A stretch of 47,815 nucleotides of DNA from Lentisphaerota bacterium. GTDB lineage: Bacteria; Verrucomicrobiota; Lentisphaeria; Victivallales; Victivallaceae. Location: the NCBI GenBank assembly GCA_015061745.1, contig SUWB01000023.1, forward strand, positions 1 to 47,815, written 5' to 3'. The translations under genes were made by a program, and so were the position numbers. The notes under the pieces are model-generated. The model did no database searches. It worked only from the letters and a program-made list of their open reading frames with translations, and was not told the origin of the DNA. Shown piece by piece: positions 1-47,815 of the stretch (positions are counted from its first letter, which is position 1; every line of letters starts with the position of its first letter).

Positions 1-75
1 AACACGGTAGTTAAGGGCTCCAGCGGCGATGGTACTGTACATTTGACTATGGGAGAGTAGCACGATGCCGGGAAT
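1..75 (+). rRNA. rrf: 5S ribosomal RNA, 3' part (5' end outside window)
   Basis: The sequence CGGTAGTTAAGGGCTCCAG, then CGGCGATGGTACTG and GGGAGAGTAGCACGATGCCGGG, follows the 3' two thirds of bacterial 5S rRNA, where E. coli has GCCGATGGTAGTG and GCGAGAGTAGGGAACTGCC. A terminator hairpin follows within about 10 bases, as expected at the end of an rrn operon. The start lies outside the window, so whether the copy is complete cannot be seen. Confidence 0.75.
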
Positions 76-82
76 TTTTCTT

Positions 83-126
83 AGAACCTTTCAACGATTC
101 GCACTCGTCTGAGAGGTTCTTTTTTT
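83..126 (+). terminator. rRNA operon terminator
   Basis: AGAACCTTTC (83-92) pairs with GAGAGGTTCT (111-120) with one G-U wobble, followed by an unbroken T run. The position directly after the 5S-like sequence fits intrinsic termination of an rRNA transcript. Two longer versions of the same hairpin follow downstream. Confidence 0.75.
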
Positions 127-138
127 TGTTATTTTCGG

Positions 139-333
139 ATGCAGCCGTTAAGGGCTCCAGCGGCGATGGTACCTGCACATTTGACTATGGGTTTTGCTTT
201 GCGCAATGGTGAAATTCCGGCCTTGCTGCGTTGCTTACTTCGGTCACATACAAAGTATGCTCCCTTGTTCGCTCCTTGCAAAACCAGAATTTCCCTCATT
301 GCCCTTTGCAAAAACGAGTAGCACGATGCCGGG
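139..333 (+). pseudogene. 5S rRNA 3'-end copy interrupted by an insert
   Basis: Bases 139-191 repeat the 5S segment seen at 5-52 with small changes (CCTGCACAT for CTGTACAT). Bases 316-333 resume with GAGTAGCACGATGCCGGG, which in the first copy directly follows ACTATGGGA. The two halves are separated by 124 bases that are absent from the first copy. The 5' part of 5S is also missing, so this is a partial, split copy that is probably non-functional. Confidence 0.65.
192..315. repeat. 124-bp palindromic insert inside the 5S copy
   Basis: The ends are imperfect inverted repeats. The left end reads TTTTGCTTTGCGCAATGGTG and the reverse complement of the right end reads GTTTTTGCAAAGGGCAATGA; both then continue with GAAATTC-like bases. 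There is no coding capacity. By size and shape it resembles a miniature inverted-repeat element, or a slipped palindromic repeat. No clear target duplication is visible. Confidence 0.5.
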
Positions 334-343
334 AATTTTTCTT

Positions 344-399
344 AGAACCTTTCACGATCGGTGCCGACGTTCGGCTCGCACTCGTCTGAGAGGTTCTTT
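344..399 (+). terminator. Second rRNA-type terminator
   Basis: AGAACCTTTC and GAGAGGTTCT again form the outer stem. Between them CACGATCGGTGCCGACGTTCGGCTCGCACTCGTCT adds an inner hairpin (GCCGA/TCGGC). A T-rich tract follows. It is the counterpart of the terminator at 83-126 with a longer loop. Confidence 0.6.
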
Positions 400-436
400 C
401 TTTTTGTTGTTTTTTTTGTCTTTCCCGATGTTTGGG

Positions 437-526
437 GCAAAAACGAGTAGCACGATGCCGGGAATTTTTCTTAGAACCTTTCACGATCGGTGCCGACGTT
501 CGGCTCGCACTCGTCTGAGAGGTTCT
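437..526 (+). repeat. Direct duplicate of the 5S-end/terminator segment
   Basis: Bases 437-526 repeat 308-397 at an offset of 129 with no difference seen by eye. The repeat starts in GCAAAAACGAGTAG, which includes the last bases of the palindromic insert, so the duplication happened after the insertion. It carries a third copy of the terminator hairpin, followed by a T run. Confidence 0.7.
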
Positions 527-530
527 TTTT

Positions 531-690
531 TTCCCGATAAAGATTGATAATTGGAGTTGGGGAAGAGGGAAAAAACTTTTTAGGAAAGTTTTTTCCCTCT
601 TCCCCAAACCCTATCACCCTTTTTCAAACCTTTTTCTGGCACTTTTCTTTTGGTGATACCAAAAGAAAAGTGCCCTTCAAGATTTAGAAA
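531..690. repeat. Long-hairpin intergenic repeat, copy 1
   Basis: The first hairpin has GTTGGGGAAGAGGGAAAAAA pairing with the complementary arm that ends TCCCTCTTCCCCAAAC (555-608). A second follows, GGCACTTTTCTTTTGG/CCAAAAGAAAAGTGCC (638-674), after the shared spacer TTTTTCAAACCTTTTTC. The same architecture recurs at 30184-30350 and 47270-47440 with different but still self-complementary stems. There is no protein gene here. Confidence 0.7.
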
Positions 691-821
691 TTCTGATTCT
701 GTTATTACCCCATATTGGGGACAGAGCCTTTTTTTTAAAGTTACAGGTAATTTTCCTCTGCCGCCCTTATAGGGCTTCCGCAATCCTTTGTTCTCGGTGA
801 TATCACCCCGCAAATAAGGGG

Positions 822-1103
822 GCGAGTTTAAACGAAAATTTGCGATAATGGATGTGGCACAGACTAAAACTGCCACTTTCCCATAGCAGACGCCGGAGGG
901 GCAGTGCAGTACCCTCTGGCCGGTTGGCAGTCTGCGGACGTTGGCGTTGACTTACACAGCCCGCGTGTATTGACCGGAGGTGAAAGAACCCGCCAGCTGA
1001 AACTACGCAAAACCGTGGTCGGAGCCGGGAGCCGGCGAAGGCCGCAGGCCGAGCGCGCAGGGCGCAGCGTAATGAACCGCTGCGGTATTCCGCAGCGGAT
1101 GCC
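822..1103 (+). repeat. Conserved 282-bp element, copy 1 (possible structured RNA)
   Basis: This segment is colinear, with no indel and about ten substitutions by eye, with 47534-47815. It begins GCGAGTTTAAACGAA and ends in the hairpin CCGCTGCGG-TATT-CCGCAGCGG (1077-1098). It contains further GC-rich self-complementary stretches and no long convincing reading frame. The conservation without coding potential suggests a structured RNA or part of a mobile element. The strand is arbitrary, and I do not recognise the family. Confidence 0.6.
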
Positions 1104-1143
1104 CCCTGCCGGGGGCAGATGAAGTGGAGCCCGAGCATCAGAG

Positions 1144-1177
1144 CCCCTTGAGATCAGCCAAAGGCTGTCTCAAGGGG
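1144..1177. other. Perfect long hairpin
   Basis: CCCCTTGAGA (1144-1153) pairs with TCTCAAGGGG (1168-1177), and CAGCC pairs with GGCTG inside, around an AAA loop. No T run follows on either strand, so it is not an obvious terminator. It may be the 3' end of the 282-bp element's structure, beyond the part that can be compared with the right-hand copy. Confidence 0.5.
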
Positions 1178-1285
1178 TGATACGTAATCTAAGAAAGAAC
1201 GCTTCACACATCCTCCGCCGGAGCCCTTCACCTCCTAAATCCAGTATCACCCTTGCACCCCCTATCTGCGCCGCCCCGGCTGAAA

Positions 1286-1338
1286 GAGTTGGGGGCTTGG
1301 GGGAAGAGAAACGCTTGCCGTGTCTCTTACCCCAACTC
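1286..1338. other. Inverted repeat with GAGTTGGGG arms
   Basis: GAGTTGGGG (1286-1294) is complementary to CCCCAACTC (1330-1338), with AAGAGA/TCTCTT pairing inside. The GAGTTGGGG arm is the same motif as in the long-hairpin repeats at 553, 30204 and 47300, so this may be a degenerate relative. Otherwise nothing recognisable is seen between 1178 and 1404. Confidence 0.4.
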
Positions 1339-1404
1339 CCCGGAGCACAAGCAATCAGAAACAGCCTCAAGTATGGTCGGGTAAAATTACCATAAACCTT
1401 AAAA

Positions 1405-1757
1405 ATTATCGTCCCTGCGATCTCTCCCCGCAAATAATCGTTCCCGGCGATATCTCCCCGCAAACCATTGTCCCCGGCGATATCTCCCGCAAACCATTGT
1501 CCCCGGCGATATCTCCCGCAAACCTTTGTCTCCGGCGATACCTCCCGCAAACCAATGTCTCCGGCGATATCTCCCGCAAACCATTGTTCCCGGCGATATC
1601 TCCCGCAAACCATTGTCTCCGGCGATACCTCCCACAAACTATTGTCCCCGGCGATATCTCCCGCAAACCATTGTTCCCGGCGATATCTCCCCCGCAAATA
1701 ATCGTTCCCGGCACTCTCTCCTGCAGCCTTTTGTTTCCGGCGATATCTTCCGCAGCC
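1405..1757. repeat. Tandem array of about twelve 29-30 bp units
   Basis: The units follow the pattern ATTGTYCCCGGCGATATCTC then CCGCAAACC, repeated back to back without spacers. The outermost units are the most divergent. This is not a CRISPR array because nothing unique lies between the repeats. Reading frames across it are only repeat translations. Single unit-like sequences also sit directly upstream of both 282-bp elements (789-818 and about 47501-47530). Confidence 0.8.
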
Positions 1758-1934
1758 CCCCAAAAGCCAACCGGCTGAAGCCGTTGTCTGCCGACCTTTC
1801 GGGCAGCCGAAGTGTTGTGTGGTAAAAAAATATATTTTTTGTTCGTATTTTATAAAAATGAAAACTTGGTTGTGATAGAGGAATGATTGTTTGTAAAAAA
1901 ACTAAAAAAAATTTGAAATAAATCAGGAAAAGAC

Positions 1935-1963
1935 TTGACTTTTTTCTGTTTTAGTGATAACTT
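1935..1963 (+). promoter_or_regulatory. Candidate promoter of the 19-kb operon
   Basis: TTGACT (1935-1940) is followed by a 17-base spacer and TAACTT (1958-1963), in an AT-rich stretch about 47 bases before the first start codon. It is the best sigma-70-like match ahead of the operon. The -10 box is only moderate. Confidence 0.45.
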
Positions 1964-2010
1964 AATGTTATTGTTTTTAAATACTCATAATTTTAAGTGG
2001 ATTCCTGAAA

Positions 2011-2256
2011 ATGAAAAAAATTTCGAAAAAGTCCTGGATGAAAATTTTTCTTATATTAGGGCTGCATCTGTGCCTTGTTGGACTGATTCTTCATCTCTAC
2101 TGTACCCCTGATACAGTGTTTCTGAAAGAATGCGCGGAAAGTATAAGTTCGTTTTTCAGTAACTGTTGGGAATATGTTGTGAGAACTTGGAATAAGATTC
2201 CCACCCCGGGAGAGTTGTGGGATAAGTTCATTGACATATTGTGGCCATTTTCTTGA
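2011..2256 (+). CDS. Small membrane protein, possible anchor for the VirD4-like ATPase
   Basis: An 81-aa protein with a basic N-terminus (MKKISKKSWMK) followed by one hydrophobic helix at about residues 12-30 (IFLILGLHLCLVGLILHLY), then a Cys/Trp-containing polar tail. The basic start and single helix suggest an inner-membrane protein with its N-terminus inside. It lies 8 bases before the VirD4-like gene, which lacks the N-terminal membrane helices normal for that family. I infer that it could supply the anchor in trans. I do not recognise a named family. No strong ribosome-binding site is visible. Confidence 0.6.
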   Translation: MKKISKKSWMKIFLILGLHLCLVGLILHLYCTPDTVFLKECAESISSFFSNCWEYVVRTWNKIPTPGELWDKFIDILWPFS

Positions 2257-2264
2257 GGTGAATT

Positions 2265-3977
2265 ATGGGTGATATCAAGACAACTGACAGCTACGGCAGC
2301 GCACGTTGGGCTAATCCTGAGGATTTAGCAGATGAAGGCATCTTGCATTTTTCGCAATCAGAATATCAGAATCAACCGCCTTCGAATCTTCACAGAAGTG
2401 CCAGGGCACAGTATGTGAAGAATTCTGCCATTGCCCGGTCATTCTTGTTGGGCCGGCTGGGGGATCCGGCTGTGCTTACCAGAGGAATCCGTGAAGGATA
2501 CGAGCAGGTGACTCAGGGAATGTTTGAAGGCCTGAAGAGCCTCTTTGTCGGAGGAAGTCGCAAAAGCAACGGTCCCGCCGAGGGGAAGTATATCGGCTGG
2601 GCCGGCGATGGACACATATTGACTGTGGCTCCCACACGCTCAGGCAAGGGGGTTGGGCTTGTGATTCCGAATCTTTTGCATTATCCGGGCTCTGTTCTTG
2701 TGATTGATCCCAAAGGGGAAAATTATGCCGTCACCCACAAATTCCGTGAAAAAGTCCTGGGGCAGAAGATCGTTTGCCTTGATCCCTTTCATATTGTCCT
2801 TGATAAGAATGAAGAGTCTGACAGTATCAATCCCTTTGACGGGATTGTGGATTACAGCCAGCCCAAGTCGACCTATATCCAGCAGAACCCGGAATTGCTT
2901 GATGAAGCCAATATGATCGCAGATTCCCTGATTATGCGCAGTCCCGAAGAAAAAGATCCTCACTGGAACGACAAGTGCCGCACTTTGCTGAAAGGATTGA
3001 TTTTGGCTGTTATTTGCGGATATGGGCGTCCGATTGATTCTTATAATCCCGCAAAAGGGCAGCGGCGGCATCTTTCTGAGGTGCGTTATCTGCTTACCCT
3101 CGGCGTTAAAGATTTTTCAACACTGCTTGTTGATATGGAATTTGATAAAAAGGCTGCTGGCGGGCTGTTGAGCAGAGCATCTCTTGAAATCCAGTCAATG
3201 GGAAAAGAGGAACAGAAAAACGTTATTTCTTTTGCTCTGAAGCATACGGAATTTCTGGACACGCCCCTCGTTGAACAGTGTTTGGGCGAGGAAGATTTGA
3301 GGTACCGGGGATCCTATAATCTGCGGGATTTGAAAACTCAGGGCGGTGTCAGTATTTATATGATTCTGCCGCCTCACTATCTTACACGCTATGTCCGCCT
3401 TTTCAGATTGTGGATCACAATGGCAATGGCGGCAATGACCAGAACGGCTCAAAAGCCGGCTGACGGCTGTCCTGTGCTCTTTATGCTGGATGAAATGGCT
3501 CAGCTCGGTACTATGGAAATGATGCGGCAGGCGGTCAGTCTGCTGGCCGGATACGGAATGTCTGTCTGGATGATCTGGCAGGACCTGTCTCAGCTGAAAG
3601 CCCTGTATGAACACGATTGGCCCAGTTTTATTGCCAATGCCAAGATACAGCAGTTTTTCGGTATCAATGACCACGAAACGGCTAAATACATATCTGAAAT
3701 GCTCGGTACGGCAACCATTGGCATTCAGACTTCCAGCGAAGGTTCCGGCAGAGGCAGTCAGGACTGGAAGCTGTTGTCAGGTAATCATTCCACCAATCAG
3801 TCTGTTTCCTATTCTGAAAAGGAGCGCAATCTGCTCTCGCCGGATGAGGTGAGACGCTTGAATCGTGAAGCTATGTTGATGTTTGTTCAAGGGATTCCCC
3901 CTATCCTGGCAGAGAGAATCTCTTACTTCAAAGATTCGCTGTTTAATTCGAAATATGAGAAAAATCCCTATATTTAA
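2265..3977 (+). CDS. VirD4/TraG-family coupling-protein ATPase
   Basis: This 570-aa protein has the hallmarks of type IV coupling proteins. They include the GSARWA motif near residue 11, Walker A APTRSGKG (about 122-129) followed by IPNLLHYPGSVLVIDPKGEN, and Walker B LFMLDEMAQLG (about 405-415). Coupling proteins are hexameric ATPases that pump DNA or protein into a type IV secretion channel. Here the usual two N-terminal membrane helices are absent, and no relaxase or channel gene lies nearby. The next partners are coiled-coil and Hsp70 genes, so a role outside conjugation is likely. The start is set by GAGGTGA about 7 bases upstream. Family assignment is firm; function in this operon is inference. 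Confidence 0.88.
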   Translation: MGDIKTTDSYGSARWANPEDLADEGILHFSQSEYQNQPPSNLHRSARAQYVKNSAIARSFLLGRLGDPAVLTRGIREGYEQVTQGMFEGLKSLFVGGSRKSNGPAEGKYIGWAGDGHILTVAPTRSGKGVGLVIPNLLHYPGSVLVIDPKGENYAVTHKFREKVLGQKIVCLDPFHIVLDKNEESDSINPFDGIVDYSQPKSTYIQQNPELLDEANMIADSLIMRSPEEKDPHWNDKCRTLLKGLILAVICGYGRPIDSYNPAKGQRRHLSEVRYLLTLGVKDFSTLLVDMEFDKKAAGGLLSRASLEIQSMGKEEQKNVISFALKHTEFLDTPLVEQCLGEEDLRYRGSYNLRDLKTQGGVSIYMILPPHYLTRYVRLFRLWITMAMAAMTRTAQKPADGCPVLFMLDEMAQLGTMEMMRQAVSLLAGYGMSVWMIWQDLSQLKALYEHDWPSFIANAKIQQFFGINDHETAKYISEMLGTATIGIQTSSEGSGRGSQDWKLLSGNHSTNQSVSYSEKERNLLSPDEVRRLNREAMLMFVQGIPPILAERISYFKDSLFNSKYEKNPYI

Positions 3978-3988
3978 GGAGAAAGACA

Positions 3989-4330
3989 ATGAGCGATTTG
4001 GAATTTGAACAAAGAAGAGTTGCAGATGCCTGGAGTCGGATAATTGAAGAGGAGATCAGGCATACCGAAAGCGGCTATAAAGTAAAAGAAGGCAATATAG
4101 AAGACTATCAGAAGAGAGAGGAAGAGTTAAGAGAGGAAGAACGATTCCTTGAAGGAAGATACAAGGAACTCCGGTGTCAGGAAGTTACCGGAATGAGTGC
4201 AGACCAGTTCTATCATCAAACCGTTGAGGATATGACTAAACGTGATATGCAGGCCATAGAGGACGCCAAAGCAGAAAAGATCGCTGCATTGGAAAAAGAA
4301 AATCAAGCAGAGGATTCACTTCAACTTTGA
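3989..4330 (+). CDS. Charged coiled-coil protein
   Basis: A 113-aa protein that is very rich in Glu, Lys and Arg (RIIEEEIRHTESGYKVKEGN and following). The pattern predicts almost continuous alpha-helix or coiled coil, with no signal peptide or membrane segment. AAGGAGAAAG just before the ATG is a strong ribosome-binding site. The gene lies 11 bases after the VirD4-like gene and is clearly in the same operon. No family is recognised. I infer a structural or adaptor role in the complex. Confidence 0.65.
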   Translation: MSDLEFEQRRVADAWSRIIEEEIRHTESGYKVKEGNIEDYQKREEELREEERFLEGRYKELRCQEVTGMSADQFYHQTVEDMTKRDMQAIEDAKAEKIAALEKENQAEDSLQL

Positions 4331-4373
4331 AAAACGAGAACTAAAGAATTAATAACTTGGGAGATGTCGATTT

Positions 4374-4880
4374 ATGTCAAAAGAATCAGTGGAAAGAGCA
4401 GAGGAAAATCTGCAGCGATATCAGGAAGCGCGGGAGAAAAAGGAACAGGAGCTGGACGATCATATGGATTTCAAGAACGGCCAGCCGCGGACACCAGCAG
4501 AAATAGATGCTCATATCGCCAAACAGGACCAGCTTGAAGCTGAACTTGATAAAGCCAGGCAGGAAGAGAAAGAAGCTCAGGAGATACTTGATAAAGAACG
4601 AGCTCAGCAAGCTGAAGTAGAGTCTGTACAGGAACGGAATACCCAGGAAGAGTTGGGTAATGGCGGATATTCTCAGGAAGAGATAGATGAAATGCAGGCC
4701 AAACGGGAGGCGGACCAACTCCGGCAACAGGAAGAAGAAAAGGTCGAAGCCCGTAAAAATGACGACTCCTGGAAAACGGATGAAATGAGGCAATTTGAGG
4801 AGGAACGTCAGAGAAGAATTGAGGAAATGAGCAACGAAAGACAATCTGACAAAAGCAACGACAAATCAAACTCTTTATGA
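4374..4880 (+). CDS. Charged coiled-coil protein
   Basis: A 168-aa, Glu/Gln/Lys/Arg-rich protein (heptad-like stretches such as LEAELDKARQEEKEAQEILD) expected to be a long coiled coil, ending in a polar SDKSNDKSNSL tail. It is cytoplasmic, with no membrane segment. It differs in sequence from the preceding coiled-coil gene but has the same composition. It sits between the VirD4-like ATPase and the GrpE-like gene. No family is recognised, and an adaptor or scaffold role is only an inference from composition. Confidence 0.62.
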   Translation: MSKESVERAEENLQRYQEAREKKEQELDDHMDFKNGQPRTPAEIDAHIAKQDQLEAELDKARQEEKEAQEILDKERAQQAEVESVQERNTQEELGNGGYSQEEIDEMQAKREADQLRQQEEEKVEARKNDDSWKTDEMRQFEEERQRRIEEMSNERQSDKSNDKSNSL

Positions 4881-4893
4881 TAAGGAATTAACT

Positions 4894-5874
4894 ATGAATT
4901 ACGACGAAAAAAAAGAGGTGCTTTCTGAAAGTGCAGAAGAAGTTGGAACTGTCGCTGAAGATTCCAGCCAGACAACAGAAACGGTAACAGAGGGCACTGG
5001 AGTGACTGCCCCCGCAGAAGAAGTGACTGCCCCCGCAGAAGAAGCGACTGCCCCCGCAGAAGAAGTGACTGCCCCCGCAGAAGAAGCGACTGCCCCCGCA
5101 GAAGAAGCGACTGCCCCCGCAGAAGAAGCGACTGCCCCCGCAGAAGAAGCGACTGCCCCCGCAGAAGAAGCGACTGCCCCCGCAGAAGAAGCTGCCCCGG
5201 GGGTGCCCCTTGTGCAGATGCAGGAGTTGGTGGAATCTGCCACACAGCAGATATTGACTGCGTTTACAGAACTTCGTGACTCTTTTGACGGCAAGCTGCG
5301 CTATGATGCCAAGAAAGATGAAATCATTGACCGTCAGAACAGAGAACTTTCTCAGTTCAAATCCGGTCTCATCGAAAAAGTCACAATGCAGATCATCAAC
5401 GATCTGATCGGAGAAATCGATGCTGCACAGAAATTGGCAAGATTTTACGAAAATGCCGAATTTAATGAAGTCAATTTTAAGAAACTGCACAACGTTGTCT
5501 GCGATATACCTGATTCTCTCTGTGATATCCTGGAGAAATATGGTGTGCTTGCCTATTCTTCTGCAGAAGGTAAGAGTTTCGATCCCAAACGCCAGCGGGC
5601 TCTCAAAACAACTGAAACCGGAGATGCCTCTAAGGATAAAATCGTGCGTGAATTGCTCCGTCTGGGCTTTGAACAGGAATTTGATTCTCCCAATGGCCAG
5701 GGCGTTTCGGTAAAGGTCTTGCGTCCCGAAATGGTGGACGTTTATGTCTTCAATCCGGCACTGGCAGCCTCCGCCGAAGCCCCCGCCGAAGCCCCCGCTG
5801 AAGCCCCCGCTGAAGCCCCCGCTGAAGCCCCCGCCGAAGCCCCTGCCGAAGCTACAGAGAGCAATGCTGACTGA
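4894..5874 (+). CDS. GrpE-like nucleotide exchange factor with Ala-Pro-Glu repeats
   Basis: 326 aa. Residues 38-100 are nine TAPAEE(A/V) repeats and the C-terminus holds about six APAE repeats. Between them is a helical segment (about 108-170), then EKYGV, EGKSFDPKRQRAL and VLRPEMVDVYV (about 217-290). These match the layout of GrpE: long helix, 'G-E-x-F-D-P-x-x-H-x-A', then 'R-V-L-R-P-A-x-V-x-V' in the beta domain. GrpE proteins release ADP from Hsp70. Its position directly ahead of four Hsp70 genes fits a dedicated exchange factor. The His of the usual FDPxxHEA motif is Gln here. The GrpE assignment comes from motif reading and should be tested by profile search. Confidence 0.68.
   Translation: MNYDEKKEVLSESAEEVGTVAEDSSQTTETVTEGTGVTAPAEEVTAPAEEATAPAEEVTAPAEEATAPAEEATAPAEEATAPAEEATAPAEEATAPAEEAAPGVPLVQMQELVESATQQILTAFTELRDSFDGKLRYDAKKDEIIDRQNRELSQFKSGLIEKVTMQIINDLIGEIDAAQKLARFYENAEFNEVNFKKLHNVVCDIPDSLCDILEKYGVLAYSSAEGKSFDPKRQRALKTTETGDASKDKIVRELLRLGFEQEFDSPNGQGVSVKVLRPEMVDVYVFNPALAASAEAPAEAPAEAPAEAPAEAPAEAPAEATESNAD
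5005..5193 (+). repeat. Nine tandem 21-bp units in the GrpE-like gene
   Basis: The unit ACTGCCCCCGCAGAAGAAGC(G) is repeated in frame, encoding TAPAEEA/V. Copies are almost identical at the nucleotide level, which points to recent expansion and easy length change. The coded segment is an acidic, proline-rich, flexible linker. Confidence 0.85.
5773..5850 (+). repeat. 12-bp tandem repeats at the 3' end of the GrpE-like gene
   Basis: GCCCCCGCTGAA-type units encode APAE about six times, just before the C-terminus ATESNAD. They are separate from the 21-bp array but similar in composition. Confidence 0.8.
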
Positions 5875-5920
5875 GAAATAAATATATTATACCAAATAAC
5901 AATTTAAGGAATTATAAACT

Positions 5921-7555
5921 ATGGCTGACACAGCAGAAAAAAAGTACGTATATGGTATTGACCTTGGAACAACCTATTCGGCTATTTCATTTTTCAATGA
6001 GAATGGTGAACCTGAAATCATTACCAACTCTGAAAATGAACGGACCACTCCTTCAGTGGTGTTTTTTGAGGAACCCGGCGCAGATGGCGTACCCAACATT
6101 GTGGTGGGTAAAGTCGCAAAGAGCAGTGGTGAAACGGCCCCTGATCGTGTGATTTCTTTTATCAAGCAGCAGATGGGAACCGATTGGACCAGTGAAATAG
6201 ACGGAATCCAGCTGACTCCGGAAAAGGTTTCAGCCTATATTCTGAGACGTCTGGTGGAGGATGCAAAGAAATGCGGAAATCACGATGTGCACGATGTGGT
6301 CATCACCTGCCCTGCCTACTTTGGTGAACTTGAACGCCAGGCAACAAAAATTGCCGGTGAGATCGCCGGACTGGAGGTGCTGCAGATTGTTGATGAACCT
6401 GTGGCCGCAGCTATCCATTACGGGCTTAATAAAGAATCCGGAGAAACCAAAACTGCGATCGTGTATGACTTGGGCGGCGGTACGTTTGACGTAACTGTTG
6501 TTTCTATCTCCACTAAAGATATCACGGTCGTTTGTTCTGACGGCGACCATAAACTCGGCGGCAAGGATTGGGACCAGCGTATTGTTGAATATTGCGCAAG
6601 CCGTCTGGCTGAAGCCTGCGGTACCGATATGGACACTGTGTTAAATGACAGTGAAACATCTTATGATTTGCAGATCAAAGCCGAAGTTATGAAGCAGGCT
6701 TTGACTCAGCGTGATGTTGCAATAGCAAAAATCGCTTATGAGGGAACCAGCGAGAAAATCGAATTGACCCGCGAAGCTTTTGATGAAATGACCCGGGACC
6801 TGCTTGAAAGAACTGTCGAGTTCACTCAGAAAATGATCGATTTGGCCGCAACCAAAGGCATTACCAGGATCAACGACTTTTTGCTGGTCGGCGGTTCCAC
6901 CCGTATGAGACAGGTTATGGAAATCGTCAAAGAGAAATTTGCCTCACAGGTCGATAATGAACCGAAGATTTTTGAAGTTGACGAAGCCGTTGCCAAAGGT
7001 GCTGCAACTTTTGGATATTATGAATTCCAAGGAAACAACGGAGGAGGAAACAACGGAGGAGGAAACAACGGAGGAGGAAACAACGGAGAAGGAAACGAAG
7101 GCGGATACACTCTCCCTGGCCCCGACATCCACACTGTTGCTTCCCGCAGCTATGGTATTCGCGTGTTGAATAAAGAGAAAGTTCCTGTTGTCTATAATAT
7201 GATCCACAAGCAGGATCAGGTGCCTGTTTCTTATGAACGGGAATTTCCTGTTTCTGTTGCCAACGCAGAAAAATTGCCCTTGGCCGTATTTTCCAACAAC
7301 TCTATGGAGGATATATTCTCTCTCGAGGAATCAGAAAGTGTCGGCGATGCTGTAATGGAACTGCCGCCGGGACTGCCTCAGGGGGCACCGATCAGGATCA
7401 AGTTCACATTGACTAAAGAAGGTGTGTTGAGTCTTGATGCAGTTGATGTCACTCACAATACCCCTGTGCACGCTACATTTGAAGCCAAGGGTGGTCTCAG
7501 TCAAGAACAAATCCAGAAAGCAAGACAAGAAACTGCTGATATCATTCTGGGGTAA
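5921..7555 (+). CDS. Hsp70 paralogue 1 (NBD plus substrate-binding beta domain)
   Basis: 544 aa. The actin-like ATPase domain shows GIDLGTTYS (phosphate 1), [22 protein letters not shown] (phosphate 2) and LLVGGSTRM (adenosine), ending near residue 365. A Gly/Asn-rich linker (GNNGGG repeats, about 370-395) joins a beta-rich substrate-binding-like domain containing MELPPGLPQGAPIRIKFTLT. The alpha-helical lid and EEVD-like tail of DnaK are missing, and it is about 90 residues shorter than the DnaK encoded at 44471-46375. AAGGAA precedes the ATG. It is close in sequence to the next gene, so a tandem duplication is likely. ATPase motifs look intact; the client is unknown. Confidence 0.9.
   Translation: MADTAEKKYVYGIDLGTTYSAISFFNENGEPEIITNSENERTTPSVVFFEEPGADGVPNIVVGKVAKSSGETAPDRVISFIKQQMGTDWTSEIDGIQLTPEKVSAYILRRLVEDAKKCGNHDVHDVVITCPAYFGELERQATKIAGEIAGLEVLQIVDEPVAAAIHYGLNKESGETKTAIVYDLGGGTFDVTVVSISTKDITVVCSDGDHKLGGKDWDQRIVEYCASRLAEACGTDMDTVLNDSETSYDLQIKAEVMKQALTQRDVAIAKIAYEGTSEKIELTREAFDEMTRDLLERTVEFTQKMIDLAATKGITRINDFLLVGGSTRMRQVMEIVKEKFASQVDNEPKIFEVDEAVAKGAATFGYYEFQGNNGGGNNGGGNNGGGNNGEGNEGGYTLPGPDIHTVASRSYGIRVLNKEKVPVVYNMIHKQDQVPVSYEREFPVSVANAEKLPLAVFSNNSMEDIFSLEESESVGDAVMELPPGLPQGAPIRIKFTLTKEGVLSLDAVDVTHNTPVHATFEAKGGLSQEQIQKARQETADIILG
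7031..7104 (+). repeat. 15-bp repeats coding a Gly/Asn linker in Hsp70 paralogue 1
   Basis: About four copies of a GGAAACAACGGAGGA-type unit encode GNNGG repeats at the junction of the ATPase and substrate-binding domains, replacing the usual conserved DnaK interdomain linker (DVLLLD). Confidence 0.8.
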
Positions 7556-7568
7556 CCTGAAAAAGGAG

Positions 7569-7618
7569 TTCCTTCCCGATTTTTCGGGAAGGAAATCCAC
7601 AATGTGTGGTTCTTTTTT
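7569..7618 (+). terminator. Possible intra-operon attenuator between Hsp70 paralogues 1 and 2
   Basis: TTCCTTCCCG/CGGGAAGGAA (7569-7594) is a strong hairpin. It is followed by a weak CCACA/TGTGG hairpin (7597-7609) and TTCTTTTTTT. A hairpin plus T run inside the operon could give partial termination and so lower expression of downstream genes. Confidence 0.45.
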
Positions 7619-7640
7619 TATACAGGAAAACTGGGACACT

Positions 7641-8798
7641 ATGGAAAACAAACGCGTATATGGTATTGACCTTGGAACAACCTATTCCGTTATTTCATAT
7701 GTCAATGATAATGGTGAACCCGAGATTATCACCAACTCAGACAATGATCGGCTCACTCCCTCAGTGGTATTCTTTGATGACCCCGATGAAAACGGGGCCC
7801 CCTGCATTGTGGTCGGTCGCGTTGCCAAAGAGAGTGGTGTGATTTCTCCCGGACGCACTTTTGCTTTTATCAAGCAGCAGATGGGAACCGATTGGACCTG
7901 TGAAATAGACGGAATCCAGCTGAATCCGCAAAAAATTTCATCCTATATCCTGAAACGTTTGGTGGATGATGCAAAGAGATGCTGGGATCTCGATGTTGAA
8001 GATGTGGTTATTACCTGCCCTGCCTGCTTTGACACAGTTCAGCGCCAGGCAATTATTGATGCCGGTAAGATTGCCGGACTGAACGTGCTGCAGCTTCTCG
8101 ATGAATCTGTGGCAGCTGCTATGCATTATGGGCTCAATAAAGAGGTCGGAGAAGCAAAAACTGCAATCGTCTATGACTTGGGCGGCGGTACGTTTGACGT
8201 GAGTGTTGTTTCTATTTCAGATGGTGTCACAGTTATTTGTTCTGACGGTGACCATCAACTCGGCGGCAGGGATTGGGACCAGCGTATTGTTGAATATTGT
8301 GCAAGCCGTCTGGCTGAAGCCTGCGGCACCGATATGGATACTGTGTTAAAAGACAGTGAAATATCTTATGATTTGCAGCTCAAAGCCGAAGTTATGAAGC
8401 AGATTTTGTCTTCGCGTGATGTTGCAAGAGCAAAAATCGCTTATGACGAAACCAGCGAGAAAATCGAATTGACCCGCAAAGCTTTTGATGAAATGACCCG
8501 GGACCTGCTTGAAAGAACTGCTGTGTGTACTCAGAAAATGATCGATTTTGCAGCTTCCAAAGGCATCACCAGGATCAATGACTTTTTGCTGGTCGGCGGT
8601 TCTACCCGTATGCCTCAGGTTATGGAGATGATCAAAGAAAAATTTGCTTCACAGGTCGATAATGAACCGTGGATGCTTGAGGTTGATGAAGCCGTTGCCA
8701 AAGGAGCTGCAATTGCGGGATTAATTGTAAATAAGAGAATAGATTATATCAGCAGCGAGTTTGAAGCAGCAAAAGTTGATGGATTGACAGTTGAGTAA
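7641..8798 (+). CDS. Hsp70 paralogue 2, nucleotide-binding domain only
   Basis: 385 aa from the ATG giving [16 protein letters not shown]. That start aligns with paralogue 1, while upstream in-frame ATGs overlap the attenuator hairpins. All the ATPase motifs are present ([27 protein letters not shown]), but the protein stops at GAAIAGLIVNKRIDYISSEF, just after the ATPase domain. The substrate-binding domain seen in paralogue 1 is gone. The high similarity to paralogue 1 over the ATPase domain suggests duplication followed by loss of the 3' part. It could act as a regulatory partner or ATPase decoy. A degenerating copy is the alternative, although the frame is fully open. Confidence 0.85.
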   Translation: MENKRVYGIDLGTTYSVISYVNDNGEPEIITNSDNDRLTPSVVFFDDPDENGAPCIVVGRVAKESGVISPGRTFAFIKQQMGTDWTCEIDGIQLNPQKISSYILKRLVDDAKRCWDLDVEDVVITCPACFDTVQRQAIIDAGKIAGLNVLQLLDESVAAAMHYGLNKEVGEAKTAIVYDLGGGTFDVSVVSISDGVTVICSDGDHQLGGRDWDQRIVEYCASRLAEACGTDMDTVLKDSEISYDLQLKAEVMKQILSSRDVARAKIAYDETSEKIELTRKAFDEMTRDLLERTAVCTQKMIDFAASKGITRINDFLLVGGSTRMPQVMEMIKEKFASQVDNEPWMLEVDEAVAKGAAIAGLIVNKRIDYISSEFEAAKVDGLTVE

Positions 8799-8886
8799 AT
8801 TTCTGCTTTCACTATAATGCTCCCGGCAAGGGGGAGCGGGGAAAAGCAATAAAATAATAAGAGTTTAATTTTTAGGGATAGATTTT

Positions 8887-10590
8887 ATGAGTGGTAATCG
8901 CAGAATTGTTCTCGGTATTGATCTGGGAACGACTTACAGTGCTGTTGCATATGTCAATGAGGCTGGAAAAGTGGAAAAGCTGCGTAACAGTCGGGGAGAA
9001 TATTCTACTCCTTCTGTGGTATTCTTTGACGAGGGAAAACGTGTTATTGTTGGGCAGGAAGCCAAAGAAATGGCTCCTGTATATCCAGAGGAAGTGGCAA
9101 GTTTCATCAAGCGGTATATGGGGGATGACTCCTTTTTCTTTCAATGCCGGCAGGGAAAACTGCGCCCGGAGGAAATCTCAAGTTATATCCTGAAAAAACT
9201 GGTCAAGGATGCCGAAGACGAGCTCGGACAGGAAATCAAAGATGTGGTCATCACCTGCCCTGCCTACTTCTTTGTCAAGGAACGGGAAGCCACAAGGCTC
9301 GCTGGCGAGCTGGCCGGATTGAATGTGGTGCAGATCATTAACGAACCTACCGCGGCGGCAATTGCCTATGGAATGACAAATTCAGATGATGAAGAAAAAA
9401 ATGTCCTTGTGTACGACTTGGGCGGCGGTACTTTTGACGTAACGATGATCCAGTTTAAAAAAGGACGCATCGAAGTGATCTGTACCGGCGGAGATCATCA
9501 CCTCGGAGGAAAAGATTGGGATGATGCACTGGTGCTGCTGCTGATCCAAAAGTTTCAGGAAGAAACTGGAAACGACGATAATCTTTTGGAAAAACCCGAA
9601 GCACTGCAGGACCTTTTGGGCCTTGCTGAGCATATGAAAAAGCAGCTCTCTTTTAAGACGACGGGTAACGGTAAATTTACATACGAGGGTATGAGTGTCA
9701 AACTTTGCGTTACCCGCGAGGAATTTGAAACTGTAACCCAAGACCTGCTTGGCAGAACATTGGAGTTTACTGATGCTATGCTTAAAGATGCACAAGCCAA
9801 AGGCATCAGAAAATTTGACGAACTTCTGCTGGTCGGCGGTTCAACCCTTATGCCGATGGTCAGCCAGGCGTTGAAAGCCAAATATGGTATGACTCCCAAA
9901 TCATTTGATCCGGGATTTGCCGTTGCTACAGGTGCCGCTATCGTTGGCAACAATGCTGTCTTGCGTGAGGCTCTGGAAGAACAGGTCAAAAAGTTGACCC
10001 GTAATGGCGATTTCAGCCTTGAGGGACAGGGCAGCTTGGACGAATTTACACTCGATGCTGCTAAAAGAAAATTGCAGGATGACGGATATTCTCTGACTGC
10101 CATTGACTCTGCTCTTACTGAAGTTGTCAATGTTGCCAGTAAATCATTTGGTGTAGTGTGCCGGCTCCGGCAGTCCCAGATCAGCAGGCTGTTTAATTTG
10201 ATCTACCGGAATACGGCATTGCCTGTTTCTGTGGCATTCGACTGTGCAACGCCGTGTGATAATGCTCAGAATATCACCTTTACTGTCCTTGAAAACTCTA
10301 TGAGTTTGCCCGCAGATGAAAAATCACGGAAAGAGGTGGCGGCGTGCGGCATTGATCCGGCGTGCGGTGTGCAATTGTGGAGCGACAAGTTGATGCTGCC
10401 TCCCGGTTTGCCTGCCGGGGAAAAGATGAAAGTGATTTTCAATATGAATAAAGAAGGTTTGCTTGATGTGACTTGTCTGCACGAACCTTCAAAGAGAAGT
10501 ATTCATAATGTTATCAAGACTGTTCCAGTATTTTCGGAAGCAGAAAAAAATCAAATGGCTGATCGTCTGGCAAGTCTTGTGATCGACTGA
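8887..10590 (+). CDS. Hsp70 paralogue 3 (NBD plus substrate-binding beta domain)
   Basis: 567 aa. ATPase motifs are [40 protein letters not shown] and LLVGGSTLMP (Leu replaces the usual Arg). After about residue 355 comes an insert, then a beta domain recognisable from NVASKSFGVV, LPPGLPAGEKMKVIFNMNKEGLLDV. There is no helical lid. It is more distant from paralogues 1 and 2 than they are from each other. A small hairpin (8819-8837) lies in the 88-base gap before it. It is part of the same operon, and a chaperone or scaffold role in the complex is inferred. Confidence 0.9.
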   Translation: MSGNRRIVLGIDLGTTYSAVAYVNEAGKVEKLRNSRGEYSTPSVVFFDEGKRVIVGQEAKEMAPVYPEEVASFIKRYMGDDSFFFQCRQGKLRPEEISSYILKKLVKDAEDELGQEIKDVVITCPAYFFVKEREATRLAGELAGLNVVQIINEPTAAAIAYGMTNSDDEEKNVLVYDLGGGTFDVTMIQFKKGRIEVICTGGDHHLGGKDWDDALVLLLIQKFQEETGNDDNLLEKPEALQDLLGLAEHMKKQLSFKTTGNGKFTYEGMSVKLCVTREEFETVTQDLLGRTLEFTDAMLKDAQAKGIRKFDELLLVGGSTLMPMVSQALKAKYGMTPKSFDPGFAVATGAAIVGNNAVLREALEEQVKKLTRNGDFSLEGQGSLDEFTLDAAKRKLQDDGYSLTAIDSALTEVVNVASKSFGVVCRLRQSQISRLFNLIYRNTALPVSVAFDCATPCDNAQNITFTVLENSMSLPADEKSRKEVAACGIDPACGVQLWSDKLMLPPGLPAGEKMKVIFNMNKEGLLDVTCLHEPSKRSIHNVIKTVPVFSEAEKNQMADRLASLVID

Positions 10591-10626
10591 TCGTCAAAAA
10601 AAACAACATTCAGGAGAATCGGTTTT

Positions 10627-12786
10627 ATGACAGCTATCGGAATAGACCTTGGCACAACATATTCTGCTATGGCCACTGTGATGGAAAATAGTACGCCCCA
10701 GATCATCAAAAATTGCGACGGAGACAGTATTACTCCGTCCGTGGTCTATATTCCCGCAGACGGCGAGCCGATCGTAGGGAGCGAAGCTAAGGAATTTCAG
10801 GCTGTCGGCGAGAGTGAAGTTGCATCGTTCTTTAAGCGTGAAATGGGGAATCCTGATTTTTTTCTCACCTTTCACGACCGGAAATATACTCCGGTGGAAC
10901 TTTCAGCACAAGTTCTCAAAAAACTGAAACGTGACGCAGAAGCACAGCTGAAACAACCTGTTGATGCAGCTGTGATTACTGTGCCTGCCTATTTCAATAA
11001 CAGCCAGCGCAACGATACGATCACTGCTGCCGAAATGGCCGGGTTGAAGGTGCTCCGGATCATCAATGAACCGACGGCAGCCGCCATAGCATACGGCCTT
11101 TCCGGCAGAAGCAAAGGAACTGAACAGACGACAATGGTATATGATCTGGGCGGCGGAACTTTTGACGTCAGTATTGTCCGGACTTCCGGGAATGAGATCA
11201 CTGTACTTGCCTCTGACGGAGATCATAAACTCGGCGGCAAGGATTGGGATGACCGGGTCGCTGTATATCTTGCCTGCGAATTCAAAAAGGAATTTGGAGA
11301 CGACCCCTTTGAGGATATGGAGTCATTCAACGATCTGCTCGTCAGCTGCGAAAACGCAAAACGTGAACTTTCTGAACGTGAAAGTACCAAAGTCAAGATC
11401 GCTTACAACGGCCAAGTCGGCAGATATACTCTGACCCGGGAGAAATTTGAAGAACTGACCCAGGATCTGCTTGAACGGACAAAGAATATCTCCCAGCTGG
11501 TGCTGAACTCCGTCCCCGGACTGACTTGGGAAAAGCTGGACGGCATTCTTTTGGTTGGTGGTTCCACCCGTATGCCTATGGTGGCCGGGTTCGTGGAAAA
11601 AATGACCGGAAAACCGCCTGTCCGGGGAGTCAATGTAGATGAAGCTGTGGCTCTCGGTGCCGCATTGCAGGCCGCATCCGATTTGAGAGAAAAAGGTGAA
11701 TTTTCCATTGAAGGAACACAAGCCAAAGAAGCATTCACCCTGCCGGCGATCCGTGATGTCACCTGTCACAGTCTGGGAATGGTCGCTGAAAATCAGGATC
11801 GTTCAAAGTATCTCAATTCCATCATTATCCCAAAAAACTCGCAGATACCCGCAGAGAACGCCTGTGACTATGTGATCCGTATATCGGCCAGAAGACCTGA
11901 AGTCAATAAACTGGAAGTATATATGCTTCAGGGGGAAAGTGTCGATTCCCCCCTTGAATGTCTGCTCCTGGGAAAATATGTATTTACCGGATTTGTTCCT
12001 GTCCCGCAAGGCAAGGCTCAGGTCCGGGTCCATTATGCTTATAACAAAAACGGCACTGTCGATGTCAGGGCTGAACAGACCAACGCTCCCGGTGGAAGTA
12101 TCAACTTGCAGCTGCAGATTGAGCCTGTTCCCGAAGATATGTCGTGGTTGACCCGTTCACCTAAGGAAAATACAATGAACCAGCAGTCTATTCCCTCTGC
12201 TCTGGTCATTGCGGTGGATGCTTCCGGAAGTATGGAGGGCAGAAGAATGAAAGAAGCCAGAAATGCCGCTAACGCCCTGGTGGAAAAACTGGATTTGCAG
12301 CAGATTCACGTCGGCATTATGGTATTCAGTGACCAAATGGAGGCACTTGCCCCCTGTTCAGATGACCGACGGATCGTTTGTGATGCTATTGCTAAATTAA
12401 GGATCGGCTGGGGATATGGTAATGACGCTTCACCCTTTACACACGCAATGGAAATGATGCAGTACGAAGAAGGGGAAAAATTCATCGTTGTTCTGACTGA
12501 CGGCTATTGGCAATGTACGGACCTGGCGATCCGGCAGGCGGCACAGGCAAAAGCAGAAGGGGCGGAAATCATTGCTATCGGTATAGGGGATGCGGATCAT
12601 AGATTTCTCAAAAAAGTCGCTACTTGCGATGAAAATGCTCTTATGACCGATCTTTCAAAACTTGTTGAATCGTTTTCAACCATAGCCCAGGTGCTTTCCG
12701 CCGGTAATGCTTCTGGTGCTGATTTAGTCGTTCCTGATACCGGGACACCTAAACGCAAAGGCTTTTTCAGTAAACTTTTTGGATGA
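10627..12786 (+). CDS. Hsp70-vWA fusion protein
   Basis: 719 aa. The N-terminal Hsp70 ATPase domain carries [36 protein letters not shown] and [10 protein letters not shown], followed by a beta domain ([10 protein letters not shown] to QLQIEP, about 378-505). Residues from about 522 form a von Willebrand factor A domain with the MIDAS motif DASGSM, and a later VVLTDGYW strand. vWA domains bind protein partners through a metal ion. The protein ends in [11 protein letters not shown], a basic amphipathic tail. The fusion ties a chaperone ATPase to a protein-docking domain. AGGAGA precedes the ATG by about 9 bases. Domain calls are secure; function is inferred. Confidence 0.9.
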
Positions 12787-12827
12787 GGCTGCGGCAGAGC
12801 AGTTACTGTTAAAACAAGGATTATATT

Positions 12828-15578
12828 ATGGCAGAAAAAGACAATTATTATCTCCTGCTTGAACTTCCTCTTGATCCTCCGGTCAGGGATAAGGCAAAGT
12901 TGGAGGCCGCAATAAATGCCAAGCAGGCAGAATGGAACAAAAAACTCAACTCCCCTTTAGGAGTGAAATTCAGCAGTTATGTTGCAAAATTACCGGCAAT
13001 CAAAGAAGCCCTTTTAAGAAGCGATATCCAGAGGGATGAAGTTATTGCAGAAGCTGAAAAGATCATTATGGCTGAAATCGCAGAAACGCTGGATTTTATA
13101 GCTTCCTCCGGATTTGTAACCGAGGCTCAGTTAAAGGATTTGTGTAAAAGGTATCCCCAGTATTCTGAAGCAAGCCTCAAAAAGATGATAAAAGTTCCTG
13201 TCGTTTCATCAGGCACATTCAAGGCTCCAGAAAAACCTGCTGATCCACCGTTTAAGCCTGTCGATAGTGTTCTTATGGGCAAGATCCAAAGTCTTCTGGG
13301 GGGGCTCTCCAAAAGCGATATTTACGATTTTTTAGGATGTCCGCGTACAACATCTTCCAAGGAAATATGCGAACTCGCAAGTCAGGCGATCGCCAAAGTC
13401 CAAGTGGGAAGAAAAACTCCAGAAGCATCTGCGACTCAGGAATTGGCCGGTTTGGTCAAGAGTATTTTCGCTGAGAAAGATGGTAAAGCCGCTTACGATT
13501 ATGCCCATAGAAGGGGGGCTCTTACAGCATTGCAGGACAAATTCGCCTTGCTTTGTAAAACTTCTGAAAAAAGCAACAGCATTACCTGGGAAGGATACCA
13601 GTCCTCTATTGCTCTGTGCCGCAGTGTGGGAATGAGTGCTGAAGAAGCTGAGTATGCCGTCTATGATTATTACTGCAATAAGAAAAAATGCCCTCCCCCT
13701 GTTTCTCCTGAAAATGCTTCTGCTCATTCAGATGTTTTTTATTGCAAAAGCTGCTTGGCTCCCAATCCGAAAGGCGCAAAGATCTGTCAAAAATGCGGTC
13801 TGCCCTTTAAGGTGCAGTGTCCCCAATGCGGAAAAACAGTTGGTTTTGACAGTGCCCATTGTGACGGATGTTCTTTCCCTGTGGGCGATATGCCCCTGGC
13901 ATTGCGCTATCTCGAAGAAAGTAAACTGCTGGCCGTGCAAGACAACTGGACAGGAGCAGAGAAAGCTCTGAAGACCGCTTTGATTTACTGGCCGGGGAAT
14001 AAAGAGTGCCTTGAGCTGCAAAAGCAGATCGCCGCCAGGGAAGCAAAAATTCACCTTGAAAATCTTACCCTGTCTGGTGTTATCAAAGCGTCAGTGACCA
14101 CTGACCGTGTTTCTTTGAGTTGGCCCGCCGCCTCAGCACGCGATCCCGGAAAAAAAACCGATTTGAATCAGGTTTCATATCAGCTGATGAGAAAGCGGGG
14201 AGGGAGTCCCTCAAATCCTCAGGACGGAGAGATCCTTACTGAAACCCGGCTGTTGAATTATGATGATACGACCTGTGTCCCCGGAGTTATTTACGGGTAT
14301 GCAGTATTCCCTGTTTACGACGGTTGTGCAAGCAGCAGCTGTGTTGTGTCTCCCCGGGTGATGACAGTTGCAGATGTTTTTAACCTGAAAATCGTCAGTG
14401 ACGACAAAGAAATACGTTTGCAGTGGGAAAATCCGCAGAATTGTTCCGGAGTCAAATGCGTCCGCAAACTCAACTCCGAACCCCGGGATATGCGCGACGG
14501 GGAAGAAATCCCCCTCAAAAGCGGAGCGCAGGGTCTGGTCGATACGGGACTCAAAAATAAGCAGACCTACGGTTACAGAATCTGTGCTGTATACACCGAT
14601 CCCGACGGCAAACCCTGCTTGGGCGTCGGTATTCCCTGTTCCGGAACGCCGGCAGAACGGCCGGAAATGTTGAACTCGTTGCGTTATGTTTTGAATGAAA
14701 GTAATGCAGAACTTTCCTGGACTCCTCTGAAAGATTGTACCGTCAGGATCTTGGTTTCTCAATCTGCTATTGCCGAAACAGGTGCTTTTCTGCCGGAAAC
14801 AGATCCGGTATTTGCACGGAGCGAAGCCGTCCGGGATGTCGATCAGGTTCGCGGCGTCGGCAATTGGCGTCTTCCCGGGGCAGGTATTTATTATCTGACT
14901 CCTGTCGTGTGCAAAGGCGGCAATGCTTTGGTCGGCCAGGCGATCCCAGTCGTACCCTGTGTTTCCAATGTCAAGGTCCGCAGACAAACCGGGAACATCG
15001 AAGTGAGCTGGGATTGGCCCCGGGGGTGCGGAGAAGTACGTCTGGTGTGGCGGAATGATAAATTCCCCGAATCCCCCTTTGACGGAGCCGCTTCTCAAGC
15101 AGTGATTTCCAAGAGCGCGTACGACAGTAATAAGGCTCATATCATCCGTCAGGTCGGAGATAGAGCATTTTATTTCAATATTTATACCACTCTGAAAGTT
15201 GAGGGAAAAGAGATTTGTTCTGCTCCACAGACGGGTGTATCTCTCGGTCAGCAGGGACTTTCTCAGCTGACCTATTCAATTGTCAGAAAAAAGAAGTTTC
15301 TCATCTGGGGAAATGATGGTATAGAATTGAAAATCAATGTTACCCGCGGTTCTGTTCCTGAACTGATTTTGCTCCGGCAGGCACGCCGTCAGCCGTTGAG
15401 TAAAATGGATGGCAGCGTCTGTTTGCGTATTCCGGCCAGCAACGGAAAATCAGCTGTTGTGCCGCTGCCGCCCGGGACGGTTCAGCCGGGAATGTATGTT
15501 AAACTCTTTCTGGCTGATGATGCTGATGAAAGCAAGATCAAAATGATTCATCCTGCCCCTGGAGATATGAAAATCTGA
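12828..15578 (+). CDS. Large J-like, double zinc-ribbon, Fn3-like protein
   Basis: 916 aa. The start DNYYLLLELPLD and a second segment near residue 165 (DIYDFLGCPRTTSSKEICEL) resemble the opening helix of J-domains, but neither has the HPD motif needed to stimulate Hsp70. Two zinc ribbons follow at about 304-352 (CKSC..CQKC and CPQC..CDGC), then a TPR-like helical stretch (about 355-405). The rest (about 415-850) holds several beta-rich segments of Fn3 type (VSLSWPAAS, ELSWTPLKD, IEVSWDWPRG). The position after four Hsp70 genes suggests a co-chaperone or scaffold. The J-like and Fn3 calls are by eye and need fold prediction. Confidence 0.7.
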   Translation: MAEKDNYYLLLELPLDPPVRDKAKLEAAINAKQAEWNKKLNSPLGVKFSSYVAKLPAIKEALLRSDIQRDEVIAEAEKIIMAEIAETLDFIASSGFVTEAQLKDLCKRYPQYSEASLKKMIKVPVVSSGTFKAPEKPADPPFKPVDSVLMGKIQSLLGGLSKSDIYDFLGCPRTTSSKEICELASQAIAKVQVGRKTPEASATQELAGLVKSIFAEKDGKAAYDYAHRRGALTALQDKFALLCKTSEKSNSITWEGYQSSIALCRSVGMSAEEAEYAVYDYYCNKKKCPPPVSPENASAHSDVFYCKSCLAPNPKGAKICQKCGLPFKVQCPQCGKTVGFDSAHCDGCSFPVGDMPLALRYLEESKLLAVQDNWTGAEKALKTALIYWPGNKECLELQKQIAAREAKIHLENLTLSGVIKASVTTDRVSLSWPAASARDPGKKTDLNQVSYQLMRKRGGSPSNPQDGEILTETRLLNYDDTTCVPGVIYGYAVFPVYDGCASSSCVVSPRVMTVADVFNLKIVSDDKEIRLQWENPQNCSGVKCVRKLNSEPRDMRDGEEIPLKSGAQGLVDTGLKNKQTYGYRICAVYTDPDGKPCLGVGIPCSGTPAERPEMLNSLRYVLNESNAELSWTPLKDCTVRILVSQSAIAETGAFLPETDPVFARSEAVRDVDQVRGVGNWRLPGAGIYYLTPVVCKGGNALVGQAIPVVPCVSNVKVRRQTGNIEVSWDWPRGCGEVRLVWRNDKFPESPFDGAASQAVISKSAYDSNKAHIIRQVGDRAFYFNIYTTLKVEGKEICSAPQTGVSLGQQGLSQLTYSIVRKKKFLIWGNDGIELKINVTRGSVPELILLRQARRQPLSKMDGSVCLRIPASNGKSAVVPLPPGTVQPGMYVKLFLADDADESKIKMIHPAPGDMKI

Positions 15579-15593
15579 TAAGGAGATTATAAG

Positions 15594-16730
15594 ATGGCTA
15601 AAAGAACTGTTATGTGTCCGTTGTGTTTTGATAAAATAAAGCTTTCAGACATTCTTTACAGATGCGGAAATCCCGCCTGCCTGGGAATGGCGGATATTGC
15701 ACGTTCGGCGGATGAGATCCATTGGCTGGAAAAAATTGGACTGAAATTACCTCCCAGAAGTGTTATTCATACAAAGTGCGGTAATCTGGCAACCAAGCGG
15801 ATATGTCCTAAATGTCAGCAGGAACTTCCTGTCAATGTTGACAAACTTTCCAATTACAGCATCGCTATAATCGGTGCCAAAGATGCCGGAAAGAGCCATT
15901 ATGTTGCTATGCTGATCCATTGGATCAAGAAGGCCGGAGCTGACTTCGGGTGGAATTTGACGGAACTTTCCGACAGAACCATTGAACGCTACCATCAAGA
16001 GTTTTTCAAGCCGCTTTTTGAACATCACGTTCCAATTGATACGACACAGGCCGTTCGGGGAGGTACTGCTGAACCGCTGATTTATTCGCTCAATAAAGGC
16101 TCCAAAAGCATTATGCTGGTGTTTTTTGACGCCGCCGGTGAAAACTTGAACTCAGCCGACGATATGTGGTATATCGAAAGGTATATCTGCAATGCCTCAG
16201 GGATCATCTGTCTGCTTGATCCTTTGCAGCTGACTCTGGTGCGGCGCGAAATCGGCAAAAAATACGGCAACGATGTTTTGCCGGATCAGCACAGTGATAC
16301 GGCGAGTATCATCAACCGGGTTGAAAATATTATCCGGAAACACACTGATGTTGGTATCCGAAAGCTCCCGATTCCTTTGGCTGTGGCTTTTTCAAAAATG
16401 GACTTTGTTGAGGCCGCAGGCTGCAATGCTGAAGCTATCGCGGACCGGCTTTCTGAAGAAACACTGCACCGCGGCGTATTTAACGAAACTGAATTTACTG
16501 AAATAGACGGTCTTATGCGTTCCTGGGTGGAGGAAGTGGACATTTCTGCCGGTATTATTCCGCAGAGTCAGCAGTTCAAAAAGACCGGTTTCTTTGGATT
16601 CAGTGCCCTGGGGTGCAATCCCAGAAGTTCCAATGGAAATCTGGAGCACGACCCAAAACCGAATCGTGTTGAAGATCCGTTTTTATGGATTCTCAAACAG
16701 TGCGGGGTGATTAAGTCAATTAAGGGGTAA
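15594..16730 (+). CDS. Zinc-ribbon GTPase (double-GTPase type)
   Basis: 378 aa. An N-terminal cysteine-rich region (CPLC, CGNPAC, CG, CPKC within residues 8-74) is followed by a P-loop GTPase domain with Walker A GAKDAGKS (94-101), switch II FFDAAGEN (178-183) and a specificity loop SKMD (267-270) in place of NKxD. The layout matches the zinc-ribbon plus TRAFAC-like GTPases described in bacterial double-GTPase gene clusters. It sits 6 bases before the GAP1-like gene and one gene from a second, related GTPase. No membrane segment is present. I infer a regulatory switch in the complex. Confidence 0.75.
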   Translation: MAKRTVMCPLCFDKIKLSDILYRCGNPACLGMADIARSADEIHWLEKIGLKLPPRSVIHTKCGNLATKRICPKCQQELPVNVDKLSNYSIAIIGAKDAGKSHYVAMLIHWIKKAGADFGWNLTELSDRTIERYHQEFFKPLFEHHVPIDTTQAVRGGTAEPLIYSLNKGSKSIMLVFFDAAGENLNSADDMWYIERYICNASGIICLLDPLQLTLVRREIGKKYGNDVLPDQHSDTASIINRVENIIRKHTDVGIRKLPIPLAVAFSKMDFVEAAGCNAEAIADRLSEETLHRGVFNETEFTEIDGLMRSWVEEVDISAGIIPQSQQFKKTGFFGFSALGCNPRSSNGNLEHDPKPNRVEDPFLWILKQCGVIKSIKG

Positions 16731-16735
16731 AAGAG

Positions 16736-19255
16736 ATGATTTATCAATGGGTTTACACTTATTCCTGCTGGAGCCGGAAGAAAAGAGAGACTGACCCCCC
16801 TGCCCGGGGATTCTGTACTTTTTCGTGGACAGAAGGACTTGATATTGCCGAAATCGACGAACTCGAACGCCGTTGCAGTTCTTACAAGCTGCCGTTGGAT
16901 TGTAATTTTCCGGCGCGGCCGACACGAGAGGAAATAGACGAGCTTTTTCCGGTCGGATTTTTCTCTTTTACCCTGGCTTCAGGGAAACGGGCTCTGGTAC
17001 GTACCTGCTATGTGGGTGAATGTTTTTATGACAAGCGTTGGGGAGCTATTATGTCCCACGGGCTGATCCTGGAAAAAGGACAGGAATGGCCGTTATATCC
17101 TATGGAATACTTTGATTCTCCGGTTTTCTGGAGAGAGCTTCCTGCAGCCATACGGGAAGAAGCTCTTGCTTGCAAAGAACAAAAAGATCCGCCGCCGCCG
17201 CCCTATCTGCCGGCACTGGAACTGGAGGATCTTTGTTCACAAAAAACATACACGCCGGAAAAAGTTGCTGCCAGAATGGCTGAGTCGCCTGAATTTGCTG
17301 CCAAACTTTCAATATTTTTTAACGAGTATATGGCAGGAAAAGGTGAAAACGGTCTGCTTTGCATCAGTGCGCCTGTGGCGGAGGTGCCGTGGCTTTTTGC
17401 CGGTGTGACGATGATGTTGCCGCGTAAGTTTTCCAGCAATTTGAGTTTCTCGACTTTTCTCAGCGACAAGATGCCTGGGCCGAATGAAAGCGGCCGCTGG
17501 TACAATATTGCTGCAACGGAAAGCCGTTTCAGCCGGCTCAATCTGAAGTATGCCGACAATGCTGAAAAAGGTATCTGGGATGTCCGGGCACTCTGGCAGT
17601 TCAAACAGCCTTTTGAGGAATTTTTAGAGAACTTCTCCTCTCTCCAGATTTCTGTATTGCCTGATGCGGTCACTTTGTACAAATTCCTCCGGGAGCAGGG
17701 ACCTTTGTCTGATGCTGAATGGCCGGGAATAATGCAGCTTCTTTCCGGCTGTACCGATCTGGCTGTATGCAAGGAGTTTATCACTGCTCTGCTTGCCGGT
17801 TCCACCCTGCCGGGACAGTTTACAGAAAGGCGTTTTGAGGAAATCTTTTCTCTCGTTGCTGCTGATGAACTGGGGCGTCCGTTATGTTACGAACTCTTTT
17901 TGAAGTTCCGCCGGCAGTATCAGGGGGATTTGTTTGCCGCATTTACCGAAATGGCAGAAAAATACCCCCGGGAAATCACCGTTTTGTGGCTTGAAGAATA
18001 TGCTTTGACGGAATTGACGACCATAGGGCTGCAGCTTACATTCAGGTCCCTGAGCCTGAATGGAGTTGCCGGCGAACTTGGCACATCAGCCTGGGATGAG
18101 CTTTTTGATGCTGGAAAGACTGCCGGAGTGAATTGGCAGACGATTGTTTCTGCAGCTCCGACGTATTTTTCAGACTGTTTTACTGCTATTCTCAATAAAT
18201 GTCCGGATTCGGGGGTTCTGGAAAATGTTTTGAACAGTGCGGCATCCAATATGGCACAGCTGCAAAGTTTTGTGGAAAAGATATTTGCTTTCGGGAACCA
18301 CGCTCTTGCAAAAGATATGCTCCGGAAATATTTGAGCCGTAACTGCAGCAGCAGTTTAATGAGTTTCAGACAGATTATGGTCCTTGCAGAAAAACTTGAT
18401 CCGTCTTTTGCCAAAAGTTGTTTCAGTGATTTTTTCTTTGATATCGAAGGCCGTATTGCAGTTATAAGCAGTGATGATCTCTCCTGGCTTTATGCTCATC
18501 TTGAGGATGTCCCTGAAAAAACTGCCGGAATTTATTTGCGGACCGTTGATGCCAAGATTCCTTTCCCTGAATACCGGGATCCTGCATATCTTGCGCTTTT
18601 GGAGCGGATTCTTGCTGATGATGCTGCCGCTGAACTCCGCTTCTGGCACACAGGTTTTGCTGTCTGGTTTCTGAAAACGATTGACCGTCCCTTGAGGGGC
18701 GTCAAGGTTCAGGAGCTGATGCGGGAATTGAGTGCGTTCAAAGAGGTTTACCGTGAACTTACACCGCAGACACAGATGTCAGTATGTGAATTTCTTTTGT
18801 CGGAAATCATTGAAAACAGCTGTGCCGGGGATGAAATGAGTGCTGTCAATCTGCACAGAGAGATCCTGCTTTTCTTTGGCGCAGCCTCTGAACCGGTGCG
18901 GGAATGGCTGGTCAGTGAATATGTGGATCTTATCAGCGTCAATGTAAAGAATCAAACTATTTTATACTCTGATTTCAGATTCATCGCCGGTGTCAAATGT
19001 GCACTGGGAGAATTGGGAGACGAGGAACTCAGTCAGATGATGCGCGAAGAACTTGCGCACCGTGTTTTTAAGAAATTCAGTAAAAAAGGATTAAAAAAGG
19101 CTGCTCAAACTCTTGGTATTTTTTCAATGAGAGAAACAAGATATTGGGATGAAGTATGCAGGGAGGTTGCAAGGAGCAATTCATTTATCGTTAAATGTGC
19201 AAACGTAGTTAATTTTATTTTCAATACAATAAAGAAAGTGAAGATTTATGTCTAA
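16736..19255 (+). CDS. GTPase-associated protein (GAP1-like), large helical
   Basis: 839 aa. The first 150 residues (YQWVYTYSCWSRKKRETDPP, later GFCTFSWTEGLDIAEIDELE, and ...YVGECFYDKRWGAIMSHGLIL) resemble the N-terminal domain of GTPase-associated protein 1, known from bacterial double-GTPase clusters. The remainder is leucine-rich and helical, without known catalytic motifs or membrane segments. It lies between the two GTPase genes and overlaps the second by 8 bases, which points to a complex with both. The GAP1 assignment rests on the N-terminal pattern and the neighbours. 'GAP1' here means GTPase-associated, not a proven GTPase activator. Confidence 0.65.
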   Translation: MIYQWVYTYSCWSRKKRETDPPARGFCTFSWTEGLDIAEIDELERRCSSYKLPLDCNFPARPTREEIDELFPVGFFSFTLASGKRALVRTCYVGECFYDKRWGAIMSHGLILEKGQEWPLYPMEYFDSPVFWRELPAAIREEALACKEQKDPPPPPYLPALELEDLCSQKTYTPEKVAARMAESPEFAAKLSIFFNEYMAGKGENGLLCISAPVAEVPWLFAGVTMMLPRKFSSNLSFSTFLSDKMPGPNESGRWYNIAATESRFSRLNLKYADNAEKGIWDVRALWQFKQPFEEFLENFSSLQISVLPDAVTLYKFLREQGPLSDAEWPGIMQLLSGCTDLAVCKEFITALLAGSTLPGQFTERRFEEIFSLVAADELGRPLCYELFLKFRRQYQGDLFAAFTEMAEKYPREITVLWLEEYALTELTTIGLQLTFRSLSLNGVAGELGTSAWDELFDAGKTAGVNWQTIVSAAPTYFSDCFTAILNKCPDSGVLENVLNSAASNMAQLQSFVEKIFAFGNHALAKDMLRKYLSRNCSSSLMSFRQIMVLAEKLDPSFAKSCFSDFFFDIEGRIAVISSDDLSWLYAHLEDVPEKTAGIYLRTVDAKIPFPEYRDPAYLALLERILADDAAAELRFWHTGFAVWFLKTIDRPLRGVKVQELMRELSAFKEVYRELTPQTQMSVCEFLLSEIIENSCAGDEMSAVNLHREILLFFGAASEPVREWLVSEYVDLISVNVKNQTILYSDFRFIAGVKCALGELGDEELSQMMREELAHRVFKKFSKKGLKKAAQTLGIFSMRETRYWDEVCREVARSNSFIVKCANVVNFIFNTIKKVKIYV

Positions 19256-20792
19256 TGATAATGATGGCGCAGAGGCATTGGGCTCCTGTTTAGGGGTTGT
19301 TCTGGCGATTGCTGTAATTCTCTACATAATATATGTGATCGTTTGCTGCATATTGGCTGTGGCTGGAGTGGTGATGTTCTGCGGAGCTGCTTTGGGATTG
19401 GCCTGGGGGGCAGTGCGGTCAACATATAACTTCGTTCTGGCGGCCAAGGAAAATCTTTTTTATCGCGATCCTGCCAGACGGATAGAGGACAACTGTTATG
19501 TGAGTTTCTTTCATTTGCGCGGAGACGGATTCCGCAACATCGGCAAGGTGTGGGCGAACGCATTTAGCCGCAACTGGTGGGATGTTTCCGGAGAGCTTCC
19601 CCGAGGGAAAGCACTCTTTTTTGCGCTTCCGTTCAGACTGGTTCACATTGCAGTAGTGCTGGCAAGTACAGTTATTTATCTGCCGATATTGTCGATCATC
19701 TTTACAGGGATATATCTTGTTATCTGGTTTTTGTACGTTTCATTGGCGTGTGAGATGCGCTTTATGGAATGGTGCTTTAACAAGATTCACGGACTTTTCA
19801 ACATCTGTCAGCATTGTCATCAGCGTGTTGATCTGCCGGTCTACCGTTGTCCCGGCTGCGGGGTTGAATATTCCCATTTGGTTCCCAGTGTGAAATTCGG
19901 ACCTTTTTTCAGAAAGTGCCGCTGCGGGGAATATCTGCCTACCAGTCGTTTTTTTGAGCGCAACGCTTTGACGGCGATCTGCCCCAATAACAACTGTCAT
20001 CAGGATTTGAAATCCTCTGATGTTGTGCCCGTATCAATTGCTATGCTTGGCGGTGGTTCTGTGGGTAAGAGTCATTTTATGATGGACGCAGTTTATCTTC
20101 TGCAGGAAAATGTTTTGCCTGAAATGAAGCGTTCGTGTCGAGTTGCCGAAGAAGATCGGGCGGTGGTTGAAAACTTGTGCCGTTATTACGAAGCGGGTAT
20201 CCGTCCCGATACCACCCGCGACGGGATGATCGAAGCGATCTGCCTGGAAACGAAAGCCAAGACCTGGGCATTTCCTCAGCGTTTGTATTTGTATGACCCC
20301 CCGGGCGAATCATTCAAGGAGTCAGACAAGATTTCCTCTCACCGTTATTACCGGAATATGCAGGGTGCAGTGCTCATTATAGACCCGTTCACCTTGACTG
20401 CTGTTTTGTCTGATTACAGACAGCATGGGATCCAGCATACAATGCTTGCTGTTGGAGCGATGGCTCCCGAAGAAAGCATCAGCCGGTGGCTGATCAGTAT
20501 GGAACGTGACTTTCCGGGGATTGCCAAACGTTCCTGTCTTGCGGTCTGTATCAACAAGACCGATGAAAGTTCATTTCAAAAGATCACCGGTCTTACAGCC
20601 GGGGACAGGGGCAAAAAATGCCGTCAGTTCCTGGAACGGTATGAATGTATCAACCTTGTGAACAAAGTTGAAATGAACTTCCATAAGGTTGAATACTTTG
20701 CTGTGTCAGCCACCGGCAGCGGAGGAGACGGCAAAGCCTTCCAGCCTGAAGGGATCAGCGATGTTCTCAAATGGCTGCTGAGCAATATATGA
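19248..20792 (+). CDS. Membrane-anchored zinc-ribbon GTPase
   Basis: 514 aa. Hydrophobic segments lie at about 14-56 and 125-168, with small polar parts between. A cysteine-rich zinc-ribbon region follows (CQHC, CPGC, CRC, CPNNNC; residues 187-250). The GTPase domain has Walker A GGGSVGKS (268-275), switch II DPPGESF, and NKTD in CINKTDES. It is related in layout to the cytosolic GTPase at 15594-16730, but with membrane helices and a canonical NKxD. The start ATG overlaps the stop of the GAP1-like gene (ATGTCTAA). It may recruit the Hsp70/GAP1 complex to the membrane. Confidence 0.78.
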   Translation: MSNDNDGAEALGSCLGVVLAIAVILYIIYVIVCCILAVAGVVMFCGAALGLAWGAVRSTYNFVLAAKENLFYRDPARRIEDNCYVSFFHLRGDGFRNIGKVWANAFSRNWWDVSGELPRGKALFFALPFRLVHIAVVLASTVIYLPILSIIFTGIYLVIWFLYVSLACEMRFMEWCFNKIHGLFNICQHCHQRVDLPVYRCPGCGVEYSHLVPSVKFGPFFRKCRCGEYLPTSRFFERNALTAICPNNNCHQDLKSSDVVPVSIAMLGGGSVGKSHFMMDAVYLLQENVLPEMKRSCRVAEEDRAVVENLCRYYEAGIRPDTTRDGMIEAICLETKAKTWAFPQRLYLYDPPGESFKESDKISSHRYYRNMQGAVLIIDPFTLTAVLSDYRQHGIQHTMLAVGAMAPEESISRWLISMERDFPGIAKRSCLAVCINKTDESSFQKITGLTAGDRGKKCRQFLERYECINLVNKVEMNFHKVEYFAVSATGSGGDGKAFQPEGISDVLKWLLSNI

Positions 20793-21220
20793 TGAACGGC
20801 GGGACAATAAATATTGCGGTATTTGCTGTGGGTCTCGGGGGCTATTTTTTGATAGCCCCTGTGGGAATCGTTCTTTTGTACCATTGGCTGACGGCGAAAC
20901 ATAATATGTATTATGCTGTTTTGAGCCTGATCGGTATTGGGGCGATTTCCTGGGGAGTTACGGCAGCGTTGGTTTTGGGAGTAAATCATATTGCTCCCGG
21001 CCTGTTGAGGCCTGAAATTATCCGTATGGGCTTATGGTGCGGCTGGAGCTGTTGTTTTGCCACATCGGTTCCGGGGCTGCTGCTTGCGGGAGCTGCCGGA
21101 TTGCTGACCCGGAAAAAATCTGTCCGGGTCAGGATCAGCTCAGAATGTATTGCTTCTTCACTGCCTTACATCATTTTATTGAGTGTATGGATCCCCTTTC
21201 TTGCTGCGGCAAAAGCCTGA
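20771..21220 (+). CDS. Small multi-pass membrane protein
   Basis: 149 aa with about four hydrophobic helices (VFAVGLGGYFLIAPVGIVLL; YYAVLSLIGIGAISWGVTAALVLG; CFATSVPGLLLAGAAGLL; LPYIILLSVWIPFLAAAKA). It overlaps the end of the membrane GTPase gene by 22 bases. An in-frame ATG at 20789 would give an ATGA-type overlap and a protein 6 residues shorter, which is also plausible. It is the last gene of the operon. No family is recognised, and a membrane partner of the GTPase is inferred from the overlap. Confidence 0.65.
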   Translation: MAAEQYMMNGGTINIAVFAVGLGGYFLIAPVGIVLLYHWLTAKHNMYYAVLSLIGIGAISWGVTAALVLGVNHIAPGLLRPEIIRMGLWCGWSCCFATSVPGLLLAGAAGLLTRKKSVRVRISSECIASSLPYIILLSVWIPFLAAAKA

Positions 21221-21282
21221 CATTGTTTCTGTCCCCCGGGAAATGTATGAAAATAGGGACCATTGTGAAAGAACGCATTTGA

Positions 21283-21307
21283 TGTGACCCCAAAAATTTG
21301 GACGGGT
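21283..21307. mobile_element. Terminal inverted repeat of an IS3-family element
   Basis: TGTGACCCCAAAAATTTGGA is the kind of end found in IS3/IS150-type elements. It lies just outside the stop codon of the transposase remnant, as expected. The other end was not found in the window. Confidence 0.6.
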
Positions 21308-21311
21308 TAAA

Positions 21312-21425
21312 CTACATAGAATGGGTTCGGTATTGTACCGGACTCATTCCTTTTAATTTTAAAGATACTCTCTCGTTGTTAAAATAGCAAATGTATTCTT
21401 CAAGTTTCTGCTTAATAATTCAATT
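21312..21425 (-). pseudogene. IS3-family transposase OrfB, C-terminal remnant
   Basis: Read on the minus strand, about 35 codons give KQKLEEYICYFNNERVSLKL followed by KGMSPVQYRTHSM and a stop. This is the highly conserved end of IS3-family integrase-type transposases (YNNERxxxKLKGMSPxxYR). An in-frame TGA at 21420-21422 breaks the frame, and upstream sequence no longer matches, so only the tail survives. It lies between the system operon and the rfb genes. Confidence 0.75.
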
Positions 21426-21850
21426 CAATGCAATGTTTGTGATTTTTTTGTCATTACTCAAAATTTTGTAAAAACGCCGTTTTCTTTTTTGATTTTCACA
21501 GAGTTGTCTTCTTATACCGGCAGCTGCTTCAGCAGTTTTCTGATGTCTCAACGGAACAAACCAGTCCCACCATTGGATCCGGGGGGGGGGATTGCGCTCC
21601 ATCTGCTCTGTATAAGCTCCTTAAAAAAGTGCATACAATTTCCATATACGACAAAATCAGATTTTTTTTGTTTCTCAGAGTTGAAAAAAGAACAAGAGTG
21701 GAGTAAATTATCTTTCGTAAGTTTTGTCTTCAGCTTTTTATGATGATTTTGCTGCTATTTGAACAAATTCAATTGTTCACAGGAAAAAATCACTATCTGA
21801 AAATTTGTTTTTTAATTATAACATACGTTAAGGTATCGCGGTCGTTTATT
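21426..21850. other. Intergenic region before rfbB
   Basis: About 425 AT-rich bases with no convincing gene. It includes a run of ten G at 21582-21591, possibly an assembly or slippage site. GAACAAATTCAATTGTTC (21761-21778) is an inverted repeat that could be an operator. TATAAC (21817-21822) about 29 bases before rfbB could serve as a -10 box, but no good -35 is seen. Confidence 0.4.
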
Positions 21851-22924
21851 ATGAGTAACAGAATTCTTGTGACAGGCGGGGCCGGGTTTATCGGCTCGGC
21901 GGTGGTGAGGCATCTGATCAATAATACAGATGCAGCAGTTTGTGTGGTGGATAAGTTGACTTATGCCGGAAATTTGGAATCTCTGGCCGAGGTTGCAGAT
22001 TCTCCGAGATACCGCTTTGAAAAGGTGGATATCTGCGACAAGGAAAATCTGGATAGGGTCTTTGCCGATTTCAAGCCCACCCACGTGATGCATCTTGCCG
22101 CTGAAAGTCACGTCGACCGTTCCATTGACGGTCCCGGCGAATTCATCCAGACCAACGTGGTGGGAACTTATACGATGCTGGAGGCCGCACGGAAATATTT
22201 TTCCACTTTGACAGATGAGGCGAAAGCCGCTTTCAGATTCCACCATATTTCCACCGATGAAGTCTATGGCGATCTGGAAGGCCCCGAAGATCTTTTCCGG
22301 GAAACCACTCCCTATGCCCCCAGTTCACCTTATTCTGCCTCCAAGGCTTCCAGCGACCATCTGGTGCGGGCGTGGCGGCGTACCTTCGGTCTGCCCACCA
22401 TCGTGACCAACTGTTCCAACAATTACGGGCCCTATCACTTCCCCGAAAAACTTATCCCGCTGGTCATACTTCACGCCCTTGACGGCAAAGAACTGCCCGT
22501 TTACGGCAAAGGTGAACAGATCCGCGACTGGCTCTATGTGGAAGATCACGCCCGGGCTCTCTGCCTCGTGGCCACCACAGGCGTCCCCGGTGAAACTTAC
22601 AATATCGGCGGCCACAACGAAAAGAAAAATATCGACGTTGTCCGCAAGATCTGTTCCCTCCTCGATGAACTCCGTCCCCGCAAGGACGGCAAGTCCTACG
22701 CCGAACAGATTGTTTTCGTCAAAGACCGTCCCGGACACGATTTGCGCTACGCCATTGATGCTGCCAAGATCGGCCGGGAACTGGGCTGGAAACCTCAGGA
22801 AACCTTTGAATCCGGTATCCGCAAGACCGTTGAATGGTATCTGGCTCACAAAGATGACTGGTGCGCTCACGTCTTGAGCGGAGAATATAAAATGGAACGG
22901 CTCGGAACAGGAGAGGGAAAATAA
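21851..22924 (+). CDS. rfbB: dTDP-glucose 4,6-dehydratase
   Basis: 357 aa from [20 protein letters not shown]. An upstream in-frame ATG at 21740 would add an unrelated AT-rich leader. The short-chain dehydrogenase fold shows GGAGFIG for NAD binding, [19 protein letters not shown] and [15 protein letters not shown] (catalytic Tyr/Lys). The enzyme converts dTDP-glucose to dTDP-4-keto-6-deoxyglucose, the second step of dTDP-L-rhamnose synthesis. It heads rfbBACD, and its stop overlaps the next start by one base (TAATG). Length and motifs are typical. Confidence 0.96.
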
Positions 22925-23793
22925 TGAAAGGTATTGTACTTGCAGGCGGCGCGGGAACCAGACTCCACCCCATTACCCGTGGAGTTTCCAAACAGCTTCT
23001 GGCGGTTTATGATAAACCGATGGTCTATTACCCCATTTCCATTCTGATGCTTGCCGGGATCCGGGAGATTCTCATCATCACCACTCCGGAAGATCAGCCG
23101 TCTTTCCAAAGACTGCTTGGGGACGGTTCACGCTTCGGCGTGGAATTCACCTACGCCGTTCAGCCTAAACCTGAAGGTCTGGCTCAGGCGTTTCTCATCG
23201 GCAAGGAATTCATCGGCAAAGACAAGGTGGCTCTGGTGCTGGGAGACAACATCTTTTACGGAGCCAATCTTTCGCAGCTCGTCCGCAACGCCGCCGCCAG
23301 AGAAGAAGGCGCAACCGTTTTCGGCTACTATGTCTGCGATCCGGAACGTTTCGGCGTCGTGGAGTTTGATAAAAACGGCAAGGCCGTTTCCATTGAGGAA
23401 AAACCCGCCGCCCCCAAATCCAATTATGCCGTGACCGGCCTTTACTTCTATGACAACGACGTAGTCGGAATCGCTGAAAACATCAAGCCTTCCGCCCGGG
23501 GCGAGTTGGAAATCACTTCAGTCAACAACGAATATCTCAAACGGGGCAAGCTCCACGTGGAAAAACTGGGCCGCGGATACGCCTGGCTCGATACCGGAAC
23601 CCACGAAAGTATGTTGGACGCTGCCAATTTCATTCACACCATTGAAACCCGGCAGGGACAGCAGGTCGCCTGTTTGCAGGAAATCGCTTTCAATAACGGC
23701 TGGCTGACTGCCAAAGAGATCGAAGATGGTATTCAGGATATGCTCAAGACCGGCTATGGGCAGTACCTTATGCGGATCATCAGAGAGAAATAA
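22924..23793 (+). CDS. rfbA: Glucose-1-phosphate thymidylyltransferase
   Basis: 289 aa, the usual size. The N-terminus [20 protein letters not shown] is the nucleotidyltransferase signature, followed by [24 protein letters not shown] and the sugar-binding [20 protein letters not shown]. It makes dTDP-glucose from dTTP and glucose-1-phosphate, the first step of rhamnose activation. The product is normally feedback-inhibited by dTDP-rhamnose. It is translationally coupled to rfbB by the one-base overlap. Confidence 0.96.
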
Positions 23794-23797
23794 GATT

Positions 23798-24370
23798 ATG
23801 GAAATCATTGCAACAGCTATTCCGGAAGTGAAAATCGTTGTCCCCAAAGTTTTCGGGGATGCCAGAGGGTACTTTTTTGAATCCTGGAGTGCCGCCCGTT
23901 ATGCGGAAGCCGGGATCGACTGCAACTGGGTACAGGATAATGAATCAAAATCCCGTTTCGGCGTTTTGAGAGGACTCCATTATCAGGCGGCTCCTTACAC
24001 TCAGGCTAAACTTGTCCGGGTCATAGAAGGGGCTGTGCTCGATGTGGCGGTGGATATCCGCAAAGGTTCTCCCACTTTCGGCAAATATGTGGCGGTGGAG
24101 CTTTCGGCGGAAAATAAATATCAGCTTTTTGTCCCCCGGGGATTCGCCCACGGATTCGTCGTGCTGTCTGAAGAAGCGGTTTTTGCCTACAAGTGCGACA
24201 ACACCTATATGCCTTCTCACGAAAGAGGCATTGCGTTCAACGATCCCGCCATCGGTATCGACTGGAAAGTCGGATTGGATAAATATCTCCTGTCTGAAAA
24301 AGACAGCAGAAATCCTCTCCTGGCCGATGCGGAACTCTTTGACTTCAATACAAAGGAGTATCTCCAATGA
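23798..24370 (+). CDS. rfbC: dTDP-4-dehydrorhamnose 3,5-epimerase
   Basis: 190 aa from MEIIATAIPEVKIVVPKVFG, four bases after rfbA; longer in-frame starts would run back into rfbA. Cupin-fold motifs GDARGYFFESW, LRGLHYQ (catalytic His), VRVIEGAVLDVAVDIRKGSPTFG and PRGFAHGFVVLSEEA are all present. It epimerises C3 and C5 of the 4-keto sugar. The stop overlaps the rfbD start, giving tight coupling. Confidence 0.95.
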   Translation: MEIIATAIPEVKIVVPKVFGDARGYFFESWSAARYAEAGIDCNWVQDNESKSRFGVLRGLHYQAAPYTQAKLVRVIEGAVLDVAVDIRKGSPTFGKYVAVELSAENKYQLFVPRGFAHGFVVLSEEAVFAYKCDNTYMPSHERGIAFNDPAIGIDWKVGLDKYLLSEKDSRNPLLADAELFDFNTKEYLQ

Positions 24371-25215
24371 AAAAGGTACTCCTCACCGGCGGCAAAGGAA
24401 TGTTGGGACGGACACTTTGTGCTGAATTGACCGATTTTGAAGTGATCCCCACTGATTTGCCTGAGGCAGATATTACAGATCCGGCATCCTTTGAGGCATT
24501 GCTCAAAAAATTTGCTCCCGATGCAGTGATACACTGTGCCGCTATGACGGCGGTGGATAAATGCGAGTCTGAAATTGATTTCGCATTCAAGCTCAACGCT
24601 TTCGGAACTGCCAATGTGGCTGCCGCCTGTCATCGTAACGGCATCCGGCTGATCGCCATTTCAACAGATTATGTGTTTGAAGGTGATTCTGACCGGCCTT
24701 ATAACGAATTTGATCTTCCTACCGGCGGCAAAACAGTCTACGGAAAAAGCAAGTTCGCAGGAGAAAATGCTGTCAGGACCCATTGTCCCGATCACGTGAT
24801 CTGCCGTATTTCCTGGCTGTATGGTGCCGGCGGCCCCAGCTTTGTTCACGCAATGAAAAACCTTGCCGACGGCACAAGGCCTGAACTCAAAGTTGTGGAC
24901 GACCAGCACGGCAATCCCACCAGCACTCTGGCTGTGGCAAGAGCCTTGCGGCACATTCTGAACCGGCCGGAACTGCTGGGCACATTTCATCTCACCTGCG
25001 AGGGAGAAGCTACCTGGGCGGAATTTGCCCGGGAGATATTTAACATTCTTAAAATCGAACAAAAAGTCGTTCCCTGCCGGACTGATGAGTTTCCCCGTCC
25101 GGCACCCCGGCCGGCCAATTCCCGCCTTGACAAGATGATGCTCCGTCTGGCTGGATTGCCGCCTATGCCTCATTGGAAAGAGGCGTTGGCAGAGTTCTGT
25201 CAAAAAGAGTTCTGA
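24367..25215 (+). CDS. rfbD: dTDP-4-dehydrorhamnose reductase
   Basis: 282 aa. KVLLTGGKGMLGRTLC binds NADPH. HCAAMTAVDKCE, ISTDYVFEGD and VYGKSKFAGE (catalytic Tyr/Lys) are family hallmarks, as is the late GNPTSTLAVARAL. It performs the final reduction to dTDP-L-rhamnose. It starts four bases inside rfbC (ATGA overlap) and closes the rfbBACD operon. The rhamnan-type gene at 38771-41281 is a plausible user of the product. Confidence 0.95.
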   Translation: MKKVLLTGGKGMLGRTLCAELTDFEVIPTDLPEADITDPASFEALLKKFAPDAVIHCAAMTAVDKCESEIDFAFKLNAFGTANVAAACHRNGIRLIAISTDYVFEGDSDRPYNEFDLPTGGKTVYGKSKFAGENAVRTHCPDHVICRISWLYGAGGPSFVHAMKNLADGTRPELKVVDDQHGNPTSTLAVARALRHILNRPELLGTFHLTCEGEATWAEFAREIFNILKIEQKVVPCRTDEFPRPAPRPANSRLDKMMLRLAGLPPMPHWKEALAEFCQKEF

Positions 25216-25235
25216 CGATAAACACATCTCTGGCA

Positions 25236-25294
25236 AAGGGGCTGTTTCTTCAAGGACAGGGATAATATTTCCTGGCCAAAAGAAACAGCCCCTT
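25236..25294. terminator. Hairpin after rfbD
   Basis: AAGGGGCTGTTTCTT (about 25236-25250) is complementary to AAGAAACAGCCCCTT (25280-25294). The stem is long and perfect, but no T run follows, so it may act as an RNA-stabilising or imperfect terminator structure at the end of rfbBACD. Confidence 0.5.
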
Positions 25295-25369
25295 GATCGT
25301 TAAAACGCTTATAGGGTTTTGTTGTCAGGATTTTTATGGGATATTTGTGAAAAAAAGCAGGCTTTTTAC

Positions 25370-25398
25370 TTGCAATATTGATTTTTTTGTGGTATCTT
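25370..25398 (+). promoter_or_regulatory. Candidate promoter of the DUF4838 genes
   Basis: TTGCAA (25370-25375), a 17-base spacer and TATCTT (25393-25398) lie 57 bases before the start codon. The same -10 hexamer and spacing occur at 36562-36590. Confidence 0.5.
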
Positions 25399-25454
25399 AC
25401 TGATGTGCAGATTTTTTTAAAAAAATAAGATAAATCAACCCCAAAGGAACGAAA

Positions 25455-27800
25455 ATGAAAAAATTGATGTTTGTTGTGCTGACTCTGGGGGCTGTGCTCC
25501 TGAGTGCGGCAGAGTTCACCGTGAAGCCGGAAAATGCTGTGATCGTGGTCGATCTCAAAGGAGATGCCATTCCCCGGCTGGCGGCTGAAGAACTGCAGTA
25601 TTATGTTAAAATGATGACAGGCAAAACGATGCCTGTCGTTGACAAAGCGGTTCCCGGCAAGTATGCTTTTATTTTCAAAAAGCCTGCCAATGTGAAACTG
25701 AAACCCGAAGAAGCCGTCTGGGAAGTGACTCCGAAACAGACTGTTCTTTACGGTGATTCCGCTCCTTACGGCAGAAAGATGAACCGCCACTTTATTTTCC
25801 GTTATATCGGCCGTACCGGTGATCTGAGTGCCGTTTACGACTTCCTTGAACGGCAGCTGGGATTCCTTTTCCTCGCTCCCGGTGAACTGGGAACAAGCTA
25901 CACCCCCTCTCCCGTACTCAAGCTCAAGACCGGTAAAAATTCCTGGGAGCCCGGGCAGCTGGTCAAACGGGAACTCCGCCACAGCGTTATGAATCTCAAA
26001 AGTGTCCTCGCCAACCGGGAACTGCCCGAATTTTACCGGCAGAAAGCTCCTGTTTCCGTTCCTAAAATCAATATGGATGTGCTCCGCTGGCTGAAACAGA
26101 TGCGTATGGGCGCAAGTGTCCGGTACTATTACGGTCACGCTTTCACCCGCTGGTGGAAAATGTACGGAGCCAAACATCCTGAATATTTTGCTTTGCACAA
26201 AGGCAAACGTGCCCCCTGGGGTGATCCCGCCAACATCAAGATGTGTCCTTCCAATGAGGCTTTTATCAATCAGATCGTTAACAACTGGAAAAATGCCAAA
26301 GTCCGTTCCCATATGATCAATGTCTGCGAAAACGACTGGGGCAACTACTGTGAATGTGCCAACTGCCGCAAACTGGACGCTCCCATCCGTCCCGGAGACA
26401 AATGGGATACCGATTTGACCGACCGTTATCTCTGGATGGCCAACGAAGTGCTCAAACGGGCCAAAAAGATCGACCCCAAAGTGAAAGTGAGCTTTTACGC
26501 TTACAGTGTCTATCGTTTCCCGCCCCGGAAATTCCGGGTCGAACCCGGTATGGTTATCGGATTTGTGCCCCATATGATGAGTCTGGAAAAAACCGATGCA
26601 ATGTACAAAGAATGGCGTAGATGGGGGGCTCAGGAAATGTTCCAGCGTCCCAACGACCAACACATCAACACCGGCTTGCCTATGGGATTTGAAGAAATTA
26701 TGTTCAAACACTTCCAGGTGGGATATAAAAACGGTATGGTGGGAACAGACTATGACACTCTGCACCACTTCTGGGCTTCCACCGGTATTGCGGATTATAT
26801 TCTTGCCCGGGCCCATATTTATCCCAAAAAGAGTTTTACCGAGCACTTGAATGAATACTGTTCTGCCTACGGTGCGGCTGCTCCTGAGGTCAAAGCTTAC
26901 TATGATTACTGGCGTAAAGAGATCTTTACCAAGCGTCTCCTGCCCAACCGTGAGGAGATCGGTCGCAGAGGAAAATACGGTAATTTCCGCAGAGGTCTGA
27001 TGTGGGATCTGCCCAAGTACTACTTTGAAAAGGACTTCAACATCACCGACGGTATCCTTAAAAAAGGCTTGAAGAAAAAGCTCAATTCCAGACAGAAAGC
27101 CCTGCTGGAACAGCTGATTCTTTCCAATTACCACGCCCGTCTGACCTATCGTGCTATGGCCGCTTCCGGTCAGGCAAAACTGCCTGCCGCCCAGAAACTT
27201 CACACATTCCGCCAGCAGAACTGGGATAAGATCAATATGAACTGGTACCGTCTTTTCAGCATTGAAGCCGGTTTCGGTGACGTAACAGGGGGAAAACTTG
27301 CCGCCCGTATGGGACGTTTCTCTGAAGGAAAGGCTCTGCCGCTCCACTGGTTCTTTACTCCCGATCCCAAAGATGAGGGGACAAAAAACAACTGGCACAA
27401 AACCACTTATGACGAAGCTGCTTCCTGCTGGGAAAAGGTCGTGACCGATGCCGGCTGGGAACAGCCCGGCAGATTGGCCCACCCCGCAATGCGGAAATTT
27501 ATGGAAAAATATGACGGTATCGGCTGGTACAGTCTGGGAATCAACATCCCCGCCAACTGGAAGGGCAAAAAGATCTATCTGCTCTTTGCCGGTGTGGATG
27601 AATCTGCCTGGGTTTACCTCAACGGCAAATTCTGCGGCGAAAGAATCTACAAAGAAGAAGATGACTGGAAACGGGCCTTTGAGATCCGTATCGACCAGAA
27701 TGTCGATTGGAGCAAAAAGATCCAGTCCGTCGTTGTCAAAGTACGTGATATCGGCGGACAGGGCGGCATCTGGCGTCCTGTGGTGCTCACGGCTGAATAA
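25455..27800 (+). CDS. Secreted DUF4838-family protein, paralogue A
   Basis: 781 aa with a signal peptide (MKKLMFVVLTLGAVLLSAAE). Residues about 20-110 look like the alpha/beta domain that precedes glycoside hydrolase modules (AAEELQYYVKMMTGKTMPVV). The central part has the DUF4838 pattern NVCENDWGNYCECANCRKLD, then DRYLWMANEVLKRAKK and SFYAYSVYRFPP. The C-terminus (AWVYLNGKFCGERIYK) resembles a galactose-binding beta-sandwich. DUF4838 proteins are suspected carbohydrate-active enzymes, but no reaction is established here. AAAGGAACG precedes the ATG. Two paralogues follow. Confidence 0.82.
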   Translation: MKKLMFVVLTLGAVLLSAAEFTVKPENAVIVVDLKGDAIPRLAAEELQYYVKMMTGKTMPVVDKAVPGKYAFIFKKPANVKLKPEEAVWEVTPKQTVLYGDSAPYGRKMNRHFIFRYIGRTGDLSAVYDFLERQLGFLFLAPGELGTSYTPSPVLKLKTGKNSWEPGQLVKRELRHSVMNLKSVLANRELPEFYRQKAPVSVPKINMDVLRWLKQMRMGASVRYYYGHAFTRWWKMYGAKHPEYFALHKGKRAPWGDPANIKMCPSNEAFINQIVNNWKNAKVRSHMINVCENDWGNYCECANCRKLDAPIRPGDKWDTDLTDRYLWMANEVLKRAKKIDPKVKVSFYAYSVYRFPPRKFRVEPGMVIGFVPHMMSLEKTDAMYKEWRRWGAQEMFQRPNDQHINTGLPMGFEEIMFKHFQVGYKNGMVGTDYDTLHHFWASTGIADYILARAHIYPKKSFTEHLNEYCSAYGAAAPEVKAYYDYWRKEIFTKRLLPNREEIGRRGKYGNFRRGLMWDLPKYYFEKDFNITDGILKKGLKKKLNSRQKALLEQLILSNYHARLTYRAMAASGQAKLPAAQKLHTFRQQNWDKINMNWYRLFSIEAGFGDVTGGKLAARMGRFSEGKALPLHWFFTPDPKDEGTKNNWHKTTYDEAASCWEKVVTDAGWEQPGRLAHPAMRKFMEKYDGIGWYSLGINIPANWKGKKIYLLFAGVDESAWVYLNGKFCGERIYKEEDDWKRAFEIRIDQNVDWSKKIQSVVVKVRDIGGQGGIWRPVVLTAE

Positions 27801-27814
27801 GGAGTTGCAAAAAT

Positions 27815-30175
27815 ATGAAAAAGTTAGTTTTATCTGCGGTTCTCATTTGTTTTGCTCTGACTCTCAGTGCCTTCAAGGTCGATCCCGTCCGGGCACAGAT
27901 CGTTGTGCCCAAAGATTCTTACGGCATTGTGCAGTTTGCCGCCAAAGAACTTCAGCGTCATCTGGCGATGATGACCGGAAAAAACATTCCCATTGTGGCC
28001 AAAGCCGCCCCCGGAAAGTACACTTTTCTCTTTGAAAAGCCTGCCAATGTGAAGCTGAAACCCGAAGAAGCAGTTTGGGAAGTTACTCCGGCACAGACCC
28101 GGCTCTACGGCGATTCCAATGTGTACAGCAAAAAAATCGCTCTGAAAAGCATTCTCAATCCCCGGAGCAAAACCGGTGATCTGACGGCTGTTTACGCCTT
28201 TTTGGAACAACAGCTGGGATTTTTGTTCCTTGCTCCCGGGGATATGGACACCACCTATGTGAAATCTCACGTTCTGAATCTCAAAGAGGGAAAATTCAGC
28301 TGGGATCCCGGCCGCCTTGTTCAGCGTGCTATGCGTTTTGACTACGGCAGTTTCCGTTCCGGGGCGAAGAAAAATCTTGTCAATATGCCCAAAGCCTATC
28401 AGGAAAAATTCGCCAAAGATTACGAACAGAAAGACTATGAAACCAGCCTGTGGCTGAAAAAAATGCGTCAGGGCCGCAGTATCACTTACGGCTATGGCCA
28501 CGCTTTCACCCGCTGGTGGAAACAATACGGCAAGACCAATCCTGAATATTTCGCTCTGATCAAAGGCGGCAGAAAGCCCCGTAAAGATCCCGCACGGATC
28601 AAGATGTGCGTTTCCAATCCCGCACTGGTGAAAAAGATCATTGATCTCTGGAAAGCCAAAAAGCCCCGGCCCAACTACATCAATGTCTGCGAAAATGACT
28701 CCGGCGACTACTGCGAATGTACCAACTGCCGCAAACTGGATATCGCTCCTGCCGGAGCTTCTGACTGGGACAGAAATCTGACCGACCGCTACATCTACTT
28801 TGCCAACGCTGTTGCCCGTGAGGCCCGCAAGATCGACCCCAATGTCAAGATCACCTTTTACGCTTACAGCGTCTACCGTTATCCTCCGCAGAAATTCCGT
28901 GTGGAACCCAATATCATCATCGGCTTTGTGCCCAGTATGATGGCCATTGAAAAGGTCCAGGAACAATACGAAGCCTGGCGGCGTATGGGAGCCACGATGA
29001 TGTTCCAGCGTCCCAACGACCAGCATATCAACACCGGTCTGCCTATGGGAATCGAAAAGCGTCTTTTTGACCACTTTCAGGTGGGATACAAAAACGGCAT
29101 CATCGGCACGGACTACGATTCCATCCACCGTTTCTGGGAAACGACCGGACTTGCGGATTACATTCTTGCCCGGGCCCACATCTATCCGGAACGGAGCTTT
29201 GAAGAACACTTGAATGAATACTGTTCTGCTTTCGGTGACGCTGCTCCTGATGTCAAAGCCTACTACAACTACTGGAGAAAAGAGGTCTTTGAAAACCGCC
29301 TGCTCAAACACAGAGCTGCTATCGTCGAAAAGGGCCGTTACGGCAATTTCCGCAGAGGTCTGATGTGGGATCTGGGCAAATACTACTTTGAACGGGATTT
29401 TGATGTGACTGACAAGATCCTTGAACGGGGATTCAAGAGAAAGTTGACCCAGCTTCAAAAGGATCGTCTGGGCAAGATGCTTCTTGCCAATACCCATTGC
29501 CGGTTGACCCTGCGGGCCGTTGCGGCTCCTTCATCTGAAAAGCTCGTTAAAGGCAAAGAATTGCTCCAGTTCCGTATCAAATACTGGGATCAGCTCAATA
29601 TGAGCTTCTATAACCTCTACCAGATCGAAGGGGAATTTGGGGACGTTACCGCCGTCAAACAGGCTACTTTGCTGGGAGCTTATGATGCCGGACACCAGCT
29701 GCGGCTGATGTGGAAATTCTCTCCCGACCCCAAAAATGAACTGACCAAAGGTGAAGTCTGGAAACAGCCTTTCAAACAAGTCTACAAGTGGCACTCTCTG
29801 CGGCTTGATGCTCCCTGGGAACAGCAGCATAATAACAAAACTCTCGATCCCAAAGTCCGTGAAGCCCTCAAAACATACGACGGTGTCGCCTGGTATGCTC
29901 TGCCTTTGAGTGTTCCTGCGGCCTGGAAGGGCAAAGAGATCGCTCTGGTTTTCGGGGCTGTGGATGAATCTGCCTGGGTTTATTTGAACGGCAAACTCTG
30001 CGGTACTCAGATCTACAAAGGCGGCGATGACTGGAAAAAGCCCTTTACCATCCGCATCGATCAGGCCATCAACTGGAACGGCGGCAGTCAGAAACTTTTT
30101 GTCCGTGTGGAAGACAACGGCGGTTTGGGCGGTCTCTGGAGACCGGTTATGCTGGTCTGCCGTGATAAAAAATAA
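27815..30175 (+). CDS. Secreted DUF4838-family protein, paralogue B
   Basis: 786 aa with signal peptide (MKKLVLSAVLICFALTLSAF). It has the same three-part layout as paralogue A: AAKELQRHLAMMTGKNIPIV, then NVCENDSGDYCECTNCRKLD and FYAYSVYRYPP, then AWVYLNGKLCGTQIYKGGDD. RPNDQHINTGLPMG is conserved between the copies. The gene starts 14 bases after paralogue A behind AAGGAG, so the pair is co-transcribed. Tandem duplication with divergence suggests related but different glycan targets. Function is not established. Confidence 0.82.
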   Translation: MKKLVLSAVLICFALTLSAFKVDPVRAQIVVPKDSYGIVQFAAKELQRHLAMMTGKNIPIVAKAAPGKYTFLFEKPANVKLKPEEAVWEVTPAQTRLYGDSNVYSKKIALKSILNPRSKTGDLTAVYAFLEQQLGFLFLAPGDMDTTYVKSHVLNLKEGKFSWDPGRLVQRAMRFDYGSFRSGAKKNLVNMPKAYQEKFAKDYEQKDYETSLWLKKMRQGRSITYGYGHAFTRWWKQYGKTNPEYFALIKGGRKPRKDPARIKMCVSNPALVKKIIDLWKAKKPRPNYINVCENDSGDYCECTNCRKLDIAPAGASDWDRNLTDRYIYFANAVAREARKIDPNVKITFYAYSVYRYPPQKFRVEPNIIIGFVPSMMAIEKVQEQYEAWRRMGATMMFQRPNDQHINTGLPMGIEKRLFDHFQVGYKNGIIGTDYDSIHRFWETTGLADYILARAHIYPERSFEEHLNEYCSAFGDAAPDVKAYYNYWRKEVFENRLLKHRAAIVEKGRYGNFRRGLMWDLGKYYFERDFDVTDKILERGFKRKLTQLQKDRLGKMLLANTHCRLTLRAVAAPSSEKLVKGKELLQFRIKYWDQLNMSFYNLYQIEGEFGDVTAVKQATLLGAYDAGHQLRLMWKFSPDPKNELTKGEVWKQPFKQVYKWHSLRLDAPWEQQHNNKTLDPKVREALKTYDGVAWYALPLSVPAAWKGKEIALVFGAVDESAWVYLNGKLCGTQIYKGGDDWKKPFTIRIDQAINWNGGSQKLFVRVEDNGGLGGLWRPVMLVCRDKK

Positions 30176-30183
30176 AGCACTGT

Positions 30184-30350
30184 TCCCGACAAAGGTCGGT
30201 AAAAAGGTTGAGGGAGTTGGGGCGGTGGAAAAGCCCTTTTGAGGAAAGGTCTTTTTCCCCCGCCCCAAACCCCACCCCCTTTTCCCAAACCTTTTTCAGT
30301 AACGCTTTTAATTTTTGACAAAAAGTCAAAAATTAAAAGCGGTCTGTAAA
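30184..30350. repeat. Long-hairpin intergenic repeat, copy 2
   Basis: It begins TTCCCGACAAAGGTCGGTAA. GAGTTGGGGCGGTGGAAAAG pairs with the arm ending in CCCCCGCCCCAAACC, with AAAAAGGTT/AACCTTTTT closing outside. A second hairpin follows, CGCTTTTAATTTTTGAC/GTCAAAAATTAAAAGCG (30303-30341). Stem sequences differ from copies 1 and 3 but pairing is kept. It lies just after DUF4838 paralogue B, so it may also act as a transcription end. Confidence 0.7.
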
Positions 30351-30451
30351 AACTTTCTGGGAAAAATAGTTTTCTTACCTACCCGTAATGGGAACAGAGC
30401 CAAAAATAATAAGTAACAACCCCGTAAAACATAACAAGAAAGGTCTGTAAA

Positions 30452-30952
30452 ATGAAAAAAATCCTCTCAATGCTGGCACTTTGCACTATTTCCTGCTTTG
30501 CTGCTGATGTCAATCTGATCCCCGATGCTGACGGTTCTCAGAAATTCAAAGGATGGTACAATCCTGCCCACGCTAAAATTACGGCTGCCAACGGCGTTAT
30601 CACCATTACCGCCAATACCGACAAAAAGTACAACGGTTACCAGAAAGCCCAGGCACTTGCCACGGTCAAAGGAGCTGCCATTCAGAAGAAAAAGTTTGAA
30701 CTTTCTTTCAAATACCGCACCGAAAAGCTTAACGGTGCCTTGCAGGTCGCTATTCGTCAGGCCTATGCCAAGACCGGCAGCTATCACGGTGTTGTCCTGA
30801 AAAAATGGGATGTTTCCAAAGATTGGAAGGAATACAAAACGACCTTTACCACCCGTCCCGATGCCAAGGAACTTTGCCTCTATATCGTGGGACGTTATAT
30901 GAAAAACGGCGAAAAAGTTGAACTGAAGGATATCAAACTTATTGCCAAATAA
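30452..30952 (+). CDS. Small secreted protein, carbohydrate-binding-like
   Basis: 166 aa with a signal peptide (MKKILSMLALCTISCFAA) and a mature part rich in beta strands. The pattern NLIPDADGSQKFKGWYN, FELSFKYRTEKLNG and VELKDIKLIAK resembles beta-sandwich carbohydrate-binding domains of the CBM4/9 type, in which a short N-terminal 'N-L-I-x-D' strand and a final 'D-I-x-L' strand are common. No catalytic motif is seen. AAGAAAGGTC precedes the start. It lies between DUF4838 and pseudopilin genes. The binding-module idea is an inference. Confidence 0.6.
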   Translation: MKKILSMLALCTISCFAADVNLIPDADGSQKFKGWYNPAHAKITAANGVITITANTDKKYNGYQKAQALATVKGAAIQKKKFELSFKYRTEKLNGALQVAIRQAYAKTGSYHGVVLKKWDVSKDWKEYKTTFTTRPDAKELCLYIVGRYMKNGEKVELKDIKLIAK

Positions 30953-30976
30953 TCAAAAGGTCAGAGGAACACGTTT

Positions 30977-32062
30977 ATGGTAAAAACTTCAATATTATCC
31001 GCCGCACGGCACGTGAAGTCTTGCAGCTTCACCTTGATAGAACTTCTTGTAAGCAAAACTTGTCAAATATGTGTTCTGTCCCTGTATTATCTGAAAAAAA
31101 AGAACAAAAAAATGCCTTATTATGCTTGCGAAGCAAGTGCTTCATACCCCAACGGGGTGCTTCATATTTTCCGCAGGAAAATGCTTCATACTTTTGTGGG
31201 CTTGACACGCAAAAGCGTGCAAGACACAAAGTGCTTCATTCGATCAGCATTCACGCTGATCGAGCTATTGGTTGTTATTGCCATTATCGCCATTCTTGCC
31301 GGTATGCTGCTGCCTGCTTTGCAGCAGGCACGGGAGCGGGGCAGACAAAGCACCTGTCTCAATAATTTCGGACAGTTGGGCAAGGCGTGGTCTTTGTATG
31401 TGTCTGACAACAACGGTGTCTCTCCCGGACTTTACAACGGTCCCAATCCCGGTTATACCAGAGTCTGGTACTCGGCCGCCAATCCTGTCACGGGAACAAA
31501 AGGTATGTTTGCTGAATACCTGGGCTTCAAGGTCGGTTCAGCCAGTGACAACGGTTCAGGGTTGGGCGGTTTCTACCGTTTGTGGAACAATCAACTCATT
31601 GTCAACCCCCTTTTCTGCCCCAGCCGGGCGGGCGTGATGCGTGAATGTATCAACAAAGTAGGTCCCAGCACCAACTATGGGGTGGCCGGTATTGTGCCCA
31701 ACTGCTGGAACAGGGCTGTGAAGCTTTCTATTATGAGGTTCCCTTCCAGAAGTATGAATGGAGCTGAAGGGCCTTTCGGTGCCGCCTATGTTGACCGCAG
31801 TACTTCAAATCGCAGTCAGCCTCTCCCGGTCTTCCCCCACGACAACCCGAATCCTGCTCTGGATGAAACGAAACTTGCCAATCCGCAAAACTATGTGGGT
31901 AAAGGGAAAGGTACATTCCTGTTTTTTGATGCTCACGCACAACTGCTGGATCGTTACAAAGTTCCTATTACAGAACGGGTGGGAGACAGCGGTACATCAG
32001 GGGCTTTCTATTCTACGTTCTGGCACTCTCACGGGCCGGAGCAAAGACATAACCTCTGGTGA
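30977..32062 (+). CDS. Pseudopilin-like protein with a split/duplicated leader region
   Basis: 361 aa. The start at 30977 has a good ribosome-binding site (AGAGGA). The N-terminus has a first SFTLIELLV, broken off into SKTCQ and about 65 residues of low-similarity insert, then a second complete [19 protein letters not shown]. The second copy forms the normal type IV pilin/pseudopilin helix. The globular part contains [11 protein letters not shown] and [12 protein letters not shown], as in type II secretion-like pseudopilins of PVC bacteria. A shorter product could start at the internal ATG at 31182 (MLHTFVGL). The residue before FTLIE is Ser or Ala rather than Gly, which may affect peptidase cleavage. 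Confidence 0.75.
31028..31280 (+). repeat. Hairpin-array insert in pseudopilin gene 1
   Basis: Near-identical to 33010-33262 (offset 1982). Bases 31122-31263 are consecutive small hairpins separated by TGCTTCAT: GCTTGC/GCAAG, ACCCC/GGGGT, ATTTTCC/GGAAAAT, a longer ACTTTTGTG...ACACAAAGT, and TCGATCAGC/GCTGATCGA. The repeat is read through in frame. Confidence 0.85.
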
Positions 32063-32151
32063 TATATCAGGAATCTGCATCAGAAAGAGCAGCTCTATGC
32101 CTCTGTGAAACAGCAAAAGCATACTTAAAAGTCAAAGGTAAATAAAGAACT

Positions 32152-32928
32152 ATGAAAAATGCATTGAGAAAAAACATTTTTTCACCTGCCTGCAGGCAGG
32201 TGAAGCAGGGCTTCACCTTGATAGAACTTCTCGTTGTTATTGCCATTATCGCCATATTGGCGGCAATGCTTCTGCCTGCTCTGAATCAGGCCCGGGAACG
32301 GGGCAAAAGCACCAAATGCTACTCCCATCTGAAAACCTTTGGAACAGCGGTGCTGCTCTATGCCGACCACTACAAAGATGTGCTGCCGAAGCCCCACAAC
32401 TACAATGTGGGGGAAGATGGCTCTGTTCCTGCTTCCAATCCCGATATCAAGGTCTCTTACTGGCAGAATGTGTTTCACGCACTGAAGCTGGTGCAGGGAC
32501 TCAAGATCAGAAGCTGGGTCAAAATCAGCGGTATCTGGGCCTGTCCTTCTGAAACCGATGAACAGATTTGTACTGTCCAGGGGTATTACAATACCTGGAA
32601 AGGGACTCATTACGGTATGAACCGGTATATGAGTCAACAGTATCTGTCCACCGCTTCCTCAGAGGCAAACCTGGTCGCCCGGAAACTTTCCAGAGTGGAG
32701 CGGCCTTCGATCACCTTTTCCATCGGGGACAAGTGGTGCAGCCGCCTCTGCACCACTGTCGCCTGTCAGGCTGAAATGCGTGCCCGTTGGTATCAGATGG
32801 GGCAGCGGCACAGTGGAAAATGGAACTATGCTACACTGGACGGCGGCGTCAAGTCTATGGGAAACTATCCTAAAATGGGGGCTTCCTGGGACTGGGGCGA
32901 CTGGCTCTATGCTCCTGTCAAATGGTAA
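32152..32928 (+). CDS. Pseudopilin-like protein with H-X9-DG motif
   Basis: 258 aa. [20 protein letters not shown] is a canonical prepilin leader end and helix, with Gly before the cleavage site. [15 protein letters not shown] follows, as in many Lentisphaerota/Planctomycetota proteins. The C-terminus has [12 protein letters not shown], the H-X9-DG motif of processing-associated domains. It lacks the hairpin-array insert of its neighbours and so shows the undisturbed form. It is probably exported by a type II/IV-pilus-like machinery. The substrate or role is unknown. Confidence 0.85.
32183..32202. repeat. 20-bp perfect palindrome in pseudopilin gene 2
   Basis: CACCTGCCTGCAGGCAGGTG occurs just upstream of the FTLIELLV codons, coding part of SPACRQVKQ. 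The same palindrome occurs at the matching place in pseudopilin gene 3 (32981-33000), with shared flanks ACATTTTTT and AAGCAGGGCTTCACC. Confidence 0.85.
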
Positions 32929-32949
32929 AAATACTTAAAAGAAAGAATT

Positions 32950-33993
32950 ATGAAATATTTGTCGATTAAAAACATTTTTTCACCTGCCTGCAGGCAGGTG
33001 AAGCAGGGCTTCACCCTGATAGAACTTCTTGTAAGCAAAACTTGTCAAACAGGTGTTCTGCCCCTGTCTTGTCTGAAAAAAAAGAACAAAAAAATGCCTT
33101 ATTATGCTTGCGAAGCAAGCGCTTCATACCCCAACGGGGTGCTTCATATTTTCCGCAGGAAAATGCTTCATACTTTTGTGGGCTTGACACGCAAAAGCGT
33201 GCAAGACACAAAGTGCTTCATTCGATCAGCATTCACGCTGATCGAGCTATTGGTTGTTATTGCCATTATTGCTATATTGGCAGCGATGCTGCTGCCAGCC
33301 TTGCAGCAGGCCCGGGAACGGGCTCAGAGCACCGGCTGTCAAAACAATATACGGCAGCTGGGGTTCGCCAGTACCGAATATGCCAACGACCACAAAGGGT
33401 GGCTGATGCGGGCTCCCAGTTTTTCCAACTATCACTTTTCCATTCCCCACGCTGTCACTCTTGCCCAACGGCAGAAGTACGGCAGTGTGGTGCCTTACAT
33501 TACTTCAAAGTGGCTGGAAAAATACAACACCTTTGAAATCACCCGCTGTCCCAAAGGGGGCAGATATCTGCCCCACGTCAAGGCCGGAAATCCGGATTTT
33601 ACCTACATTTACAACAACTTTATGGCCGGCAGTGCCTCCCGGGAACCTATTACCAGCAGCCGTAAAGCCTCAAGAACTTTTATGATGGGTGAAGCCGGGT
33701 ATGATTTTTTCAACAAGATCCCTGAATCTATGGATTCAACGAGTAACGCCGGTTACGGAGCTTCACTTTGGCATAAGACAGGCTTCTGTTTCCGTCATCC
33801 GGGCCGGACGACTAATATCGTCTTTATTGACTTGCACGTGGCTGCGGACAAATATGTTCCGGGAACGAATGTGGGGTGCAAATACATTCCGGGACTCCGT
33901 ACTTGCGGCCCCAATTGCAATATCATCAAAGACGCCAAGTCCTATGACACAGGGGACTTCTTTATCGACCACGGCAAATTCTGCAACAAATAA
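32950..33993 (+). CDS. Pseudopilin-like protein with duplicated leader region
   Basis: 347 aa. The N-terminus is [11 protein letters not shown] followed by the same SKTCQ...KCFIRSA insert as in gene 1, then [20 protein letters not shown] and a globular domain ending with [16 protein letters not shown], a near-match to the H-X9-DG motif. The first leader is canonical (Gly before Phe) but its helix is cut short by the insert, and the second leader has Ala before Phe. Either copy could be used. The internal ATG at 33164 would give a shorter protein with a single leader. It sits 21 bases after gene 2 and 20 before DUF4838 paralogue C. Confidence 0.78.
32981..33000. repeat. 20-bp perfect palindrome in pseudopilin gene 3
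   Basis: Second copy of CACCTGCCTGCAGGCAGGTG, directly followed by AAGCAGGGCTTCACC, the start of the FTLIELLV codons. Confidence 0.85.
33010..33262 (+). repeat. Hairpin-array insert in pseudopilin gene 3
   Basis: Second copy of the insert at 31028-31280, differing at only a few bases (for example CGCTTCAT for the first TGCTTCAT). The hairpins and spacers are the same, and the reading frame is again kept open. Confidence 0.85.
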
Positions 33994-34013
33994 CCTATAA
34001 AAGAAAGAGAAAA

Positions 34014-36365
34014 ATGAAAAAAAACTTACTGGTACTTTTTCTGTGCTGCACCGGGGTGCTCCTCAACGGAGCTGCCGTAAAAGTCGATCCTGCCAAAGCG
34101 GTGATCGTTGTTGACCCCAAAGGGGACAGTGTGGTACGCTTTGCCGCAATGGAACTGCAGCAATATTTGAAACTTGTCACAAAGAAAACGATTCCTTTTT
34201 CCGCCAAACGGGTGGCAGGGAAATATGCTTTCGTCTTTGAAAAACCCGCCAATGTCAAACTCAAACCCGAAGAAGCGGTCTGGGAAGTTGCTCCGCAGGA
34301 AACCCGTTTGTACGGAGATTCTGCTGCAGCAGGCTTCAAACTCTACCCCCAGCGGGTGCTGCGTACCAAACGGACAGGGGATTTGACCGCTGTTTATATG
34401 TTCCTTGAAGATCAGCTGGGATTCCGTTTTCTCGCCCCCGGCCCTCTGGGAGTGGCACATCCTGAAAGTGCTTTTCTCAACTTGAAAACCGGTAAAAACT
34501 CCTGGGAACCCGGCAGACTTACTCAGCGTTCCTTGCGCTGGGACTACGGCAGGTTCCGCACTCACAGCCAGCAGAAAAGTCAGGAAATGCCCAAATTCTA
34601 TCAGCAAAAGGTCAAACAGGACTATCTTGTCCGTGATATCGACACCTACCGCTGGTTGAAGCAGATGCGTATGGGCAGCAGTGTGTCATTCAACTACGGC
34701 CACGCCTTCACCCGCTGGTGGAAACAGTACGGCAAGACCAATCCTGAATTTTTCGCTCTGCACAAGGGGAAACGTGCCCCCTGGGGCGATCCCGCCAATA
34801 TCAAGATGTGTGTTTCAAGCAAGGCCCTTGTGAAGCAGATCGTCGAAAACTGGAAAAATGCCAAAGTCCGCCGTCCCTTTATCAATGTCTGCGAAAATGA
34901 CTGGGACCGTTACTGCGAATGTAAAGATTGCCGTGCCCTGGACGCTCCGGCTGCTCCCGGAGCCAAATGGGACGATCATCTGACCGACCGCTATATCCAC
35001 TTTGCCAATGAAGTGCTCCGCCTTGCCCGTAAGACCGATCCCAATGTGGTGGTCACCTTTTACGCCTACGCCTGTTACCGTTTCCCCCCGAAAAAGACCC
35101 GGGTGGAACCCGGGATCGTCATCGGTTTTGTCCCCAGTATGATGAATTACAAAGAGGTGGACAAGCAGTATAAGGAATGGCGTAAAATGGGAGCGAGGAT
35201 GATGTTCCAGCGTCCCAATGATATGCACATCAATACGGGGCTGCCTATGGGGATCGAGGAGATCCTTTTCAAGCACTTCCAGGTGGGTGTCAAAAACGGT
35301 ATCATCGGTACGGATTACGATTCGCTTCACCGTTTCTGGGAAACAACGGGTATTGCGGATTACATTCTTGCCCGGGGACATATCGATCCTTCAAAGAGTT
35401 TCCAGTACTGGTTCGATGAATACTGCTCTGCTTTCGGAGCTGCTGCTCCTGAAGTGAGTGCCTTTTTTACCTACTGGCGTAAAGAAGTTTTTGACAAACG
35501 CCTTTATCCCAACCGTAAAAAGATCGCCGAAAAGGGCCGTTACGGTAATTTCCGCAGGGGTCTGATGTGGGATCTTGCCAAATATTACTACCCCAAAGAT
35601 TTTGATGTGACCGATGCAATGCTCAAAAAAGGTTTGGCAAGAAAAAATCTTACCGCCAATCAGCGTGGCCGCCTGGAACGGCTTTTGAAAGCCAATGAAC
35701 ACAGCCGTCTCACCTTGCGTGCAGTGAGCCTTTCAGGCGATGCCCAGCTGGCCGCTTCCAAGAAGCTCCACGCGTTCCGTATGGAAAACTGGGATAAACT
35801 CAATATGAGCTGGTTCAATCTCTTTCAGATCGAAAGTGAATTCGGCGATGTCGCCGGTATCCGTCAGGCGGAAAAGCTCGCCGGTTACACTTCCGGCAGG
35901 ATTCTGCCTCTTTACTGGTTTTTTACCCCCGATCCCGCCAAAGTGGGAGACAAAGAAAAGTGGCAGAACACCTCTTTGCACGAAATGGTTTACGTCTGGG
36001 ATAAAATTTCCGTCAACACCGGCTGGGAAAATCAGAAAGGCATTCATCCCGAAATGCAGAAATTCCTCGCCAAATATGACGGTATCGGCTATTACGGCAT
36101 CGGGGTCAAGATCCCCCAAAGCTGGAAGGGCAAAAAGATCAGTCTGCTTTTCGGCTCTGTGGATGAATCCGCCTGGGTTTATGTCAACGGCAAACTGTGC
36201 GGAACTCACATTTATACGCTTCCCGACGACTGGCAGACCCCTTTTGCCATTTCCATTGAGCAGGCTGTTGATTGGAGCAAGCCTGAGCAGACCATTATTG
36301 TCAAAGTGGAAGACAACGGCGGTCAGGGGGGCATCTGGCGTCCTGTTATGCTGGTTGTAAAATAA
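34014..36365 (+). CDS. Secreted DUF4838-family protein, paralogue C
   Basis: 783 aa with signal peptide (MKKNLLVLFLCCTGVLLNGA). It shares the layout of paralogues A and B: AAMELQQYLKLVTKKTIPF, then NVCENDWDRYCECKDCRALD and FYAYACYRFPP, RPNDMHINTGLPMG, and a C-terminal AWVYVNGKLCGTHIY beta-sandwich-like region. It lies after the three pseudopilin genes, 20 bases from the last, which suggests the secreted proteins and pseudopilins are expressed together. A terminator follows at 36417. Enzymatic function is not established. Confidence 0.82.
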   Translation: MKKNLLVLFLCCTGVLLNGAAVKVDPAKAVIVVDPKGDSVVRFAAMELQQYLKLVTKKTIPFSAKRVAGKYAFVFEKPANVKLKPEEAVWEVAPQETRLYGDSAAAGFKLYPQRVLRTKRTGDLTAVYMFLEDQLGFRFLAPGPLGVAHPESAFLNLKTGKNSWEPGRLTQRSLRWDYGRFRTHSQQKSQEMPKFYQQKVKQDYLVRDIDTYRWLKQMRMGSSVSFNYGHAFTRWWKQYGKTNPEFFALHKGKRAPWGDPANIKMCVSSKALVKQIVENWKNAKVRRPFINVCENDWDRYCECKDCRALDAPAAPGAKWDDHLTDRYIHFANEVLRLARKTDPNVVVTFYAYACYRFPPKKTRVEPGIVIGFVPSMMNYKEVDKQYKEWRKMGARMMFQRPNDMHINTGLPMGIEEILFKHFQVGVKNGIIGTDYDSLHRFWETTGIADYILARGHIDPSKSFQYWFDEYCSAFGAAAPEVSAFFTYWRKEVFDKRLYPNRKKIAEKGRYGNFRRGLMWDLAKYYYPKDFDVTDAMLKKGLARKNLTANQRGRLERLLKANEHSRLTLRAVSLSGDAQLAASKKLHAFRMENWDKLNMSWFNLFQIESEFGDVAGIRQAEKLAGYTSGRILPLYWFFTPDPAKVGDKEKWQNTSLHEMVYVWDKISVNTGWENQKGIHPEMQKFLAKYDGIGYYGIGVKIPQSWKGKKISLLFGSVDESAWVYVNGKLCGTHIYTLPDDWQTPFAISIEQAVDWSKPEQTIIVKVEDNGGQGGIWRPVMLVVK

Positions 36366-36416
36366 ACCTTGACCGGACAGGCTTTGTCGGGGTCTGCTGC
36401 CGGATTTTATTCAAGC

Positions 36417-36451
36417 ACAACGCTGCCGTGATTTTACGGCAGCGTTGTTGT
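36417..36451 (+). terminator. Terminator after DUF4838 paralogue C
   Basis: ACAACGCTGCCGT (36417-36429) pairs with ACGGCAGCGTTGT (36436-36448) around a short loop. The downstream tract is only weakly T-rich (TGTATTC). No gene is seen between 36366 and 36665. Confidence 0.65.
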
Positions 36452-36561
36452 ATTCAGGGACAAAAGGGAATCCCTGTAAGGGGAAATTTTTTGTATAGTG
36501 TTTGAAAGAAACTGCTTCAGGGAAAATTCAGGAATTTCAGGTACAGAAATGCCCATTCCTC

Positions 36562-36590
36562 TTGACAAAAGCTCCTTTCAATGCTATCTT
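36562..36590 (+). promoter_or_regulatory. Promoter of the glycosyltransferase genes
   Basis: TTGACA (36562-36567), a 17-base spacer and TATCTT (36585-36590) form a good sigma-70-type promoter. The start codon is 75 bases downstream, leaving room for a leader. Confidence 0.65.
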
Positions 36591-36665
36591 TTATAAATGG
36601 TTGATTTGTTTATCAAAGCGGTCAGCGCAGAGTAGAAATATATTAATTTACCGGAATGGATTTTT

Positions 36666-38714
36666 ATGAGTTTTGCCAATAGACCGGGCACAAGTGAATA
36701 CACTCCCAGTGCACGGAAAGCAGTCATTTCTGCATATGAGAAAAATTATGATACCGGTTTAGTTGTTCCTCCTGCTCTCCCCCTGACCTCTATCGTTATA
36801 CCGGTCGACGACGGCATTGAACTTACTGAAATCTGTCTCAATTCCATTTACTCTGTAAAAAGCCTTTCTCCCTTTGAAGTTATCCTCGTCGATGATTGCA
36901 GCTCTGTTGATTACAAGCAATTGGAATCTGTATATCCGAACCTTAAAGTTATACGGAATGAAACACATCAGGGAATCATTAAGTCCGCTAATAAGGGGGC
37001 TGCTGAAGCCGGAGGGGAATTTCTTGTCTTTTCAGACAACAGCAGCGAAGTGATGGCCTGGTGGCTTGATGAATTGACAACTGCACTTTACAAACATCCC
37101 CGGGCGGGGATGATCGGTTCGCAGCTGATAGATCTGCATACGGAAAGATTGCAGGAATGCGGGCGCAGGATTTGCAGAAATGGCGATATCGTTCTGCTGG
37201 GCCGGGGGGAATATCCCGATCATCATAATCATTCTTTCTTTCAGGAAGTGGACTCCTGTTCCGCTGCAAGCTTTATTATCAGGCGGAAACTCTTTGACGA
37301 AATGGGCGGCTTCAATGAAATGTATGCCTCCCCGGGATTTGAAGCGAACGAGTTGGGACTGCTCCTCCAAAAAGAGGGATACAAAAACTATGTGTCTCCC
37401 CATTCCAGAGTCCTGCATCTTGGAAAAAATCCGTCTGATAACAGTACAGACGAACAATACGAAAAAAATCGCACCCTTTTTATGACACGGTGGCAGCAAT
37501 ATCTGCAGGAAAATGCCGTTTATGAAAATTCTGAGGATTTGCGGAATTTCAAGGGCGATAAAGAAAGAATCCTCTATATCGACGCCGAATTCCCTATGGC
37601 CGACAGAGGTTCAGGCGGAATGGATGCCATTTTCTTTATGGAGTATATGATCAAAAGAAATTATCAGGTCATCTTTTACGGCGAACATACTCCAGGGTAT
37701 CATCCCAAGTATACCGGCATACTGCTGAGAATGGGAGTCCAGTGCATCTATGAGCCTTTTCTGAAAATATGGGACTATGTGGCCCATAACGGCCATACTC
37801 TCAGTTATATCTTTGTTTCAAGAATCTACCAAGCCCGTTCCTTTGACTGGCTGTTGAAACCGTACTGTTCTCAGGCCGGATATATTTTCAATACCGTTGA
37901 TCTCCATTTTGTCCGTGAAACACTGGAGGCCGATTTGCGTATAGATGATCTCGGACGCAAAAGAGCAGCTTATACAAAGCAGTGCGAATTGACCGTCGCT
38001 TCCTTTGCAGATGCCACGATCGTAATCAGCAGCAAAGAAAAAGCCCTGCTTGAAGATGAATATGCATTATCACGGATCTATCATATCCCCCAGGTGCGGG
38101 AACTTTTCCCCAGAGCTGCCCATACCTGCCGTCAGGGAGCTGTTTTTATCGGCAGTGCCCATACGCCTAATTTAGACGGGCTGTGCTATTTTCACAATGA
38201 AATATTGCCATTGCTCCCGGAAGATTTTGTATTGACTGTTGTCGGTGAATCCTTGCGTTCCACCATTGAACACAATGATATGTATAAACATCTTCTCTGC
38301 TGCAAACAGTTCAAGTTTGTCGGTTTCGTTCAGGATTTGGGCACAGTGCTTGACTGTGCCAGGATCACTGTCGCACCTCTGAGATATGGCGCAGGAACTA
38401 AAGGGAAAGTGGCTTCCTCGATGGCTTATGGCGTGCCTTGCGTCAGTACAGTTTTCGGAACTGAAGGGACTGGAATGGTACACGGTGACAATGTTATGAT
38501 CGCCAATACGCCTCAGGAGTTTGCAGCATATATATGTGAACTGCTTTCCGAACCTGAATTGTGGCAGCGGATCTCCGACGGCGGCAGAAAGTTCATCAAA
38601 GAGACTTACGCACGGGAGTCTGCCGAAAAAATGATGGATCAGCTCATTGAAGATGTCAGAAAAAGACGGCTTGAAAAAACTTCCGATTGGGCTTCAAAAC
38701 CGATAATCGGTTGA
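36666..38714 (+). CDS. Two-domain glycosyltransferase (GT2 plus GT4-like)
   Basis: 682 aa. Residues about 38-270 form a GT-A domain: TSIVIPVDDGIELTEICLNS, ILVDDCSS, GIIKSANKGAAEAGGEFLVF and FSDNSSE in the acidic-motif position. From about 300 a GT-B domain follows, with a glycine-rich start (DRGSGGMDAIF), VFIGSAHTPN and the C-terminal donor-binding stretch VAPLRYGAGTKGKV to YGVPCVSTVFGTEG. Such fusions add two sugars in surface-polysaccharide synthesis. No membrane segment is seen. The substrates are unknown. It is followed by the WbsX/RgpF-type gene. Confidence 0.85.
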   Translation: MSFANRPGTSEYTPSARKAVISAYEKNYDTGLVVPPALPLTSIVIPVDDGIELTEICLNSIYSVKSLSPFEVILVDDCSSVDYKQLESVYPNLKVIRNETHQGIIKSANKGAAEAGGEFLVFSDNSSEVMAWWLDELTTALYKHPRAGMIGSQLIDLHTERLQECGRRICRNGDIVLLGRGEYPDHHNHSFFQEVDSCSAASFIIRRKLFDEMGGFNEMYASPGFEANELGLLLQKEGYKNYVSPHSRVLHLGKNPSDNSTDEQYEKNRTLFMTRWQQYLQENAVYENSEDLRNFKGDKERILYIDAEFPMADRGSGGMDAIFFMEYMIKRNYQVIFYGEHTPGYHPKYTGILLRMGVQCIYEPFLKIWDYVAHNGHTLSYIFVSRIYQARSFDWLLKPYCSQAGYIFNTVDLHFVRETLEADLRIDDLGRKRAAYTKQCELTVASFADATIVISSKEKALLEDEYALSRIYHIPQVRELFPRAAHTCRQGAVFIGSAHTPNLDGLCYFHNEILPLLPEDFVLTVVGESLRSTIEHNDMYKHLLCCKQFKFVGFVQDLGTVLDCARITVAPLRYGAGTKGKVASSMAYGVPCVSTVFGTEGTGMVHGDNVMIANTPQEFAAYICELLSEPELWQRISDGGRKFIKETYARESAEKMMDQLIEDVRKRRLEKTSDWASKPIIG

Positions 38715-38770
38715 GGAAATAAAAAAGGTACAGTGGAATTTTTACACTGGCGGCAGAAAGAATAAAACTT

Positions 38771-41281
38771 ATGACGGGAATATTCAAACAGATTCAGACT
38801 CTTAGCAAGCTGCTTGTCTACTTTATGAAGGTGAGCAGCTTGGCCAAAGTTTTCAAAAAATCCCGGCGTCTGTTTCAAATCGTGCGGCAATCCGGTGTGA
38901 CCGCCGGTGTCCGCAGTATAAAAAATTTTATAATTTCACGCTATCATTTTGTGCAAAATCCCGCCGGGGCCGTCGAATGGAGTGAAGCAAGGATTTATTT
39001 CAACACCCCCGGTATTCCGGCAAATTCTTACGAGTCCCATTACGAAAGCGATGAGGATTTCAGCAATTATAAAACTGATATCAAGGCTCTTGCGTTTTAT
39101 CTGCCCCAATTTCACACTTTCCCTGAAAACGACCAGTGGTGGGGAAAAGGTTTTACCGATTGGACCAATACCCGCAAAGCTCAGCCCCGGTATCCCTCCC
39201 ATTATCAGCCCCGTGAACCTCACGACGATATCGGATATTATGATTTGAGTGATTGCAAAACCTTGCAGAAACAGGCAGAAATGCTGAGAAAACACGGGTT
39301 GTATGGACTTTGTATCTATCATTACTGGTTTTCCGGAAAACGCCTGATGGAAAAACCTTTGGATATTCTTATGGAACATCCGGAAATCGACCTGAAATTC
39401 TGTCTCTGCTGGGCAAATGAAAACTGGACCCGGACGTGGGACGGTCTTGATAATGAGGTTCTGATTGCACAAAAACACGAAAATTATGATATCGACTACA
39501 TTAAAGATTTGAAAAAGTATGTTATGGATCCCCGGTATATCCGGATCAACGGCGAACCTGTGATTCTGGTTTACCGTCCGGATGTTCTTCCTGATCCGGA
39601 AAAGACCTTTTCCCTCTGGCGGCAGTGGGCTGCAGAGAACGGTATCGGCAGGATCCGCATCTGGTGTGTCCGCGGTTGTGCAAGTTCACCCGCTTCGTTG
39701 CTGGTCAATGGAGCTGACGCAGAGGTGGAGTTCCCTCCTGCGTACACAGTGGCTCCTATGGTCCTCAAAACGACAGAAAACAATTCGCAGATTCTTTATT
39801 ATCCCGGCTGTGTGGCAGACATTCTTGCCGGGAGAGGTTGTGTCGAAAATTTCAAGCATCCGGTTTACCGCAGTGCTATGCTCGGCTGGGATTGTACGCC
39901 GCGCCGGAAGGCGTTTCACGGCTGGTACGGATTTTCTCCTGAAAGGTATTACAATTGGTTGAGATACAACATAAAATATACCCGGAAACACCACGAAAAA
40001 GACGAAAGGTTTATTTTTATCAATGCCTGGAATGAATGGGCCGAAGGCACATATCTTGAACCTGACAAAACCTTTGGCTATACCAATCTCAACACCACGT
40101 CAAGAGCCCTTTTTGATTTGCCGCTGGAATTTCCTGAAAGTACGGGACAACTTCTGGAAAACGTTTCATCTTCTTTGTATTTTGACCGGAAATGGTATTT
40201 GGAACAATATGCAGACATAGCGGCTGCTAAAATCGATCCTCTGTCTCACTTTGCATTGTCCGGCTGGAAAGAAGGCAGGTCGCCCTCAGAAAAATTCCCC
40301 AATGCACTTTATCTTTTCTTCAATCCCGAACTCAGACAAAAAGAACTTAATTCCATTCTTGACTTTCAGCAGAGAGGACTTTCGCAAGAGTATCTGACAG
40401 ATTGCTGCCGGGAATTTGACCGTATCCAGAAAAAGAGCAGAAAAGATTTGAAAATTGAATTGCTCGTTCCCCGGCCGGCACCGGGAAATATGACTTTTGA
40501 CGGAATCAGGACCGCTGTTCATCTGCACTGTTTCTATACCGATATGATTCCGGAGATCATCGGATATCTGCAGCATATCCCCTGTAAGTTCGATCTCTTT
40601 GTCTCCTTGCCCCGGGGCAGGAATATAACGCCCGAACAGTTGAAGCACACCTTTTGTTCTCAGCTGCCCGGTATGGAAAAATGTGATATCCGGATTTGTC
40701 CGAACCGGGGCAGGGATATTGCTCCTATGATCGCCGAATTTGGAAAAGATCTGCTGAATTATGATTATTTCTGCCATATCCATACAAAGAAAAGTCTGCA
40801 TACTCCGGCGCACGCGGCCTGGGCTGGGATGATTTATGAACACCTTTTCAGAGACAAAGAGTGGATGAAGCGGATTTTTGCTCTCCTTAAAGGAGGAGCC
40901 GCAGTCGTTTATCCCCGGGATTTTCTGATGATGAAAGAAGAACCTTCCGGCTGGGGCAGCAACATCAATATCGCACAGAAATTCCTGGATCGCTGCGGCA
41001 AAAGCATTGATCTGCAATCCCGGTTCCCCGTTATTGAGTTTCCCCAGGGCTCTATGTTCTGGGCGCAGGTCTCTGCAATGAAAGAGCTGCTTTCTCTGGA
41101 GTTGAAGTATGAAGATTTCCCAGAAGAACCTCTGGGCACAGACGGAACCCTTGCTCACGCCCTTGAAAGGCTCTTTTTCATCTGGTGTATGGAACATCCC
41201 GGAAAAATCTGTCAGATCTTTTTCCCGGAAGAAAAAGAGTTGATCCGGAAAAAACGCTACTGGTATCCCGGTGAAATTTGA
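38771..41281 (+). CDS. WbsX-like plus rhamnan synthesis (RgpF-like) protein
   Basis: 836 aa. Residues about 100-440 match the WbsX/GH99-like family: LAFYLPQFHTFPENDQWWGKG, then GFTDWTNTRKAQPRY, IYHYWFSGKRLMEKPLD, CWANENWTRTWDG and FINAWNEWAEGTYLEPD. From about 575 a rhamnan synthesis F-like domain follows (VHLHCFYTDMIPEIIGYL, PNRGRDIAPMIAEFG, YDYFCHIHTKKSLH). Both domains are found in O-antigen or rhamnan clusters. The rfbBACD genes 14 kb upstream supply dTDP-rhamnose, a likely donor. The ribosome-binding site is weak. Domain identity is clear; the exact linkage made is unknown. Confidence 0.85.
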   Translation: MTGIFKQIQTLSKLLVYFMKVSSLAKVFKKSRRLFQIVRQSGVTAGVRSIKNFIISRYHFVQNPAGAVEWSEARIYFNTPGIPANSYESHYESDEDFSNYKTDIKALAFYLPQFHTFPENDQWWGKGFTDWTNTRKAQPRYPSHYQPREPHDDIGYYDLSDCKTLQKQAEMLRKHGLYGLCIYHYWFSGKRLMEKPLDILMEHPEIDLKFCLCWANENWTRTWDGLDNEVLIAQKHENYDIDYIKDLKKYVMDPRYIRINGEPVILVYRPDVLPDPEKTFSLWRQWAAENGIGRIRIWCVRGCASSPASLLVNGADAEVEFPPAYTVAPMVLKTTENNSQILYYPGCVADILAGRGCVENFKHPVYRSAMLGWDCTPRRKAFHGWYGFSPERYYNWLRYNIKYTRKHHEKDERFIFINAWNEWAEGTYLEPDKTFGYTNLNTTSRALFDLPLEFPESTGQLLENVSSSLYFDRKWYLEQYADIAAAKIDPLSHFALSGWKEGRSPSEKFPNALYLFFNPELRQKELNSILDFQQRGLSQEYLTDCCREFDRIQKKSRKDLKIELLVPRPAPGNMTFDGIRTAVHLHCFYTDMIPEIIGYLQHIPCKFDLFVSLPRGRNITPEQLKHTFCSQLPGMEKCDIRICPNRGRDIAPMIAEFGKDLLNYDYFCHIHTKKSLHTPAHAAWAGMIYEHLFRDKEWMKRIFALLKGGAAVVYPRDFLMMKEEPSGWGSNINIAQKFLDRCGKSIDLQSRFPVIEFPQGSMFWAQVSAMKELLSLELKYEDFPEEPLGTDGTLAHALERLFFIWCMEHPGKICQIFFPEEKELIRKKRYWYPGEI

Positions 41282-41346
41282 GTTTTCCCGGCAGTCGCCG
41301 GAATGTCGTATAAGCCAATCATACAAAAACAGGAAAAATCTCTTAT

Positions 41347-42165
41347 ATGAAAGACGGAATCATCCTTTGGGAAGCGCACCGGGCAGGCGCGGGCGGATAT
41401 GAACTGCCCGAAAGCTGTCTGGCTGCATTTGAATACGGTTGGGAAATGGGCGGCCGGCCGGAAGCCGATGTCAATGTGACTTCCGACGGGGTTATGGTAT
41501 CGCTCCACGACTCCACTCTGGACCGGATCTGTCCACGGTTGCCGGAGCATTTGCGGGGACGGCACATTTCAGAAATAAGTTGGGCTCAGCTGCAGCAGAT
41601 AGATATCGGCTGGGAAGATTTCCCGGATCAGCACGCTGTGGATCTGGAAACGCTCTTTGCTGTATTGCAGCGATGCCCGGAACGGCATATGGTCATTGAT
41701 TACAAACGGGTCGCAATCAGCGATCTGGCGGCAGCGATCAATAAATACGGTGTTGCAGCCCAGATCACCTTTGCCTGCAGTGATCCCGGAGTCTTGCGTG
41801 AATTCAAAGAGTATGCCCCTGCTGCAAGAACAAAAAACTGGCTGGGCGGATCAGCAGAAGCCATAAAAGAAAAATTTGAACGGCTGCAGCAGGAAAAGTT
41901 CCAGGGCATCACCGAAGTGCAGCTGCATTTGAATGATGCTGCCGGTAAAAGTTGGCGATATGCCCTCGAACCGGAGTTTGTTGCCCGGGCTTTGCAGATA
42001 AGCAGGACTTATGATGTGCTGCTGCAGGTCTTGCCGTGGAAGTTTGAAAGAAATGATCTGTTCGCCATACTGGATCTGGGAGTCAGATCTTTTGCTGTTG
42101 ATTTCCCCAATAAATTCAAAAAAATCTGCGCAGATTATTTTACCCGCTCCCCTGAAAGATATTGA
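41347..42165 (+). CDS. Glycerophosphodiester phosphodiesterase family protein
   Basis: 272 aa, no signal peptide. The GDPD pattern is visible: EAHRAGAGGYELPESCLAAFEYG (His-Arg and Pro-Glu near the N-terminus), EADVNVTSDGVMVSLHDSTLDR (Glu/Asp metal ligands and catalytic His), then VIDYKR and a C-terminal LDLGVRSFAVDFPNKF. It lacks the exact HRG..PENT spelling, so activity on glycerophosphodiesters is likely but not certain. It follows the WbsX/RgpF-type gene by 65 bases and may be co-transcribed, possibly acting on a glycerophosphate-decorated polymer. That last point is speculative. Confidence 0.8.
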   Translation: MKDGIILWEAHRAGAGGYELPESCLAAFEYGWEMGGRPEADVNVTSDGVMVSLHDSTLDRICPRLPEHLRGRHISEISWAQLQQIDIGWEDFPDQHAVDLETLFAVLQRCPERHMVIDYKRVAISDLAAAINKYGVAAQITFACSDPGVLREFKEYAPAARTKNWLGGSAEAIKEKFERLQQEKFQGITEVQLHLNDAAGKSWRYALEPEFVARALQISRTYDVLLQVLPWKFERNDLFAILDLGVRSFAVDFPNKFKKICADYFTRSPERY

Positions 42166-42209
42166 GAGAGAAAAACGTTGCCCATACCGGGAACAGCCCC
42201 AAAGGCAAG

Positions 42210-42255
42210 AAGGCTGCCGCAAGTTCTTTACAGAGCTTGCAGCAGCCTTTTTCTT
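42210..42255 (+). terminator. Terminator of the polysaccharide genes
   Basis: AAGGCTGCCGCAAG (42210-42223) pairs with CTTGCAGCAGCCTT (42236-42249), with one mismatch, followed by TTTCTTT. It faces the groEL terminator convergently. Confidence 0.75.
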
Positions 42256-42320
42256 TATATTCCGGTCCCCCCCCTTGAAAACGGAATCCCTTAAAAAGTT
42301 TTTTATCAATGCTTGGGGGG

Positions 42321-42366
42321 CAAAAAAAAACACGGAGTCTGCGGGACCCCCCCCCGGACTCCGTGT
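42321..42366 (-). terminator. Terminator of groEL
   Basis: Read on the minus strand, ACACGGAGTC (42357-42366) pairs with GACTCCGTGT (42330-42339), and the stem is followed by nine T (42321-42329 complement). The G/C-rich loop contains a homopolymer run. Confidence 0.8.
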
Positions 42367-42403
42367 GGAAAGAGCTGTGCGCTGGCACAGGGCTTGATGT
42401 GTA

Positions 42404-44068
<1,665 letters not shown>

Positions 44069-44076
44069 TCAAGAGT

Positions 44077-44367
44077 TCAGCCGACGATGGCGAGGATGTC
44101 ATCCTGGTTGACGACTTTGTATTCCTTGTCACCGACTTTGACTTCGGTGCCGCCGTAACGGCTGGTCAGAACGATATCACCGACTTTGACGTCAAAGGGG
44201 ATCTTGTTGCCGTTTTCGTCGTTTTTGCCGGTACCGAGGGCGACGACGCGGAATTCCTGGGGTTTTTCCTGTGCAGCATCGGGAATGAAGATACCGCCCT
44301 TCATCTGCTCTTTGTTTTCGCAGAGTTCCAGCAGGACGCGATCGCCGAGGGGTTGAATGTTAGCCAT
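44077..44367 (-). CDS. groS: Co-chaperonin GroES
   Basis: 96 aa. [27 protein letters not shown] contains the mobile loop that docks on GroEL, and [22 protein letters not shown] is the conserved beta barrel end. It caps the GroEL cage. It lies between dnaK and groEL on the minus strand, behind an AAGGAG ribosome-binding site. No CIRCE inverted repeat (TTAGCACTC/GAGTGCTAA) is visible upstream. Confidence 0.97.
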
Positions 44368-44422
44368 TTTTTATTCTCCTTAATTATTTGTTATGGGACT
44401 TTTCCCGTTAAACTGTTTTGAA

Positions 44423-44456
44423 CTTGAGTCCGCAGAGTTTTCTATGCGGACTCAAG
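44423..44456 (-). other. Hairpin between dnaK and groES
   Basis: CTTGAGTCCGCA and TGCGGACTCAAG form a perfect 12-bp stem. There is no strong T run afterwards on the minus strand, so it may be a partial terminator or an RNA processing/stability element that sets the dnaK to groESL ratio. Confidence 0.5.
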
Positions 44457-44470
44457 GATCGTTTTGTTTC

Positions 44471-46375
44471 TTACTTGACCACTTCAGCGTCGATCACGTC
44501 ATCACCGTCGTTTTTTTTGCCGCTGCCGGCTTCGCCCTGGGGCGGAGGAGTGGCACCGCCTGCGGCTCCGGCAGCCTGCTGCTGGGCGTAAACAGCTTCA
44601 CCCATTTTCATAGCCAGCTGTTCAAGTTCCTGCATCTTGGCTTTCATACCTTCGGTGTTGTCGTTCTTGATCTCGTTTTTGAGAGCTTCAAGTTTGGTTT
44701 CCAGTTCGCTCTTGACTTCAGCGGGGACCTTGTCGCCGAATTCATTGATCTGTTTTTCCAGCTGATAGACCATAGAATCGGCACGGTTTTTGGTTTCGAC
44801 CTTGTCTTTGAGAGCCTTGTCTTCATCGGCGTGAGCTTTGGCTTCGTTGACCATCTTTTCGATTTCAGCGTCGCTCAAACCGCTGGAAGCGGTAATGGTG
44901 ATGTTCTGTTCTTTGCCGGTGCCTTTATCTTTGGCGGTGACGTGCAGAATACCGTTGGCGTCGATGTCAAAGGTCACTTCGATCTGGGGCACGCCGCGGG
45001 GAGCGGGAGCAATGCCGTCCAGTTTGAAAATACCCAGCTGCTTGTTGGCATTGGCCATTTCACGTTCACCCTGGAGCACACGGACATCCACAGCGGGCTG
45101 ATTGTCGCTGGCGGTGGAAAAGATTTCGCTCTTGCGGGTGGGGATGGTGGTGTTGCGTTCGATGAGCTTGGTCATCACGCCGCCCATAGTTTCGATACCC
45201 AGAGAGAGGGGAGTCACGTCGAGGAGCAGCACGTCATTGACTTCACCGCCCAGCACACCGCCCTGGATGGCGGCACCTGCGGCCACGACTTCATCGGGGT
45301 TGACGCCCTTGTTGGGTTCCTTGCCGAAAATGTTTCTGGCAGTTTCCTGAACTTTGGGCATACGGGTCATACCGCCCACGAGGATGACTTCTTTCACATC
45401 AGCGGTGCTGACGTCGGCATCTTTCATACAGTTGACGCAGGGGATGCGGGTCCGTTCAAGCAAGGGATCGCAGAGCTGTTCCAGTTTGGAGCGGCTGAGG
45501 GTCATATTCATATGGACGGGGCCGGAAGCGTTCATTGTGATGAAGGGCAGGTTGATATCGGAGCTCATTGAGCTTGAAAGTTCGCATTTGGCCTTTTCGG
45601 CGGCTTCTTTCAAACGCTGGAGAGCCTGAGCATCGGCCCGCAGGTCGACACCGTTTTCTTTCTGGAATTCATCAGCGAGATAGTTGATGATGAGCAAGTC
45701 AAAGTCGTCACCGCCCAGCATTGTATCGCCGTTGGTAGCTTTCACTTCAAAGACGCCGTCGCCCAGTTCCAGGGTTGAAATATCAAAGGTACCGCCGCCC
45801 AGGTCGTAGACTGCGATGGTTTCGTCGCTTTTCTTGTCCAGACCGTAAGCCAGAGCGGCTGCGGTCGGTTCGTTGATGATGCGGAGCACTTCGAGACCGG
45901 CGATCTTACCGGCATCTTTGGTGGCCTGACGCTGGCTGTCGTTGAAGTAGGCAGGCACAGTGATGACGGCCTGGGTAATGGTTTCGCCCAGGAATGCTTC
46001 TGCATCGGTTTTGAGTTTCTGCAGGATCATAGCAGAGATTTCCGGAGGTGAATAGCTCCGGTCGCCCACCTGAACGTGAGCATCGCCGTTGGGAGCACTG
46101 ACGATTTCATAAGGCACCAGATCCCGTTCGCGCTGGGTTTCGGCATATTTCCGGCCCATCAGGCGTTTGATTGAGAAAATGGTATTCTTAGGATTGGTCA
46201 CAGCCTGACGTTTGGCAGTCTGTCCCACCAGGCGTTCACCGGTTTTGGTGAAAGCGACGATGGAGGGGGTGGTCCGTGCGCCTTCGGCGTTGGGAATGAT
46301 CTTGTATTCGCCGTTGTCCATAACGGCCATACAGCTATTGGTGGTTCCGAGGTCAATTCCGAGAATTTTAGCCAT
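44471..46375 (-). CDS. dnaK: Chaperone DnaK (Hsp70), housekeeping
   Basis: 634 aa from [20 protein letters not shown]; an upstream in-frame ATG would add 24 unrelated residues, and AAGGAG lies just before the chosen start. Full-length DnaK features are present: [27 protein letters not shown], the linker [20 protein letters not shown], helical lid, and a C-terminal Gly/Ala-rich region ending [12 protein letters not shown]. This contrasts with the four lid-less Hsp70s of the 19-kb operon, which have Tyr in DLGTTYS. dnaJ, grpE and hrcA are not adjacent. A sigma-54-type promoter match lies upstream. Confidence 0.98.
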
Positions 46376-46452
46376 AATTGAATCTCCTTCATATCTTGGC
46401 GCACTTTTAAGGATGCGCCGTTTGTTATTATTTTTGTATTCGCCCACTCTTT

Positions 46453-46470
46453 AAGCAAAAAGCGTGCCAA
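46453..46470 (-). promoter_or_regulatory. Sigma-54-type promoter of dnaK
   Basis: On the minus strand TTGGCACG-CTTT-TTGCTT matches the -24/-12 consensus YTGGCACG-N4-TTGCW at every fixed position. The predicted start would be near 46442, about 65 bases before the dnaK ATG. Three upstream TGGCACAC sequences share its orientation. Confidence 0.65.
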
Positions 46471-46507
46471 CTTTGAATCAGGGGGTAAAAAAGGGGGAAA
46501 TTTTTTG

Positions 46508-46590
46508 AAGTGTGCCAAATTGACACACTTTTTGTGACAGGGGACATTTTTGTGACACAGTGTGCCACTGTCTTGAAAAAGTGTGCCACA
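46508..46590. promoter_or_regulatory. Repeated GTGTGCCA motifs between dnaK and yigZ
   Basis: AAGTGTGCCA-AAT-TGACACACTT (46508-46530) is an inverted repeat. CAGTG-TGC-CACTG (46558-46570) and GTGTGCCA at 46581-46588 follow. On the minus strand these read TGGCACAC, like a sigma-54 -24 box. They may be binding sites for a regulator, or decayed promoter copies. The last one lies within the plus-strand promoter spacer. Confidence 0.5.
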
Positions 46591-46601
46591 GGGGCTATAT
46601 T
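46573..46601 (+). promoter_or_regulatory. Promoter of the YigZ-family gene
   Basis: TTGAAA (46573-46578), a 17-base spacer and TATATT (46596-46601). Transcription would start about 3 bases before the ATG at 46611, implying a leaderless or nearly leaderless mRNA. Confidence 0.6.
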
Positions 46602-46610
46602 ATATACATT

Positions 46611-47198
46611 ATGCTTATATTAAAACAACCGACAATTGCAGAATTCACCGTTAAAAATTCCCGTTTCATCGCAGAGGCACTTCCCGTTACCTCTCCTGAA
46701 GAAGCCCGGGCGTTATGGCACGCCCAGAAAGAAAAGTATGATAACGGCGGTCATATCGTCTACGCATTCATTACCGGCCCCCAGGGAAACATTATGGGCT
46801 GTTCTGACGACGGAGAACCTTCAGGCACAGCCGGACGTCCTATGCTGGCGGTGCTCAAAGGCAGCGGTCTTACCAATGTGATCGTCACAGCTGCCCGCTG
46901 GTTCGGGGGCACAAAATTGGGAACGGGCGGGCTGGTACGTGCTTATTCTGACTGTGCCAGGCTGGCTTTGGAAAACGCTCAGACCTGTGAATTGATCCCT
47001 ATGGAACGATTCGGGATCGTCATACCTTACTCTTTTTACGAGCAGGTCAAACGTCTGCTTGAATCCCGTTCCTGCGCCATTCTTTCAGAAGATTTCGGTG
47101 CAGCAGTCACTTTGCAGGGGGAAATAAGTGCTGAAAATGCCCCGGCTCTGAAAGAGGAACTGGCAGAACTGACTTGTGCGAAATGCCGCTTTATCTGA
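46611..47198 (+). CDS. YigZ/IMPACT-family protein
   Basis: 195 aa from MLILKQPTIAEFTVKNSRFIAEA, the usual start of the family; an earlier in-frame ATG lies upstream of the promoter and is unlikely. Family motifs KYDNGGHIVYAFI, GCSDDGEPSGTAGRPML, VIVTAARWFGGTKLGTGGLVRAYSD are all present, followed by a ferredoxin-fold C-terminal domain. IMPACT-type proteins are linked to translation control, but the biochemical role of bacterial YigZ is uncertain. No ribosome-binding site is seen, in line with leaderless translation. Confidence 0.92.
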   Translation: MLILKQPTIAEFTVKNSRFIAEALPVTSPEEARALWHAQKEKYDNGGHIVYAFITGPQGNIMGCSDDGEPSGTAGRPMLAVLKGSGLTNVIVTAARWFGGTKLGTGGLVRAYSDCARLALENAQTCELIPMERFGIVIPYSFYEQVKRLLESRSCAILSEDFGAAVTLQGEISAENAPALKEELAELTCAKCRFI

Positions 47199-47205
47199 AG
47201 TTTTT

Positions 47206-47229
47206 TTCCCTGCCGGGGAGGTTTTTTGT
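47206..47229 (+). terminator. Weak terminator after the YigZ-family gene
   Basis: A short TCCC/GGGA stem (47207-47219) is followed by GGTTTTTTG. The stem is weak, but the place is right, 8 bases after the stop codon. Confidence 0.4.
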
Positions 47230-47269
47230 TTTCCTGAATCTGAAAAAAAAGCACTTCTCTTTCAGCCCT

Positions 47270-47440
47270 GTTCCCGATAAAGGCTGGTAAAAAGGGTGAA
47301 AGGAGTTGGGGCGGGAGGAAAGACCTTTTCAGGAAAGGTCATTTCCTCCCGCCCCAAACCCCACCCTCCTTTTCCAAACCTTTTTCTGGCACTTTTGTTT
47401 TGCACGATTTGCAAAACAAAAGTGCCTTTCAAGATTTAGG
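47270..47440. repeat. Long-hairpin intergenic repeat, copy 3
   Basis: It begins TTCCCGATAAAGGCTGGTAA. GTTGGGGCGGGAGGAAAGAC pairs with the arm ending in CCTCCCGCCCCAAAC, and the second hairpin is GGCACTTTTGTTTTGC/GCAAAACAAAAGTGCC. It is followed, as in copy 1, by TTCAAGATTTAG and then the 282-bp element. Confidence 0.7.
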
Positions 47441-47533
47441 GATATTGATTCTTTGAGGGAAAGTCGGAACATCGGTTTCGTTGTATTGACTTGCCCCCCT
47501 TTGTCCCCGGCAATTTCTTACGCAAATACAGGT

Positions 47534-47815
47534 GCGAGTTTAAACGAACATTTGCGATAATGGGTGTGGCACAGACTAAAACTACCACTTTCCCATAGCA
47601 GACGCCGGCGGGGCAGAGCAATACCCTCTGGCCGGTTGACAGTCTGCGGGCGTTGGCGTTGACTTACACAGCCCGCGTGTATTGACCAGAGGTGAAAGAA
47701 CCCGCCAGCTGAAACTACACAAAACCGTGGTCGGAGCCGGGAGCCGGCGAAGGCCGCAGGCCGAGCGCGCAGGGCGCAGCGTAATGAACCGCTGCGGTAT
47801 TCCGCAGCGGATGCC
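47534..47815 (+). repeat. Conserved 282-bp element, copy 2 (runs off the window)
   Basis: Colinear with 822-1103, same orientation, with about ten substitutions and no indels seen by eye. It is preceded by GTGCGAG, whereas copy 1 has GGGCGAG. The end of the window cuts it in the CCGCTGCGG hairpin region, so its full length is unknown. Confidence 0.65.

Follow-up and report, generated by a model that had tools for sequence, protein, structure and literature searches.

The closest described relatives of the locus analysed here are the GAP1-N2/DO-GTPase systems, which were predicted to be conflict (immune) systems by Kaur, Burroughs, Iyer and Aravind (2020; PMC7159879). In the sections of that paper devoted to them, about 14% of the GAP1-N2 neighbourhoods carry an Hsp70-GrpE theme, in which a FNIII protein is fused to a DnaJ domain or to TPR; VirD4 and TraG have no occurrences in the main text. 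In the literature searched, we found neither an experiment demonstrating defence by a GAP1-N2 system nor a paper joining VirD4 to chaperone/GTPase/GAP1 systems.

The window, i.e. the whole stretch of 47,815 nucleotides that was analysed, contains 14 consecutive ORFs on the + strand between positions 2011 and 21220 (ORF list and order checked), with intergenic gaps of 5-88 nt and overlaps at the last two junctions. An operon of 13 closely packed genes had been described in the earlier note; the packing and the operon-like character of the unit stand, and the number of genes is corrected to 14. The features are as follows.

2011..2256, + strand: g01, 81-aa membrane protein directly 5' of VirD4 (hydropathy peak 2.36 over 19 residues)
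2265..3977, + strand: g02, VirD4/TraG-type coupling ATPase, 570 aa (Pfam T4SS-DNA_transf PF02534, 1.2e-78; TraG-D_C PF12696, 5e-34)
3989..4330, + strand: g03, charged protein of 113 aa bearing a C-(E/Q)-E-x-T-G-(L/M)-S patch
4374..4880, + strand: g04, charged protein of 168 aa, coiled-coil-like on inspection by eye
4894..5874, + strand: g05, GrpE (PF01025, 1.9e-9)
5921..7555, + strand: g06, Hsp70 (a), 544 aa (PF00012, 1.3e-87)
7569..7594, + strand: stable hairpin in the gap 3' of Hsp70a (gap folding z -4.66)
7641..8798, + strand: g07, Hsp70 (b), 385 aa (PF00012, 7.3e-86)
8887..10590, + strand: g08, Hsp70 (c), 567 aa (PF00012, 2.1e-96)
10627..12786, + strand: g09, Hsp70 (d) with a C-terminal vWA domain, DASGS motif (PF00012, 8.2e-116; PF00092, 1.9e-20)
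12828..15578, + strand: g10, J-like/double zinc ribbon/FNIII protein, 916 aa (PF12773, 5e-7)
15594..16730, + strand: g11, zinc-ribbon DO-GTPase (a) (DO-GTPase2 PF19993, 1.1e-6, 29.0 bits, over the cut-off of 27)
16736..19255, + strand: g12, GAP1 (GAP1-N2 PF20013, 3.1e-14, 53.6 bits, cut-off 24)
19248..20792, + strand: g13, membrane zinc-ribbon DO-GTPase (b) (PF19993, 1.4e-4, 22.0 bits, below the cut-off of 27)
20771..21220, + strand: g14, 149-aa membrane protein (hydropathy 2.21)
21319..21349, + strand: terminator-like hairpin with a T-rich tail, 3' of g14 (14-bp stem)

The location of all these genes on one strand is correct as a fact and carries little weight for an operon because the + strand carries every main ORF between 2011 and 42165; this argument was accordingly rejected, and the preservation of gene order in other genomes is the better evidence. 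Upstream of the operon is the contig start, and a sugar-nucleotide gene begins downstream; no defence gene was recognised on either side. The whole stretch around the terminator-like hairpin folds no better than shuffled sequences (z -0.70). The gap after Hsp70a also folds in loci L070 (z -5.38) and L123 (z -4.00), in sequences unlike that of the window, so that a single uniform transcript is not to be taken as given; this hairpin may be an attenuator, or a processing or stability element.

The core of the operon matches theme 2 of Kaur et al. (PMC7159879), which upholds the link to predicted bacterial conflict systems drawn previously; the match includes an Hsp70 consisting of the nucleotide-binding domain only and a putative J-fused FNIII protein. 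As far as the theme is described in the sections concerned, the two share GAP1-N2, Hsp70 together with GrpE, an additional Hsp70 without a peptide-binding domain, and a zinc-ribbon DO-GTPase next to GAP1. The second, membrane-bound DO-GTPase of the theme and its FNIII protein with a DnaJ-type fusion have putative counterparts in the window, the former below the family cut-off and the latter on weak calls. The VirD4/TraG, fourfold Hsp70 and vWA assignments were borne out by Pfam (HSP70 at 7e-86 to 8e-116 in the four ORFs), and the membrane parts by hydropathy peaks in g01, g13 and g14. The GrpE domain is flanked on both sides by PAEEA-type repeats (tandem repeats at 5004-5192 and 5766-5852). 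The second Hsp70, the start of which is at 7641 and not at 7434, matches only positions 2-376 of the 625 positions of the DnaK model. The Hsp70-vWA protein has full-length matches of equal length in genome G288 and locus L070, and the same fusion is present in genome G217 (Pfam). The J-like and FNIII regions of g10 were detected as weak PDB profile matches (DnaJ C12, E = 0.011; fibronectin, E = 0.0056); this protein has no Pfam J or FNIII match, and the HPD motif is absent from it and from 6 homologues. Of the two zinc-ribbon GTPases called earlier, g11, which adjoins GAP1 and has Cys pairs visible by eye, is supported by its PF19993 match, whereas g13 (hydropathy peak 3.24) remains below the cut-off of that family and has a P-loop (GGGSVGKS) and NKTD. 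In g12, the GAP1-M match (0.0011) is below cut-off, and a homologue of g14 (34%) adjoins GTPase b in G288.

The window differs from the theme in having four Hsp70s, one of them with vWA, a domain that is unmentioned in section 29 of the paper (PMC7159879), and in having a VirD4 module, which comprises VirD4, two charged partners and a transmembrane peptide. Accordingly, the claim that both the VirD4-like ATPase and the dedicated GrpE-like factor were uncharacterised in such a setting holds, in the literature searched, for VirD4 but not for GrpE with Hsp70, J/FNIII, DO-GTPases and GAP1-N2, a set found in Kaur et al. (PMC7159879). The chaperone/GTPase/GAP1 core is already described; novelty lies in the VirD4 module.

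With the VirD4/TraG type IV coupling proteins, g02 shares the motor domain, the P-loop, the C-terminal TraG-D region and, near its start, the GSARWA motif. This motif is known in VirD4/TraG proteins, and ARWA was also seen in two distant VirD4 rows. In the VirD4 tree, g02 belongs to a clade of 17 rows (support 99/99), all of which keep the P-loop; across 6 aligned members, the P-loop and the DEMAQLG box are invariant. Unlike those coupling proteins, g02 has no N-terminal transmembrane segment by hydropathy, and the corresponding peak is absent in 17/17 clade rows (hydropathy at most 1.03). A further difference is the presence of charged partner genes downstream: homologues of g03 lie 3' of VirD4 in L069, L070 and L071, and those of g04 in L069, L070 and Akkermansia. 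Homologues of g01 occupy the equivalent place in L069 and L070 (31-37% identity), and this small protein is possibly the source of the membrane anchor that VirD4 is missing. Searches for g01 and g03 homologues in Akkermansia gave no match. PADLOC, run on 10 of the 14 proteins, returned just weak mad8 and HerA matches; the VirD4 motor region weakly resembles mad8 of the MADS anti-phage system (4.6e-7, 27.6 bits), whereas the other 9 window proteins scanned match no MADS model.

The neighbourhood survey did not refute the operon on the ground named in the earlier note, namely that the genes seldom occur together. In genome G288, each of the 14 window genes has a best hit, on two contigs and in window order, with Hsp70a and Hsp70b sharing one counterpart, and with additions (a 512-aa zinc-ribbon gene and further GTPase copies); in L070, nine genes in window order are followed by the extra zinc-ribbon gene of the G288 type at the contig end. 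Among the VirD4 clade loci other than the window, 12/15 had GrpE/Hsp70 in the stretch examined, compared to 0/18 distant loci in the same scan, 0/10 viral loci and 0/2 distant phylum loci, some of the stretches scored being short. In the clade count, L059/L076 (identical VirD4 on contigs of equal length) were entered once. L078 was included because its contig ends in the start of an Hsp70 and carries a GrpE that scores 21.5 bits, under the Pfam cut-off; L079 has an interrupted VirD4 frame. The clade is joined to the core in three sub-lineages. However, L071, L072 and L077 have no Hsp70 nearby, and neither J/FNIII nor GAP1-N2 in the genome; thus, the association of VirD4 with the Hsp70 core is not obligatory.

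Across 288 genomes of the phylum, the full-length J/FNIII protein was identified in 7, namely, 6/6 genomes with the g02-type VirD4 and G217 (hypergeometric p = 9e-12 for co-occurrence with VirD4, with 5/6 genomes from one genus and a profile made from VirD4-bearing lineages and G217). Five further genomes, in which the profile matched only the zinc-ribbon or the FNIII part, were left out. The same profile gave 0/294 in Planctomycetota, an empty answer that is uninformative for this search. The window lineage and the distant genome G217 share the core of GrpE, Hsp70s, Hsp70-vWA, the J-like/zinc-ribbon/FNIII protein, GTPase a, GAP1 and GTPase b, in the same order. The slot 5' of GrpE is occupied by the VirD4 module in the window lineage and by a NACHT ATPase (PF05729, 5.2e-9) in G217; STAND/NACHT conflict ATPases are absent from the window, and the swap was observed in one genome. 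A Sel1-like gene also lies upstream of the core in G217. Among 55 GAP1-N2 regions taken from a further 48 genomes in the phylum, several of them cut by contig ends, only that of G217 contained GrpE/Hsp70 and none contained VirD4.

The version of the locus in Akkermansia has about 9 genes, without GAP1; gene order differs and the linkage with VirD4 remains. The homologue of the membrane GTPase (hhalign 97.9%, E 3.5e-13) has lost the P-loop in the 3 rows aligned, and GAP1-N2 had no match in the 5 Akkermansia genomes of the phylum survey, which together fit a role of GAP1 as partner of an active GTPase pair; the AlphaFold model of this homologue (mean pLDDT 63) plays no part in the argument. However, GAP1-N2 occurs at other genomic positions in three Akkermansia MAGs from rumen/gut, which blurs this argument.

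Several other origins and functions have to be weighed. VirD4 had at most 33% identity in viral contigs, except for one 45-residue piece at 49%, and GTPase a, searched as one protein, gave no match there; a viral origin was rejected. So was a plasmid origin: for the 8 plasmid records listed, VirD4 identity was below 40%, and none of all 357 reached 60%. GAP1 and J/FNIII gave no match in the plasmid searches. The membership of g02 in the coupling-protein family, together with the tyrosine recombinase that adjoins the locus in 5/5 surveyed Akkermansia genomes (Pfam on one), could point to a conjugative or integrative element, present in part or as a remnant, whose leftover T4SS coupling protein came to lie next to a chaperone operon fortuitously. 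This is very improbable: VirD4 forms a clade of its own that keeps the P-loop and accompanies the core in three sub-lineages, even where gene order is altered in Akkermansia, and there was neither a relaxase of the one family searched (MOB PF03432, 0/6 genomes) nor VirB4 over the TIGR00929 cut-off (0/14 genomes, several of them drafts, with two 17-bit fragments below it). On these grounds, a conjugation remnant was rejected, and the DNA transfer that had been considered possible finds no support insofar as conjugation is meant. The lack of VirB4, extended by PF03135 (0/6 genomes), equally argues against chaperone-fed protein secretion, whereby the Hsp70s would hold an effector unfolded and VirD4 would drive its export; moreover, neither a channel gene nor a substrate gene was recognised in the window operon. 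Coupling proteins of Dot/Icm and Cag do drive effectors out, Cag5, of this effector type, was the only PDB match of the VirD4 profile at E 1e-5 (6e-27), and the small charged partners could be adaptors, yet we consider secretion unlikely.

An explanation that involves no invader is envelope proteostasis, in which Hsp70, GrpE and the J-like protein, together with the GTPases, would build, repair or dismantle membrane complexes under stress, with VirD4 as unfoldase or translocase. The several membrane parts of the operon speak for it, as do genes next to related loci: in Akkermansia, a lipase-like protein (Pfam matches close to or under cut-off) and ORFs that look by eye like lipoproteins; in L071, a membrane protein 5' of VirD4 that weakly resembles peptidase M50B (below cut-off; look-alike by eye in L072); and, downstream in G288, LemA together with a Sel1/DnaJ-Zn protein. 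DO-GTPases are, in addition, mentioned with membrane stress in a passage of PMC11237479. However, the VirD4-type operon is patchy (6/288 genomes), another ATPase, NACHT, lies upstream in G217, and a recombinase flanks the locus in Akkermansia, all of which would suit conflict genes better than housekeeping ones; this explanation appears rather doubtful.

We consider it about an even chance (probability approximately 0.5) that the operon represents a variant, equipped with VirD4, of the Hsp70-GrpE branch within the GAP1-N2/DO-GTPase systems, with VirD4 as an exchangeable output motor. The products may form a membrane-associated, NTP-driven complex, conceivably with a role in defence or conflict. 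In such a complex, membrane GTPase b and zinc-ribbon GTPase a would be a switch under the control of GAP1, the J/FNIII protein would be a variable sensor or scaffold that passes the target to the Hsp70s, and GrpE would recharge the Hsp70s. Binding of the target would cause the switch to free or assemble the output ATPase, here a VirD4-type ring kept at the membrane by its small partners and not by a transmembrane domain of its own, which may, with no type IV secretion channel involved, work on DNA or protein from an invader. Only tentatively do we extend this to a fuller scenario, in which a conjugation-type ring motor was captured, lost its transmembrane domain and became the exchangeable output of a chaperone/GTPase immune switch: the Hsp70/J-like complex would sense an invader at the membrane and fire VirD4 to translocate DNA or unfold proteins without a type IV secretion channel, and NACHT would fill the slot elsewhere.

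These observations connect an orphan VirD4 motor with a class of predicted immune systems built on chaperones and GTPases, and suggest that this class may have a swappable ATPase slot, filled by VirD4 or NACHT. The Akkermansia version, with a GTPase pair of which one partner is devoid of a P-loop and with no GAP1 in the locus, is a compact test case, in which what GAP1 and the motor contribute is directly testable. If the proposed reading is true, coupling proteins would act outside type IV secretion systems.

In the window, which is contig C17 in a draft genome of 3.1 Mb, gene content and order were read directly: 14 consecutive ORFs, where the earlier note had counted 13, lie on the + strand at 2011-21220, 5-88 nt apart except at two junctions, where they overlap. 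The VirD4/TraG, GrpE, Hsp70 (four copies) and vWA assignments of that note were recovered as Pfam matches, and its zinc-ribbon, GTPase and GAP1 assignments as double zinc ribbon, DO-GTPase and GAP1-N2. The second Hsp70, starting at 7641, aligns with the nucleotide-binding portion of the DnaK model only, and the 916-aa protein (J/FNIII) carries zinc ribbons and weak profile matches to J-like and FNIII regions; no HPD motif was found in it. A terminator-like stem of 14 bp follows the last gene. The single-strand packing is as described earlier but, taken alone, is weak evidence for an operon because the main ORFs of the window up to 42165 are also on the + strand.

GrpE carries in-frame tandem repeats of PAEEA type at each end (window 5004-5192 and 5766-5852), the first Hsp70 carries in-frame repeats of GGNN type (7030-7096), and both kinds may differ in length from strain to strain. 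Upstream of the operon, close to the contig start, a 29-bp unit built around a GGCGATATCTCC core is repeated about 12 times (1413-1754). Elsewhere in the window, a 300-bp stretch is duplicated at 94% identity (31026-31325 and 33008-33307) inside two genes, which we take to be pseudopilin-like; each has two FTLIELLV motifs, given by the repeat. Genes that resemble GroEL and DnaK, judging by their sequence, are located at 42404-46447 on the opposite (-) strand, 21 kb from the operon.

The VirD4 rows closest to that of the window come from the MAG of an unclassified bacterium and from a Victivallales MAG. Each of the 14 window genes has a best match in the MAG G288, the first part on contig L069 and the remainder on contig C386 (loci L122 and L123); both contigs break off within the first Hsp70 gene or at it, and in L069 the frame stops 41 nt short of the contig end. 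Its gene order is that of the window, plus an extra 512-aa zinc-ribbon gene 5' of J/FNIII and additional GTPase copies, and a single gene matches the first as well as the second Hsp70. The Victivallales locus L070 has nine genes in window order, from the TM peptide through Hsp70-vWA; its next ORF, at the contig end, was rejected as J/FNIII and resembles the 512-aa gene of G288 (62% over 82 residues). Identity to the window is 77-79% for VirD4, 63-69% for the Hsp70s, 53% for J/FNIII, 47% for GAP1 and 31-49% for the small proteins. Because gene order is conserved in other genomes, we count the 14-gene set, as judged from sequence, as a unit. C386 also bears several membrane DO-GTPase copies and an ORF that combines Sel1 repeats with a DnaJ-type zinc centre (L122 4084-12252, - strand); LemA comes after them.

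In three species, a stable hairpin occupies the gap 3' of the first Hsp70 (folding z -4.66, -5.38 and -4.00), the sequences being unlike:

Window 7556-7640: hairpin-bearing gap after the first Hsp70
L070 9965-10041: hairpin-bearing gap after the first Hsp70
L123 9341-9397, - strand: hairpin-bearing gap after the first Hsp70

The hairpin is possibly an attenuator or mRNA stabiliser; its conservation suggests that the GrpE-Hsp70a part and the remaining operon are unevenly expressed.

A VirD4 profile search of the genome collection returned 29 relatives, 11 with at least 50% identity. Within the phylum, matches were found in 8 of 288 genomes, namely the window, five at 63% (taken as Akkermansia, one having the VirD4 of an A. 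muciniphila MAG and all five sharing a genus label) and two at 36-38%. On a 46-row tree, 16 rows group with the window in a single clade (support 99/99); one contig appears twice, leaving 15 distinct non-window loci. GrpE and/or Hsp70 was present within the fetched stretch at 12 of these 15 loci, compared with 0/18 distant loci in the same scan, 0/10 viral and 0/2 distant phylum loci, some stretches being only 3-6 kb; the proposed co-occurrence held for VirD4 and these chaperones. The Hsp70-linked sub-lineages in the tree are three: the window trio, L078/L079 and Akkermansia. The J/FNIII profile, built on window, G217 and Akkermansia rows, so that remoter versions may escape it, matched 12 of 288 phylum genomes, seven at full length, i.e. 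the six with the clade VirD4 and the NACHT-bearing genome G217 (p = 9 × 10−12 for VirD4 with J/FNIII, hypergeometric, five of the six genomes belonging to one genus). Of the VirD4 loci in the genome that has three, one has a broken reading frame (L079 1119-2978); a J/FNIII gene of this genome contains an internal stop (G289:C756).

The order in G217 is Sel1-like protein (a call below cut-off), NACHT ATPase, GrpE, Hsp70, Hsp70-vWA, J/FNIII, GTPase a, GAP1 and GTPase b with PDZ. Core order equals that of the window, and NACHT and the Sel1-like protein replace the TM peptide, VirD4 and the third and fourth genes, a slot exchange observed in this one genome. The Akkermansia loci read membrane GTPase homologue, GrpE, Hsp70, Hsp70, J/FNIII, GTPase a, VirD4, charged protein and lipase-like protein, and four of the five phylum-survey genomes also have a kinase gene and a vWA gene; the window and Akkermansia orders differ, and therefore the VirD4-core linkage exists in two gene orders. 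Since the membrane protein in Akkermansia is homologous to DO-GTPases (97.9% probability) and has no P-loop, and the GAP1-N2 profile had no match in those five genomes, we propose that GAP1 is the partner of the active GTPase pair. GAP1-N2 does occur in three further Akkermansia MAGs, on separate contigs and adjoining another GTPase. A recombinase adjoins the operon in the five phylum-survey copies (Pfam on one) and was not seen in L073-L075, whose fetched stretches begin near the operon. A small number of proteins flanking the Akkermansia loci were scanned, and one of them, from G021, is of the Mrr-helicase restriction type; no defence gene was recognised adjoining the window operon.

Motor motifs are kept, and charged partner genes accompany the TM-less VirD4. 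By these searches, the clade VirD4 is not a secretion-system member: the N-terminal TM peak is absent from all 17 clade rows, VirB4 gave nothing over cut-off with PF03135 in 6 genomes or with TIGR00929 in 14 (two 17-bit fragments fell below it), and the MOB relaxase model matched 0/6, two of the searched genomes being single contigs and others drafts. As a control, each of the three models scored over cut-off in 1/14 control genomes. Counting against the reading that we put forward below, the Hsp70 core is not nearby at clade loci L071, L072 and L077, two of whose contigs end within about 2 kb past VirD4, and the J/FNIII and GAP1-N2 profiles had no match in these three genomes. Two of the loci carry a second VirD4-clade gene set:

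L071 1518-9073: lipoprotein-like and helical ORFs, weakly M50B-like membrane protein, VirD4; no Hsp70 in the stretch
L072 4861-12319: lipoprotein-like and helical ORFs, look-alike of that membrane protein, VirD4; no Hsp70 in the stretch

The ORFs preceding VirD4 were recognised by eye; the membrane protein 5' of VirD4 in L071 is weakly like peptidase M50B, below cut-off, and its look-alike in L072 was recognised by eye. Because VirD4 sits here with envelope-type ORFs and without the Hsp70 core, it can apparently serve another, envelope-linked system. Paired similar secreted-type ORFs also occur in this set.

The main text of Kaur et al. 2020 (PMC7159879) describes GAP1-N2 systems with Hsp70 and GrpE in about 14%, a subset having Hsp70 without the peptide-binding domain, and an FNIII protein that is typically a DnaJ or TPR fusion; the window core fits this description, whereas VirD4 or TraG, present in the window operon, occurs nowhere in that main text. 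The earlier view that the combination is uncharacterised therefore stands for the VirD4 link, for which our literature search found no paper connecting VirD4 with GAP1-N2 systems, but not for GrpE, Hsp70, FNIII and GAP1. The VirD4 module appears to be the new part, and the chaperone/GTPase/GAP1 core the known one.

In the mechanism that we propose, the GTPases and GAP1 would act as a switch, the J/FNIII protein would be both sensor and scaffold, Hsp70/GrpE would handle targets or drive an assembly cycle, and the VirD4 ring would be the membrane-located output. Given the prediction in the text of Kaur et al. (PMC7159879), the patchy spread, the recombinase flanking the Akkermansia copies and the NACHT alternative, the operon is predicted to function in biological conflict.
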